A DNA stretch of 64,000 nt. Origin: Thuidium tamariscinum (taxonomy: Eukaryota > Streptophyta > Bryopsida > Hypnales > Thuidiaceae). Below are positions 1 through 64,000 of the stretch, one piece after another. The notes beneath the pieces were generated by a model. The model was given only the letters and a program-made list of their open reading frames with translations, searched no databases and was not told where the DNA came from. The DNA is taken from the NCBI GenBank assembly GCA_947034885.2, contig OX344757.2:4712001-4776000 (forward strand). The letters run 5' to 3'. Each line of letters opens with the position of its first letter. Within the stretch, counting starts at the first letter, position 1. A program made the position numbers and the translations under genes.

Positions 1-2717
1 ACAGGGCCAAAATCTACTTACTGTCACGAGTCACAGCGGTTTCGTGTATACAAGAACAAGTAATGAGCAACATCCTTTAGTTCCTTCTATTCATTTCTGT
101 TTGTTGAATTGATCCTTTGTTCTCCAGAGGTTGTCAGCTGAAGATCTTGCAGGACCAGTAGCTACTGTGCTTTAACACGATCTCAGAGGCGTTTCCAATC
201 GCCACAACTTCAAGATTCTCATATTAGATTTCATGTTGGTTGTGTATGGCAGCTGCATGGTTCTAGAGACTTCACAGCAGATGACTGACATACCTTATGG
301 TGACTATTTTCAAGTACAGGTATATATTCCAAGAGCTTTTGGGGTACAAGTTTAGTACTGGTATCGCAAAGTATTGAAAGCTCTCCTCTGAGAGAGCCTA
401 GATGGCTGGCTGGCCGGCCAAACAGAATGACCAATTTCCAAAATTCTCAATTGCAGCCTGAAGTGTGTCAAATATTATGCCCATGGGTGTCGATTGGGCC
501 TGAATTCTTGTTTGATTTTCTGGTCGATGCAGGTGAGATGGGACGTGGAGCGGTTGTGTAGAAATAATCAATGCCATTGTTTTGTGCGAGTGTCCATTGA
601 TGTTACCTTCTCCAAGAAGACCATCTGGAAGAGTAAGTGCTGTGTGTTTAAACCTTGATCATAATGCTGGCATGCATGCTGTTACCTCAACTCTGTATCG
701 TTAACTACATATCCAAATCTGACGATGGCATCAAATTTGGATATTTATCTAAAATGTTAGATTGAGCTCTTTTCGCACTTGTCCAACTTCCCTATTTTGG
801 AGTAATTATTGAATAATATCTGTGAGTTTATTCTGATCAATATATTTGCAGTCAATTCGAGACTGATATTTGTAATGCAAATTTTGCAGGCAAAATAGAG
901 CAGGGAACTATCGATGAAAGTAAAGAGGCATATACCTCATGGATTCTACTGGTATGTAATAACGTCATTTGCTTCTTGGAATTTCTGACTATACATACAT
1001 ACCTTTGTGGAATCCATTTCAACTTTAGGACGCTTCCATCCTGCGCACAATGCTTTTGCTCACTTTAAATAGTCTCATTCTTAATGTTCTATGATCAAAT
1101 TCATCAGGCAAAAGCCGTTTTACATGAAACGAAGTCATTATCAGTCAAGCATGAGAATGGGACTGTGCCTGCGGAATCAATTACAGGTATTTCTATTTTC
1201 TGTTCTGCTTCTGTATCTCCTTATTGTGGGTAGCATGATTGATAGCCACTTCATTTTTCTTTTTGGACTTATGGAAGAAGGTACTAAAAACGGCCAGGGA
1301 CCTGATTCCGTCTCCATTAGTACTTCTTGTTACGAACAGCAACTCGTCTATTCATATATTCGGTTGGACGACTAGCAAGTGCTGTAAGCCTGACCTAGCT
1401 AAATGTCTATGGCCACTGATCTTTGAATGGCAATGAGGTTGTACATTGGCGCTGTCTCTTCAATAGTGGTCTAAAACCTCCACTTTGAACGATTGCATAA
1501 GAAATTATATTTAGAAAATTAGAAAGAAAATGATTTTAACAAAATTAGATTTGAACGGGCTCTTTTCCTAAAGTGATCTCTCCAGAGCTCTATTGAGTGA
1601 TGTCCCAAAAAATCAACCCCCTTACGTATTTGTTAAACTACTTCTAAGTGACGCAATATTAATTTTTGCCTTATATTTGTATGCCGCAGGGTATGAAGCG
1701 CCGGAAGCAGATTGTACCTGGAGCGATGAGCCTGTGGACACAGCTGAGAGTCTTTCAGAATTAAGTCAGGATATCATCAACGACGGTGCTGCAAGTCGAA
1801 CTCCTCATAGTCAAGGGGGCTTGATATTCCTGAGTCAGCCGGAGTGGGCAACGAAAGCATCCTCTGCTGTAAAGAACGGCGTGTCGGCATCTCATAGAGG
1901 CTGGCAGAAGTTGTCTGAGTTGGATTGGACTGCAGGGAAACGGCATATGAAGCTGGTGCTGTTCATGTTAATTGCTGTGATAATTGTTTCCATGCAGGTA
2001 ATGTTATTATCGACGCATTAGTAACCTCTCTTGTTCTGTAACTTGGTTCTTTGGGTTTAATTATTATTATTAGCTAAAATGGAAATATTTCAAGAGATAG
2101 GCTCTTTTCTGGGCTCCTGTCAAATGTCCTAGTTTTTAGAGCTCTGCGCTTGAATGTCACAATTTGGAGCTCTGAAACACGCTATTTTAGCTCAGATGAC
2201 CATTTCAAGCGCTGAGAGGCTCTAGAAAGTTTTCAGAAGTATTGCGAAGTCGTTTTACTTAATAAAAAACATCCGTATACGTACTCTTTTTAGAGGATAC
2301 GAGTGCTCACAATGAGTAGAAGGATTGTGGACTGCAACTCTCCTCTGACTAGCCAATGAGAGCGACACAATTGCCTGGAAAGCTGGACTCGGCATTATGA
2401 TCTTTTAACAGTTTTCTGTGTGCCCTATGCAGGTTGGAATTATCATCACCCTCATGTGGCCTCAGAATGTGAAACCTGCATACCGTGACAATGACAATGA
2501 GGTGGGAAGCTGTTTGGGAGGTTCGGGAGGGGACGTAACTTTGGGATGGTTGGAAAGAAGGGTTCACCACATCAAGGAAGAGATTGCCATGACTGAACTG
2601 CGGTTGCAAGATTTGCATCTTGACCTTGCGGCACTGAAGAGTCACGCTGAGCGGTTTCAAAGGCATCTGTCTCAAAGCATTGTAGAGTGTCGAACCACTC
2701 AGACAAGCAATTTGTAA
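1..2717 (+). CDS. GRAM/VASt-domain membrane protein, VAD1-like (3' part, 7 exons)
   Basis: Partial gene, cut by the left edge. Exons that splice in frame: 1-59, 253-319, 533-632, 890-951, 1108-1186, 1690-1997 and 2433-2717, all GT-AG, giving the last 319 residues. The first ~120 residues match the VASt (StART-like, sterol-binding) domain of plant GRAM proteins: a QRFRVYKN start, the MTDIPYGDYFQVQ strand, then VRWDVERL, KKTIWKSKIEQGTIDES and a helix ending at TSWILL. A Ser/Asp/Glu-rich linker follows, then one transmembrane helix at about residues 210-234, split by the last intron. The tail has a coiled coil (about 262-305, WLERRVHHIKEEIAM...). This order is that of VAD1-type and Lam/GRAMD1-type proteins, which are ER-anchored and move or sense sterols at membrane contact sites. 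The GRAM domain should lie left of the window. Family sure; which paralogue is not. Confidence 0.86.
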
Positions 2718-2750
2718 TTTATTTTCACTTAAATTTTTTTTATTTTTATG

Positions 2751-2756
2751 AATAAA
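2751..2756 (+). terminator. Polyadenylation signal AATAAA of the VASt gene
   Basis: Canonical AATAAA 34 bases after the stop codon of the VASt gene, in a T-rich 3' UTR. It is followed by GC-richer then T-rich sequence, as expected near a plant cleavage site. Confidence 0.6.
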
Positions 2757-2765
2757 GAAGCTCAA

Positions 2766-3597
2766 GCTGTGCTCTTTTCAGTTGGTTGTAATTGTTGAGA
2801 GTACTTCATATCCTTTTTATGCTTGAAACCTTGCTTTCAAATACATCTAGTATCATTGAGATCTCTAGTATCATCGGATTTCAATGATTACTAGATGTTA
2901 CACTTCGTATGGTTTTATCCTGGAATCTGTTGTTCCAGTCAATTAGAACGCAAAGTTTATCGGATGGTTGGGGCAACTCACATTCTCTTCACCCTTAAGG
3001 TTCCCTAATTGTTTTCTCCAGGTGTTTTGAAGGGATTTTCAAAAAATTACGTATCAGTTTCTTGCACACATGTTGCAAAATGCGTATCTGGAACATGTGT
3101 ATGAATGTGGTATACTGTCTAGATTACAAGATTTTTGGACTCTAATTTTGCATGTTTGGTCGTCAGAGACGATTTTGGGACCTCGGTTTGGGATATTTCA
3201 GATTTTTGACTCGAAATTATTGACCTCTGTTTTGCGTGGCCCCGACCACACATAACATTCAGTAGCCCATAGAAGGACTGCCTTTCCCTTTGTGAAGTCC
3301 CCATCACCTAATTTCATCTGACATTTTTTGAAGTTTGCAACTTTAGTTATTGAATGGTGTGGAATATTCCACACCATTTCATCTGTTGGGAGGCAGTGTG
3401 ACAGGCTGCTACTGAATGTTATGCATGTTGTCCCATTTGCATGACGATTTTGCAGAAACTTCAAATTGCAACCATTTGTAGGAATTCCAAGACCCTAAAC
3501 CCTAATTCAAGATTTTGCAAAAATTTCAAATTGCAACCATTTTTTTCCAATTGTATTAGAAAGTAATAAACTAAGTGACAACTCTCTGATTGTACCA
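2766..3597. other. Intergenic, no gene seen
   Basis: No ORF with family resemblance. A stretch of about 30 bp, TTTCAAATTGCAACCATTT and neighbours, occurs twice (near 3448-3475 and 3511-3540), so a small direct duplication is present. Confidence 0.5.
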
Positions 3598-4251
3598 TTA
3601 ACCCCTAAATGCCCAAGGCCCTTTTTGAGCTTCTAGGAATTTGCTTTAAAGTGAACAAAAAGTCAACTTTATGATGTACTTTATCAATTTTTTTTGAAAT
3701 GTAACAATACAAATTCAAACTAGACATGTTAGATCATGTAGGAAAAGAAAACATGACAATATCACTTATGGATTGAAACATTATAATGTTTGATCATGAG
3801 GGTATTAAAATTGCAAAAGTGATGTGAAGTCTTTTAATCCTCTTTTCACAAGTCAAATAAAAGAAGTTAGTGACCAAAAAAATATGGTGTGAAAGGGCCT
3901 AACATGCATAACCCTAATCAATTCATGGCTTTTCAAAATCTACTCTACAATTTTCTTAAGCAAATTTCTAATGTGATTTTTTCTCCAAGATTTATTGTAT
4001 TTGAGGCTCATTTCCAAGAGCCCTCAACATTATAGAAAGTCAAGATTGCAATGGGTACCATTGCACAAAATGTTGAATTGAAAAATTATAGTCAATCATT
4101 TTCAAGATTGGATTTTTTAATCCTTAAAGTAGACTTCAAAAAGAATTCTTCAAAAATACAAATGATTAGAAATAGTGACTTAATTAGGTTTTCTTTAACT
4201 TCAAAGTTTTGCAAACACCAAATTTTGGTGCCTTGAGCATTTAGTGATTAA
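3598..4251. mobile_element. TTAA-flanked non-coding element, family 2, copy a
   Basis: 646-bp element (3602-4247) between two TTAA copies (3598-3601, 4248-4251). The left end reads CCCCTAAATGCCCAAGGC; the inverted right end is close to it (AATCACTAAATGCTCAAGGC). A near-palindrome CACCAAATTTTGGTG lies just inside the right end. No ORF with transposase resemblance. It is the reverse of copy b at 10.45-11.11 kb, aligning over its whole length. Confidence 0.75.
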
Positions 4252-5217
4252 AGACATTTCAAAAAATTAAAGTTCTTTGATCTATATACATTTCCAAAAT
4301 TGTGTCAAAGATGTAAAATAAAATGAAATTACAAGAATAACTCAATGATAACTTTCAAACAGTTATAATGATTCAAAGATCATATCAGTATGTCATTAGA
4401 TCCACTAACAAACCATCCATTGCCTTTCAAAAGATTTGAAGTCAATTAGAAATTGAATATTTCAGTGCTTTTCATAAGAATTTTTTTCCTATAATTTCAA
4501 AAATGCCAAATTCTAATCACAATGGGTTTTGAAAAATTCTATCATTTTATCTTTTTTCCAATTCATCTTTGAAGGTTCATTTGATCAATTCTTAAATTAA
4601 AAAGTTACATTTTGACCCCAAACCTATGTATACTTTTAAATTATAGAACATTTGCAAATAAAGTCTTCAAAATTTCTATCACACAATTGTTACATCTATT
4701 AAATTTCAATGGATGAAAAACATATTTTTGAGTGCTTAGAATGTGTTTGTACTCATTTCTTGTGCAAAATGTGAAAGTGAAGTCCTTAAAGAGTTCACAT
4801 TGCCAAAATAAGGGTTTGAAAACTATTTTTGTTACAAAATGTTGTTGGATATTTTGATAGCCAAAACAGGATTCTAGTATCTTGTAATCTATAAGTATTT
4901 TTCACATTATCAACCCCACAAATAAAAAATTGTACATTCTTAAACGAAGATTTTTAGATGAAAAATAATGTAAGAATGACAATTGTTACTATATAATCTC
5001 AATTTTAGCTTGACAGAAAGCCTATACAAAATAAATTCTTTCAAATTCTTTATGAGTTTGCAAAAATTGTGTATGATGAAAGTATAAAGTTTCTTTTTTT
5101 TCCATTATGTGTCCACAAATGTAACTATGTCAATTTCAAAAGTTAGCAAATTTTAGAGTATGTAGAATGTATTTTATATAATTTGGTATAATATTAATAG
5201 ATTGTTGGATTATAAAT
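4252..5217. other. AT-rich intergenic, nothing recognised
   Basis: About 70 percent or more A+T by eye, with no coding resemblance and no repeat ends that I could pair. Confidence 0.5.
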
Positions 5218-5789
5218 TACTACCTCCATCCCAAAATGATCTTCCTATATAACAAAATATTATGGATTAAGGCCAAAAATAACATTTTAAAGTCCCCTTT
5301 GGATTTGTAAGCAAAGTTTGGTTCACTCTTAGTATCTTTGAAACTTTGAGTTTTAAAAGCCTTTTCCAAAGTGTAATTCTAGAATATAGAAAAGTAGAAT
5401 TTTGGAGGCATTTTCAAAAAGCACCAGTAGGCATTTAAATTTTGAATTTGAGGTTGTTATTTTGTGGGTGATTAGTATGGGCCTAAGACCATGTGTGAAC
5501 CTTTGTTCCACCTACCAAAGCTTCACCTCCTTCAAGTAGGCAACACTCAAAGAGATGCAAAAAATACAAACAAAAAGTGTTGATTAACCCCTTTAGTCAT
5601 TTCTTTTGTCTTTTGATTGATGGTTTTATGAATGGAAGGGAAATTATTGCTTAAAGTTTTTTTGCTAGTCTTGGACAAGAATTAAAATCGAAATCTGACA
5701 AATTTTCATATCACAAAAGGAGACAAGAAGATCATTTTGGGAGAAAAAATTAAGGCCAACATGAAGATCATTTTAGGACGGAGGGAGTA
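5218..5789. mobile_element. Stowaway-like (Tc1/mariner) non-autonomous element
   Basis: 568 bp (5220-5787) between TA dinucleotides. Left end CTACCTCCATCCCAAAATGA, right end inverted CTCCCTCCGTCCTAAAATGA, matching the known Stowaway terminal consensus CTCCCTCCGT. Subterminal GATCTTC and ATTAAGGCCAA motifs also occur at both ends in opposite orientation. It is longer than most Stowaway MITEs (100-400 bp). No transposase ORF. Confidence 0.8.
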
Positions 5790-7575
5790 TTATTTTAGAA
5801 ATACTTGAATTTACCTTATATAAGGCCTATATATATTGCATTATTACAATCTCTTTGTGATGAGGAAAACATTGTGAAAGATTCACTCATTAAAAGTTCA
5901 CAGAAGACTTGCTTTATAATAATTAAAAATGCTGTTGTAATACTCTTTTGCCCCAAATTAATTATGTGGTTTTGAAAAACTAGTCACATTAAGCCTTAGA
6001 TTTTGTTAAAAAACAATGGTATCATATATTTATAGTATGTGTTATGGTATTGTATAGTTGCAATATGTATATCATATGCTCTTATATTGTTTCACTTGCC
6101 TCCACACAGTCATTAAACAATCAACATAGAAAACACTTATTCAACTATCAAAATCAAGAAACAAAGTTTTTTAGTAAGATAAATATTTTGCCTACCTTGG
6201 AGGATTTTAGAAGAATAGAGGGAGTACTTTATAATTAAAGGACAAGGATTATCATAATATTAAAAAAATATTATCTCTTATATTGGAGCTCAAAATTCTT
6301 TGAAGTTTGTCTAATTTGTTCGTATTATAATCTTGAGATTGTATAGTTGAATCTTTGAAATAATATATATAGTGTTATAGGATTGAATCTTCTTTTAGAT
6401 CTTACAATTATTTTGATATTTTGTGTACAATTAAACAAAACAATTTTAATTGTACTACTACCCACCTTTATTTAGAGCTGAATAGGAAATTAGTGTGATA
6501 TTTAGGATATTATATATCAATATTAGGCTTAAAAAATACAAAAAGAACCCATTGACAATCCTCAAACTTATTTGGAAAAGATAACGTAAATGTCTATGAA
6601 TAATTTGTAATTCGGAATAATATTAAAAGATTTGGTTTACTTTAGAACATTTCATGGGAAAACCTACTACCATGCATATCTCTTAAACCTACTAGATGTT
6701 AGAGTATTAGTTGCCATTTGGTGAAGTCCCTTGTCGGACATTGTTCTTTTCTTGCATGCCCACTGTTTTGGCCAATTATTCCCCACATGTTTTTGACAAT
6801 GATTATCCTTCTATTGTCCACATGCCCATTCATCTAGTCTATAACATGCTTGTCCTTGCCTATTTTTCTATCTTTCTATTGTACTTCTATAGTCATTTGG
6901 TTGTTCAAAAAACATTGTCTACTTGAGCTTGTTGATGTACAATTGCACAAAGAAGGTATTGCAATCCCTTCTTTCAATTTACAAGAATATCTTCAAATTA
7001 CGCTTATTTTTTTCTTCAATAGCCTTGCCAAAAGAATTCCCAAATAATTTGAACTTTTAAGTACTATATGACCTTTTAATACCTAAGTTTCACAACCAAC
7101 CTTTAAAATTAATTGTTTTATGAAATCTTACTCAACATATGCATTGCATTGTATAGAGCAAAGATGTAATAAAAAGTTGAATCTTTTTGTATTTAGTGAA
7201 ATATTTAGGTGGACTCCTTCTTGGTTGAGTGCATTTGTATGATGGAGAAAAATGACTATTTTGGATTAGAAGAGTCATTATAAACTATGATAGGCACCAT
7301 CATAATTATATTAGATCCAACACTATTAGTGTACCTCGTGCAGTTGCTACAACCAAAATGAAAATAAAGGTAATTTTTAAATTTTTAAACCCTAAACAAC
7401 TCAAAAATCCATAAATTTTGCACCATGAATCACAAAATGCTAAAACTAAGTTTTCACACCCTCCCTTGATGAGAGCTTTCTAGTAGTACTAAAAACACAA
7501 CTTGAAGACACATAATCAAAAAGATCTTCCCGTAACAAACAAGCAAACAAAACAAAACAAAACAAAAAGCATGAC
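5790..7575. other. AT-rich intergenic, nothing firm
   Basis: No gene recognised. A Stowaway-like right end (GAATAGAGGGAGTA) is visible near 6217-6230, but I found no matching left end. Confidence 0.45.
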
Positions 7576-8490
7576 TTAACCCCTAAAGGACCAAATTGCA
7601 TTTTTTGGCAATATAGCGATTTTGGGCAGCTCACTACGGATGGAGTTTTTATTTTTTTCTTTGAAATTTTCACACAACATGTGCCCAAGGAGTATCTACA
7701 ATTTTCATAACTTTTGACTACATGGTCAAAAAGTTATTGCATGATATGTAGTTTTCATTGGTCGGCGGGCAGCCCAAAAACTTCTTATAAAAACATTTCT
7801 TTTTAAATTGATAATTTGAAATTGGTTTTCTAGATGTATATATATGCAAAAATCTTTGAATCATTCCATTTTGATTTACGAGATGAAAGTTATGAGGAGA
7901 TTTAGTTTGCGGGCAGTTATGGATTCTCTACTCTAAAATAAACTTTGGAAGCCTTTACTTTACTCTATTTTAAATTTTTTTTTTTTAAATTAAAATTTTG
8001 GATGTTTATTGTTTGTCACAACATTACAACCATTGGGATTGGCCTTTTTTTGATTCCATAAATAAATTTCTAACAATTTAGTATTTTGAATCACTCTCTA
8101 CTTCTTTCTACTCATTAATTTTTTCCTATATGTTGTACAATTCTAAATGATGTGAATTTTTTTGAGTATGTAGCCAACTTTCCATAAAGAATGAATCCAA
8201 AGAAGCACCACCATTTTGGACATTTTTTCATAGAAATGTGACCTTGTGAAGTGTAGCTGCCCGGTTTTTTGTAGGGACAAAAAAAGGTTTTTTGTCAATT
8301 CAAATGCTAATATCTTGCAATCTACATGGTGGAAATTTCTGAAATTTTTTCCACATATTTTGACATAAGTGTACTAGAAGATCCTATGGTTACCAGTGTC
8401 AAAAAAATTCAAAAATTTGGTGCTTGTAGTAGAAGTAACAGTTTTTGTGTGTTTTTGGTGAAGACATAGTCTTTGACCTTTAGGGGTTAA
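7576..8490 (+). mobile_element. TTAA-flanked non-coding element, family 1, copy A
   Basis: Best intact reference of family 1: 907 bp (7580-8486) between perfect TTAA duplications (7576-7579 and 8487-8490). Left end CCCCTAAAGGACCAAATTGC; the right end inverted reads CCCCTAAAGGTCAAAGAC, so the terminal repeat is about 12 bp and then diverges. Internal landmarks shared by all copies: TGGCAAYATAGCGATTTTGG near the left end, a block about SACTACATGGTCAAAAAGTTATTG, and TAATATCTTGCAATCTACA plus a GGATCYTRYGGTTACA-like block near the right. No ORF over 80 codons and no transposase motif, so it needs a helper in trans. Confidence 0.82.
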
Positions 8491-8689
8491 AGATATGTGG
8501 ATGGATAAACCAAGAATCAATTTATATGAATTATAAGAGACCTATTCAGGATGAGATCCAAAAAAGTCATTTAAATAGAAAATGAACAAATTTGTACCTT
8601 TATAGTAGCTACTTAGTCATGATGCCATTATAACCTCTTGGAAGTCTAATGCAATAGGAAGTTTTGAATACCTAGGCATACCAACATAC

Positions 8690-9810
8690 CTTTAAATTAG
8701 GTTGTTTTGTTTGTTTGGTACAATGAGACCCTTTGGATTGTGCATCCTCTAGTTGCATTATAAAAACAATTGGAAAGCCCTTGTTGATGAGGGATGCAAA
8801 GGCTTTGTTTTATGGCTTTGGACCTACAATGTGAAAATGATTGAATTTTGAAGATTTTGGAAAAAAATAGAAAATTACTTTCACTTTTATTTGGAGGGAT
8901 CAAAAAGGGCTTAGCCATCACTTTTGACATCCTTATGGTTGTAGCAATGGCACAAGGCAAACTATCCATACCTTAAGTTTGATTATTTGTTTGTTATATA
9001 TTGTTTATTATGGTGTGATCTCCTTGACCTTGGGTCTCCTACTTATTTTTTTGGAATTGTCACAAAGCTCTTTGTGAGGATGGCTATGAGCCTTTAGACC
9101 TATGGGGTGAAAGATATTGAGTTTTGAAGTTTTTGTGAATTAGAAAATTAGAAACTCATTGTTATTTTATTTTAGTTGTGGCAATAGTAGAAGGCACACT
9201 AGTCTATACTTTAAGTTAGGTGTTTTTCTTTGTTTGTTTTGCTTATTACATTGAGATCTCTAAGCCCATGCTGTCTCTAATTGTATTTTTGGTAGACTAC
9301 TATTAGAATGTTTTTTTGTGAAGAAGGGTGCATTGGCTTTGATTCGTTACATTTGAACCTACAATGTGAAAAGTTGTTGAATTAAAAAGTTTCATGAATG
9401 AAAATTTTTGAAATTTACTTTCACTTTTATTTAGATTGTAGCAATGACAATACGGCATAGGGCACACTAGTGTATAACTAAAGGTTAATGATATTTCTTT
9501 TTAATCAAAAAATTAAAAATAAAATTAGACTTGATTACATTCTTATATTATACTGAAAATGTTTCATTTCAATCCTTTTCTAAAGTTTAATAGTGAGAAG
9601 CTTAATTCTATACCTTAAATTTAGGTTGTTTGTTTTGTTTTGTTCATTTGATACATTGAAATCTTAGAAATTGTGAGTTCCCTTATCATGTTCTTGATAC
9701 CATTGGAATGCTCACCACAAGGGGTATATGGATTTTGTTTCACAATGCCTAGTACAATGTGAAAGTTATTGAACTTCAAAGTTTTAATGAATTAGAAAAT
9801 TGATTTAAAG
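8690..9810. repeat. Degenerate tandem array, about four units of 240-400 bp
   Basis: The same ordered landmarks recur: a YTTAARTTWGG-TTGTTTGT block (near 8697, 8973, 9211, 9616), then ATTGxGATCYY, a CAAxGGCTTTGxTT block, CCTACAATGTGAAA, TTGAATTTxAAAGTTTT and an A-rich end. The unit between 9211 and 9616 carries extra sequence. A piece in reverse orientation follows at about 9860-9990. No coding capacity. Confidence 0.6.
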
Positions 9811-10452
9811 TCATATTTCATTGAAGAGAAGCCATAACTTTCACACTACATGTGGAGACTCTACAAAACAAAGCCTTTGCACTTATTCATACACAAGGCT
9901 TTTTTATAGTAGTATCAAGAGTGCAACCTTTGAGGCAACCTCTCACATTGCAACAAAGCCTTGAACTCTTTTGTATATAAAAGATATTGAATTTCAAAGT
10001 TTTTACAAACTAAAAAATTAAGAAATCATTTTTACTTCGAATTTAGTTGTAGCAACAATATGGTGATATGTTTCATATTTTGATATGAGGAATAATAAGT
10101 TAAGGTAGAAGTACCTATTTTGGACAACCCACCTTTAATGGCTTCATAGGCTGCTGACCTTCTGTAGACAACATTTGGATACACTATATTTATTGAAAAA
10201 GATTCTTAGTTTGTACCTTCTCGCCCAACCATCTCTCTTCTTTTATTGCTTCCAGAGAAGTGTCAAAGCTAATTGTAATAGGTGAGTCTATGAAACCGGA
10301 ATGGATCCTAATAAAAAACTTACATTTGTATTGAATAAAATATTCATTATTGAAAATGTTGGATTTTTTTCCATTGTTTCTCATCTTCACATTGAATTTC
10401 CCACATGTTACATGCTGAAATGCTTAAATTATGTGTTATAGATACTTCTACC

Positions 10453-11108
10453 TTAATACCTAAATGCCCAAGGCACCAAAATTTGGTGCTTGCAAAATTT
10501 TTAAGTTAAAGAAAACCTAATCAAGTTTCTATTTTTAGTAATTTGTATTTTTGAAGAATTCTTTTTGAAGTCTACATTAAACACCAAAAACTCGATCTCG
10601 AAAATGATTGCCTATGATTTTTCTATTCAACATTCTGTGTAGTGGTACCCATTGCAATCTTGACTTTCTCTAATGTTGAGGGCTCTTGGAAAAGAGCCTC
10701 AAATACATTAGATCTTGGAGAAAAAATCACATTAGAAATTCACTTTAAAAAAATTGTAGAGTAGATTTTGAAAAGCCATAAATTGATTGGGGTTATGCAT
10801 GTTAAGCCCTTTCACCTCATATTTTTGTGGTCACCACCTTTTTAGATTTGACTTGTGAAAAGAGGATTGAAAGACTTCACATCACTTTTTCAATTTTAAT
10901 ACCTTCATGATCAAACATTATAACCTTTCAATCCATAAGTGATATTGTTGTGTTTTCTTTTCCTAAATGATCTCTAACATGTGTACTTTGAATTTGTACA
11001 ATTACATTTATAAAAAAATTTATAAAGCTCATCATAAAGTTGACTTTTTGTTCACTTTAGAGCAAATTTCTAGAAGCTCAAAATAGGCCTTGGGCATTTA
11101 GGGGTTAA
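10453..11108. mobile_element. TTAA-flanked non-coding element, family 2, copy b
   Basis: 648 bp (10457-11104) between TTAA copies (10453-10456, 11105-11108). Ends: TACCTAAATGCCCAAGGCACC on the left and inverted CCCCTAAATGCCCAAGGCC on the right. It aligns with copy a in reverse orientation across the whole length. The left end carries the GCACCAAAATTTGGTGC near-palindrome. Non-coding. Confidence 0.8.
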
Positions 11109-11449
11109 CTACGTTTTATTTTTGTAAGAAATTGGGCAACACCTTGGCAAGGGCATCTGTCATTTGCAACAGACTGGCACATTCCTGCTACAATGAAAAT
11201 GAAAAATTAAATGGATGAAAAAAATGCAAATCTTCATCCATTATTGTTGATTCGAAATCATCCAAACGCCAATCTTTGGCATTGGAGGATTAAGATTAAG
11301 TAAATTTCAATTAGTGTATATAGGATTGAGTCACAACATTTTCACTAGTGATTCCAATTTAAGGGAGAGTTCCTTTTGTTTAGGCCAATTCTTGTAAGTA
11401 AAAAATCTTGAGATGTTGTTTCAACTTAAAAAAATTTTACTAACAAAAG

Positions 11450-12309
11450 TGAAAGCTTTATTTTGGCTATGTTTTCACGAGAACCGCTCCAAAATTGCCA
11501 TTTCTAATACATGTACCAAAACTTAGAAAAAAGAATATATTTTTTGATACATGTAACCATAGGATCTTGTATTATGCTTGTTTGAAAAGATGTAGAAAAA
11601 ATTTCAGAATTTTCCACAATGTAGATTGTAAGATATTAGCATTTGAATTGACAAAAATCATTCTTAAAGGCAAGTTGGCTACATGCTTAAAAAAATTTCA
11701 AAATCATTCGGAATTGTATAACATATAGGAAAAAAATAGTAAGTAGAAAGAAGTAGAAAATGAACCCAAATACTAAATTGTAAACAATTTATTTATGGAA
11801 TTGAAAAATTCCAATCCCAAATTCCCAATGGTAAAAATGTTTTAATAAACAATGTACACCTAGTGTTTTTATTTGAATCCAATTTTTTTTTAAATTGAAT
11901 TAAATAAAGGATTCAAACTTTTTTTTGTAGTACAAAGATTCTATAACTTGCTATAAACTACTCCAAACTAAAACTCATCATAACTTTTGATTCATTGATC
12001 AAAATGGAATGATTCAAATCTTTCCACTTAGATAAAAATCTAATAAATCAATTTCAATTTTTTATTTTAAGAAAAATGATTATTAAAGAAGTTTTTTTTG
12101 CTGCCCAAACTACTTGCTGAGCAATGAAAACTACATACCTTACAAGAACTTTTTAACTATGTAGTCAAAAGCTATGAAAATTATTGGACCTTGAAGCTAC
12201 TCCTTGGGCACATGTATGAAAGTTTCAAAAAAAAAAAATCTCCATTTGTAGTGAGCTGCCTAAAATTGCTATGTTGCCAAAAAACAAAGCTTGGGCATCT
12301 GGAGATTAA
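11450..12309 (-). mobile_element. Family 1 TTAA element, copy F (reverse, left end decayed)
   Basis: Reverse-orientation copy of the family seen at 7576-8490. Landmarks in inverted order: CATAGGATCTTGTATTATG, then GTAGATTGTAAGATATTAGC, then the CAATxTATTTATGGAATTG block, and finally AGCTGCCTAAAATTGCTATG before the end. The right-hand TTAA is at 12306-12309. The left terminal repeat is no longer recognisable, so the left border is approximate. Confidence 0.65.
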
Positions 12310-12682
12310 GAATATCAATCTTGAAACTTCAAATGAGAAGTAACTTATCTAAATCACAAATCTCCCTATGAATGTGTACTAAAAGTACATAAACAGTAGA
12401 AGCTTGGAGATTGTGTAGAATTTAGCACTATAGAAGAGGGCTTGAAAATAGTTCAAGCATTAAGGATTGTTCTATAGATGGTAGTGAAATGGACATGAGA
12501 TGGTTCTTTAATTAACCTCTCTAATCATTGAATGAATCAATGAAAAAATTATTATTAATTGCAAGAGCCAATCAATCTTTTTCCTTTCTCCATTTTTCTT
12601 AAAAGTTGCAAGTAAAGGGTTTATAGAAGACTTAGGGTCATAAATAGGGGCCTATGATACAACTTGTTCGAAAATTCATAAC

Positions 12683-13011
12683 TAAGGTAGGAGGTTCATA
12701 AAGCAACCATTTAAGGGTTGGAATTGAATTTTCAGGAGGTAAAACATCTTGAAATATTTTTCAGTGAATTTTCCTTGAAAAACAAGTAGAATAGGCATTT
12801 AACCCAAATTATTTCATATTTTTTGGATCTTTTTGAATTAGTTATGAATTTCTGAAGTCAATATGGCATAGGGCTCCAAAACCGCCTACACCCTAAAATG
12901 TACACTGTTTGTACAATCCTGTAAAGATTAAAAAACATCACATACAGATAATCTACATTTTGGAAGGTGGACAGTTTTGGACCCTGGGCAGTTTTCAAGC
13001 CTCCTACCTTA
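12683..13011. mobile_element. TA-flanked MITE, AGGTAGGAGG family, copy 1
   Basis: 325 bp (12685-13009) with perfect 10-bp inverted ends AGGTAGGAGG/CCTCCTACCT and TA at both sides (12683-12684, 13010-13011). A second copy of almost the same length is at 45245-45571, alike through its interior (for instance TTTCCTTGAAARACARGTAGAAT and GGCATAGGGCTC). TA duplication points to a Tc1/mariner-type helper. Non-coding. Confidence 0.75.
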
Positions 13012-14798
13012 CAACGTTTTGAAGGAAAAGAATACTACAAAAATGATGAAATACTCTACAATGTAGTATGTTGTTTTTGATTTGTGCCAGTATGGACTTT
13101 ATTTGCAAATTGCTACGTACAATGTATTACACATTATGTTGGACTTGAGTTTTTGATTCCTACAAGTTTGGATGTTTACATGTTCTATGGCATGTTACAC
13201 CTTTGTAATGTAAGAAATGACTAGCATCTGATGGTAAGAGTTTTTTTGGTGCAAGAGTATTTCCCTCATCTATTGTAACAGCTTAAACAATTGTCACATA
13301 CGACTTGTGATTATGTTGAAACAATCTTGAATGATTTCAGTGCCTGCTTTGTGATATCAAGGAGTAATGTAACTGCTAAACACAGTATAACTATGAAATT
13401 ATGCAATTTATTGTGCATTCACTTTGACGCAAAAAAACTGAATGTGTGTCCACGATGGCCTAACAAAATGGATAACAATGTGATTGATCAAGATGCTCAA
13501 GGCATGTTGTGAGTTCCGTAGTTGTCACCTAGGCCTCGAAATTTTCAATTTTTCGCTTATTGCTCATTTTTAAAGTTATTTTGGTAAAAAACAAAAAAAA
13601 AAGAGTATTCGTAGAGTGTTTGCAGGAATTCTCTACAATCACAGGGAGTTAGTTAGAATTGTTCAAGAGTGCTCTAAAAACTCCTTAGTACTAGTTTATA
13701 AGGTTTTATTAAGTGTTAAAATGTGGTTTAGTAGTCTAGAAAGAGTTTGAAGCAAATAGAGTTCCGTGGACAAGTTAGTGGAAAAACACTAATTTTGACC
13801 CTTGTCAAAATTCTCCACAACTAGGTTTGACATATTTAGGTTTTGATAGCAATAGTGGGAGTCCAAAAGATCCCTAGGAATCTCTGCAAGAAATTTATCT
13901 AGATATAATCCGATTACGAAGTTGGAAGTACCAAACGTTCACACATACACGTAGGTGAAATTCTACGGACAAGGGCAGATTGCAATTGAGGAGAAAAGAT
14001 AGGTATTTCTAGCATAGAAGCATGCCTAGAGTGCAATGACAAAGTCAAATTGTAGAGATTCTTTAGTATGGAAAAGTTCCTCTCCAGAGGGAATAATTCA
14101 ACAAGTGTTTATTTTATACTTTATTTAGAAGGTGAGAGTTTTAGCACTTGGCTTTTGGAAGCTTTCTAAAGGTTCTTAAAAAAGTTTTGTAATTTTATGG
14201 ATTGTGAAAATGACTCTATGAGAAGTCAACTACCTTTAATTATTGGCATTTGAAAATTCATATAAAACTCCTCGATAATGGTAAAATTCCACTAAAAATC
14301 ATGATAGTGTGTTTTAGCTTAAACAAGCACCTCACCAAATTTCAAGACATTCCAACATCAACAAGTACCAGAACTGGCAACAACAATTATTTTTAATGGT
14401 TTTACCAAATTCTTTGCGAATTGACCAACATGTGAGGAGCATTGAGTGTCCAATTTGAGTAAACTTAGACTCTTTTGTTACATTATTGGACCTTGTCTAC
14501 AATTATAGGTAGTCAAAATTGTTAGAAAAAATCATTTCTAAAAGTTAAATTTTTTATCCTTTTCATTGGATCTTAATTGTTAGCTTTTGAGCACAATTTG
14601 GCCCCGAGAGTAAAGGAAAAGAATTCCCAAAGACAAATTTGGGTCTTTTGAAGCCTTTAGTATTGTTCATTTAGCAATTGGACTGTTTTCCAAAAGTTAA
14701 AATGATCACAACAATAGTATAGATGTTTAAACGTTAATTTCTATTTTTTCCTTAGGTAGTTTAGTAGGTAATTTTAGGGGGGCAAAGGCCTTGAAAGA

Positions 14799-14860
14799 GT
14801 ATAAAAAGCCTCCCCCTCCCCTCATTTCACACTCCTCTTATGCATTTTGTACTTGCACCA
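14799..14860 (+). promoter_or_regulatory. TATA-box-like core promoter in a repeat region
   Basis: TATAAAAAGCCTCC followed by a pyrimidine-rich CCCCTCCCCTCATTTCAC tract and then mixed sequence, the arrangement typical of plant core promoters, including those inside LTRs. I could not find paired LTRs or a primer-binding site, so the owner is unknown. Confidence 0.3.
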
Positions 14861-16305
14861 TATGCGGCCATATTGTCAAGATCTTTTGGTATTTGCCAAA
14901 ACTCTTGTTTTTCTTTGCAATTTGACTTCTATTAAGTTTTTTAAGCATTTTTCTTGTGTGTGTTTTTTAGCCTACTTCAAAGGACATAGGAGTCCTTTTG
15001 GAACACTTGCTAATCCTTGCATTTTTAAGTCATTTTATACTAACATTGAAGTATTTGGGTGTGTTTTAAGTTTATTTCATGTACTAACCATCACATGCAA
15101 GTTTATTGTGTGTCATGTTTCCCATCATTCAGTGAAAAACCCCTATAAGTCTTGTTGCTAACAATTTGCATGTTTGTTGTGGTTTTTTCTTAAGTATTTG
15201 TTTACTATTAAATAATCTTGCTAAGCTTCTTTGCATCGAATTTGAACATGTATTGGGTTTGTCTCAAAAACCTACCTGAAACCTAAACTTGGAATTTGTG
15301 GTTCAAGTATTGTAAACATCATTTGAAGACATTTTGGGTTGGATCCAAAACTCTTAGAGTCTTTGTGTAATGGAACTCTTGCAAAATTATTTCAGAATTT
15401 GAGGGTAAAACCTCTAGTGTAGCAAAGCTATAGCCAAAATTCAAAATTTTTACCAACATCTTTTCTAAAAATTATTTTAGGAATTGGTGCTAACCCACCA
15501 TACAACAAAGCTATTGCCCTAAGCCAAATTCCTAAAAACACCTTTTTAGACCATTTTCTAAGATTGTTGGAATGTAGGGGTAATACCACCACAGACGGTG
15601 AAACTTTGCTTTTACTAATAATTTCTCTTCCAGTTTTGTTTTGTATCAAAGGGTCCCCAAAGGAGACCTTAAGTTTGATTAAAAATTAGTGGCAAAGCAA
15701 GAGCCATGTTGAAGGTTAAAAACTCAGGTTCTGAATCGAACCAAGTAGTTGCAGCCAAATAAGTGCCAGCCATTCACAACCCACTACAACAATGTTTTTT
15801 TTTTTGGCCTCATGGGGCCAGACTCTAGTGCTGTGGCATAGTCACAGTGGTTTAAATCTGGAGGGAACAGGAAAAAACAAACATTGCACTACAATAGGTT
15901 GGCATCCTAGCCATTGGCCAGCACCTACCAACCTGTCCAAGGCCAAACAACCAATAGTCCAGCACTAGGTACTAAAATTATCACAAGATACCTTGATTAA
16001 TCACATCCCACATCATACATATTGATTGGGAAACCAAACTGGGAGGATACCCTGTAGGGTCCCAACTTTGCTTTTTATTTGTGATTTTTGATTGTCTGTC
16101 TTGAGAAATAGAGAGAAAAAATTAAGTCTTGACACTTAAGGTCCAGGGGGAAGAAATCCAGGACTTCAATTTTCAATTCAAAGATTAGCCAGGGTGATTG
16201 CTAAGAGAGACAAAGATTGGCGAAGTTCCCATAGATAGCCACAGAGGGAATTTTGAGTTTTTTTCTAGAGAAAGCTAAGAAGCTAGAGAGCATCAGGAAC
16301 TTCAC

Positions 16306-16463
16306 GGCATGTGAATATGGTGCCATGATGGTGCATTGAAATGCAAGCAAGTAAATTTGGTGCTAACCCCCATACCAACTGAGTAAGGAGAAAATGGCAC
16401 CTATATTGTCAAAATGCAGCCTTTGATGTCAAGATAGCACTAAAACAGTCTGGCCCAACTTTT
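16306..16463. repeat. Dispersed repeat L, copy 1
   Basis: About 158 bp starting GGCATGTGAATATGGTGCC and ending CCCAACTTTT, found again at 41613-41770 with most bases conserved. No inverted ends or target duplication visible. Nature unknown. Confidence 0.6.
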
Positions 16464-18127
16464 CTGATGAGAGAGAGAGGAAGTGAGGTGGTTTGATGAA
16501 AGACAGTTGACCACCTGCCAGGCCACTTGTGGCTGGCGGGCTTTGTATTTTTATCCCTGCAATGAATCCTCGGTTCATTTGTGCCAAATAAAATAAAATA
16601 AAAGACAGTTGACCACAGAATTTGAAAATGAGTTCACATCCCAACCAAGGAAACCTGCAGACTGAGAGAATTTGCAACCCAAATCAATTCAAAAGTCAAC
16701 ACAAGAGGTACCATGCCATATTAGAGAGTGGAAGGGAGAGAATATACACAACAAGTCAGCCCCAGTTGAGGTAGCAACGGCTGCATGTTGGAGTACTGGA
16801 CTGGAATAAGGTGGGTACACCTAAAAGCGCCACTTATTTTTACTGTGACTAGTTCCTGTTATCATATTGTTCAGATTTTCATGCAGTCTTGTTGGCAAGT
16901 GAAAGCATGTTCCAATGCACCAAAGAACAGAGGATTTGGATACTGTATGCAAAAGTTATTAATGGTCAAAGTCAGTTTCTGAAAGCGCCATCTACGTCTG
17001 GGTACATGACTGATTTTGAAAATGTATGCACTTTGTAAATGGTGCTTTAAGGTCAGGTGCCATTTTGGGTGTACCTATTTTAGATTTTGACATAATTTCT
17101 TGAAAGATTGAGTTCAAACTCCAATTTGCAAATATAAGTATAAGTATACATGAAGGAATTGGAATGAGAGTTAGTCATGCATTAGTATTTGGAGAAGAAG
17201 GAGAAGGAAGTTTGGGTTGGCTTGGAAACCAACATTTGAGAATCATTAATTTCCATTTTCATGATTTCTTTGGGAGTACTTTAAAAAAAAATTTAAGAAA
17301 TTTAGATTAGATTTGATAGGATTTGACTTTTAAAACATATTTCAAAATAAAATTAAAAATTAAAAAGATAAAGTAAAATCCAAAAAGAAGATAGAAAGAA
17401 AAGAAAGGGCAATTGGAAGGAGAACATGAGAAGAACACACTGTTGCATGAGTGTACCGAATACCACATTTAAATATGAAATCATTGAAATGGAGGTAGCA
17501 TTTGGGCATCCTATGGGCGTGGTCATGATGGAGGTGAGTTTGTGATTTTTTCCCTTCTCTTTCAATATTCCATTAATTCAGTCAAGATAGAATTAGCCAT
17601 TAGTCATTGAAATTCAATTCAAAATCGGATACTTATAACCAATAGGGAATTGCAATTTGAAAGTAGAAGTAGTTAGTAAATTTTATTACTAAGCCTTCCA
17701 GAACAAGATTAAAACCAAAAGCAAATGAAAAAGCAAAATCCATCTTGTCATAATCTTAAGAAAAACTTAGATTTTTGATTGAGAGTAGAAGTAAAAGAGT
17801 AAAAGAAGAAAAGAAAGTTTTAAAGATAAAAGAACTAGTGGGTAAATTTTGATGAACCGTACATCGGTCAAAATTTACTTAAAAATAGTATATCCCAAAG
17901 TTAAGATAACAAATTTAACCCTTATTAAGATAAAAGCCTAAAAGATAAAAATCCAAGTAATTTTAACCAACCTAGGTAAAAGAATTCAACAGATCAAATT
18001 TTGATGAACTAATTAACAATCAAAATTTACCCATAAAAATTCACACTTACCAAGAAGTTGAAGTTGAAGGTTTTCACTTTTATATAAGGATAAAATCAAA
18101 CCTTTTAGGGTGGCATTAATTCTCTTT

Positions 18128-20004
18128 TTAACCCCTAATGAATCAAAGTGCCTTTTTTGGCAACATAACTATCTTGGGCAGGTATATGTGACTAGAAATT
18201 TTCATGTTTCATGACCAAAATTTAATAGAAAGTGTAGACGAGGGATATCTTTAACCCCTAAAGGACCAAACTGCGTTTTTTGGCAACATAGCGATTTTGG
18301 GCAGCTCACTACGGATGGAGTTTTTTTTTTTTTTCATTGAAATTTTCACGCAACATGTGCTTGAGGAGTAGCTTTAAGGCCCAACAATTTTCATAACTTT
18401 TGACTACATGGTCAAAAAGTTATTGCATGATATGTAGTTTTCATTGGTCGGCGGGCAGCCCAAAAATTTCTTATAAAAACTTTTTTTTCAAAATTAAAAA
18501 TTCGAAATTGATTTTCTAGATGTACATGTATGCAGAAAGATTTGAATCACTCCATTTTGATTTATGAGACAAAAGTTATAAAGAGATTTAGTTTGCGGGT
18601 AGTTATGGATTCTCTACTCTAAAATAAACTTTGGAAGCCTTTATTTTCCTCAATTTTAAATATTTTTGAAAAAAAATTAAAAATTTGGATGTTGATTGTT
18701 TGTCACAACATTACAACCATTGGGATTTTCATTTTTCATTTTTATAAATAAATTGTTCACAATTTAGTATTTTCAAACATTTTCTACTTCTTTCTACTTA
18801 CTATTTTTTTCCTATATGTTGCACAATTCCAAATGATATGAAAATTTTCAAGCGTGTAGCCAACTTGAATTGAAGAATTGTTCCAAAGAGTTGCAACCAT
18901 TTTGGACATTTTTTCGTAGAAATGTGACCTTGTGAAGTGCAGCTGCCCGCTTTTTTGCAGGGACAGAAAAAGGGTTTTTGTCAATTCAAATGCTAATATC
19001 TTGCAATCTATATGGTGAAAAATTCTGAAATTTTTTCCACATCTTTTCACACAAGTGTACTATAAGATCCTACGGTTACATGTGTCTGAAAATGTTTTTT
19101 TTCAAAAATTTGGTGCTTGAAGTAGACATGGCAGTTTTGGTGTGTTTTTGGTGAAGACATAGTCTCTAACCTTTAGGGGTTAAAGCCCAATAGTTTTCGT
19201 GACTTTTGGTTGTACGATAAGAAAGTTATTGCATAATATGTTGTTTATTTTTCAACTCCGATAGTTCAAGCAGATTCAAAAAATTAACTTTTTTTGAAGA
19301 AAAAAATTTGTAAACGGTTTTATAGATTTATGTATATGTGGAAAGCTTTGAATCATTCCATTTGGACTAATGAGTCAAAAATTATAAAGAGTTTTAGTTT
19401 GCAAGTAGTTATGGATACTCTACTCTAAAATAAACTTTGAAGTATTTTATTTTACTCAATTTTCAATGTTTTTTGAGAAAAATAAAAACATTGGGTGTGG
19501 ATTTTTTATTACAACATTTGAACCATTGGGAGATTGCAAATTTCAATTCCACAAATAAATTCTTAACAATTTAGTATTTTGAATCATTCTCTACTTCTTT
19601 TTACTTACTATTTTTTCCTATGTGTTGTACAATTTCAAGTGATTTGAAATTTTTCAAGCATGTAGCCAACTTGCCTTGGAGAATGAATCTAAAGAAGCAC
19701 TATCATCTTGGACTTTTTTCATGTAAATGTGAGTTTGTAAAGTGCAGCTCCCTATTTTTTGCAGGGCCAAAAAAAGGATTTTGGTCAATTCAAATGCTCA
19801 TATCTTGTAATCTACAAACTTCTATCTTGTATTTGGTAGAAATTTCTGAAATTTTTTCATCATCTTCTCAAATTAGCATTCTTCAAGATCCTATGGTTAC
19901 ATCTGTCTAAAAACAATATTTTCCAAATATTTGGCATTTGTGTTAGAAATGGCAATTTTGGTGGATTTTTGATGAAAACATAGTCAAAGAACTTCAAGGG
20001 TTAA
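18128..20004 (+). mobile_element. Family 1 TTAA element, copy C, split by nested copy B
   Basis: Outer element: left TTAA 18128-18131 followed by CCCCTAATGAATCAAAGTGCC, right end AACTTCAAGGG then TTAA 20001-20004. It is interrupted at 18251-19183 by another family-1 copy. Removing the inner copy and one TTAA gives about 940 bp collinear with copies A and B (for example GAGGGATATCTTTAAAGCCCA here against GAGTAGCTTTAAGGCCCA in copy B). The right TIR is decayed. Non-coding. Confidence 0.78.
18251..19183 (+). mobile_element. Family 1 TTAA element, copy B, nested in copy C
   Basis: 925 bp (18255-19179) between perfect TTAA copies (18251-18254, 19180-19183). Left end CCCCTAAAGGACCAAACTGC, inverted right end CCCCTAAAGGTTAGAGAC. 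Very similar to copy A along its whole length. It sits in the TTAA that lies 119 bp inside copy C; copy B carries an equivalent TTAA at the same distance (18374-18377). Non-coding. Confidence 0.85.
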
Positions 20005-21094
20005 GAAGTAAAACTCAAATTCTACCAATATAATAAAAACTGATTAAATAATTTATTGAATAATTCAAAAGAGAACTAAAGTATAATTTAGAAATATATT
20101 CTTGAAGAAAATATTCTTGGAGTTCCAAAACTAAATTTACCTAAAAATTTGATTGCAAATGAAAGAATTAGAGAGGGATGAAGTTCTAGCCAAAAGTAGT
20201 GATCATTTGGATGAAAGTCAACCAAAGTTGAGTAAATCAAGTCAAACTATAAAATCAAGTAGAAATTTAAAATTAAAAAATAAACAAAAAATCCACATTC
20301 AAATCCAATAGCTAGAACACTTATAATTGATGGATGAAGTTTTAGAAGTTAGTGTTGGTATCAAACTTCATCCACCATTGTCCACTAGGAAATTAGATTA
20401 AGTGTAGATTTCTTTATCATTTGGGAAAGAGCAAAACAAGCTCTACAACTTGGTCTAATTCACTTTTTGCTTGACTACCAATTAGTGGACCTTAGTTTCG
20501 ACTGTTATAATCAAAATTGACCAAAGACATTAACATGTAGTTTGTTTCAAGCAAGCAATTACAAGTGAATCAATTAGGAGTAGGAAAAACAACACGATCT
20601 ATTACTTGGAAGGTGTAAGTGGATTACATATAAGATTAGACACCCATTAGGATTTATAGACAATGTAGTATGAACTTGGTTGTGTACACTTTACTCTAAG
20701 GGTGAGAATAAAGCACCCACACATGTCATTTGGGTTTTCTAGGTCATTCAGAAGATTGAGTGCATTTTTGTTAGGGATGGTGTGAAAAGTCTCCACGATG
20801 TGAGTTGATTGAAGAGTTTTTCAGCTCTTGAGGATAGACTCTATGCCAACTATAATAAATCCATGTTTTAGGTGATGGATTTTAGATGACATCCAATGTG
20901 GCAACACATGTTTTTATGTCAACAATGATGTTCGCCATAACATCGAATATGGATTTATTATAGTAGTCTTGTACAATCTCATGATGGTATGACCATTGGA
21001 ACTTTTTATCTTTGGGTGTTCCATTAAAACTTAGGATATCTTGATATCAATAGAAGATAATTGTGTTTTAGTTGACATTTAATAAAACAATTGA
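20005..21094. other. Intergenic, nothing recognised
   Basis: AT-rich, with no domain-bearing frame. Phrases related to 'tccatgttttaggtgatgg' suggest old repeats, but none could be bounded. Confidence 0.4.
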
Positions 21095-21315
21095 TGAGCT
21101 TGTGAAGTGTAGCCACCTATTTTTTTTGTAGGACCAAAAATAAGAATTTGGTCAATTCAAACACAAATATTTTACAATCCACAAGGTAGAAATTTCTGAA
21201 TATTTTCTACATCTTTTCAAACTAATGTACTACAAGATCCTATGGTTATATGTGTCAAAAAATGTTATTTTTCTAAAATTTGGTATGCATATTGTAAATG
21301 GCAGTTTTTTATTTT
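21095..21315 (+). mobile_element. Family 1 TTAA element fragment (copy K)
   Basis: Matches the right-hand third of family 1: CTTGTGAAGTGTAGCC, GTAGGACCAAAAATAAG, TTTACAATCCACAAGGTAGAAA and CAAGATCCTATGGTTATATG occur in the same order as in copies A and B. Neither terminus is kept. Confidence 0.55.
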
Positions 21316-23970
21316 TACCCTGGATAATTCAAAAATTACCCTACTAAATCCACTTGAAAATTTTAAACAAAAGATTTAGTGTCTTGCATCGCTAAACTTT
21401 ATTAGCAGATTAGTAGTTCTACTCTATTGGTAGGTTTTTGTGATTCTACACTAGCAAATATCAATAGCCTATTACATTTTTTGAATTCCAATCTACGGCC
21501 TACATTCACTACCATTTACTCTGTTTTTTTCACCACCATTTAACACCCTTGAAAGGCGTGCTATACTCACCACTTGTCAAAAATATGAATCATATAAAGC
21601 TTCAACTAATCACGTAATTGAGGTTCATGTAGGTTGATTGGTTAAGTTTAAGAATGCAGGCCTTCCTTATCTATTTGTTAATTCCTAATTTAAGAATTCA
21701 TCCATTGTATATGATGGTATTCATGGAGATTTAGGGTTTCAAGTTTCAGGCATTCTTTGGAACATGGAACTTGGCTCAAGTTGATGAGAAGCCAAAAATA
21801 TTTGCTAAAGTTCATCTAATCTTTGAATCATGTAGGTACTAGTTGTATGCAATAGTTTGTTGCAAGGCAACTACCTTAATGAAGGAACCTTAGGTTTCAA
21901 CTTTGACCTAATTGTACTTCTAAATTCAACACTATATAATTCAAGTTAATATTTCACTACAAATGTATTTTAGTGGCAACATATGCTATGATCATGTTGT
22001 AGGCTGAGTCCTACTTTATTTGTCTCATCTAGTGAGTTTCTCTAAGAAGCTTTGTCCAGGCTATAGGCAAGGTTTCTATCACTCAAAATTTTTTGCAAGG
22101 TCTTCTCAAGGGGATTTGTTATAGTGTGAGGCACTTCTTTGTGATCCCATTTGTGGTCATCATATCCACAACATTGAAAACCCACAAAGATTTTAGGGTC
22201 TTTTGGGCTTATCATATGCATTATCAATAGATTTAGCTTGAATTCAATTTGAGACATTGAAATATATTCTCTATTTGTACTTTGGAATAAATTTTCTCAT
22301 TGGATGCATCATTTGCTAATCGGAGGTACCATTCAAGACATTAGCCATATGGCCTAGTAAATTTCTAGACCATGTATCTAATTGTCTTTCAATCTGTAAA
22401 TTCAAATATACTCCACTTGAAGAAAATTATGTCCGCCACAACTGAGTGAAATGCAACTACAATTTTTTCTATTTGCATCAACTTTGACAAAATTTCATTG
22501 TAGAACTTGCAAATAGTCGCAAAGTAGTTGCAAATCAAAATTAGAGTTACATGTATGTAATAGAAAAGTTAATGTGAGGTATTTTACATCCAATAATCAT
22601 TACAATTGTCAATGTGAACAACTTTACATTTTATAGAGTCCAATGTGTATCTATAGTTGTATATATATATATATTCTAAATTCGATAGAAATTGAACTAG
22701 AATGCAAGTAGATTGCAAATAGACTCCAACTAGATTGCAATTACAATGCAACTAGACTGCAACTACGGTGCAACTAAATTGCAACTACAATTCAACTAGG
22801 TTTTAATTAGAATAAAATTAGCATACAACTAGGAAAGATCTAAAATACAACTACTTCTATAAATATTTAATTTAAGAAATTTTTGGATTTTACAATCTAA
22901 AAATATATATTTGAAACTCAAAATCTACAAATCTTTGAGATTAAAATTTCAAAATCTACAAATCTATAAGCTATAGACATGTTGTAAATAAATTGATAAC
23001 TAATTCCACATTAGTCGCAAACCTATTGTACATCAGTTGCAATCTAATTGTACATCAATTAGAAACTACTTGCGCACAAATAACTTCCACATCAATAACC
23101 ATGTCAGAAAAGTTCATCCATGAATTTTCAAATAGGTTGTTAGATGAGGAACAACTTTGAAAATTATTACAACTACTTTGCAACTAGTGTGATTTGTCCA
23201 CTCCACTGCGAGCTCTTAATTGTCACCAAGTTGCAAACTTCTCATGCAACTACAAAACCAATTGCAAATACCAATTTCAGAACCCCTCATTTTCTTCTAG
23301 TGCTTTGAACTAGCATCCTTGCAATTGTCGGCTATTTTTAGTCATCACAATCATTTTTTTCCAATTCATAGTTCAATTTTGATAATCTTTCTAAAGATTC
23401 TAGAGTTGATTTGATGTCAACATGGGCTTACTAGGTGGCAATAATCAGTCCTTCCAACTTTCAACTATAAATTCTAGCATTACAAGTTTTGGGTGCATTG
23501 TGTATGGGAAACAAATCTATATTAAAGGTTGACAACAAGGTTGTTGTTCATTTTTAAAATTTTGAAGACTTTAAAGGATGAGAAATTGAACTCAATAGTA
23601 AGTAGATTGTTGAAATATTATCAAGTTAGCCTTGAAATTAGCCTTATTTGCTTCTTTGTATAAAATGAGGCCAACATTGCCTTTGATTGTCAATGATTCA
23701 AAGTATAAGTTGTGTGCAAGTCAACATTGCCATAGAGTAGTTTATATGACTTTTACATAAATGTGAGATGTCACTAACCAATATTGACTTCATCAACTCT
23801 AATGGTTGAGTTATGAATAAACTCTTGCTAGAGGTCGATCAGTTGTGTAGTATATATAATAAGTCAATTTAGCCTTATTTTTTCATTTGTAATGACTTAT
23901 AATAAGTCCATTTAAACTTACTTAATAATTTATGAGTTTTTTCTCACCATTATTTAAAAATATTGAATGT
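21316..23970. other. Gene-free stretch with CAACTA-type repeats
   Basis: No gene recognised. Contains a TATA microsatellite near 22660 and a degenerate short tandem array (separate entry). Confidence 0.45.
22684..22860. repeat. Degenerate minisatellite of TTGCAACTAxA units
   Basis: About a dozen imperfect 11-13-bp units built on TTGCAACTA or its variants, with looser relatives as far as 23080 and in 23160-23270. Slippage-type array with no coding meaning. Confidence 0.55.
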
Positions 23971-25180
23971 CATACAAGCGGAGGCCCAGGCAGCACTTTG
24001 CACAAGGATCATGAAACTTGCTGAGAAGTTGGTAATGGCGGACTTGGAGGGTTTCATCAAGCTAGAGGATGTGGGCATTGGTTTGAAAATACTTGGCCGG
24101 GGTGTGTAGAATGTAAGTCAACTAAGCTAGATTTAATTTCAATGGGCATTCGTTTTGTATCTAATCTTCCTTATTTTCTTAGTATGTTTTGTAATCATCT
24201 TTACTGCTATTATAATGCATATGAGATGATTGTAGGAAGACTACATCTCCTAGGTGTGTGACCAAAATGCTTTGTTTACAATGGACAAAGATATTTAGTA
24301 CAATCAATATTGTTTATGCATGAGGTCTATTTAATTTGTATACACATCGTCTATTAAATTTGTATGCACATGGTCTATTAAATTTGTATGTATGTGGTCT
24401 GCATTGGGGTCTATATGTGTACATGGAAAACTACATTTAGTTAATATATTCATGTGACACTATCTTAATTCAAAGATTCTTTTAGGTAGTTGACCATTAC
24501 ATTTTTGGCATCTTGAATTCACCATTTTTTTACTAATATGACCATTTTGATTTTTTTATTGCATAATTGGGTGAAGAGAAATTTCACAGAGAAGTTGAAG
24601 ATCATGGGGGCGAGGAGGAAGCTAGAGGACCTCATTGTTGGCCCTCTTTTTACAGTACATTTGTGGCTTCTTCCTATTCTTGTAACATTGTCCTCACTTG
24701 AGATATTATAATTTTAAAAATTAGATCATTAGGATATGTGACTCCTCTTTGAATATTTTCAATACTCTTAGATAACAACAAAGTGCATGTTGGATCATGT
24801 ACAGAGTCTTTTGATAATCCTAGGTGCACATCTTGAGATTGGAGGAAAACCTTTGAAAAAACATTCCATTCCAAAACGATATGGTGCTATGGAGTCAACA
24901 ACAATTTTTGTGCCATTGAAGGAGCTTTTCAACAATGAGCAAAACTTTTCTCTTGCTACAACCAAGACTTTGGAGACAATGCAAGTAAGTTGATAATTGT
25001 GCATAAATTGGTCCTTGAACAACAACATTATCAATGACTTAGAGCATTCTAATGATTGTTTTGTATTTGTGTTTATTGTAACATGGAGGTTCTCAATGCA
25101 TACAAGGATGAAGACCTTCCTAGCATTTTAGGGGCTATTGAGCATATATTTAGACACTTTAGTGTTGCAGTTGTTTAAGA
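23970..25180 (+). pseudogene. Broken, unidentified coding-like exons
   Basis: Four short segments stand out by codon-like composition in AT-rich surroundings. About 23979-24107 reads IQAEAQAALCTRIMKLAEK and on to a stop. About 24574-24655 reads FTEKLKIMGARRKLEDLIVG. 24787-24990 reads HVQSLLIILGAHLEIGG then AMESTTIFVPLKELFNN. About 25086-25177 reads EVLNAYKDEDLPSILGAIEH and ends at a stop. Order and spacing look like exons of one helical protein, but the first segment ends in a stop and no clean splice pairs join them. I do not recognise the family. A captured or dying gene fragment is the simplest reading. Confidence 0.3.
24324..24398. repeat. Three tandem 24-25-bp units
   Basis: GTCTATTAAATTTGTATGCACATG and two variants in direct succession. 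It lies between the first two coding-like segments of the broken gene. Confidence 0.6.
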
Positions 25181-25619
25181 GGATGTTTTTTTGTAGATAA
25201 TTAGTTTGTCTTTTTGTGGAAGTTACTAATGGTTGTTTTGTCCTTTAAAGCTGTGAATCATAGCTTAATTCATGATTGATTCAATTTGTACAAGAGGTAT
25301 TAAGCAAAACTATGAATTTTAGAACCTTATTTGGGATTTAAGCCTAGATGACTCTCCAACTTGAGAATAATTGGTATACCAAATTTCCACATCTAATCTC
25401 ACATTGCATTTTTGTAGTAGAAAGATACAAGAATACATGTCATTGAAGTATATACCCAAATTTTAGGGTGACTATAGGTTCTAAGGCTATGGCAGTTGAA
25501 TGTATTAGTATTCAATTATGCAAGTTTAATAGTTGAGTTGGTCATTCCAAAGTTGTTGATTGCTTAATGAGAAAGTTAAAAAATTTGTCAACTTAAACAC
25601 ATTTGTATGAAAAAAATGT

Positions 25620-26458
25620 TCATGTTCTTAATACTTCAATGGATTCATTCTTCAATTCAAGTCAAGTCAGCTACATGCTTGAAATTTTTTATACATTAGA
25701 AGAAATTTGAAGGCATTACAGGGTTGTTTGGGGTTGTTCCCGAAATGGCTCCCAATGCTGTTGACCGTTGTTAGGCCGACTTTTATAAAAAAAATAAAAA
25801 AAATTGGGTCCTAAAATATGAAAATAAGTCCAGAAAAAAATTTGAAAAAAATAAAATTACGTGGCAGTGTCCCGACCATGTAGGATTCGAGTTCACAGGG
25901 CAGAAACTGTGTTCCCGTAGTCTCTTAATGCCCTCAAATTTCATCTAATGACATTCCGAATTGTACAACATATAGGAAAAAAATCATAAGTAGAAAGAAA
26001 TAGAGAATGATTCAAAATACTAAATTGTTAAGAATTTAGTTTTGAATTTGAAAAATGTCAATCCCAATGGTTGTAATGTAATTAACAATATACATCCAAA
26101 TGAATGTTATTTTTTCAAAAAAATTTGAAATTTAGTTAAATAAAAGACTTCAAAGTTTACTTTAGAGTAGAGATTTTATAAGTGCCTACAAACTAAAACT
26201 CCTCATAACTTTCATCTCATCAATCAAAATAGAATGATCCAAAGCTTTTTGCATATATATAAATTTAAAGAATTAATTTCAAATTTTTGTTCTTAAAAAA
26301 GATATTTTTGAGATTTTCTTGGTCTACCTAAGTTGATAAATAAACAACATATCATCCAATAACTTTTGAACCATATAGTCAAAAGTTATGAAAATTATTG
26401 GATCTTACCTAAAATTTCTGTGTTGTGAAAAAACATAGCTTGGTCCTTTTGGGGTTAA
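25620..26458 (-). mobile_element. Family 1 TTAA element, copy G, split by a MITE
   Basis: Reverse copy: CAGCTACATGCTTGAAATTTT near 25671, GAATTGTACAACATATAGG after the interruption, CTCATAACTTTCATCTCAT, and the end GGTCCTTTTGGGG followed by TTAA (26455-26458). The 5' third is missing or too decayed to see, so the left border is approximate. A 257-bp inverted-end element interrupts it at 25694-25950. Confidence 0.65.
25694..25950. mobile_element. Short inverted-repeat MITE inside copy G
   Basis: Ends are inverted copies of CATTAGAAGAAATTTGARGG, continuing to GGCATTA: 25-bp terminal repeats with very few mismatches. The interior is GC-richer than its surroundings and holds an A-rich middle and GATTCGAGTTCACAGGGC. 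The break falls inside family-1 sequence, so this insertion is younger than copy G. The target duplication is not clear, so the superfamily is unassigned. Confidence 0.6.
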
Positions 26459-27660
26459 CATCTTCTAGCATACTTTTTGGGTTATTCCAAAATTACATTT
26501 GGACTCTTGGTAAACTTATTATGAGGCAAATTGCTTGTAATAGAAAAATCTTTCATGTCAAGCTTCTAGAAAACTATCCATGAGAAGCTTATATAAAATT
26601 ATGCCAAACCTTTTTTAACAAATGGAATTAGGGCTATATTAGCTTGATTTTTGGCTACAATGAATGCCAAGGGAGATGGTCATGGCAAGGGTCATGGAGT
26701 TACTAGTGACTATTATAGGATACTTATATCCTTTTAGTGTAAATTCACTATAAAATGTCTTTTTTTAGACCTTCCAAAAATGTCATGGCTATATTAGGAA
26801 ATCTTATTACCATGTTAGAAATTTTTTTGCCTACTTTAGGTGGTAAGATGATCATTATGGAAACACTTTTTGTTGTAGTTTAGAGATTCTTTTAGGCCAA
26901 TTGGGTAGTACACTTCAAAAATTTATAAATAATTCTTACTTTATTCAAAAGTAAAATTTCGAGTGCTTCCTTCATTTCTCACATTTGTCTAATGTAGAAC
27001 CACCCATAACCAATCTTTCAAGGTATTTTAGACATGATCTTGTGTTGTGTAAGATAAAACAAATATTTTTAGAGGTGCAATGATAGAAATGATAGGGATT
27101 GCAAACACTTTGGTAATTTTATCACATGAAAAAAATACTACAAATTTTGAAAGGCATAATGTCCACCGGACCTATAGCCAATGTCTAAACTCTTCTAATT
27201 CCGATCATTCAAAAAACTACATATCATGAACTTTTTAGTCCCAACTTTGAAAAGAAAAGAAAAATCATTCTAACTTTGGTTGGAAATAAGTCAATCTATA
27301 GGTTGGCTATGGGGCATTGGTTTAGAATGAGAGGTTCTAACTTACCTTACGCAAGAAAAGAAATTTTATTTTCTTTCCTAATAACAACATGACAAACCAC
27401 TCATTATGTCTACCATGTGTAGGTCAGTTCTAATAGGTTCATGCCGAAATATTTTACTTTTTGCAATTTGATAATTTGACACAGATAGGAATTTTTTTTA
27501 TTTTTGACACTTGTCCTTGTGGGGATACTTTCTATTCATGCATAAATGTGTTCTTTTTTCTAATTTTTCTCGAGAATAATTTTTTCAAGTATTTAAAAAT
27601 AGTTGTAAATAATTTTCTAAATTTTGATATCTTCCAAATTTTCCTGGAACTGACCACACA
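26459..27660. other. AT-rich intergenic, nothing recognised
   Basis: No coding resemblance and no paired repeat ends seen. Composition changes sharply to GC-richer sequence at about 27.66 kb, where the upstream region of the F-box gene starts. Confidence 0.45.
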
Positions 27661-29064
27661 CAGGGTATCATAGTCAGGTTTTAACTTCAACTGACCTTAT
27701 CCCAGAATCCAAACAAAAAGAACAAAAGCGTCCCCAGAAGGACAAGTGTCTTTCGTTGCTAAATAAATGCAATCCCCAGCACGTCCATAAATTCCATCAC
27801 CACTCAAGCCGGTTGTCCTTCCCCGCACAGAGATTGCACTGACAAAAGCCTCCAAATCGCAAACACCCAAATTCCATAGCCAGACGGACAGACTGCCCCA
27901 CTTGGAAAGAAGAAAGAAGAAGATAAGCTTCTGCAAATCCTAATGCAAATCCCACTGCAGCTAGTTAACCTTAACTAGCTGCCACACAACCAACCGCAGA
28001 ACCACATTACCAGTCCGCAGCACCGGTCTCCTGACCCTACAACTTTTCTCAGAGAGATATGGGTCCCAACATTTTCAATTTATTTTATGGGAGAAAGGAG
28101 AACCAGAGTTGAACGCAACCCACTTTGAATCATGTCATTTGAGTGCTTGTAGCATTAGATATGACTTTCTAAAGCCTGGATTCGAAATGGTTGTAATATG
28201 CTTCCAGCCATGGCGGTGTCCCCTAGTGATGGCAGGCCTGAGTAAGTACGATGCTGGCCTAGCTTGGAAACACGCGTAGGAATGTGCTTGCATTTGTGTC
28301 TGACAATGGCCTCATGATGAACATGCTTGTTGTTCTGACAGAACACTTTCATTCATGATGATATGCAGGGATTGTTCCAGAAGATGTTTCACCTGCCTGG
28401 CTTTAGTACAAGCGGGCGATGCTCGTGATCTCTATCTTGGGTAGAGGATGACATTGCTCGCACTTTTCTTGCTGTTCTTGTTGTTGTGGCTGCAGAATTG
28501 CGAGCGGCGGCTTGGAGTTGATTTCTTCTTGTTAACTTAGGGCAACCCAGTTCTGTAGCTGTGGATTAAGGAAGTCCTCGGATGTAGTCAAGGTAAGCAA
28601 CCAGCTGATGAAACCCTAACTTCTACGGTATTCACCTGTTTGTGAGATACGCGAGGGACGACGGCTTATCTTGTAACGAAACAATGACCTAGTGCAGTCT
28701 TGAAACAGTCCTCTATGAGATTCAGTCACTTGTTTATATATTAGATGGAGTATGTTTTGTAAGCTTTGTTATAAGGAGTGCATTATCATTTGCAACTGTT
28801 ACCGACTTTGAAGTTGCAATGGCCTTTGGGGTGAGGTTAGCCATTGACAGCAGCTGAAATAGGTCATTTCAGTCTTTTGTGGGTTTTCAAAGAACCTCTC
28901 TCATGATACTGCCGTGGGGTAACAAATAGGCTCCCTTTACGTTTGGAAGTTGCCAAGTAGATGTGTGCACAATGTAGCGAATTCTGAGGATATGCGGAAG
29001 ACATGCAGTTCCAGAGAGGGTTGAATGTGGAGAAACTTCGAAGCTTACACAGTAATTAGAAACA
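27661..29064 (+). promoter_or_regulatory. Upstream region and probable leader exon of the F-box gene
   Basis: GC-richer, non-repetitive DNA leading to the F-box gene. A strong donor, TCAAG|GTAAGC, lies at 28592-28593. A possible acceptor GTGATTTCAG ends at about 29422. Together they suggest a leader exon and a 5'-UTR intron of about 830 bp. No clear TATA box was identified. Confidence 0.4.
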
Positions 29065-29409
29065 GAAGGCTTCTTCTGGAGTTGCCTAATTAATTTAGTT
29101 TCATATGAGAAAGCCTCGAAGTTTCAGTTCTCTAAATTCATTTGCTGCACCTGTTACACAATAAGTCTTCATTGTTTGAGCAACAATTAGTCTCCGAAGG
29201 CTTCCTCTGAAGTTGCCAAATTAATTTAGTTTTGAAATGAGAAATGCTTTTGAGTTTCAGTTTCTAGATTCATTTGCAAATGTTCCATAGTAAGTCCTCG
29301 CAATATGCTAAATTAGCCACAGAAGGCTTCCTTTTCAAAGTAACCATATTAAATCAGTTCTTATACGAGAGTTACTTTTGAGTTTCAGTTTCTGAACTCA
29401 TTTGCAATG
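29065..29409. repeat. Three tandem ~128-bp repeats just upstream of the F-box ORF
   Basis: Units start at 29065, 29196 and 29322 (periods 131 and 126; the third is cut short). Each has GAAGGCTTCYTYT, a TAATTTAGTTYT-like block, GAG-AAxGCTTTTGAGTTTCAG and ATTCATTTGCA in order. The last unit runs into the first in-frame ATG of the F-box gene. If the leader intron is real, the array is intronic. Confidence 0.75.
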
Positions 29410-31645
29410 TGCAGTGATTTCAGATGCAACTGTGGGCCACATTTAGGGTTAGGCACTGAGACTCCGGATGCAGGAACAATGGCCCCCCAATTACTCAATT
29501 TAGACAGTGATTTTGAGATGCACGAGGACTCTTCCCCATGGAGTTCTCTGCCCAGTGACATTCTGGAACGTGCCCTTGCTTTGCTTCCCTTGCCAGACGT
29601 CTTCCGAATGCGCGCTGTCTGCAAGAGATGGAATGGTTTGATCCACTGTGCTCAGTTCCAAGAGATGTCCCCAAAGTCGCCTGTCTCCTGGGGACCATTT
29701 TTTACCCCTCGAGTGGGATGGATAGGGAGAGGCTCTCCACTGGTGCCATGGTCTTCGTATGACCTTGTCAACCGGAAATGGATTACTTTGCCTGACTTGC
29801 AGTTTCCATTGTCGGAGAGAAACTGTGGCTGGAATTTGATGGCAGCTGATGGAGGGTTGCTTTGCTTTGGGGCTTCGGATGGGAGAGGGATACTCGTTTG
29901 TAATCCCATGATCAACAGGTGGAAGGAGATTGCTTCTGTGAGTGGGGGATCTAGAGCGCCGGTCATCAGCCATATGATTGTGGATGAAAAAAAAAGCTCC
30001 TACAAAATCCTGTTTGCAGGTACACTCTGACGTCTTTCATATGACCACCTGCCTTCCCTTTCATGCTAAACATTGCCAGCTTTCATCAAAGAGTTTGGTT
30101 TATCTACAATTCTACAAGAAATTCAAGGATGAAAATATGATTATGTAGCCAACTTCTATAGCAGTTTTGCTGGTGTTATTTTTCTTAAAAACCCTCTCCA
30201 AAACGGGTATCATAGCTACAAAATTAACAAAAGCATCACACTAAATTCGCCAGAATTGATAGGCTGAACCAAACTTTTGGAGCCACCTAAGCGGAAACGA
30301 CAAACAATAGAAAGAAAGGCTGATGATCTTGACTTAAAACAACATAATGGAATATCCTGTTAACATATTTCTCGGACCTTAAACAATCGGATTTAAGAGG
30401 TCCGGGTGTAATATCAAGAATCTCTGTTTGGCCATTGTGACCGTAGGGCTAAAGCATGGGGTGATTCTCTTTCATAATTTTAAATACTATGGTAGTGTTA
30501 GAGTTTTTTTTGTTTTTATCTCTCTCTAGGCTTTTGACTTCTAGATACATTCCATTTTCTTGAAGTCCCATTCTGAGCTTGCTCTGCCACCAAAGCATGC
30601 TTGGCCACCTGGGATTGGTTCATGGGGTCCTACACAAATATGCTCTTTTGAAGAATTGGGCTCTAGGCATCACAGGGCAACGTAATTCATCTTCTCCACA
30701 TTTGCAGGAAGGGAGGAAATGATTCTGGTAAATAATGTTATAATCTGATGCTATTCAATAGTTCCTGGAACAGTCTAGGGGTTTTACTGATATTTCTCAT
30801 TGGAACACTCTTGATTTTCTTTTGATTCCAACACTGCGTGTTTGTGATGTCGAATCATCTCTCCGTTGCTGTCGTTGTTGTTGTTGTTAACGCCGCTTAT
30901 GTACAGCCTGCTAAAATCTTTGCTGATATTTGTCATTGGAAGCCTTTTGATTTCTTTTGATTCCAACAAAGCATGTTCCTGATGTAGAATCATCTCTTTG
31001 TTGTTGCTTGTTCCTCTTGTAGGTAATGCGGCGTACAAACAACCTGACATCCGATTCACCACCAACTTGGTCGACATCTACGACTCTGCATCCCAGACGT
31101 GGACTGCAGCTGAGACGTTATCAGCAGACATTCTCTTACGGAGTGGCGCCTACTGCCGAGGTGAATTTTACATTTTAACGCGTCACTTGAGAACCGGTGT
31201 GCACGCAGTGGTGGCCTTGGATTTGTCCACTCTCACATGGAGGGACAGCAGCATCATTCCCATCCCCGAGGGCTTAAACTACCCTTACATTGTGTCCTGC
31301 TCCGGTGGCATCTACTTGGTGGGCGGAAGCTCCGAAGCCACAGACAGGATGCCCATGGCCAGCATCGGGATTTACATGCTGAAATGCTCAGGCTCCTGCA
31401 ATGGGTGGATCAAAGTGAGTGAGTACTCGAATGTGCCGTTTCTGAGGTCCACAGGAGCCATTTATGGATGTGGAGCCAGTGGCAACAAGATTCATGTGGT
31501 GACCTATGCGTATGACATGTGGGTGGCGGTGTTCAATTGTGCAGCAGGGGTGTGGGAAGAGCCGATTAAAGGGAATTTCTTTGATATGAAGGATATATTT
31601 GAGACCAAGTTCAAGGTTCAACCCAATCTGTGCGTGGCGCCGTAA
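29407..31645 (+). CDS. F-box/kelch-type SCF adaptor protein (2 exons)
   Basis: Exons 29407-30019 and 31023-31645 (GT-AG, phase 1) give 411 residues ending at TAA. Residues ~45-87 form an F-box: SSLPSDILERALALLPLPDV, then RMRAVCKRWNGLIH, the surface that binds SKP1. The rest is a beta-rich kelch/galactose-oxidase-like region with characteristic pieces such as YDLVNRKWITLPDL, VDIYDSASQTWTAAETL, CSGGIYLVGGSS and VFNCAAGVW. Such proteins are substrate receptors of SCF ubiquitin ligases; the target is unknown. Start choice: ATG 29407 lies in a tandem-repeat unit and would be removed if the leader intron ending near 29422 is used. ATG 29479 (MAPQLL...), in frame and 24 codons later, is then the likelier start. 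An 11-codon upstream ORF would precede it. Confidence 0.85.
30787..31058 (+). repeat. Tandem duplication across the F-box gene 3' splice site
   Basis: Two 136-bp copies (30787-30922 and 30923-31058). Both carry CTGATATTTxTCATTGGAA, TTTTGATTCCAACA and GATGTxGAATCATCTCT. The second contains the working acceptor CTTGTAG and the first bases of exon 2. In the first copy the corresponding site reads GTTGTTAACGCC, so the AG is lost and the exon start has decayed. Confidence 0.75.
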
Positions 31646-32108
31646 AAAAAATGGGGAGAAGAAAGAGAGAAAGAAAGAAAGAGGTCATCCTCTCAACTTC
31701 TAGTGTTGTAAGGTTACATTGCTTCTTTCCATTTTGGTGCTTTTTGAGTCGTAGAGTCTTGTTCCAGAAAAGACTACCCCTGCATGGAGTTGAGGAAGCT
31801 TGCACTCTGACGCCTCCTCTTGAGGACAAGAAGGGCAAACAAAGAACATGCTGTGGCTTCAGGTCTTTTTCAGGCTTGATGTGTAAATTGAGGTGTGGTG
31901 GTCACTTTTAGCGGCTTAGTGGTGACACAGAAATCATTTTTTGTATAGTAACTGAGATTTCAAAAACTCGCTTTTTCAGAAGATATCGTAGTTTGCCTGC
32001 TGTTGGAGATTTATTTTTGTCAGCATAGGAGTTGTATTCACTAGTAGAGAGCTTGGTGGTGCTCCCACTTGTGCTCCAAGACCAACTTTTGTACTAATTA
32101 ACGATTAT
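31646..32108. other. 3' flank of the F-box gene
   Basis: Purine-rich AGAAAGAGAGAAAGAAAG directly after the stop codon, then mixed sequence that is probably 3' UTR. No exact AATAAA was seen in the first 300 bases, so the poly(A) site is not placed. Confidence 0.4.
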
Positions 32109-32143
32109 TGACACTCTCCTAATTACCGATTAGGAGAGTGTCA
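32109..32143. other. Perfect 15-bp stem hairpin downstream of the F-box gene
   Basis: Arms TGACACTCTCCTAAT and ATTAGGAGAGTGTCA with a 5-base loop (TACCG), followed by a run of T. It could lie in the 3' UTR, or be the residue of a tiny inverted-repeat element. Confidence 0.7.
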
Positions 32144-32221
32144 CTTTTTAGGTGCACATACCTCAGCAATTTGAGACTTGTCTTTTGGGTTGTGAAATCG
32201 CACTATACTATTTTTGTTATT

Positions 32222-33299
32222 TTAACCCTTGAATGCTCTCAAGTACAATTCTAGATACAATTCTAAACTGCATTCCATGCTTCTGAGTGATATCATTGGT
32301 GCTCCAAGAATAACTTTCTATTAGTGATTTGAGACTTGTCTTTTGGATTGTCAAGTTGTGGTATACTATATTTTTCATTTTAACTTTTAATCCTTCATCA
32401 CCTTGAGGCCCAAACGGGTCTAAAAGCATCCTTGCTTTTCAAGCTTTTTCAACATGGATCAAATTTGGAGTCATTTGGTTGCATAGATTGCAAAATTCTA
32501 ATGTTCTAGTGTTAAAAAATGATGATAAAATTTTCCTAAAAACACATTTGGAGGTGAGATTCGATTTCTCAACCTACTTGAATGAAAAACTTAAAACTAA
32601 AAAGTGCTTCAATACCAACATACAAATACATTGGTAAAAAAAAGTGTCATTCAATTGACTCATTGTGTCTGCAAAATTGTTTTGAAATGTCAAAAAACAA
32701 TAAAAAAAAGTTGCAAGAAACACAAACTTGTGGCCAAACCTCCTACTAAAATGCTTCAATCACTCATAACTTTGTGGATTGATATGAAATTTTAAATGCA
32801 CAAACTAGACTAATATAAGTAACTTTCCAAATTTTTATTTATTGGAAATGGACATTGTATGAAGAAGAAATAAGCCACTAAAGTTCTTTGTGATCCAAAA
32901 ATGTTTGGATGTTGAACTTTGAATTGCTCCCAAAACAATTAAAACAACTTGGATTGACATAAATTTTTTATTACAATGACTAAACTTTAAGAGGAATGTA
33001 ACCCAATAAATTCTATTGAAAACAAACATTAGACAAAAAAGATATAGGCCATTGAAGTTGCAGCCATCAATATGCAGTTTGGAGAATTCAAATTGAACTT
33101 GTGAACTTTGAACGGATTTCAAACAATCAATACATTTTGGATTGATTTAAAACCTTTATCACAAACTAGACTAGTATGTGCAACTTTTGCAATGAGTTTT
33201 ATTGAATTTGGACATTGGATACAAAAGTCACAACATTTTGAATTGGATTGTTAGACTATATGAAGGCACTTTTTGTCTCCCTAGGCAATGAAGGGTTAA
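32222..33299 (+). mobile_element. TTAA-flanked non-coding element, family 3, copy a
   Basis: 1070 bp (32226-33295) between perfect TTAA copies (32222-32225, 33296-33299). Ends CCCTTGAATGCTCTC and inverted CCCTTCATTGCCTAGG. The interior differs from families 1 and 2 but recurs in reverse at 47158-51085 and 63837-64000 (TTGTATCCAATGTCCAAATTC and TTTTTGGATCACAAxGAACTTT on the other strand). Non-coding. Confidence 0.78.
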
Positions 33300-34144
33300 A
33301 TGCCTTGAAGTCCAATTCTAAAGTGCACTTCAAGTTTGTGAGTATTTTTGGTTTAAACACCTATTTAATATTCATCCATTCAAAGTATTGTTCAAATCAT
33401 CTTTAATAACCTTTGGCTTCATGACCAATTTGATGAAATAGAGATGATTAATATGTTTGCAAAGATATAAGAAAAGTGATACATCTAAAACTCTATGATA
33501 GTGATCTCCATAGTTCTACATATGCCATGATGATTTGCATATGTATTAGTATAGAGGGAGCCATGTAAATGGATGATTGCAAGAAACACATGTATTATTT
33601 TGCGTCACACCATGTATGCTAATCTTTTTTTTGGTCATAACTTTTGAGTTTTGGCTCTAAATGACTAAAGATTTGTAGGGATGGTACTCATGACTACTAT
33701 ACACCTTATCTAAAATTTTGAGTAATTTAAAAAAGTAGTTAATTATCCAAAAATAGAGCCCAACTAATGCCACACTTGCTAATTTGGAGGTTTTTAGTAC
33801 TATTTAACACCCAAATAAATGAATTTTAAGCTAAAATTTGGAGGACATGGACTTCTAGTAGACTTGTAGCTAATGGCCAAAGGAATTTTCAAAGTAATTA
33901 TTTTTATGTGATGTAGAAGTTTACAAAAAGAGCCTCTTTCTACTTGCATTTTGAAACATGTAAAAATGATTTTGGTGAGTTTTTTTTGGAAAAGGACCAT
34001 TTCCATAAGGTTTTTGTAAATCGAAATCTTTTATTTCATTTATAAAAAATTCCATGTTTTCCTAATTAAAACATCAAAGTATGTGTTCTCTTGAGATTTG
34101 GCACTTTTCTAGTTCTCCTATTTAGAAAATTTTTCTATACATTT

Positions 34145-34183
34145 CCTTTGGTGATTACCTTTGGTGATTACCTTTGGTGATTA
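34145..34183. repeat. Three perfect 13-bp tandem units
   Basis: CCTTTGGTGATTA repeated three times without mismatch, followed by a partial CCTTTG. Recent slippage inside old repeat DNA. Confidence 0.85.
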
Positions 34184-35235
34184 CCTTTGTCTTAAAGGTG
34201 GATACATTGGGCATATTTTTTTAATTAAAAATAAATAAATTTTAAAGTACTCTCAAAAGAATCATGAAAATGCAAAAAAATCGATAGGTGTTTCTTGCAA
34301 TCACCTAGATGAACAATGACCCCATCAATAAGAAAAATCTTAAGGATGTTATGTCTTGCCATTCAAGTAAGATATCCAAAAGTAATAAAATGCATAATAA
34401 AATTCATAATTGATGAATATGTAAAACCATAATCAATACCAAACTTTTGAATGAAACCTTAAGCAAGCAAAATAGTTTTGTAATATATAATTTGACCTTT
34501 TTTCATCACGCTCGGCACAAATACTAGCTTGTATCCAAGAAATTGAGAGAAAACATTATCCATTATAAATTTAAAAGGCTTGTTTTTTACGCATAGAAAC
34601 AGACTATTATTTAATAGCAACTTTCTACTTTAACCAATTCAAGATAAGCATTGACTCTTCAATAATAGTCAATTTGAGATTGTCTTTGTCATATAAAAGA
34701 CCTTAAGCAACTATACAAATGAAAGATTCACTTAGTTCAATTGTTGCTTTGTCTTCATAATAGTGGTATGACAATTAACTTACCTTTGCATGTATACATT
34801 ATATAATGCCATTGAATTTACATCTATTGATTGCAAATTATGTCTAGCAACATATGGATTAAATAAATTTTCCTATATAAATGGCCTAATTTTCCATTCC
34901 AAATAGAAAATATAATATCTTTATAAGATGAGGAAAAACTAAAAACAAGAAGTCATTGGATTGCAATCCAATACAAGCTACTTACTGTATCAAAGGCTAC
35001 TTCCACAACTTTATCATTTTGTACAAAATTAGAAATTTTCATCTATCTTACATTTTTGGTGGAGAGATGAAGAATTATTGGTACACATATCTTTAGGGGG
35101 CAGAGAGAAAAAACATAGTATGCATGTATGTAATGGTGATGCCCTGAAGAAGTCACCTTTGTTATTCCTTCTTGGAAACAAAAGACAATCAATCCAACCA
35201 TATTCAAAGTTATGTTTACCAAATTGAAAGAATAT

Positions 35236-35470
35236 TTTCATCAAAAAATTTGATTATCCTGTAGGTCTAAATGAGTACTTGCATATTTGAAGAATGTATA
35301 ACAAAATTCAATGATTTTCATTAAAAAAATTGAATATCCTATAGGATTGTGTGTATTTTTTTGGAATCAAGGAATGCATCACCAATTTTTATTAAAAAAA
35401 CTGTTTATCCTATAGGATTATATGTGTAGTTGCAAAGTCAAGGAATACATCACAAGACTCAAGGATAGAG
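35236..35470. repeat. Three imperfect ~75-bp tandem units
   Basis: Each unit has ATTAAAAAAA followed by TATCCTATAGGATT-like sequence, TGTGTA, and TCAAGGAATxCATCAC. Lies within the Copia remnant and may be a local expansion in it. Confidence 0.55.
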
Positions 35471-36080
35471 GTATCTTTAGCAACATATATTTTCAAGCAT
35501 TCAATTCCAAATAGATGTATGGATGTATCTATGGTGTAGGCTTCTCATATTTAATCTTAGAGCATTTTGTTTTCTAGGGATATTTTTACAAAATGCAAAC
35601 ATTTGCCAAATGACCTACTTTGCCATGTTTGTGGCAAGAATGCATCTATAACAAATACTTACTATGGCTAATAATAAAGGAAGTGTTATTCTTTCATTGT
35701 ACATGTCATAGCTATGGCTAGTTGAATGTTTATAGCAATTATTGCTATCCTTCTATGCTTTAGGTTTAACATTTACAGAAAAATTTGAGAAATCTGAGAC
35801 TCAAGATTTGTAGTTTCAACTAGATAGGTCTAGATGCAACTTTACTTTATGCAATAAAACTTTATTTAATTGTAAATAAGTCCAATTATGAGCAAAAACA
35901 TGTATCTTACGAAAAATGAAAGTAGGAATAGAGGTACTTATAGTAGTAAGATGGTTAAAGATATTTCATTTTGATAATTGCTCTATATTACCATCATCTA
36001 TTAGTTGTGTGAAAAGAAAAAAAGAAAAACTCTTGGTGGCTCCATATATATATAATTATTTTTTGTCAAAAAGCGTGCTA

Positions 36081-36943
36081 ATAACTAAAACGGAGATGCT
36101 ATTTTGTGAGCTTGCGAGCGTGAGCACATGAGCCTATAAGCTTGTGAGCCTAGAATTTTTGGTGGAATTTTTAGTGATTTTTAGGGTATGGACCTATTAC
36201 CGTGCTTTAAGAATTTTGGATTTTTATATCTAGTATCCCCCTCATAAAATTTGAAATTTGTGACTTTCAAAATTTTTTTTTTCAAAAATAAAATTTTCAA
36301 TTTTTTTCAATTTTTTTTCAGTCCTTTTTTTATTTTTCAAATTTTTTTTGCAACTCCATCACCCTCCAAAATCCCTCTTGCTATTGAAAGGGGTTTGGAG
36401 GTGGAGGGCTTTGGAGCTCTCAGAACTTTTTTTTTCATTTTTTTTCAACTTTTTTTTCTTTTTTTCCAACTTTGTTACTAGTTCATTTTTGTTGCGACTT
36501 TTCACCCTTGAAAACCTTCTCTCGGTACCGAGAGATCAATTTCTTGGTGATAAAGTCGGAAAAAAAATTTAAAAAAATTCACAACTCCATCACCCTCAAA
36601 AAAAACCTTGTTAGATTCTGGATTTTGAACCTCAAAGAAAAATTCAAAAATTCAAATTGTTTTTAGAAGGTATTGAGAGGCCCTTTAGAGATAGTAGGGT
36701 TTGAAATTTTAAAATACATTAACCACATTTCCACGGTTATAGGTCCACGGTCACAGGTCCATGGTCATAAAGCTGAAATTTTACTATAAATAGATTTTTT
36801 TTTAAATGACTTCATTTTTTTTTCTCTTGGCTTAAAAAATTCACAGTTTTTTTTGGTTAATTCTCTAGGCTCACAAAACCTACGCTCACTGCTCGCAAGC
36901 TCATGCTTTTAGGCTCACAAACTAGTGTCGTTGATAACTAAAA
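36081..36943. mobile_element. Mutator-like (MULE) non-autonomous element
   Basis: 843 bp (36091-36933) between identical 10-bp direct repeats ATAACTAAAA (36081-36090, 36934-36943). The ends are long inverted repeats: left CGGAGATGCTATTTTGTGAGC, right inverted CAACGACACTAGTTTGTGAGC, continuing with related GTGAGCCTA and GAGCTTGCGAGC blocks for about 65 bp. A 9-11-bp duplication with long TIRs is diagnostic of Mutator-type elements. The interior is T-rich and non-coding, with a perfect palindrome CTCTCGGTACCGAGAG near 36519. Confidence 0.7.
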
Positions 36944-38690
36944 TCCTATTATTGGTCCTTGTTGTATTCTATTGTTAATAGGAAAAGTTGTAAAGAGTTG
37001 TATTATGACTTTTTTTATAATGGAAATGAATTTAGTATTAGGTTGAAAATTCATGGTTTGATAAGTAACCTTCAAAGAATACCATGTAGTTTAGACAAAT
37101 GGCAAAAAAACTCATTTATTATTCTACAATTTAGGGGACCTCTTTAATATTATCATTTTAGATGTGTAGGAACTTGCAAGAACCACATTAGAATCCAAAT
37201 GGATTAGAATATTGTAAATTCAAGGTAGAGGTGGTACTTCTTTGTCACTTAAAAAAAAAATTACAAATTAAAATTTTTTTTTACCAATTGATATCCTTTT
37301 TTTCATCATACAATTTTTTTTTAATTTTTTGAAAATTGATTTCTCCTAAATGTAGGCATTCGTTTTTAGAATTATTTATGTAGACCTTACATTACCATTA
37401 CTAAAGTTTTTCCTAGGGACAACAATGGGAAGCTATGTGTTTTTGCTACCTTTGGATTTCTCATGAGTATATGTTGTCTAAAAGGGATAATGTGATTCTT
37501 TGTCAATCAATTGTAATTTCCAAATAATAGGCAAAAAATGGCAATAGTTTTTCTTTTAAAAATTAGGCAACAATAATTGTTATAATTATTATTATTTCCT
37601 ACTAAAGGTGCTAGTAAGGTTCAATATCTAGAATATGGATTTTTGAGGATTTCAAAGAATAGTTGTTTGAGCTTGATGATTTGGAAAGTTATTATAAAAA
37701 GTCTTGAATGCATCTTTTTTTCGATCCTTAGTTTGCTTCTAATCCCAAATTGCATTCAAATTTATAATTTTCACAATTTTTATGAAATGGAAAAATTTTA
37801 CCTTATCACTATACAAATATTACCAAACAAATATTACTATACAAATTAGCCTTTATAATTACAAGATTTTAGAAAATTTGGATAGGTTCAATTGACTTTA
37901 TATCATGTATTTTTTGCATAAAGCTCCTAAGATAGATCCAAATGATCATATTCTAGATACAACATGAACTTTTAATTGTAAGAGTTATAGCTTATTTTGA
38001 TTCAATGTCAATGTAGGAAGCTAAGAATTTACCTTATGAAAAACAATAAATAATTTTATAATATTTGTTTTATAGTATAAATTATTGCCTACTTAAAATC
38101 CTTTGAACTCCATTCTATTTGAAATAATGAGATGAAAGTTATGAGGAGCTCTACCTAGAGCGCAATATAAGTAATTCCCAAAAAAATTTGCTTTGAGAAT
38201 TCAAATTTTTAAAATTTCCAAACAAAAACAAGAAAACATAAGCCATATGTATCACTAACTAGCATGAACTCATGATTCAAATTGGCAATTTTCAATTAAT
38301 CTTTTGTCAAAGTTATTAGCAACTAGTTACATCTTTTATTAATAAGTATGACTCTTTGCTTTCTAATTTTAAAAAATATATGATTTGTCATTTGTGAATT
38401 TTTATAATATGAGATCTCAACCCATTTTTGAACCATTTGACCAAAATACGCAAATGATGGGACTCACATGCTTGTTATTTTTGAAATTCTTGAAAGACAA
38501 TATTTTTTAAAAGGGCCAGAAAAATCTAGTTTTTGAAATTTAAATACAATGTTTTTGTAATTGGTAGAGGTTTTCACTTAAATTTTTTGGGAGGATATAC
38601 TTAAACAAGTTATCTAAAGAGATTCTACAATAGGATCCATTAAAGAATAAACAAATACAAATATTCTAACCTTACTTTTGATAAAAGTAT
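36944..38690. other. AT-rich intergenic, nothing recognised
   Basis: No coding resemblance and no paired repeat termini. Long T and A runs. Confidence 0.4.
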
Positions 38691-39062
38691 ATTGAAATGA
38701 CTTCTAGGCCTTAAAACACCAAAAAACTTAGGAGTCAATTCATTTGTTCCTTCTTCATTTATTTTCATATTACATGAGTTTGTAGATTCGTATTTGTATT
38801 GGCTTCAATCTCTTTTTTTTTCTTTATTTTGAAAGTAATAAATTTTTAAGAGAAATATCACACAAATATAGAATTTTTTTATTGTAAAAATAGCACATGA
38901 AAATTACATAATTTAAATAATACTTCTTACCACTATTTAGTTGTTTGATTTGTGTACAAATAAAAATCAATAATTCTACATGTGCAATTTCAAATAGAAC
39001 GTATCTTTCAAGATTACCACATTCACTGATAATATGGATTTGAAAATATCTTGCATTTTGTA

Positions 39063-39993
39063 TTAACCCCTAAAGGACCATGGCCATTTTTTAGCCAAAA
39101 ACCACTCAAAACTGCCATTTTTGCTCCATTCATCCATGAAAACAAAAATAAATAAATTTTAGAATCTAACTGTAGGATCTTGTACTTTACTTATCTAAGA
39201 TCGTGTGGTGAAAATTTCATGAAGTTTGACTGCATAGATTAGAAGATATGAGTATTCGAAGTTGGAAAACAAGGTTTTTTTAAACTTTGATATGCAACTT
39301 CATATGACTTTGTTGTCCATTTGTGGAAGTCTTTTGCACTACAGACCTTGAATTTAAAGTTTTTTCTATTGAAGGATTGAGCTGAGACCTTAGGGAAAAA
39401 AATCCAAAAAAAGAAGACTTTTTTTTTCATTCTTTAGAAAATTGTTAAATAGATGAAGGTCCAAGATTGAAAGAAAATTTAAATTGCAAATATCTTATAG
39501 ATGGGATTGAAATACAATAATCCCAATGGTGAGATTGTTTTAGCAAACAAAACCAACCTTGTCCAACAATTTTTTTGGAAAAATTGTGAAAATTGCATTC
39601 ATAAATGAATCCTATAAGTTATTTTTTCAAGAAGATGCTTAGATTGCCCGAAAAATAAGATTGTTCATAACTTCCACATCACTAGTCCAAATGGAATGAA
39701 TCAAAGCTTCACCCATAGACAAAAATAAGATCTATAAGGAAAAAAAATTATTTTTTTAATTTTGAAGTTTTTGTAGATTTTTTTTTCTGCCCGGCTACAT
39801 GAAAATTATGCTTACAATGGCATAACTTTTGCTCCCGGTCACCAATTGAAAAAAAAAAAATATTTCCACGGAGCTAATCAGTTTTTCTATCTTATGTAAA
39901 AATTTCAAAAAAATTTAATTAAAAATTGAAGTCACAAGTACTTGCCCGAAATCCCAAAGTCCCCCTAGGGGACTCTTGGTCCTTTAGGGGTAA
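39063..39993 (-). mobile_element. Family 1 TTAA element, copy D
   Basis: 924 bp (39067-39990). Left TTAA 39063-39066 then CCCCTAAAGGACCATGGCC; right end GGTCCTTTAGGGG then TAAC, i.e. a target copy damaged by one base. Reverse orientation and more diverged than A and B. The paralogous segment at about 51425 lacks it, so it landed in only one of the two duplicated segments. Confidence 0.75.
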
Positions 39994-40150
39994 CCAAAAA
40001 ACAAATAGAATGTTCAACCTTAACATGCAAGCTTCAATCTTGATTATAATCCAACTATCTAAAATTTTATAAACCAACACTTGATATTCGCCAACACCAC
40101 AATTACTAAATAAAATCTACAAATATTACTACTCTTCCACTTCTATTTCT

Positions 40151-40693
40151 TCATACCGTATCGAGTTCTTGTCGAATAAATGAATCACACAGAGAAAAAA
40201 TTCTAAACGGTGTCAAATCATCACGTCCACGGAATCCTTCAGGGATTTCAAAACAAAAGCTATCTTCATCAATTCCATGTTCACGAAATTTTCGACAAAT
40301 TTGAAAGTATTGTTTAACATCATTTTTCGATCGGAGAGTTCTTCCATATGGGGATTTGTAATATATGTCAGCAAATCTTGATGCCTTGTTACCTCGAACG
40401 ACAATGCTTTTAGAAAATCCTTTAGGAGGGACAGGATAAGCTGGCCGCAATACTAAAGGTTGTGTATTGGTTGTATATTTTTCATCGTCAAGATCTGCAA
40501 CATCAAAGCAATCAACATTTTTCTGCCATTTTCTTGCCTTCTTACAAACAAACACTTGTTTTTCCATAGATTTGTACAGTTTTATATTTGGTACAATCCG
40601 CCATTTACCACATTGATCACATTGCATTGCGTAAGTTCTCACATTGATTAAATTAAACTGGTTAGCCATATTGATAATTGAAAGCAAGCTCAA
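40151..40693 (-). CDS. CW-zinc-finger/methyl-CpG-binding-domain protein, copy 1
   Basis: 180 residues, single exon. Residues ~22-63 form a CW zinc finger: C25-x2-C28 followed by WRIVP, then C50 and C62, with W31 and W56; this fold typically reads methylated histone H3K4. Residues ~84-151 form an MBD: PPKGFSKSIVVRGN, RFADIYYKSPYGRTLRSK, then DSFCFEIP. This CW-plus-MBD order is that of the plant MBD1/2/4/12 group, whose MBDs generally do not need CpG methylation; nuclear chromatin role inferred. Start is M1 or M9 (MANQF, better conserved with copy 2). It lies in a duplicated segment whose partner is at 51606-52136. Both frames stay open with conserved Zn ligands, suggesting function. No intron, unlike many relatives; flanks are duplicated too, so this pair arose by DNA duplication. 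Confidence 0.85.
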   Translation of the reverse strand: MSLLSIINMANQFNLINVRTYAMQCDQCGKWRIVPNIKLYKSMEKQVFVCKKARKWQKNVDCFDVADLDDEKYTTNTQPLVLRPAYPVPPKGFSKSIVVRGNKASRFADIYYKSPYGRTLRSKNDVKQYFQICRKFREHGIDEDSFCFEIPEGFRGRDDLTPFRIFSLCDSFIRQELDTV

Positions 40694-40804
40694 GACACCA
40701 AGTTGAAATCATAAACTTTAGTATGAAAAATATGAAGTATTTAGATGAAAAAAAATATAAAACCAATACTAAGGAAATTATTAAGTGTGTTGCATTCATG
40801 CTCC

Positions 40805-40812
40805 TTTATATA
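40805..40812 (-). promoter_or_regulatory. TATA box of CW-MBD copy 1
   Basis: TATATAAA on the minus strand, 112 bp upstream of the first ATG, at nearly the same distance as in copy 2. Confidence 0.5.
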
Positions 40813-41612
40813 TCTAATATTCTTGTAATTAAAGTAAAAGCTGTAAAAAGTAAAAGTCACAAAAAGTAAAAAGTCACATAGCTACTTGTTACAATTAGAT
40901 TGCACACAAGATATAAGACTTGTACAAAGTTTCCACCCAACTGCACTCATTTCATTCTATCTACACAAAATAGTGGAATTAGGTTGCCTTTACAATTAGT
41001 TTGTTTTACCCTAAGAAAGTTACTATACAAGTCATTAAATACAAGTCATTAAAGTTAAAAAATATTTTTACAAATACTTTTATTTGTACAAATGGAGGTT
41101 CATGAGTTCCAATTACACCAATAACTAATTCAAAAGTATTGCATTCATGTATAGCAACAAAAAAATGCCTATACAATATGGAATGTTGATAAATTAGTGA
41201 AGGATGACCAAATTTCAATATGTTGTCTACAATACCTTCAAATCTTTTTTGTGAGAGTATCTTGAGGCAACTTGTAGGCTATAAAACACTCCAAAATTTT
41301 AAGGGTTAATTCATTACCACATCAACTCTTCATAGACTTTGATTTTTGAAAGTCCAAATTCTATCTACAATTGCATTTGCATTGCATAACACTAATGTCT
41401 TTAGGGATGTGGAAGTCAAAATACCACAAAACAAAGTGCATCTAGAAAAAGGATCTTTTTTGGATTTAATAGAAACAATTTCTCCTAGTTTGGACAATGT
41501 AAGATATCTAAGTAATGTAATTGTAATCTATGTAGGTCTATTTAATGCAAGTTCAACCCATATAAGTCTTAATATGTAGTTTTTGTAGTTTATGTCATCA
41601 AAGAAAGTTCAA

Positions 41613-41770
41613 GGCATGTGAATATGGTGCCATGATGGTGCATTGAAATGCAATAAAGCTAATTTGGTGCCAACCTCCATACCAACCAAGTATGGATAAA
41701 ATGACATTAAAATGACTTGTATGTGGCCTTTGGTGTCAAAATAGCACCAGAACAATCCATCCCAACTTTT
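41613..41770. repeat. Dispersed repeat L, copy 2
   Basis: Same sequence as 16306-16463, from GGCATGTGAATATGG to CCCAACTTTT, same orientation. It lies 22 bp before TTAA element J. Confidence 0.6.
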
Positions 41771-41792
41771 TTAATGCTACTCTCATACCTCT

Positions 41793-42710
41793 TTAATCCC
41801 TCAAGGACGAAAGGGACATAATGTGACTTTTTTAAATTTTTATGGCAAATTCTTAGTAGGGTGAAATAAACTTTAATATTTTGTGAACTAGGATCTTACA
41901 AAGCAACAACTTTACATACTTGTTTCATTTTCTGATTTTTAAATTTGAATGTCAGAAGTATTAAAAATTTTATTTAGGAAATATAGTCTAATAGAAAAAA
42001 GAAAGTGTAGTGTTTTTCCAATGAAAGTAGCAAATATGGAAAAGAAAACATTTTTTTGGACACTTCCTGTCTTTATACTACATAAGAAAACAAGATTTGG
42101 AAAAAACAAATTCAAAATTTTATTTTTATAAATTTAAAAAAAAAAAGTTTGATCTAGTGTGATTAGACACACAATACAATATAGTTAGAATAATTCCAAA
42201 TTTTTTAAAGATGCTCTAAACAATATAATAATACCATTTGTTAAATTTTAAAAATTTACATATATCTTAAATTTTAAAAATCTTGTAAATCCAATTTGGT
42301 CAATTTTGGCTTTCTACTCCTTTTGTTTGAAAATGAATACAAACTTGAGAGAATTTCTTACTTTTCAAATTTTTCAATAAAAGAATACTAAATTTTTTTA
42401 GACTCCAAGGCAATTTTTTTTGAAGGGTGGGGGAGGGGGGTTGCAAAAAGAATTATTCATCTTTTATAATTTTTTTCTCCAAAATCTTTGTTTTTTGCCT
42501 ATGAAGCTGATCATCCAAAAATTTTGTAATCTAGAAATCCAACGGCCAAAATTTTCCACAATTAATTCTATGTATACTAGACAAAGTAATCTTTGCTTCT
42601 GTACAATTCAAATTAAAAATTTCAAGCATATGTATGTGCAAAAAAAATCAAAGTGGCACAATTCATTGAAATCTTTTTTGTCAAAAAGTCATTGGGCCTT
42701 GAGGGGTCAA
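41793..42710 (-). mobile_element. Family 1-related TTAA element, copy J
   Basis: About 910 bp (41797-42706). Left TTAA then TCCCTCAAGGACG; right end GGGCCTTGAGGGG then TCAA (one-base-changed TTAA). Terminal repeats (CCCTCAAGG/CCTTGAGGG) pair well. The interior is much diverged but keeps TAGGATCTTACAA near the left, as in reverse copies of family 1. An open frame at 42420-42899 overlaps it and has no recognisable domain. Confidence 0.6.
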
Positions 42711-44069
42711 AAAGTCATCCAACCTACAATGCCATCCGTAAACACTAAGTGTCTGATTGATGACAAAGGAATTCTTCTATGTAAGACAAGAGTGCAATTG
42801 TTTATCCTTGGAATTTGTTGTCAAAGGAGGGAGGTCTTGCACGATAGTTTGGCTTCCAATGAATTTCTTTTGATGTTGGCATTGTATCAAAAAAGATGAT
42901 TCCCATAATGACCAGCCCATCCTTAGGAGGTTTATTTAATTGCCTTAGAATTGTGTATTACTTAGTTTGAATGTAACAAGTGTCCAACATTTGATTGATA
43001 GTGTGACACTTTTGCAAGATTCTTCAAAATGCCATTTTGTAGATTATAATGAAGAGTTCAAAGTATAGTAAAAGCATTCATAATTGTTAATGTACCCATT
43101 CTTTGACAATAGAGTTACTAAAATTATCTACAAAAGTACCTTCAAACCATCTCCATTCTTAATTGTAATTGGTGGGCTTTGATTTTTTTAGATTTCGGTG
43201 TGAGAATCAAGGCAACTTTTTTAGAGTGTAGTTTAGGGTGCTTAGGGAGTTTTACTTTGAAAATTCATAAAAATTTGATGCCTTATCCAAAAATTATAGT
43301 TTTTTTTCTTGAAAATTGATGATTTTCAACTGCCAATAGTGCAAAAATATATTTTCTAATAAAAGGTGCTTCCAACCATATTGAATTGCTTATTTTGACA
43401 ATTATGGGTGCTACTATCTTTAAATGGTTATGGTATGCAATGGTGCTTATAATTCATCTTTGGTTGTGAATTTCAGATATTTTTGCCCAACAACCTTAAT
43501 GCATTGTATTGAAAAGTGGCAGTAACTCAGTGTTAATTCATTGAGGCTGATTTATTAAATTATATCTCATCCACCCACATTTTCATTTTGTTAACACAAC
43601 CCTTATGCATACTTATATTTTTGATGAGCAATTTTGTTCACCAAATGACATGGATTATATCAATGTATTTAGTACATATTCATTATTTAATATTTAGTAT
43701 GTATTTTGTATTCTATATTCTATGTGTATATATAGTATTCAGTACTTAGTATATTTTTACTATTAAATCAACAGCATTAAGGGGGGGGGGGTTCAGTTTA
43801 TTTTTTATTTTTAGTCAACAACCAAGAAATTTTACGGGGGTGGAGGTGGTATGCCTCTTTTGGTTATATAGCATTTGATGTTTGATATTTTAGTTTAGGC
43901 CATTTGTAGCATTTAAATTAGCCAATTTTGTTAATTTATTCATTTGCTTAATTGTAGAAGAATGATTGTAAATATATGAAGTACAAATACTAGAAGTGAT
44001 CAAAAAATATAGATACAAATCCATTTTGTAACCAATTATCAAACCAACTTGCCAAATCGAGATTGATTA
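42711..44069. other. Intergenic, nothing recognised
   Basis: No gene. A run of ten G at 43784-43793 and ATT-rich microsatellite-like sequence near 43690-43760. Confidence 0.4.
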
Positions 44070-44803
44070 TTAGCCCTTAAAGCCCTAAGTTGCGTTTTTT
44101 TGGCAACATAGCGATTTTGGGCCACTCACTACGAATGGAGTTTTTATTTTTCTTCTTTGAAATTTTGACACAACATGTGTCCAAGAAGTAGCTTCAAGGC
44201 CCAGAAATTTTCATAACTTTTGATTACACAATTAAGAAGTTATGGCATGATATGTTATTTTGTTTGAACGTGGGGCAGCTCAGGCAGCAAAAAAAACTTC
44301 TTTAAAAAAACCTTTTTTAAAAAGTGAAATTTCAAATTGATTCTTTAGGTTTATACAAACATGGAATGCTTCAAATCATTCCATGTGGATTAAGGAGTCA
44401 AAAGTTATGAGGAATTTTAGTTTGCAAGTAGGGATGGAGTCTTTGAAAACCATACCTACTTGCAAACTAAAATTCCTCATAACTTTTGACTCCTTAATCC
44501 AAATGGAATGATTCAAAGCTTACCATGTTTTTATAAACCTAAATAATCAATTTGGAATTTCACTTTTAAAAAAAAGTTTTTTTTTTTTGCCTAGGCTGCC
44601 CCACGTTCAAACAAAACAACATATCATGTTATAACTTCTTAACCGTGTAATCAAAAATTATGAAAATTGTTGGGCCTTGAAGCTACTCCTTAGACACATG
44701 TTGTTTAAAAATTTCAAATAAAAAAAATAAAAAATCCATTCATAGTGAGCTGCCCAAAATCGCTATGTTTCCAAAAAACACTGCTCAGTGCTTTAGGGGT
44801 TAA
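44070..44803. mobile_element. Foldback TTAA element, family 1, copy E
   Basis: Two inverted copies of the left part of family 1: arms 44074-44437 (364 bp) and 44450-44799 (350 bp), loop of 12 bases. Both arm ends have GGCAACATAGCGATTTTGGGC-like sequence. Outer flanks TTAG (44070-44073, decayed TTAA) and TTAA (44800-44803). The right half of the family (GGATCCTATGG block) is missing. A transcript would fold into a very long hairpin. Confidence 0.85.
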
Positions 44804-45242
44804 GGGAGAAACATCCAATACCGCACCTACACTATGCAATGGACCCTAGACTCATCCAAAACCATCCCTAGACTACAGTGAATGTGTTCACCAAATGTTT
44901 GACTCTAATTTGCTAACGCAATTAAAGGACACATACCAAAATCTAATTGGTTCACTGTTGATTTTAGCAGCATTCAAATTTGGTCTCATCTATTGAATAA
45001 TTTCAATGGTCTAGGGAGGCAACACTTTGAAAAATTATAAAAGTTACATATCACATCTAAATTTTTTTTATTTTTAATATTCATGATTCTCACTCATTAA
45101 TACTAGAAAAATATTATTTTTAGAAAAAATTGCCTCCAACTATGCTAAATTCCTTATTTGGATGATTTTGGGTGCTTCCACCATAGAAGGTTCTAGTTGT
45201 CACAAAAGTAACATTGTACAATGAAAACATTGATGAGAGCAA
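44804..45242. other. Intergenic, nothing recognised
   Basis: No gene or repeat end found between the foldback element and the next MITE. Confidence 0.4.
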
Positions 45243-45573
45243 TAAGGTAGAAGGTCCTATAATGGACCATCTAAGGGCTGAAACTGAATTTCAGGGAGGT
45301 CAAACTTGTAGAAATATTTTTTAGCAAATTTTCCTTGAAAGACAGGTAGAATTGACATCTAACTCAATTTGTTTCATATTTTTTGGAGCTTTATGGAATT
45401 AGTTATCAAATTTTGAAGTTGAAGTGGCATAGGGCTCTTAGATGGAGCATTGCCTAAAATGTACACAATTTTTACACCATTGAAGGCTATGAAAAAGAAA
45501 CATGTACAAATTGTCTTCATTTAAGATAGGGCTCCATTTTAATGCCCACTCTATTTATAGACCTCCTACCTTA
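45243..45573. mobile_element. TA-flanked MITE, AGGTAGGAGG family, copy 2
   Basis: 327 bp (45245-45571), ends AGGTAGAAGG/CCTCCTACCT (one mismatch), TA on both sides. Pair of 12685-13009. Confidence 0.75.
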
Positions 45574-47150
45574 AGTTCTGCTTCTAGATTGAATTTTGTT
45601 TTCTCTAAGAGTAGCTTTCTTGATTCAATGTGCATGGAGTCTAAAATTCATTTTTGTTAATACATCAAATAAGCCTTCAAAATAATGAACCCTTACAACT
45701 CTTTTTTTAAGTTCTCTGCACTAAAAGCAACCAAGAGTAGCTCCAATATTGGTATTAATAGATGTCTCTATAGGCGCCTACATGGCTTAGATAGTAGAAC
45801 TATGTCTAATAGATTCTTCATTCACAACTGGTCATATGACTAAAGTAATTTTTCTTCTCCATAGCTATGTACATACTACTATAATTAAACCCTTAAACCT
45901 AGAAGGAGGGGAGGATTCAATCAAGAATCAAGCGAAAGGTAAAATCTTTGGGAAATCTAGAGTAGAATTGAGCAAAGAAACAAGAAATGTGATTCAATGG
46001 TGAATTTGTTGAATACTCTCGTCATGCTCTACAATTAAGTTTCACCATCAAAAGCTTGTCAACAAGGCTTGTGATGTATGCCAAAGGTATTCTTAGCTCA
46101 TATTTGTCAATAAATACTACAATTAAAATTGTCTAAATATCTCATGACTCTTAGCAAACCATTTGATCATACTTTATAGGAAATTGGAAGAAAATTGAAT
46201 ACTAGCCTATTAAGTGAAGTATAAACACACACTAAAGACACTCTGTAAAATTTCTCATCATAGTGACTAATAATCTTTTCACTACATGAGTAAATGCATA
46301 ACCAAGTCATGAAATTTGACATAATCATTGGCCTTATACAAGAAATAATTTTTTTTTGGCATCTCCACTTGCTTAAGTATAATTCTTAACCTCATATTGC
46401 TTCAAAATCTTTGCTCTTAGCTTTGTTTTTTCCTATAAATATCCCACATTCCATAAATGCTTGTAGTAAAGTGTCATCATACTAAAGGCCAACATGCTTT
46501 TTACCAAGAAAAACTCAAAAAAATTATTAATTTGTTTTAAAAAAAAAATGAAAAGTCAAATACCCCAAAGAAGAAGGATGACTATTGTTGCAATCCTTCT
46601 CATATTGCAAAGCTTGAAATATCACTCCTCTCTTTGAGATCATTCCTAGAGCCAACAAGTTGCCAAACAACTTTTGGAGAGAAGCACAAGAGCACTTCTT
46701 TACCATTTTCCATATGCATTTATGTGTACGTATGATGCCACCATCAATCACCAAGCTTTAGGCATTGTAAGAAAGACCTCCCCTATTTACTATCACAATT
46801 AGAGTGATGTTATTATTTTTTTCTATAATTTTTAAATCCCAAGTCCTAAGAATATGAAATAATTAGCATACCTATTTAAATTGATATTACTCATATCCTT
46901 TATTTTCCTTAAGAAAATAAAAATTTGAAAAATTATAATTGAATATTCATAATTTGTCACACTTTGAGGTTTAGAGGTTTTCACTACATTTGGTGTTCCC
47001 AAGTTGAATGATCTAAAGTTGAAATTTTGGTGGTTTATTCCTACACTAAGAAGGCATATGCCTACTAAAGGGCATCTAATGATATATTTTTTTATGCTTC
47101 TAGGTCCATGAAAACAAGGATTTCCTTTTAAAAAACCACTATTGTTACCT
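45574..47150. other. AT-rich intergenic, nothing recognised
   Basis: No gene. The open frame at 46527-46754 (minus) has no recognised domain. Confidence 0.4.
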
Positions 47151-48161
47151 TTGGTAACCCTTCAACATCCAAAGGTATCCAAAGGTTTCAAAAGTGTCTT
47201 CACATAGTCTAAAAGTCCAATTTGAAGTGATGTAAATTTATGCATCCAATGTCCAAATTCATTAAAACTTCTTGGAAAATTTGCAATCTTGTTTATACTT
47301 TGTGAGGTAAAATTTTCAAATCAATCCAAGATGTATTGATTTCTTGAAAGCCATTTGAAGTTTGACAATGGTTTAATTTGAGTTCACCAAACTACAATTT
47401 GATGGTTTAACTTTGGGGGCTTGTATCTTCTTCATAAGATGTTTTTTTTCATTAAAATTTATTGTATTATACTTCCCTTAAAGTCTAGCTATTGCTGTAA
47501 AAATTTCATGTCAATTCAAGTTGTTTTGAATGTTTGGAAGTAGTTTAAAGTTCAAAATCTAGACATTTTTGGATCACAAGGAACTTTGGTAGCTTGTTTC
47601 TTCTTCATACTAAGTGTTTGATTCCAAAAACTAAATTTTGAAAAACTTGTGCATACTAGTCTTGTTTGTGTAAGTTAAATTCAATATCAATCCAAGAAGT
47701 TATCAATGACTAATCCCTAAATGCCTTAGGCACCAAAATTTGGTATTTGCAAAACTTTGAAGTCAAATAAATCCTAACCAAGTTGCTATTTTAAATAGTT
47801 TATATTTATGAAAATTTATTTTTGAAGTCTAGTTTTAGCATAAAAAATCCAATTTTGAAAATGATTGATTGTGATTTTTCTATTTTGTCGAAGATTCAAG
47901 ATTTCATGCAAGGGTGTCCATTGCAATCTTGACTTTTTGTAGTCTTGAAGGCACTTGGAAATGAACCTCAAATATACTAAATCTTAGAAAAGAAACACAT
48001 TAAAAATTCAATTACAAAGTTATAAAATAGATTTTGAGAAGCCATAAATTGAATGGAATTATGTATGTTTGGCCTTTTAACCTCATATTTTCCAGGTGGT
48101 CAACTTTTTAGATATGACTTGTCAAAAGAGGATCCAAAGACTTCAACTCACTTTTTTCTAT

Positions 48162-50541
48162 TTTTTTTTCTACATTTCATTTTCTAGTATATGTCACAAG
48201 ATTGACACCTGAAAGAATCCTAAAGCACACCTACCTATTTGTTGAGAAAAGAAGTGGTCAAAAAATTGAAGTTGTAAAAAGGAGATGACATAAAATAGGA
48301 TGTTTTTTTTATGGTGCTTAGATTCTAATATCCACATGGCATACTAAAGACACATAGATAACTCCTTCAGCCAAAAAATCCCATCCTTGTATTTGTAATC
48401 ATTAGAAATTCAATCACATGGATGAATTTATATATTTTTCTCATTAATAGATTTAGTTTCTTTTATATTTATCTGTTTTTTCACTTCATTGATAATAAGG
48501 TAGCAACACCCATAAAAATCACTATCCTCATGGACGTGCCCTATACTTATATTCATGTCTGATGTTTTTTTATCTTATGTTATTAAACTAATAAACAATG
48601 AAAGTGAAAGGGGAACAAAGTAGTATTCATGCATGTCTATCGCTGCCATTTAAGGATCTGTAGAGGATGAAATGGGGATGGTTAACAAAATCATTGATGA
48701 AGTGTATTAGGTGTATGGAAATTATACATATATGGAGTGTAGGGATGCCATAGCTTTTTTTCACATCCTATACAGGCTACACAAGCATTTGCTACACATA
48801 CTTATGACTCTTTCAAAACTCTATAATAAACATCCTCTACTAACGTGTTTACAACTATGGCAATTGTATTGTTTGGAAAACCATTATACTTCTTGTTGAC
48901 TACAGAGTCTCCATTGATCCACTCTATATTTTTCTTTGCCTATTTCCTATTGATCATCATTTTCCTATGAATAATTTCTATATCTATAGACCCTTATCTT
49001 CAATGTAATGGATGCTTCTCAACCGTTTTTTTCTGGCACATGAGGCGAGATTACACCATTTCAAAATAAATGTCTTTTCTTTCGCTAGATAGAAGCAATA
49101 TTTTTTCTCCAAAATTGCCAAATTTGGATGAAAAAGTGTATGAATTTGATGGAAAAGTGTTTCTAAGTCCAAAAGACAGATGAATGTAGAAATACAATGC
49201 TTCACCAAATTTGAAATGATGGCCATATTGGCACTTTCTCAAAAAGTAAAAAAAAAGGGTTGGTGCGGCTACTTTAGGCAACAATTTGCCTTAACCAAGA
49301 GCATTGGAATACAGGTTTGTATCAAACAGGCATTTCTGAAATTATGGTTCAAATTTGGTCAAATCAAAAGACCACATGTGATAGTAATTAACCCCTGAAC
49401 GTCACAACGGCTGTTTTTTGGATGTTCAAAATCTAAATAACCTGTTGATCAAATATTATGATGTCAATATCCACACAGTGGATTTTTTTTAAAATTGCAC
49501 ATTCACATTCATCAAGTAGCTGGCTCCAAAATTTAACAATGAAATCCTCAATAAACAAAGCAATTTCAAATTATTCCAATTTTCCCAGAAAAGCTCCTTA
49601 CTTCCGGTATTCATCTTGTGACTATATGTTTAGGGGTTAAGTACAAGGATAAGCAACATAGAAGCAAGATAACAACTAAAGATACACTAAACAAATGGAT
49701 GCAGAGGTACATTAAAATATGGCACTTCTTTTATAAGCCCAATGTAATCAAAGTTACTTTGTTGAACTGGCTGCTTACAACCTTGATGATGGTACAATCA
49801 TTCTGGCAAATACAATAGAGTATTACAAAAACAGTCAAATAATGTAGACTAGGGAGTCCTCTACAAAATTTTGTCCTCTACAAATCCTTAAACTACACCA
49901 CTTACATTCACTTATTTGTCTCAACTGGTTCAGTTGTTGTGCAAGCAATATGGTATCATCTTAGTCTACTTCTGATGCTTCTCAAGTTCTGATGTGCTTC
50001 AGGTTTTTTGTGCATGTAATTTTGTATCTATGATTTTCCATGTGATGGCAATAACGAGCATCTTTTGGTTGAATACACCTAGTGTATCTTCTCTAACATC
50101 CAATTTGTTGTGTTGTTTTTGGAATGGGCACATGTGAGGCCTAAGACCTTGCAAAGTATATTGGATATTTTTAAACACCTAAGGCCTCTTATTTACTCTT
50201 ATTACTCTTATTTGATATTCATATGATAGAGGGTTTTATCTTATAATTACTAAATGATGACTTTAATGGTTCTTCATATCTCTATAAATACTAGCTTTTG
50301 TACTGTGACACTTTTGAAAAACATATTGTGAACAATGTAATACATAGTACAATTAAGAATGCATGTCATTGGCTATGTATAATCTTACTTTTATGCCTCC
50401 ACAGGAGAGATGCTAAGTTAATATCTAGTATAGACTAAGATTATAAACTTATACTTGTAACACACAAAGTTTTGAAATTGGAGAAGATTAGATAAGTGCC
50501 TAGTAATATGGGATGTTCCAAAAAAGAGATTTTTTTTCTAC
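48162..50541. mobile_element. 2.36-kb unclassified insertion in family 2 copy c
   Basis: Foreign DNA 48174-50529 bounded by the direct repeat TTTTTTTTCTAC (48162-48173, 50530-50541), which looks like a 12-bp target duplication, though it is T-rich and so weak evidence. No terminal inverted repeat, LTR or coding domain recognised. It carries a small TTAA element at 49392-49636. Confidence 0.45.
49388..49640. mobile_element. Short TTAA-flanked element (245 bp)
   Basis: 49392-49636 between perfect TTAA copies. Ends CCCCTGAACGTCACAACGG and inverted CCCCTAAACATATAGTCAC. The smallest element of this type here; interior unrelated to families 1-3. Confidence 0.65.
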
Positions 50542-51605
50542 TATTGCAGTATTAATACCCTCATCATCAAACATTATAATCTTTCAATCCATAAGTGATA
50601 TTGTGATGTTTTTCTTTCGTAAGTGATTTCTACCATGTCCAATTTGAATTTGTATAATTATGTTTTTAAAAATTTGATAAAGCTTATCATAATGTTGACT
50701 TTTTGTCCAATTTAGAACAAATCCCTAGAAGCTCAAGAACAACCTTTGGCACTTATGGACTAAGAAGCATTTTGTAAAAGGAAATTGAATCATAGATGTG
50801 TTTCTACAACTTTGTATACTACTTAAAAAAATTTCAAAGTCATTTTGCAACTACAATAAGTCAATTGAATGATATTTTCTTTCACCAATGTGCTTGTATT
50901 TTAGTTTTGAAGAACTTTATAATATAAAGCTTTTTCATTTGAAGAAGTTTAGAAATCACATTCACCTTCAAATAAATTTCAAGGAGATTTTTAGCATCCA
51001 TTTTTAACATATAAACATTATAATCTTACAATCAACTTGGCCAAATGACTCTAAATTTGATTGGCATCATTTGTAACATATACACTACAATAGTGATTTT
51101 TTTTCTCTCTTTATTTTGAAGTTAATAATATTTTCTTAAGGAAATTTAACAAAAATATAGAATTAATTTACTAAGAATTATATAAAAGTGGACATATAAA
51201 AATTGCAACATTTTAATAATGACCATAACCATTATTTAGTTATTTGATATTTTTACAAATAAAAGTAAGAGAATAGATGATTACAAATCTATATATTTGT
51301 ATACATCTTTTTATTACATTTATAGAAACCAATGAATCCTTCTACACATGCAAGTTCAAATAGAATGTACTCTTCAAGATTACCATACATTTATTCACTA
51401 TATGGATTTGAAAATATCTCATATTTCCAATAAACAAATGTAATGTTCAACTTGCACATGCAAGCTTGAATTTTGATTATAATCCAACTACCAAAATTGG
51501 TTTAGGTAGCAACACTTGATTATGTACCAACACCATAATTACTCAATAAAATCTACAAATATTATTTCTCCTCCACTTTGGCAACTTTTCATATTCTTTA
51601 GTTGC

Positions 51606-52136
51606 TCATGACAAATACATGAGCCGGCCACATAAACTATAGATTCTATATGGCATCAAATCATCATGTTTATAGAATTCACAAGGAATCTCAAAACTAA
51701 AGCTGTCTTTATCAACTCCCCGTTCATGAAATTTTCTACAAACTCCCAAGTATTGTTGAACATCTTTCTTGGATCGAAGAGTTTTCCCATAACGTGGTTT
51801 GTAATAAATGTCAGCAAATCTTGACGCCTTGTTACCTCGAATGACAACACTTTTAGAAAATCCTTTAGGAGGAACAGGATAAGCTGGCCGCAATACTAAA
51901 GGTTGTGTATTGGCAGTATATTTTTCATCGTCAAGATCTGCAACAGTAAGGCAACTGATATTGTTTTGCCATTTTTTAGCCTTCTCACACACAAACACTT
52001 GTCTTTCCATAGATTTGTACAATTTTTCATTTGGTACAATCCTCCATTTATCGCATTGATTGCATTGCATTGCATAAGTTCTCACAGTGATTAAATTAAA
52101 CTGGTTAGCCATATTGCTAATTGAAAGCAAACTCAA
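51606..52136 (-). CDS. CW-zinc-finger/methyl-CpG-binding-domain protein, copy 2
   Basis: 176 residues, single exon, collinear with the protein at 40151-40693. CW ligands kept: C25, C28, C50, C62, with W31 and W56. The MBD is kept as PPKGFSKSVVIRGN, RFADIYYKPRYGKTLRSK and SFSFEIP. Differences concentrate after residue ~130 and in the tail, which is shorter and unrelated at the last residues. Role as for copy 1: nuclear chromatin reader of the MBD1/2/4/12 type by family; the exact ligand is unknown. The two copies share promoter sequence, so overlapping expression is likely; this is inference. Start could be M1 or M9. Confidence 0.85.
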   Translation of the reverse strand: MSLLSISNMANQFNLITVRTYAMQCNQCDKWRIVPNEKLYKSMERQVFVCEKAKKWQNNISCLTVADLDDEKYTANTQPLVLRPAYPVPPKGFSKSVVIRGNKASRFADIYYKPRYGKTLRSKKDVQQYLGVCRKFHERGVDKDSFSFEIPCEFYKHDDLMPYRIYSLCGRLMYLS

Positions 52137-52248
52137 GAAACCCAGTAGAGATAATCTTGAATATAAAAAATATGAAGTATCTAGATGAAAAAATACACTA
52201 CTATTAAGGAAATGATTAAGAATGCCATATTCACGTCTTGATGTTTCC

Positions 52249-52256
52249 TTTATATA
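52249..52256 (-). promoter_or_regulatory. TATA box of CW-MBD copy 2
   Basis: TATATAAA on the minus strand, 113 bp upstream of the first ATG, in the same sequence context as in copy 1. Confidence 0.5.
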
Positions 52257-52260
52257 TCTG

Positions 52261-52396
52261 ATATTCTTGTAAATAAAATAAAAGCCACATAAAATAAAAG
52301 TCTCATTGAGTAAAACTCACATATATGTCTAATATTCTTGTAAATAAAATAAAAGGCACATAAAATAAAAGTCTCATTAAGTAAGACTCACATAAA
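52261..52396. repeat. 71-bp tandem duplication upstream of CW-MBD copy 2
   Basis: ATATTCTTGTAAATAAAATAAAAG starts both units, ending around GTAARACTCACATA. Directly upstream of the TATA box, so in the proximal promoter. Confidence 0.8.
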
Positions 52397-52884
52397 GTAA
52401 CATAGTTTAGGCATTAAGTTTGGACTTAGTACATTACACGTCAATGCAGGTACAGTGGTTTTTTAAATGAAAATTAGTAGGAACACAATTTTTGGTCACA
52501 TAGCTGCTTGTTACAATCAGATTGCTTATGATCCAAGGCAAGATATGAGACTTGTACGAAGTCTCACCCCAACTGCACTCATTCCATTCTAACATACAAC
52601 AGCACATCGTCCACAACGCCTTCAGATCTTTTCTCTAGAATGTCTTAAGACATTTGTCAGGGTGTTATATATGTGACGGGGCTGTTCATCCTCAAATTTT
52701 AAACTCTCCCAGATTAATTAATTCCGCACACCCTCTACGCCGGTGCAGTTTGCCACTCAATTTGAGGCTCGCTAAGTTAAAGGTACATACGTAGGTCAAA
52801 AGGAAACAGCCTTTCTATGCCATTCTGGGGTAGTAATTACCCGGTGTCTGGCGCGAGAATGAGGAAATGCTTGTGTACAACGGC

Positions 52885-55800
52885 TCAACTGTTTTGGTAG
52901 CTTGAAAGTATGGCATCTGTGTATACAGAAAATAATTGAGTATCTGCAAAATGCTGCAACCAGAAGAGAGCTTGTCAATGAAGGCCTGAAGTGATAGCAA
53001 GTTAGGAACAACAGAAGAGCTTAAAACGACATTTAAAAACACACATATATCCACTTAAACCTATTGGCGGTTCCGTAAAACACTAATGTGCGGAATCAAA
53101 TTCAAAAATACCTTAATAAAAGCTTGCTCACGTGAAGAAAACGAATCAATGAAGCTATCCTTGAGCAGCAGTGACACCTGTCCACATCGAGAGATAAGAA
53201 GTTTAAAAGTGAACACAAACATAGGATCCCAATTTTTGAACACACTGCTCCGGAAACCCCGTAATGGTTTCAAATATAGCTTGACAGCAGAGTATTTGAA
53301 CAATGAATTTGAGAAATATTTGCTCCGTCGTGCCGTGGCTCGAGTAACAGAAGTTACGCAGTACCGTACACAAAATCCTTAACCGGATTGCGTGTAATGG
53401 GCAACAATCTCATCTGAAAGACTATTTACCTTATCATTGTTAGATTGCACATTGGTTATGGTGTGGGACCGCAGGTCTTTACACAGTGTTTCCGCACAGT
53501 AATGTCGTAATACTTGTAAGAAACCCTCTACTGCACTGGCCTGCAAACAACTATCCGATATGAGCACTCTGCATTGAGTTGCAGATACAAACCAGTCAAG
53601 AGAGGGAAGTCACAGCAGGAAAAGGAACAGTTCAACAGACGAACATCAACAATCAATATCAACACACCTGCGCTTCACTGGTGTGATGAACTGGATGTCT
53701 TCTAGCTGAGACATTCTCTGCTGCTAACTGTGAGTGGAATGGTTCCAGCTCAGACAGAAGTCTACTGTAATCAGGAAGTGCAGGAATTGAAGGCATTGTA
53801 ATCTGCAAAAAACATGGTTAATATTCAGAACAATACAACCACTCAGAAATACCGTATAAAGGAAATTCCATTAAGTGTACCAAAGTAAGTTCACAGTAGA
53901 TACAAGTGGTTACTGAGAGTAACCTTATCCTTCAACACATTAACCCGGACTAAGTGCGAAGCCTTCGTTTGAACTTCCGAGGTTTTGTGCTGTACACCAA
54001 CCTGCACCGAGCAAGAACATACGTTCTCATAAGCTCTCTGAACATATTCTCGAAAGTGAATCTGAGACTGTTACACTCAAATCAGATCAGTCAAGCAGCT
54101 TTCATTTCCAAGCCCACATTGTTCCCATTTCACGGTTACAATTGTTAAGAAACAAAACCCCACAAAACTACTGCAGAAGCGTCTTGAAACTTATGCCATG
54201 CAATTAACACCCGGTTGATATATTGTCTTCACATTAAGATACTGAAATACAAATACGAGGTAGTGTCCTCACAATGAAAGGCACCGGTGCCTCCAGAAAG
54301 TCCAACATCTGATTAGGAAGAATCTGATCAAAACAACAACTCAATTAAAATATGTACACCAAGACTTCCAAATTTGCAAACAATGAGAAAAAGGTTTCAA
54401 AGTTTGTGCAAGCTCACATTATCCTTCCTCACCATGATAACCTTGTCAGTTACACAGGTTCTTTAAGGTTAATAAAGCAACATTTTCTAACAAAAATAAG
54501 AAAAAAAACTCAGTGACGTCTCCGGTTGGAAGATGACTCATCAGTGACCATAACATGTTCCATGATCCCCTTTGATGGGTGTATAATAGAATTCTCAAAG
54601 CTACACGTCATATTACGCAGTCTACAAGCACTATCAGCAGATGGTCAGTGAGATTCCAAATTACTCACAGGAAGAAGAAGACATTGCCATTGATATGGTC
54701 GAATCATAGGCTTCATTGCCAGAACCACCGCTGACAAAAAACCCTGCCGTGAAAGTGAACGCAAAGAGGTGCTGCATTAGCTTTACGTTTTAATAATGGA
54801 ATCAAAACATTTACGGGTGTACAATATCTTCTAAAGCACTCGCACGTGTAGAGAACTTTGCCAGAATATGCTGCACAAAAGTTCCATTGCCACCGTACAG
54901 GTGCAATATAAGGTCAGCTACAGTTCCAATGCTACTAAAAATGGACGGGTTACGAGAATCGGAAAGAACTGATTGGTCCATACGAAAAAACAGGACACGT
55001 AAAGAGCAGTACTAACCAGATTAGGGCAAATGACCACCATCTGCTTCTCCAATAAAGTACACGCAAACATAGACAGCACCTGCCGCATAAAAAATAAACT
55101 AAAAATTCAAACTCAGGATTTCCCAAAATCTTTGCATTGCCAATGAATTCCAGACGAAAATAAGTAACACCATGAAGGTGCATAGCGTTTCTTACATTCT
55201 GGAGAGAAAGAACTCTGCAAATTGTAGCCACTGACCATACAGCTATTGCTTCACACTCTTCTGCAGACATTGCAGCTGCTCGAGCCTGAAGCCAACAAGA
55301 ACGTCATTAACAACATTGGCCCTTCATTTTGAGGCACAGATGTACCGTAAACAAGATCACACTCAAATATGCCGCTGAAGTAATGAAACGAAGCTGCAAA
55401 ATTAATAGTCAACGAAATGAAGAATGTAAAATTTGTACATCATAATATTCTATCACATTGAAAGTTAAATGAGTAACATTACGACCTCGGCCACCTCCAC
55501 ATTGGTTTTTAAAGACTCTGAGTCCACCACTCCATTCCCTAAGCTAGGAACCGCCTTGCTTCTGGTGAACGTTATTGGTGTCACGTGTTCTAGCGGTTGA
55601 AAATGCGTTGAATCGCCGGGAATAGGAATCCGAAGCCGATGATAAGCAACCACCACCCGTAGCGCATCATTATTATTGGCCTAATTCACAAAACCCAGAA
55701 GGTCTAATCAGAGCTTGCTCAACCCAAACAGTAAAAAGGTTCCAATAATCCCTGCATGTCATTGAGGAAAAAGTTCCTCAGGACTCTTGTTATTTGAATT

Positions 55801-58800
55801 CTTTAAACGAAAGAAGTACTGAAAGCATTTGAATCACAATCACATGTCTACCAGCGGTGATACGGTATTTGCGTTCTCACTTATCCATTAAGAATCCATT
55901 GAGTTTCACGTGTGACGCAAGAAGAGGTAAAATATACACGAACCTCAGCCCAGCGAAGGACTGCTTCAGCCCCGTAATCATGCTCCTGCCCAGAAGGGGA
56001 GGTCTCATCGTCACATTCCTCGTCAGAGTCGTTGCTCCGAAGTGATTCAACATTGAAACCCCCGCTGATAGAAAGACATACGAAAAATTTAATTAGTCCC
56101 ATCTTCCTTGTTTCCTGTGAAGAAATAAATAATCATGAAGTTATCAGATTCCCCGTGAAGAGAAATGCAAAATAATCCAGCACGCATTTTTTAATATATT
56201 CCAAAAGCTTGTGCCCACTCTGATATGACAAAAATTAAAATAGAAGCTCCGGCGTTAATCCAGTTTTCTTTGTTCCTTGCAGATGAACTTTCAGAGAACT
56301 TAGCATGCAAGTACCTATACAGAGATTCAGAGCTGTCAGCACGCTCATGCCCTCTGCTGCTAGGCGGGAGTTGTCCAGTACCCAAACTTGAGCTGGACCC
56401 CATATCCTCTGCTCTCTCGATTCTTCCATTTGAAGGCGGAGTTTTCAAATCGCCATTTGAGAGTTTAGCTGTCTCTTCTATGATCTCTTCCGGATGAACC
56501 TATAAGGCGAAAAATTCCATTATTTTAAACCAGGATTCCAAGACTCGAAGCAAAATCCTACCGCGGATAGACCAACTCGATTGAGTACAAAAACAACAAA
56601 ATAGGGAAATACCTCCATGCCTCCTCTTGATCCATTCTCCAAATCTGAGCCAGGGTCTGGCGCTCCATTATCAGCATCAGATACATGCCGACCCTCTTGA
56701 GATTCTGTTTGAGGAGAGAATGGTTGTGGTGAAAAACATTCTGATGCTGTGTCCGGAGACATATAGCCTGAACCTCTGGAAGCAAATGAATTCATCTCAC
56801 TCTCAGATATCAGCCCGGCCGCAGCAGCCGTTGCTCCCAGAACACTGTGTACAGGAATAGCGCTCTCCATCCATCCATCGGGGTCATGAGGAGAAGGAAT
56901 ATCTTGCCGAACGTGATTTTTACTGCCGACTTTTACCATGGCTGGCATTTGCTCTACAAGACTCATCTCCTTAACGCACTCAGTGATGCGATCCAACCGC
57001 TCCTGTGCAATTATGCTGTTGACCGATGAAAGACCAAAAGTATACACATAGATTAGTTCATGTCAAGCTGATTTGTTACATTTGGTAAGACTCCTCCACA
57101 ATTTGTCTGCCAATATAAGGACACCCACAAAAGCAAAAACTCCCAAGGATTTCATTGCATTACCTCTATTTTTCCTTGAGCAAGCAGACCCTCGCATGAC
57201 CTAATTAAAATGCCCAAGGCCAGAACAACTCACCTATTCAAAACTTCAAAATGAAGATCGAAGTAAGGCAGTCTTGTGAGAAAACAGTAACAACGAGGGG
57301 CAGATATTAAGAAGCGCCCACGAGGGGTTCGCCGTGGGGATAATTCTGTGCTCATAGAGAAGAAGGCTGGGGCTCTTTGCACCATTTCAGGTACAAATAC
57401 ACACACTCCATAGAGGGTTGCATTGTCTGCGACCTGGGAGACGTAAGAGAATTCAAAATCAGACACAAGAAATAAGACTATCAGATTTGATTATGAGATC
57501 ACAAGAAACATTTAGACTTGATTATAACCAATATTTGAGACGAGATTGAGGCGAAGTAATTATCACCAACATTACAACCTCAGCAAAATGAGCACTAATT
57601 TCAGAATGAGAAGGACGACGAAAGAGCATCACGAACCCTGAGAAGGAAAACGAATGAATGATCATCTCGATTCTGATGGCTCTGAAACAGTAACAGAACA
57701 GCGTCCGAGGATTAGATAACTACAATCTCAGTAGAATAACTGATGTCAAGTGGCCAGCATGACTATATCAAGAACTGTTAGGAATCTCCTGGATGATCCT
57801 AAAACTAACATTTGTCAAGATCAGCTCGAGGACAAGATAGGGTCCACGGTATAGGCAATTGGAGACTTTGGACCCACTTCCGTTGGAGACCCCGCGTTTT
57901 CTGAGAAGTATGAGTTCAATTTATCAGCAACTTCTTTGCTATGAAATTAACAATTACCTGCCCATACATAATTTCATTCAGTTCGCTCATGGATGGAGTG
58001 CGCTCCATAACTCGAGCCTGCATTTAATCAAATTATCAATCAATTAACCGAGCTTCTTGATCTAGTAGTTTTCAATCCTCTGCCTATTTGTCATATACCA
58101 GTAGTCAAAAAAATTCAAGATATTAGTAAAATATACATCACTATCCACCATCTGAGTATCGCGTCTACCATGAGTCTACTCCGATCACACAAGCCAAAGG
58201 AAAGATAAGAACAATAAGTTTTAAAACGCAGCAAGGCACGCACCTCAACTCCTGATGGAAAGCAAAAGTGAGGCAGCTCACTGCTTTTCATTGGAAGCCT
58301 TCTGCTGAGTGGATACTTGAACAAGACCTGAAAGAAATGCACTACATCTAAATGAGCACAAAACAAAGATTTCGGTTGGCTTCTCATTTCCATTGCCAAC
58401 TAGGTGAAAGTGCTAATGCCGGCAACCAATTAAAATGGATAATTCTTCTCCGCCCTAAACATAAGACCTCCCAAATACAGGAAGACATGAAAAAATTTGC
58501 TTGCAGCAGGTCCTAGTAGCTACAACCTCAGGTTCGAGTGTAGTGGCTTTGTGGCTGACAGAGTCTGAGCCTGCTTTTTCTGCATCCCGTTGACGTGACT
58601 TTCTCTTAGCGTACGCATTCTCTACAGCTCGAACATCAGAGTGAGGTCTGAGGCCCACCACTACAAAATGTTCAAAAAAAGAGGTAGGTTCCTTCAGGGG
58701 GTGCTTTCTTTCCTGCAGGTGATAAAGAAACACCCAAATATCGGTAAATAATACGCCTGTCCATATATTTCTAAAATTTTAAACAGCAATTAAGAGTACT

Positions 58801-59436
58801 CAAGAATATAGAAGAGCATAAAGACTAGAACTGCTGGTAAAAGATTCACTAATTTAATAATTCACACTAATTGAATCTAACAAACTTGCACAGGACACCA
58901 CGTTAGTTTCCAATAAAGTGTTGTGACGTATTCCCATTACCTAAATAACTGCTGGTAGACCACATAAAGAGAGCAATTATAAATTGCGTTTCCTGTATAA
59001 GGCACTTAAACAATCTCTAAGCATACTGCACTGTTCTAAAATCTAGTTTCTAAGTGTGAAAAGAAACAAACATTTCAAAGAGCTCTGTCTAATTTATCAA
59101 AGGGCATTCACGACTCACCAAAGCTTTCATCTGTGACTCAACCCATAATCGCTTCTGACGGGTGAGCAACTCCGGATTGAACAGATTCCTCTGTGTTCTA
59201 TCTTTGTGATTATTGGGCCATTTCAGAGCTTTCTGAAAACTCTTCTTCAATTTCAGGAAGCTGGTGGAGCCGTGTTGATTCTTGGCAGAAACGACTATAG
59301 AAGGAGCGGGTCGCACAGCAGCTGCCGCCTCGACGGCAAGTCTTGCCTCCTCTTCTGTTGTTTGAGAGAACAGCACAGCGAGTGTTCTTTGAGGACTAAC
59401 TGCATTGTTCTGTTCCTCCGCCATCACATCCTTCAT
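52885..59436 (-). CDS. DENN-domain (AEX-3 type) protein, probable Rab GEF, 19 coding exons
   Basis: Complete gene spliced by eye, all GT-AG: 59436-59119, 58712-58527, 58327-58244, 58017-57958, 57681-57637, 57433-57234, 57015-56613, 56499-56315, 56064-55944, 55680-55486, 55285-55196, 55079-55017, 54743-54669, 54323-54273, 54001-53924, 53802-53668, 53540-53430, 53177-53112, 52953-52885; 844 residues. uDENN ~113-300 (FEHFVVVGLRPHSD, LPHFCFPSGVEARVMERTPS, VADNATLYGVCVFVPEMVQR). A Ser/Glu-rich linker follows at ~340-510. cDENN ~545-715 (FQPLEHV, LLEKQMVVICPNL, KPMIRPYQWQCLLLP, MLDFLEAPVPFIV). dDENN ~764-835 (RSHTITNVQSNNDK, LLLKDSFIDSF). DENN modules activate Rab GTPases in membrane traffic; the plant target is unknown. 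Start: ATG 59436, with another in-frame ATG four codons on (MAEEQ). Length is slightly above plant relatives. Confidence 0.9.
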
Positions 59437-61678
59437 CAATCCTCCTCTAGAATGCAAGGTACATACCAATTTCGGGTATATGCCTTCGAAGCATATCTGA
59501 TTGTTTCCCGCTACTTCATATAACCAAAATATTCACAGCAAGTCCACAAGGTCACTGCAGTAACCTACTCCAAGGAATTTCCTTGATTGAGTGATAAATG
59601 CACAAGCTGTCAAATTCTGTCAACTCCCAAATATATGTTGACAAGTCGCTCCACCAAACGATTTCTTAACACTAGGCTAGAAGCACCCTTCAAAGAGGAG
59701 ATATCAAGTCCTTAAACCTAAGAAAGTAGGTCCGGTAAGGGAATGACCAATGCAGCTCTTGCTTTAAACTCCAGCAAGCCTGCAAACAAACGAATATGCA
59801 GTCCGAATGTAGAACCTTCTGTCCGTACTTGAGGATACTGCACAATTCTAAAACCTGGAGTCCAAAAGTTTTCTATACAGTCTTCAATGCGCCAACATGC
59901 TCACGGGTAACATACCCCGTTATATCTCCGAGCCATAACACTCTATAATCCAGTCATAGCTGCGTATTGCCGAATCGACTTTGCCGCTGTACAACTTGGA
60001 TTAAAAGGATGGGATTCGCTGCTTTAGGACTGGCTTAAAGAGTCGCCAATTATTGCCAACTTGTCAAATAGCTGTAAAGGTGACTCTGCATACTGCTCTG
60101 CTCACCAATCTAATTTGTATAAAGACCTCAGCAGTGGTTCCCTGGAAAAAACAAAACAACAAAACTGTTGTAAGTACACTGACCCAGTATGAGCTGACTT
60201 GAATGCTTTCAGGTAGACCAATTCAGTGGGCTGATTTGTTCAAGTAGAATATTAACTGGAAAATGTGTCGCAAGATTCTCAATCACCAGCATATCCTTTA
60301 AAAGGATACACAATTCATTTCCATTACATTGCAAGATTGATCTACAGATTTATGCATCGTGGACAGCTCATAGGTTTGCATTTCCTTTCATCAAACTAGT
60401 GGAATACATCTCGTAGGGCTTTCATACACCAATCTGAAAAACTCAAATTGAGCACAACCGGAACGGTCTGCTCAAGAGGGGCCAATCTGCCACGAGTCAA
60501 CTCTGACAGTACGGCACCTTAATCACGAAGCCCGATCCAATCCGTCTACGCAAACATACGGTAGTAAAAGCGCTAATATTAACATTCAAGATTTCGACTT
60601 AAGCACTAATCCTAACACCTTCAAACTCTCATAAGTCGTCAGTAGAAAAGAGAGGGCTCCCTTTCAAATTAAACGCAGCGCCCTTACCACTCCAAGATTG
60701 CAAATAACACTCTCTCCCCCCCCGTTCAAAAACAAGCCTCAAACAAGCTCCAAGTGATCGCACAGCTTGTTGCAACACCCGCACTACCAAGAAAAGTTAT
60801 CACCACACTCTCTGAACACTCACAGACAGTTTGTTTGCACTGCCGTCCGAACGAAGAACTCAAAACACTTCACAAAACGCGAAACTAATTGATTATTCAC
60901 TACAAAGAAACGGTCAAAACGCCGAAATTCAAAAAGAAAAACGACCTTGTCGCATCGTACCATTCCTGCTCTGACAGAGTCAATCCCTTAGCTACCAAGC
61001 GCAAACAAAAGCTTTCAAAGTCGAGCGAGAGCAGGTAGCGTATAAGCCAAAACGTCCTGACGCAACCTCTAAGCACCGTCCTCCCGACGCAACGGGTTCC
61101 AACTCGGAACCGATTAGTAGCTGAACGAGATCCATTAACCTCGCCATTCTACACCCTCCACCTTCTCAAAGACCGGAAAAAATAAATAGAAACTAAATAA
61201 ATAAAAAACTCATCAACACAAACCTCAAATGGCAAATACTGAAACAAAACTCTCCACGACGGATTCCATTCAACCGCTTATGTCATGTTCAGAAGCACTA
61301 AACTAAAAACCTATCTCCTTCGATCGTGAAAAACGAAACACGGAAGCGAAAACCAAAAACCTCACGATCAGTCAGGAATTTGTCCGAAACTAGACCACCG
61401 ACCACACGAGTGAGAGCCTCGAACTCACACATGCGCATGAAAGAGAGCGTGCAATTCGACCATAAGCTCGGTCGGAGGAGAATGGGCAGTAGTAGTGTTT
61501 TCATTCCCGAGCATCGTTCGTTGCTTCCCGATCGGCTACTACAACGCCAGCGCCGCGTCCATCAGGAATTGAACAGCAATGCATGTACAGTACAGTCAAG
61601 TTTGTGAAAGTTTTGCGAAGCTGCGCAAGGGTTCGCCTTTGCGCGCGATGAACTTCAGGAAGCTTTCGCCTGTGCGAG
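59437..61678 (-). promoter_or_regulatory. Leader and promoter region of the DENN gene
   Basis: Non-repetitive DNA becoming GC-richer towards 61.7 kb. Minus-strand acceptor-like sites TTTTTTCCAG|G (exon side from 60141) and TTTGCAG|GCTTGC (near 59779) suggest leader introns, so transcription probably starts near 61.0-61.6 kb. No TATA box was chosen with confidence. Confidence 0.4.
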
Positions 61679-61926
61679 ATGGCCACCTCGTCGCGGCTCC
61701 TTCGGCTCCGGCGTCATAGCCAACACACATGTGCCTGCAAAGCTCCGGCTCTGGCGCTTCTGTTGCAGGGCACACCTCTGTCGTCTTGGGCTGCTAACCC
61801 TAATCTAAAATCTACTAAATCAATACATTCTCTCCGGATTAGGACAGATTTACCATGTCGGGTATGTTCGACTCGAGTAGATTACAAGAAGTCAGGAACA
61901 TTTCAGATTGACAGATTTGAGATCTT
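61679..61926 (+). CDS. Possible first exon of a divergent gene (organelle-targeted N terminus?)
   Basis: Open frame from ATG 61679 in GC-rich DNA, starting MATSSRLLRLRRHSQHTCAC: Arg/Ser/Ala-rich with almost no acids in the first 50 residues, as in mitochondrial or plastid presequences. The frame meets a good donor, ATCTT|GTAAGAAT, at 61926/61927, four bases before its stop. No further exons were found before 64000, which could mean a long intron or a chance frame. If real, it shares a bidirectional promoter with the DENN gene. Confidence 0.3.
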
Positions 61927-62959
61927 GTAAGAATGTACGTTCCTGGATTCGGTATCTTTACCTGGAGGAGATTTTGGACCGTGGGTACTGCACGCCCATT
62001 CCTCCGACGTGGCGGGATTCGATCCTAGTTGGCACTTTCTTGTCACGACTCTGCTTTTTACTTTAAAGTTTTTCGGGGCGTGGAATTCTTGGAAACAGGC
62101 TTTTCCCTTACGGACGACTGGAATTTGAACGGTGAGGACCATTCCCGAATATTTTTATTTTCATTATTACTTTTTACTTTAAAAAACATTTATTTCCCTT
62201 TTTTTGACTTCCTTCATGTTTTTTTTGCAATACTTTCCATTCTTTTTTTTCATTTCTACACAATTCATACTTCAATCGGATCAAAACCCCAAAACCCAAT
62301 TTCCATATCCATCATATTCCAAATGGTTATTAGAATATATCCCATTGCACCACCAACAAGATAATGCGTACAAACTAAGACTTGACTTTAGTTTGACCCA
62401 AATGTAAGGTACAAACCTACAAACCCTAGACCCAGACTCTGGCTTTCCATTGTCCAATTCCCCTTCCCCTTTTTTCCATTGCAAGTGGCCCCCCAATTTT
62501 TGGGGTGTTTCTTTTTCATGCGGGTGGTTGTGGGGGCCCCTGACTGAAAAAACCCAAGTCTGCCACAATGATGACTGTCAATGAGGTGATTTCATGATTT
62601 TAAAAATTTATAAAGAGTTTGGTGAGACATGCCATCCTTGAGGCCATCACTTTCAGTTACCATGGCGTTGCAGTTTAATAAATACAACATTGCAGTAGTA
62701 GTACTCATGCATATCTAAAATGGGATTCTTTTATTCTTGGAATAAACTCTGGGTTTAAAAAAATCATTGTTAAGTCAGTCATTCATTCTAGAACAGAAAT
62801 GTAGCAGGATTGTAGACTGCTTATTATTTTACGTCAAAAGAAATAAGCCATGTACTGCCTACCTACATTTATAGCTTGAAATGATTGTGTGTTGTAGAAA
62901 CGGACGGCATTGGGTACAGGTGTACCATTGGGTGCCTCTCCTTTAAAATAGGGTTCTTT

Positions 62960-63004
62960 GGTGGGTGGGTGGGTGGGGGTGGGGGTGGGGGTGGGGTGGG
63001 GGGT
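62960..63004 (+). repeat. G-rich tract with quadruplex potential
   Basis: GGGT and GGGGGT units in a row, at least eight runs of three or more G on the plus strand. Four runs with 1-base loops suffice for a G-quadruplex. Confidence 0.85.
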
Positions 63005-63341
63005 AAAACACATGGAGAATTACCATTGAAAGAGGAAGTTCTTTGGGTGTTTGTCTCTGTACAAACTTGGAAATGGAGAGATATGTATTAGATAACCTTT
63101 GAGCCGTAGTAGCGGCAAGAAGGTCATCAACATAACCGGTTGTTCATTTTCAATCAGAACCTTTGATCTTCATGATCTAAGGGTTTAGGAAGCAAGTTGA
63201 AAGGAAAGAAGGTTATGAGTTACAACTTGTGATGGTGATGGTGATGGGCAGCCCATGGTAAAGAGCCACGTTAGCGTTGAAAAATCAACAACCGGTTATG
63301 AAATTTGACTCAACTAGCCAGGATGGTTGCCTTTTTCTTTT

Positions 63342-63447
63342 TTTGGCTACATGTTATATTGTAGAACTCGAAAACTGATGTTTTAATGTATTTTTTTGGC
63401 TACATGTTGTATTGTAGAACTCCAGAATTGATGTTTTTTATTTTTAT
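63342..63447. repeat. 53-bp tandem duplication
   Basis: TTGGCTACATGTTRTATTGTAGAACTC and a following AxxTGATGTTTT block occur twice with period 53. Confidence 0.8.
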
Positions 63448-63832
63448 TTTTTTGGCATTGAGACCCATTCTTTAGAATAGTTCTCCATTCCAAGGTCAGA
63501 AAGTATGGGTTTGTCATCTGGAGGAAGTTTTGTCAAACAAGACCACGTGAGAGACGCGTTCCAAAACATTCCATGGGTGGAGTCTATCTGGTTTGCAAAA
63601 CTCAAGTTTGATTCAATGCATTGAGAAGCTACCGAGACATTCCTGAAAAGGTGGTACTAATCTTTTTTTTCAAACTACAAAAAAAACCTTGGATGAAATC
63701 TTGCATCAAAGTTTTTTTGTCTAGGTGAGTGTTCTAAAATCATTTCTTTCACATAGGTATCTATTGATTTTAGAGATGTACCCAAAATAATGATGGCAAT
63801 TTTGGGTCAATGGTGCATTTGGGGGGTCTACC

Positions 63833-64000
63833 TTAACCCCTCACCGCCCAAGAGGACCAAAAGTGTCCATGGAGTCAGACTCAAAGTGTTGTAACTTTTG
63901 CATCCAATGTCCAAATTCATTGAAACTTGTTGGAAAAGTTGCGCATTCTAATCTAGTTCTTATAGAATAAATTTCAAATCAATATAAGACATATTGAGTT
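63833..64000 (-). mobile_element. Family 3 TTAA element, copy c (cut by the window end)
   Basis: TTAA (63833-63836) then CCCCTCACCGCCCAAGAGG, followed by TTGCATCCAATGTCCAAATTC and TTGGAAAAGTTGCGCAT, matching the reverse of 32226-33295 and the left part of 47158. The rest lies outside the window. Confidence 0.7.

Follow-up and report, generated by a model that had tools for sequence, protein, structure and literature searches.

piggyBac, a family of mobile elements known mainly from animals, targets TTAA and has CCC ends; an element of insect origin is widely used as a gene-delivery tool. In animals, such as coral, there are reportedly also piggyBac-related MITEs, which are non-coding and flanked by TTAA. 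The Stowaway, Tourist, hAT, Mutator and CACTA types differ from the piggyBac type in transposase, target and ends. In a 2025 survey that covered 207 plant genomes, MITEs were assigned to five superfamilies plus Micron, and the main text, as far as available, contains neither 'piggyBac' nor 'TTAA'; according to the available part of a 2023 review, PiggyBac is one of seven angiosperm MITE superfamilies, and a 2024 review, in the portion available, names piggyBac among the plant superfamilies.

The window analyzed here, a stretch of 64,000 nucleotides, comes from a land plant, probably a moss, and very likely carries non-autonomous piggyBac MITEs moved by piggyBac-type DDD transposases from full elements elsewhere in the genome. 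Counted over both strands, the window contains TTAACCC[CT]T (TTAACCCYT) 18 times, whereas 100 first-order Markov resamples averaged 1.72 occurrences and reached at most 7; TTAACCCCTAAA was found 9 times vs. 0 in the resamples. These counts agree with the first-pass annotation, which had described inverted ends at TTAA or a tetramer one base off. About 15 elements were listed in that annotation, and most of the list holds: 12 positions (3598, 7576, 10453, 11450, 18128, 18251, 25620, 39063, 44070, 47154, 47710 and 63833) belong to repeats found again in a 200 kb sample (loci L013 to L032, 20 loci of 10 kb each), and two further elements, unmatched in this sample, show convergent ends next to TTAA or a tetramer differing from it by one base. 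These two are classified by their ends only, namely, element C (41793–42710, plus strand, 918 bp, with inverted ends of a similar kind, next to TTAA on its left side and TCAA on its right) and the short element E (49388–49640, plus strand, 253 bp, TTAA at both ends). The remaining start, at 32222, was rejected: the end motif is present, no partner end was found, and a copy of another family, D, lies at 32387–33299. The proposed grouping, with three families of longer elements plus a short type, comes close to what we observe, i.e. families A (~655 bp), B (~930 bp, with its relative B2) and D (~913 bp) along with the single elements C and E. A search of the window against Rfam yielded no match at gathering scores.

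Family A is represented by a 654 bp copy at 3598–4251 (plus strand; TTAA at both ends; copies in L015 and L013 at 80–81% identity), a 656 bp copy at 10453–11108 (minus strand; TTAA at both ends, 22 bp inverted ends) and a copy at 47710–50763 (minus strand) that is itself interrupted at ~48156–50539. The L013 copy of this family is the same genomic copy as the one in L032. The third A copy is nested in a D copy at 47154–51100 (plus strand; right end approximate), whose halves, when joined, are 74% identical over 838 columns to the 913 bp D element at 32387–33299 (minus strand; TTAA at both ends; related copies in L022, L016, L026 and L015). The left end of another D element, at 63833–64000 (plus strand), is cut by the end of the window and matches L022, L015, L026 and L016. 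Family B includes a 915 bp copy with TTAA at both ends (7576–8490, plus strand) and two copies on the minus strand with eroded left ends (the listed positions 11450 and 25620): one at 11446–12309, with an approximate start and TTAA kept at 12306–12309, matches L017 (996–1645) at 78% over 11658–12309, and the other, at 25598–26458, is interrupted at ~25693–25935 and has an intact right TTAA. A further B copy (18128–20004, plus strand; L017 matches either side of the insertion) contains a 933 bp B element (18251–19183, plus strand) inserted at TTAA. The B2 element (39063–39994, plus strand, 932 bp) is flanked by TTAA on the left and TAAC on the right. A fold-back derivative of B (44070–44803, strand unassigned; left TTAG, right TTAA) consists of one B end in two inverted copies, with arms of 215 and 134 nt, both halves matching the same L017 stretch and the same L027 terminus.

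The plastid contig of this genome (C19) carries chlB and chlN as well as tRNA-Arg(CCG) between rbcL and accD, and rpoA is absent from it and located on a nuclear contig (C2), a combination that fits a moss. Given chlB and chlN on the plastid contig and the nuclear rpoA, the host is not a seed plant, as had been wrongly assumed, and is probably a moss.

In the genome, 116 of the 659 first-look candidates were scored against PF13843 (DDE_Tnp_1_7), and all 116 matched above the cut-off (best E 6e-80); judged from these sequences, the genome is host to over a hundred predicted transposase genes of the piggyBac type, counting both intact and broken copies. In phmmer comparisons, one of the proteins matched piggyBat (9c0f) with E 1e-27 and piggyBac (6x67) with E 1e-22, and another matched the same two structures with E 1e-26 and E 2e-22, respectively. 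Among 19 transposase frames, some of them truncated, GVDxxD is present in 17 and DNxx[TS]S in 14, and 15 have a Cys-rich tail as judged by pattern; the Asp-bearing motifs align with those of piggyBac and piggyBat, including the Asp residues that we take to be catalytic. Convergent TTAA-CCC ends, paired by eye, surround the transposase gene in 18 of 20 loci, the exceptions being L015, with one end, and L022, which is ambiguous, so that PF13843 transposases lie inside elements of ~5–8 kb with these ends. The window itself, in which the first-pass annotation had seen no transposase, gave 0 tblastn matches at E 1e-3 with 19 transposase sequences, all 19 of which matched the control locus. No PF13843 match was found in 14 control genomes, a result uninformative on plants because those named are bacteria and archaea, and viral contigs searched with one transposase contained no relative.

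A transposase gene with the same ends, proposed earlier as the decisive thing to look for, thus exists in the genome, and two of the window families share their ends with individual transposase-bearing elements. The nested B element at 18251–19183 matches the termini of the L027 element over its first 208 bp (E 2e-27) and last ~373–377 bp (E 3e-12), and B2 matches those of the L021 element over its first 305 bp (E 2e-40) and last ~138–140 bp, less 3 bases (E 1e-17); similarly, the first 197 bp of the B copy at 7576–8490 match one L027 terminus, and its stretch 472–834 matches near the other end. It is conceivable that L021 and L027 are themselves B2 and B MITEs that later came to carry a piggyBac gene, in which case the shared ends would reflect nesting and not autonomous partners. 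Nesting does occur, as in L032, where a transposase-bearing element (2597–8089) lies inside a B2 copy (2104–8524). However, neither L021 nor L027 has an inner TTAA-CCC pair around the transposase (searched as an exact pattern, in one copy each), and the similarity to the MITEs stops at the terminal stretches given above, the middles of both elements being unmatched to B2 and B, so that we regard this scenario as unlikely.

Only B and B2 share long stretches with transposase-bearing elements at both termini. For family A, one end of the L021 element gives a weak match (134 columns, 61%, E 2e-4) and the five other elements tried give none, and family D shows a 38 bp match to one end of the L026 element and none to four other elements. 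In a test of 100 bp ends, the first 100 bp of the D element at 63833–64000 scored 22 against the L029 element end, compared with a maximum of 13 among 200 single shuffles, and the scores of C and E lay at most a few points above the highest shuffle; small excesses in this test mean little because each reported value is the top result over 32 ends and the null consists of single shuffles. The right end of B scored 14–15 against its partner L027, no better than shuffles, although the longer comparison does detect the match. The placement of A, C, D and E is provisional and is based on their ends and TTAA; longer matches are weak or absent. The weak or short similarity of these four to piggyBac elements would be compatible with MITEs of another TTAA-using superfamily, such as Sola3 or Kolobok, unrelated to the piggyBac genes of the genome. 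Yet B and B2 have matches of 138–377 bp to piggyBac elements in both end regions, and the remaining families have CCC-type ends and TTAA in common with them, making this origin very unlikely.

With respect to the target site, TTAA directly precedes 4,780 of the 5,353 B-type (CCCCTAAAGGACC) ends genome-wide (89%), and all 22 junctions of 11 young copies of one element are TTAA. As for empty sites, seven insertions (obtained from 92 joined candidate pairs, most of which are false pairings) have relatives that run gap-free through the junction with a single tetramer; the relatives are diverged, and this tetramer is exactly TTAA for one of the seven insertions and one or two bases off for the other six. 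For the nested B element, related B copies provide an empty site free of gaps, and two of the three read TTAA there. An empty site in L022 (1612–8272), as compared with L031, was rejected for gaps near the junction. Another possibility, in which TTAA is part of the element and a longer duplication lies outside, was also rejected, as the bases outside TTAA are not the same on the two sides of the 11 young copies. The A copy nested in D has CTAA on both sides, as read from the letters, at a point where the D relative in L022 has TTGA; this pair speaks for a four-base duplication. At TTAA targets, TTAA duplications and TA duplications (with ends ACCC) read alike, so that the evidence for the length of the duplication comes from this single CTAA/CTAA pair and from the transposase. 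MITEs of the Tc1/mariner or PIF/Harbinger type, with a TA or TTA duplication and ends longer by one or two bases, would thus yield identical letters at TTAA under the TA reading and could accommodate the TAAC on the right of B2, but they are extremely improbable given the CTAA pair, the prevalence of TTAA before B-type ends and the piggyBac-type transposases between such ends, even though the loci were chosen for the latter. The expectation of TTAA duplications and empty sites is supported. Taken together, the transposase genes between TTAA-CCC ends, the match of B and B2 to the ends of the L027 and L021 elements and the TTAA at B-type ends uphold the piggyBac reading of the MITEs.

Under the piggyBac reading, and by analogy with piggyBac biochemistry as we know it, the transposase would bind the TTAACCCCTAAAGG ends of the elements, cut the element out seamlessly and join it to TTAA, whereby the four bases become duplicated. 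The MITEs may have arisen by internal deletion or end capture and could then have spread in trans. One family seems to have been mobile in the recent past: an element of 5,096 bp with an intact 1,023 aa frame is present in 11 copies at TTAA sites, and two copies compared in full are 99.96% identical. Because the copies are nearly identical, this autonomous family has probably spread recently; with 11 such copies, all intact, the element would be a candidate for a piggyBac native to plants.

Upstream of the transposase, a second conserved coding core was detected in 19 of 20 loci. Ten of 14 upstream frames, searched against Pfam, and 14 upstream cores, searched against NCBIfam, gave no match, and a PDB search with the core profile gave three matches up to E 1, the best of which (0.007, an ion channel) was taken as chance. 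On balance, we favor the view that the moss genome harbors a diverse piggyBac lineage that has been spreading recently, that gives rise to a major class of MITEs and that, unlike animal piggyBac, has a second conserved coding region upstream; this region, which would belong to no known family, may be a separate helper protein or else an N-terminal domain joined by splicing. The upstream core poses a testable question on the build of these transposases.

Compared with known systems, the transposases resemble piggyBac (PDB 6x67, 6x68) and piggyBat (PDB 9c0f) in their PF13843 catalytic domain, with sequence similarity over the domain, and the elements share the TTAA target and CCC ends of piggyBac. 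They differ from animal piggyBac in the land-plant host, in the size of the elements and in the upstream core, which, to our knowledge, animal piggyBac elements lack. The MITEs resemble those known from plants (the Stowaway, Tourist, hAT, Mutator and CACTA types) in being short, non-autonomous and high-copy, with inverted ends, whereas, in contrast to the piggyBac-related MITEs of animals, they reside in a plant, where a single genome of 363 Mb contains several families and exact ends by the thousands. The more than 100 scored transposase matches and the thousands of MITE ends suggest that plant repeat annotations may misfile a whole superfamily.

The TTAA-flanked, CCC-ended elements of the window are real: TTAACCC[CT]T occurs 18 times in it, whereas 100 resampled sequences averaged 1.72 occurrences and never exceeded 7, and the counts were 2, 1 and 0 when TTAA was swapped for three other tetramers. 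We inspected element ends at all 15 positions where the first-pass annotation had placed such elements, and compared the window, bases 4,712,001–4,776,000 of its contig, with 20 other 10-kb loci of the genome (363.2 Mb, 19 contigs), L013 to L032, picked for transposase content (L013 and L032 share 4 kb). At twelve of the 15 positions, the surrounding repeat is also present in these loci; two more are upheld by end structure, and 32222 is left unconfirmed. Family A is found at 3598–4251, 10453–11108 and in a nested copy at 47710–50763; family B at 7576–8490, about 11446–12309, 18128–20004 (enclosing an inner copy, 18251–19183) and 25598–26458, and in a fold-back form at 44070–44803; family B2 at 39063–39994; and family D at 32387–33299, 47154 to about 51100, and 63833 to the end of the window. 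Two single elements, C (41793–42710) and E (49388–49640), were recognized by their ends alone.

Genome-wide, TTAACCCCTAAAGG has 4,286 + 4,240 matches (0 + 2 for the same letters read backwards) and, among the 100 matches listed, forms 18 convergent pairs less than 2 kb apart, 16 of which span 915–939 bp, matching the B and B2 copies of the window in length. The family A end, TTAACCCCTAAATGCCC, has 769 + 729 matches (backwards control, 0), and CCCCTAAAGGACC has 2,742 + 2,611 = 5,353 (0 + 3). Of the 5,353 CCCCTAAAGGACC ends, 4,780 (2,453 + 2,327; 89%) are immediately preceded by TTAA, the target proposed from the window.

To look for empty sites, we fused the two flanks of each of 92 convergent pairs (mostly false pairings) at a single TTAA and searched the products against the window and L013–L032. 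For seven insertions, a relative gap-free at the junction was identified, although some of their relatives have gaps near it: 18251–19183 in the window, L014 127–8062, L023 3139–8234, L026 1521–7101, L028 1977–6872, and L032 2597–8089 and 2104–8524, that is, five transposase-bearing elements and two MITE boundaries. The exact TTAA was recovered only for 18251–19183 (two of three relatives); in the best relatives of the other six, the tetramer is one or two bases off (TTCA, CTAA, TTCA, TTGA, CTAT, TTGA). A further candidate, L022 1612–8272, was discarded because of gaps in the relative. The sole case that tells a four-base from a two-base duplication is the A copy nested in D, where the letters read directly are CTAA on both the left and the right flank, with TTGA at the same place in the D relative of L022.

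No transposase was found in the window, where the first-pass annotation had also reported none: 19 transposase frames gave no tblastn match at E 1e-3, and all 19 matched a control locus. A transposase with such ends was found elsewhere. A genome search with PF13843, the Pfam piggyBac-type catalytic domain, produced 659 first-look candidates, and all 116 of those scored passed the curated cut-off; their open frames are 408–1,214 aa long, and some of the matches contain stops. PF13843 was the main Pfam match in all nine transposases scanned, two proteins matched the piggyBat and piggyBac structures (E 1e-27 to 2e-22), and the 19 frames from the fetched loci share 30–100% pairwise identity. In 18 of the 20 loci, the gene is bracketed by convergent TTAA-then-CCC ends, paired by eye; L015 has a single such end and the ends of L022 are ambiguous.

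Three families are represented twice among the 20 loci, with 99.5% identity over 7,958 aligned columns (L014/L020), 99.6% over 5,616 (L018/L019) and 99.96% over 5,096 (L023/L024), the last being a full-length comparison of only two of the 11 genomic copies of the L023 family. Each of these 11 has a stop-free frame of 1,023 aa (PF13843 score 269.4 bits in ten and 269.6 in one) and TTAA at both boundaries (nine copies from junction pieces, two inside 10-kb loci), with different surrounding flanks.

The B and B2 termini match two of the transposase-bearing elements. In B 18251–19183, the first 208 bp match one terminus of the L027 element and the last 377 bp the other, and in B2 39063–39994, the first 305 bp match L021, as do 138 bp stopping 3 bases short of the right end; B 7576–8490 matches one L027 terminus and, 81 bases inside its own end, the vicinity of the other. 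When the first 100 bp after TTAA were scored against the maximum of 200 shuffles, the B left end and fold-back right half reached 39–43 with L027 (shuffle maximum 13–14), the B2 ends 36 and 50 with L021 (17 and 15), and D at 63833 reached 22 with L029 (13). The B right ends scored best, at 19 and 21, with L021 instead of L027 (18 and 14), and partly because of this weaker support we regard the piggyBac reading as slightly less firm. Matches were weaker for family A, with one L021 end (134 columns, 61%, E 2e-4) and none in five other transposase-bearing elements, and for family D, with L026 (38 bp, 82%) and none in four others. The piggyBac origin of B and B2 is well supported, and that of the remaining families is likely.

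Upstream of the transposase, a core of about 107 residues is common to 14 frames, and a profile built from these detects it in 19 of the 20 loci (L021 is the exception), including L025 and L029 from outside the profile set. Between cores, nucleotide differences number 566 at first, 384 at second and 1,035 at third codon positions (16 non-independent pairs with at least 58% amino-acid identity), so that the core behaves like a conserved protein; it had no match in Pfam (10 frames) or NCBIfam (14 cores) and no convincing one in PDB. A single-protein search of the genome gave 148 matches in 150 scored candidates and recovered the same 11 L023-family places at 100% identity. For 58 of the 116 scored transposases, a core precedes the gene on the same strand within a distance of 6 kb (gap 1,241–3,880), compared with 0 in each of three strand and side controls. 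Of the 148 core matches, 58 are linked in this manner (for the 59 best matches, the number is 36), and the remaining 90 may be partners of unscored transposases or stand alone. Core and transposase frames are offset by one base in seven of eight elements (L023, L019, L028, L031, L027, L030, L032, L014), overlapping in some and 2.3 kb apart in L014; the two may be spliced together, frameshifted or separate proteins.

The window contains other features. A different repeat of about 300–330 bp (about 12683–13011 and from 45243; first-copy ends TAAGGTAGGAGG and CCTCCTACCTTA) has relatives in four loci; those of L018 and L029 directly adjoin the ends of piggyBac-type elements, and the others are in L020 and L026. 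The 5218–5789 element, with inverted 27-bp ends (TACTACCTCCATCCCAAAATGATCTTC, 89% complementary), resembles a Stowaway (mariner) MITE. A repeat of about 290 bp (16797–17101) has copies in five of the 20 loci (81–85% identity), and another (33568–34305) is common to L025, L027 and L024 (68–79%). On the minus strand, two similar frames (40151–40708 and 51606–52316) both combine a CW zinc finger with a methyl-CpG-binding domain. Frames at 29353–31645 have an F-box match and kelch-like matches under the curated cut-off.

The host is likely a moss, judging from its plastid contig, a nuclear rpoA and the size of the genome. The plastid contig carries rbcL, tRNA-Arg(CCG) and accD in this order, together with chlB and chlN (by NCBIfam, subunits B and N of light-independent protochlorophyllide reductase), which, to our knowledge, flowering plants have lost. 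A PF01000 search found no rpoA there, and a bacterial-type rpoA of 357 aa lies on a nuclear contig; in most mosses, rpoA has relocated to the nucleus.

Among the open-access matches listed (titles and abstract starts), none describes such elements in a moss, and an earlier account in subscription papers, supplements or Repbase is possible. By term search, three moss genome papers gave no piggyBac element (PMC11704416, PMC6723128, PMC9946827) and a fourth just the word piggybacking (PMC10619864). The first of these, on the Arctic moss Ptychostomum knowltonii, reports 29% terminal-inverted-repeat transposons, with CACTA as the biggest share (PMC11704416); that part of these is piggyBac would be a guess. 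For plants at large, a 2008 grapevine paper states that only five other superfamilies had been described to date (PMC2528002), and a 2025 survey covering 207 plant genomes, including four bryophytes, sorts by five plus Micron; piggyBac and TTAA go unmentioned in its main text (PMC12550479). PiggyBac is, however, already named for plants, which weakens the novelty: as one of seven angiosperm MITE superfamilies in a 2023 review (PMC10004981), among plant superfamilies in a 2024 review (PMC10794571), as isolated from insects, fungi and plants in an abstract (PMC10813416), and, in genome data, with 1,230 matches totalling 122 kb in a Ceratopteris table (PMC6890710) and one of 75 bp in Stipa (PMC8319324). 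The mechanism itself is not new; the surprise lies in the scale and freshness of these elements in a land plant, and in their extra conserved region.
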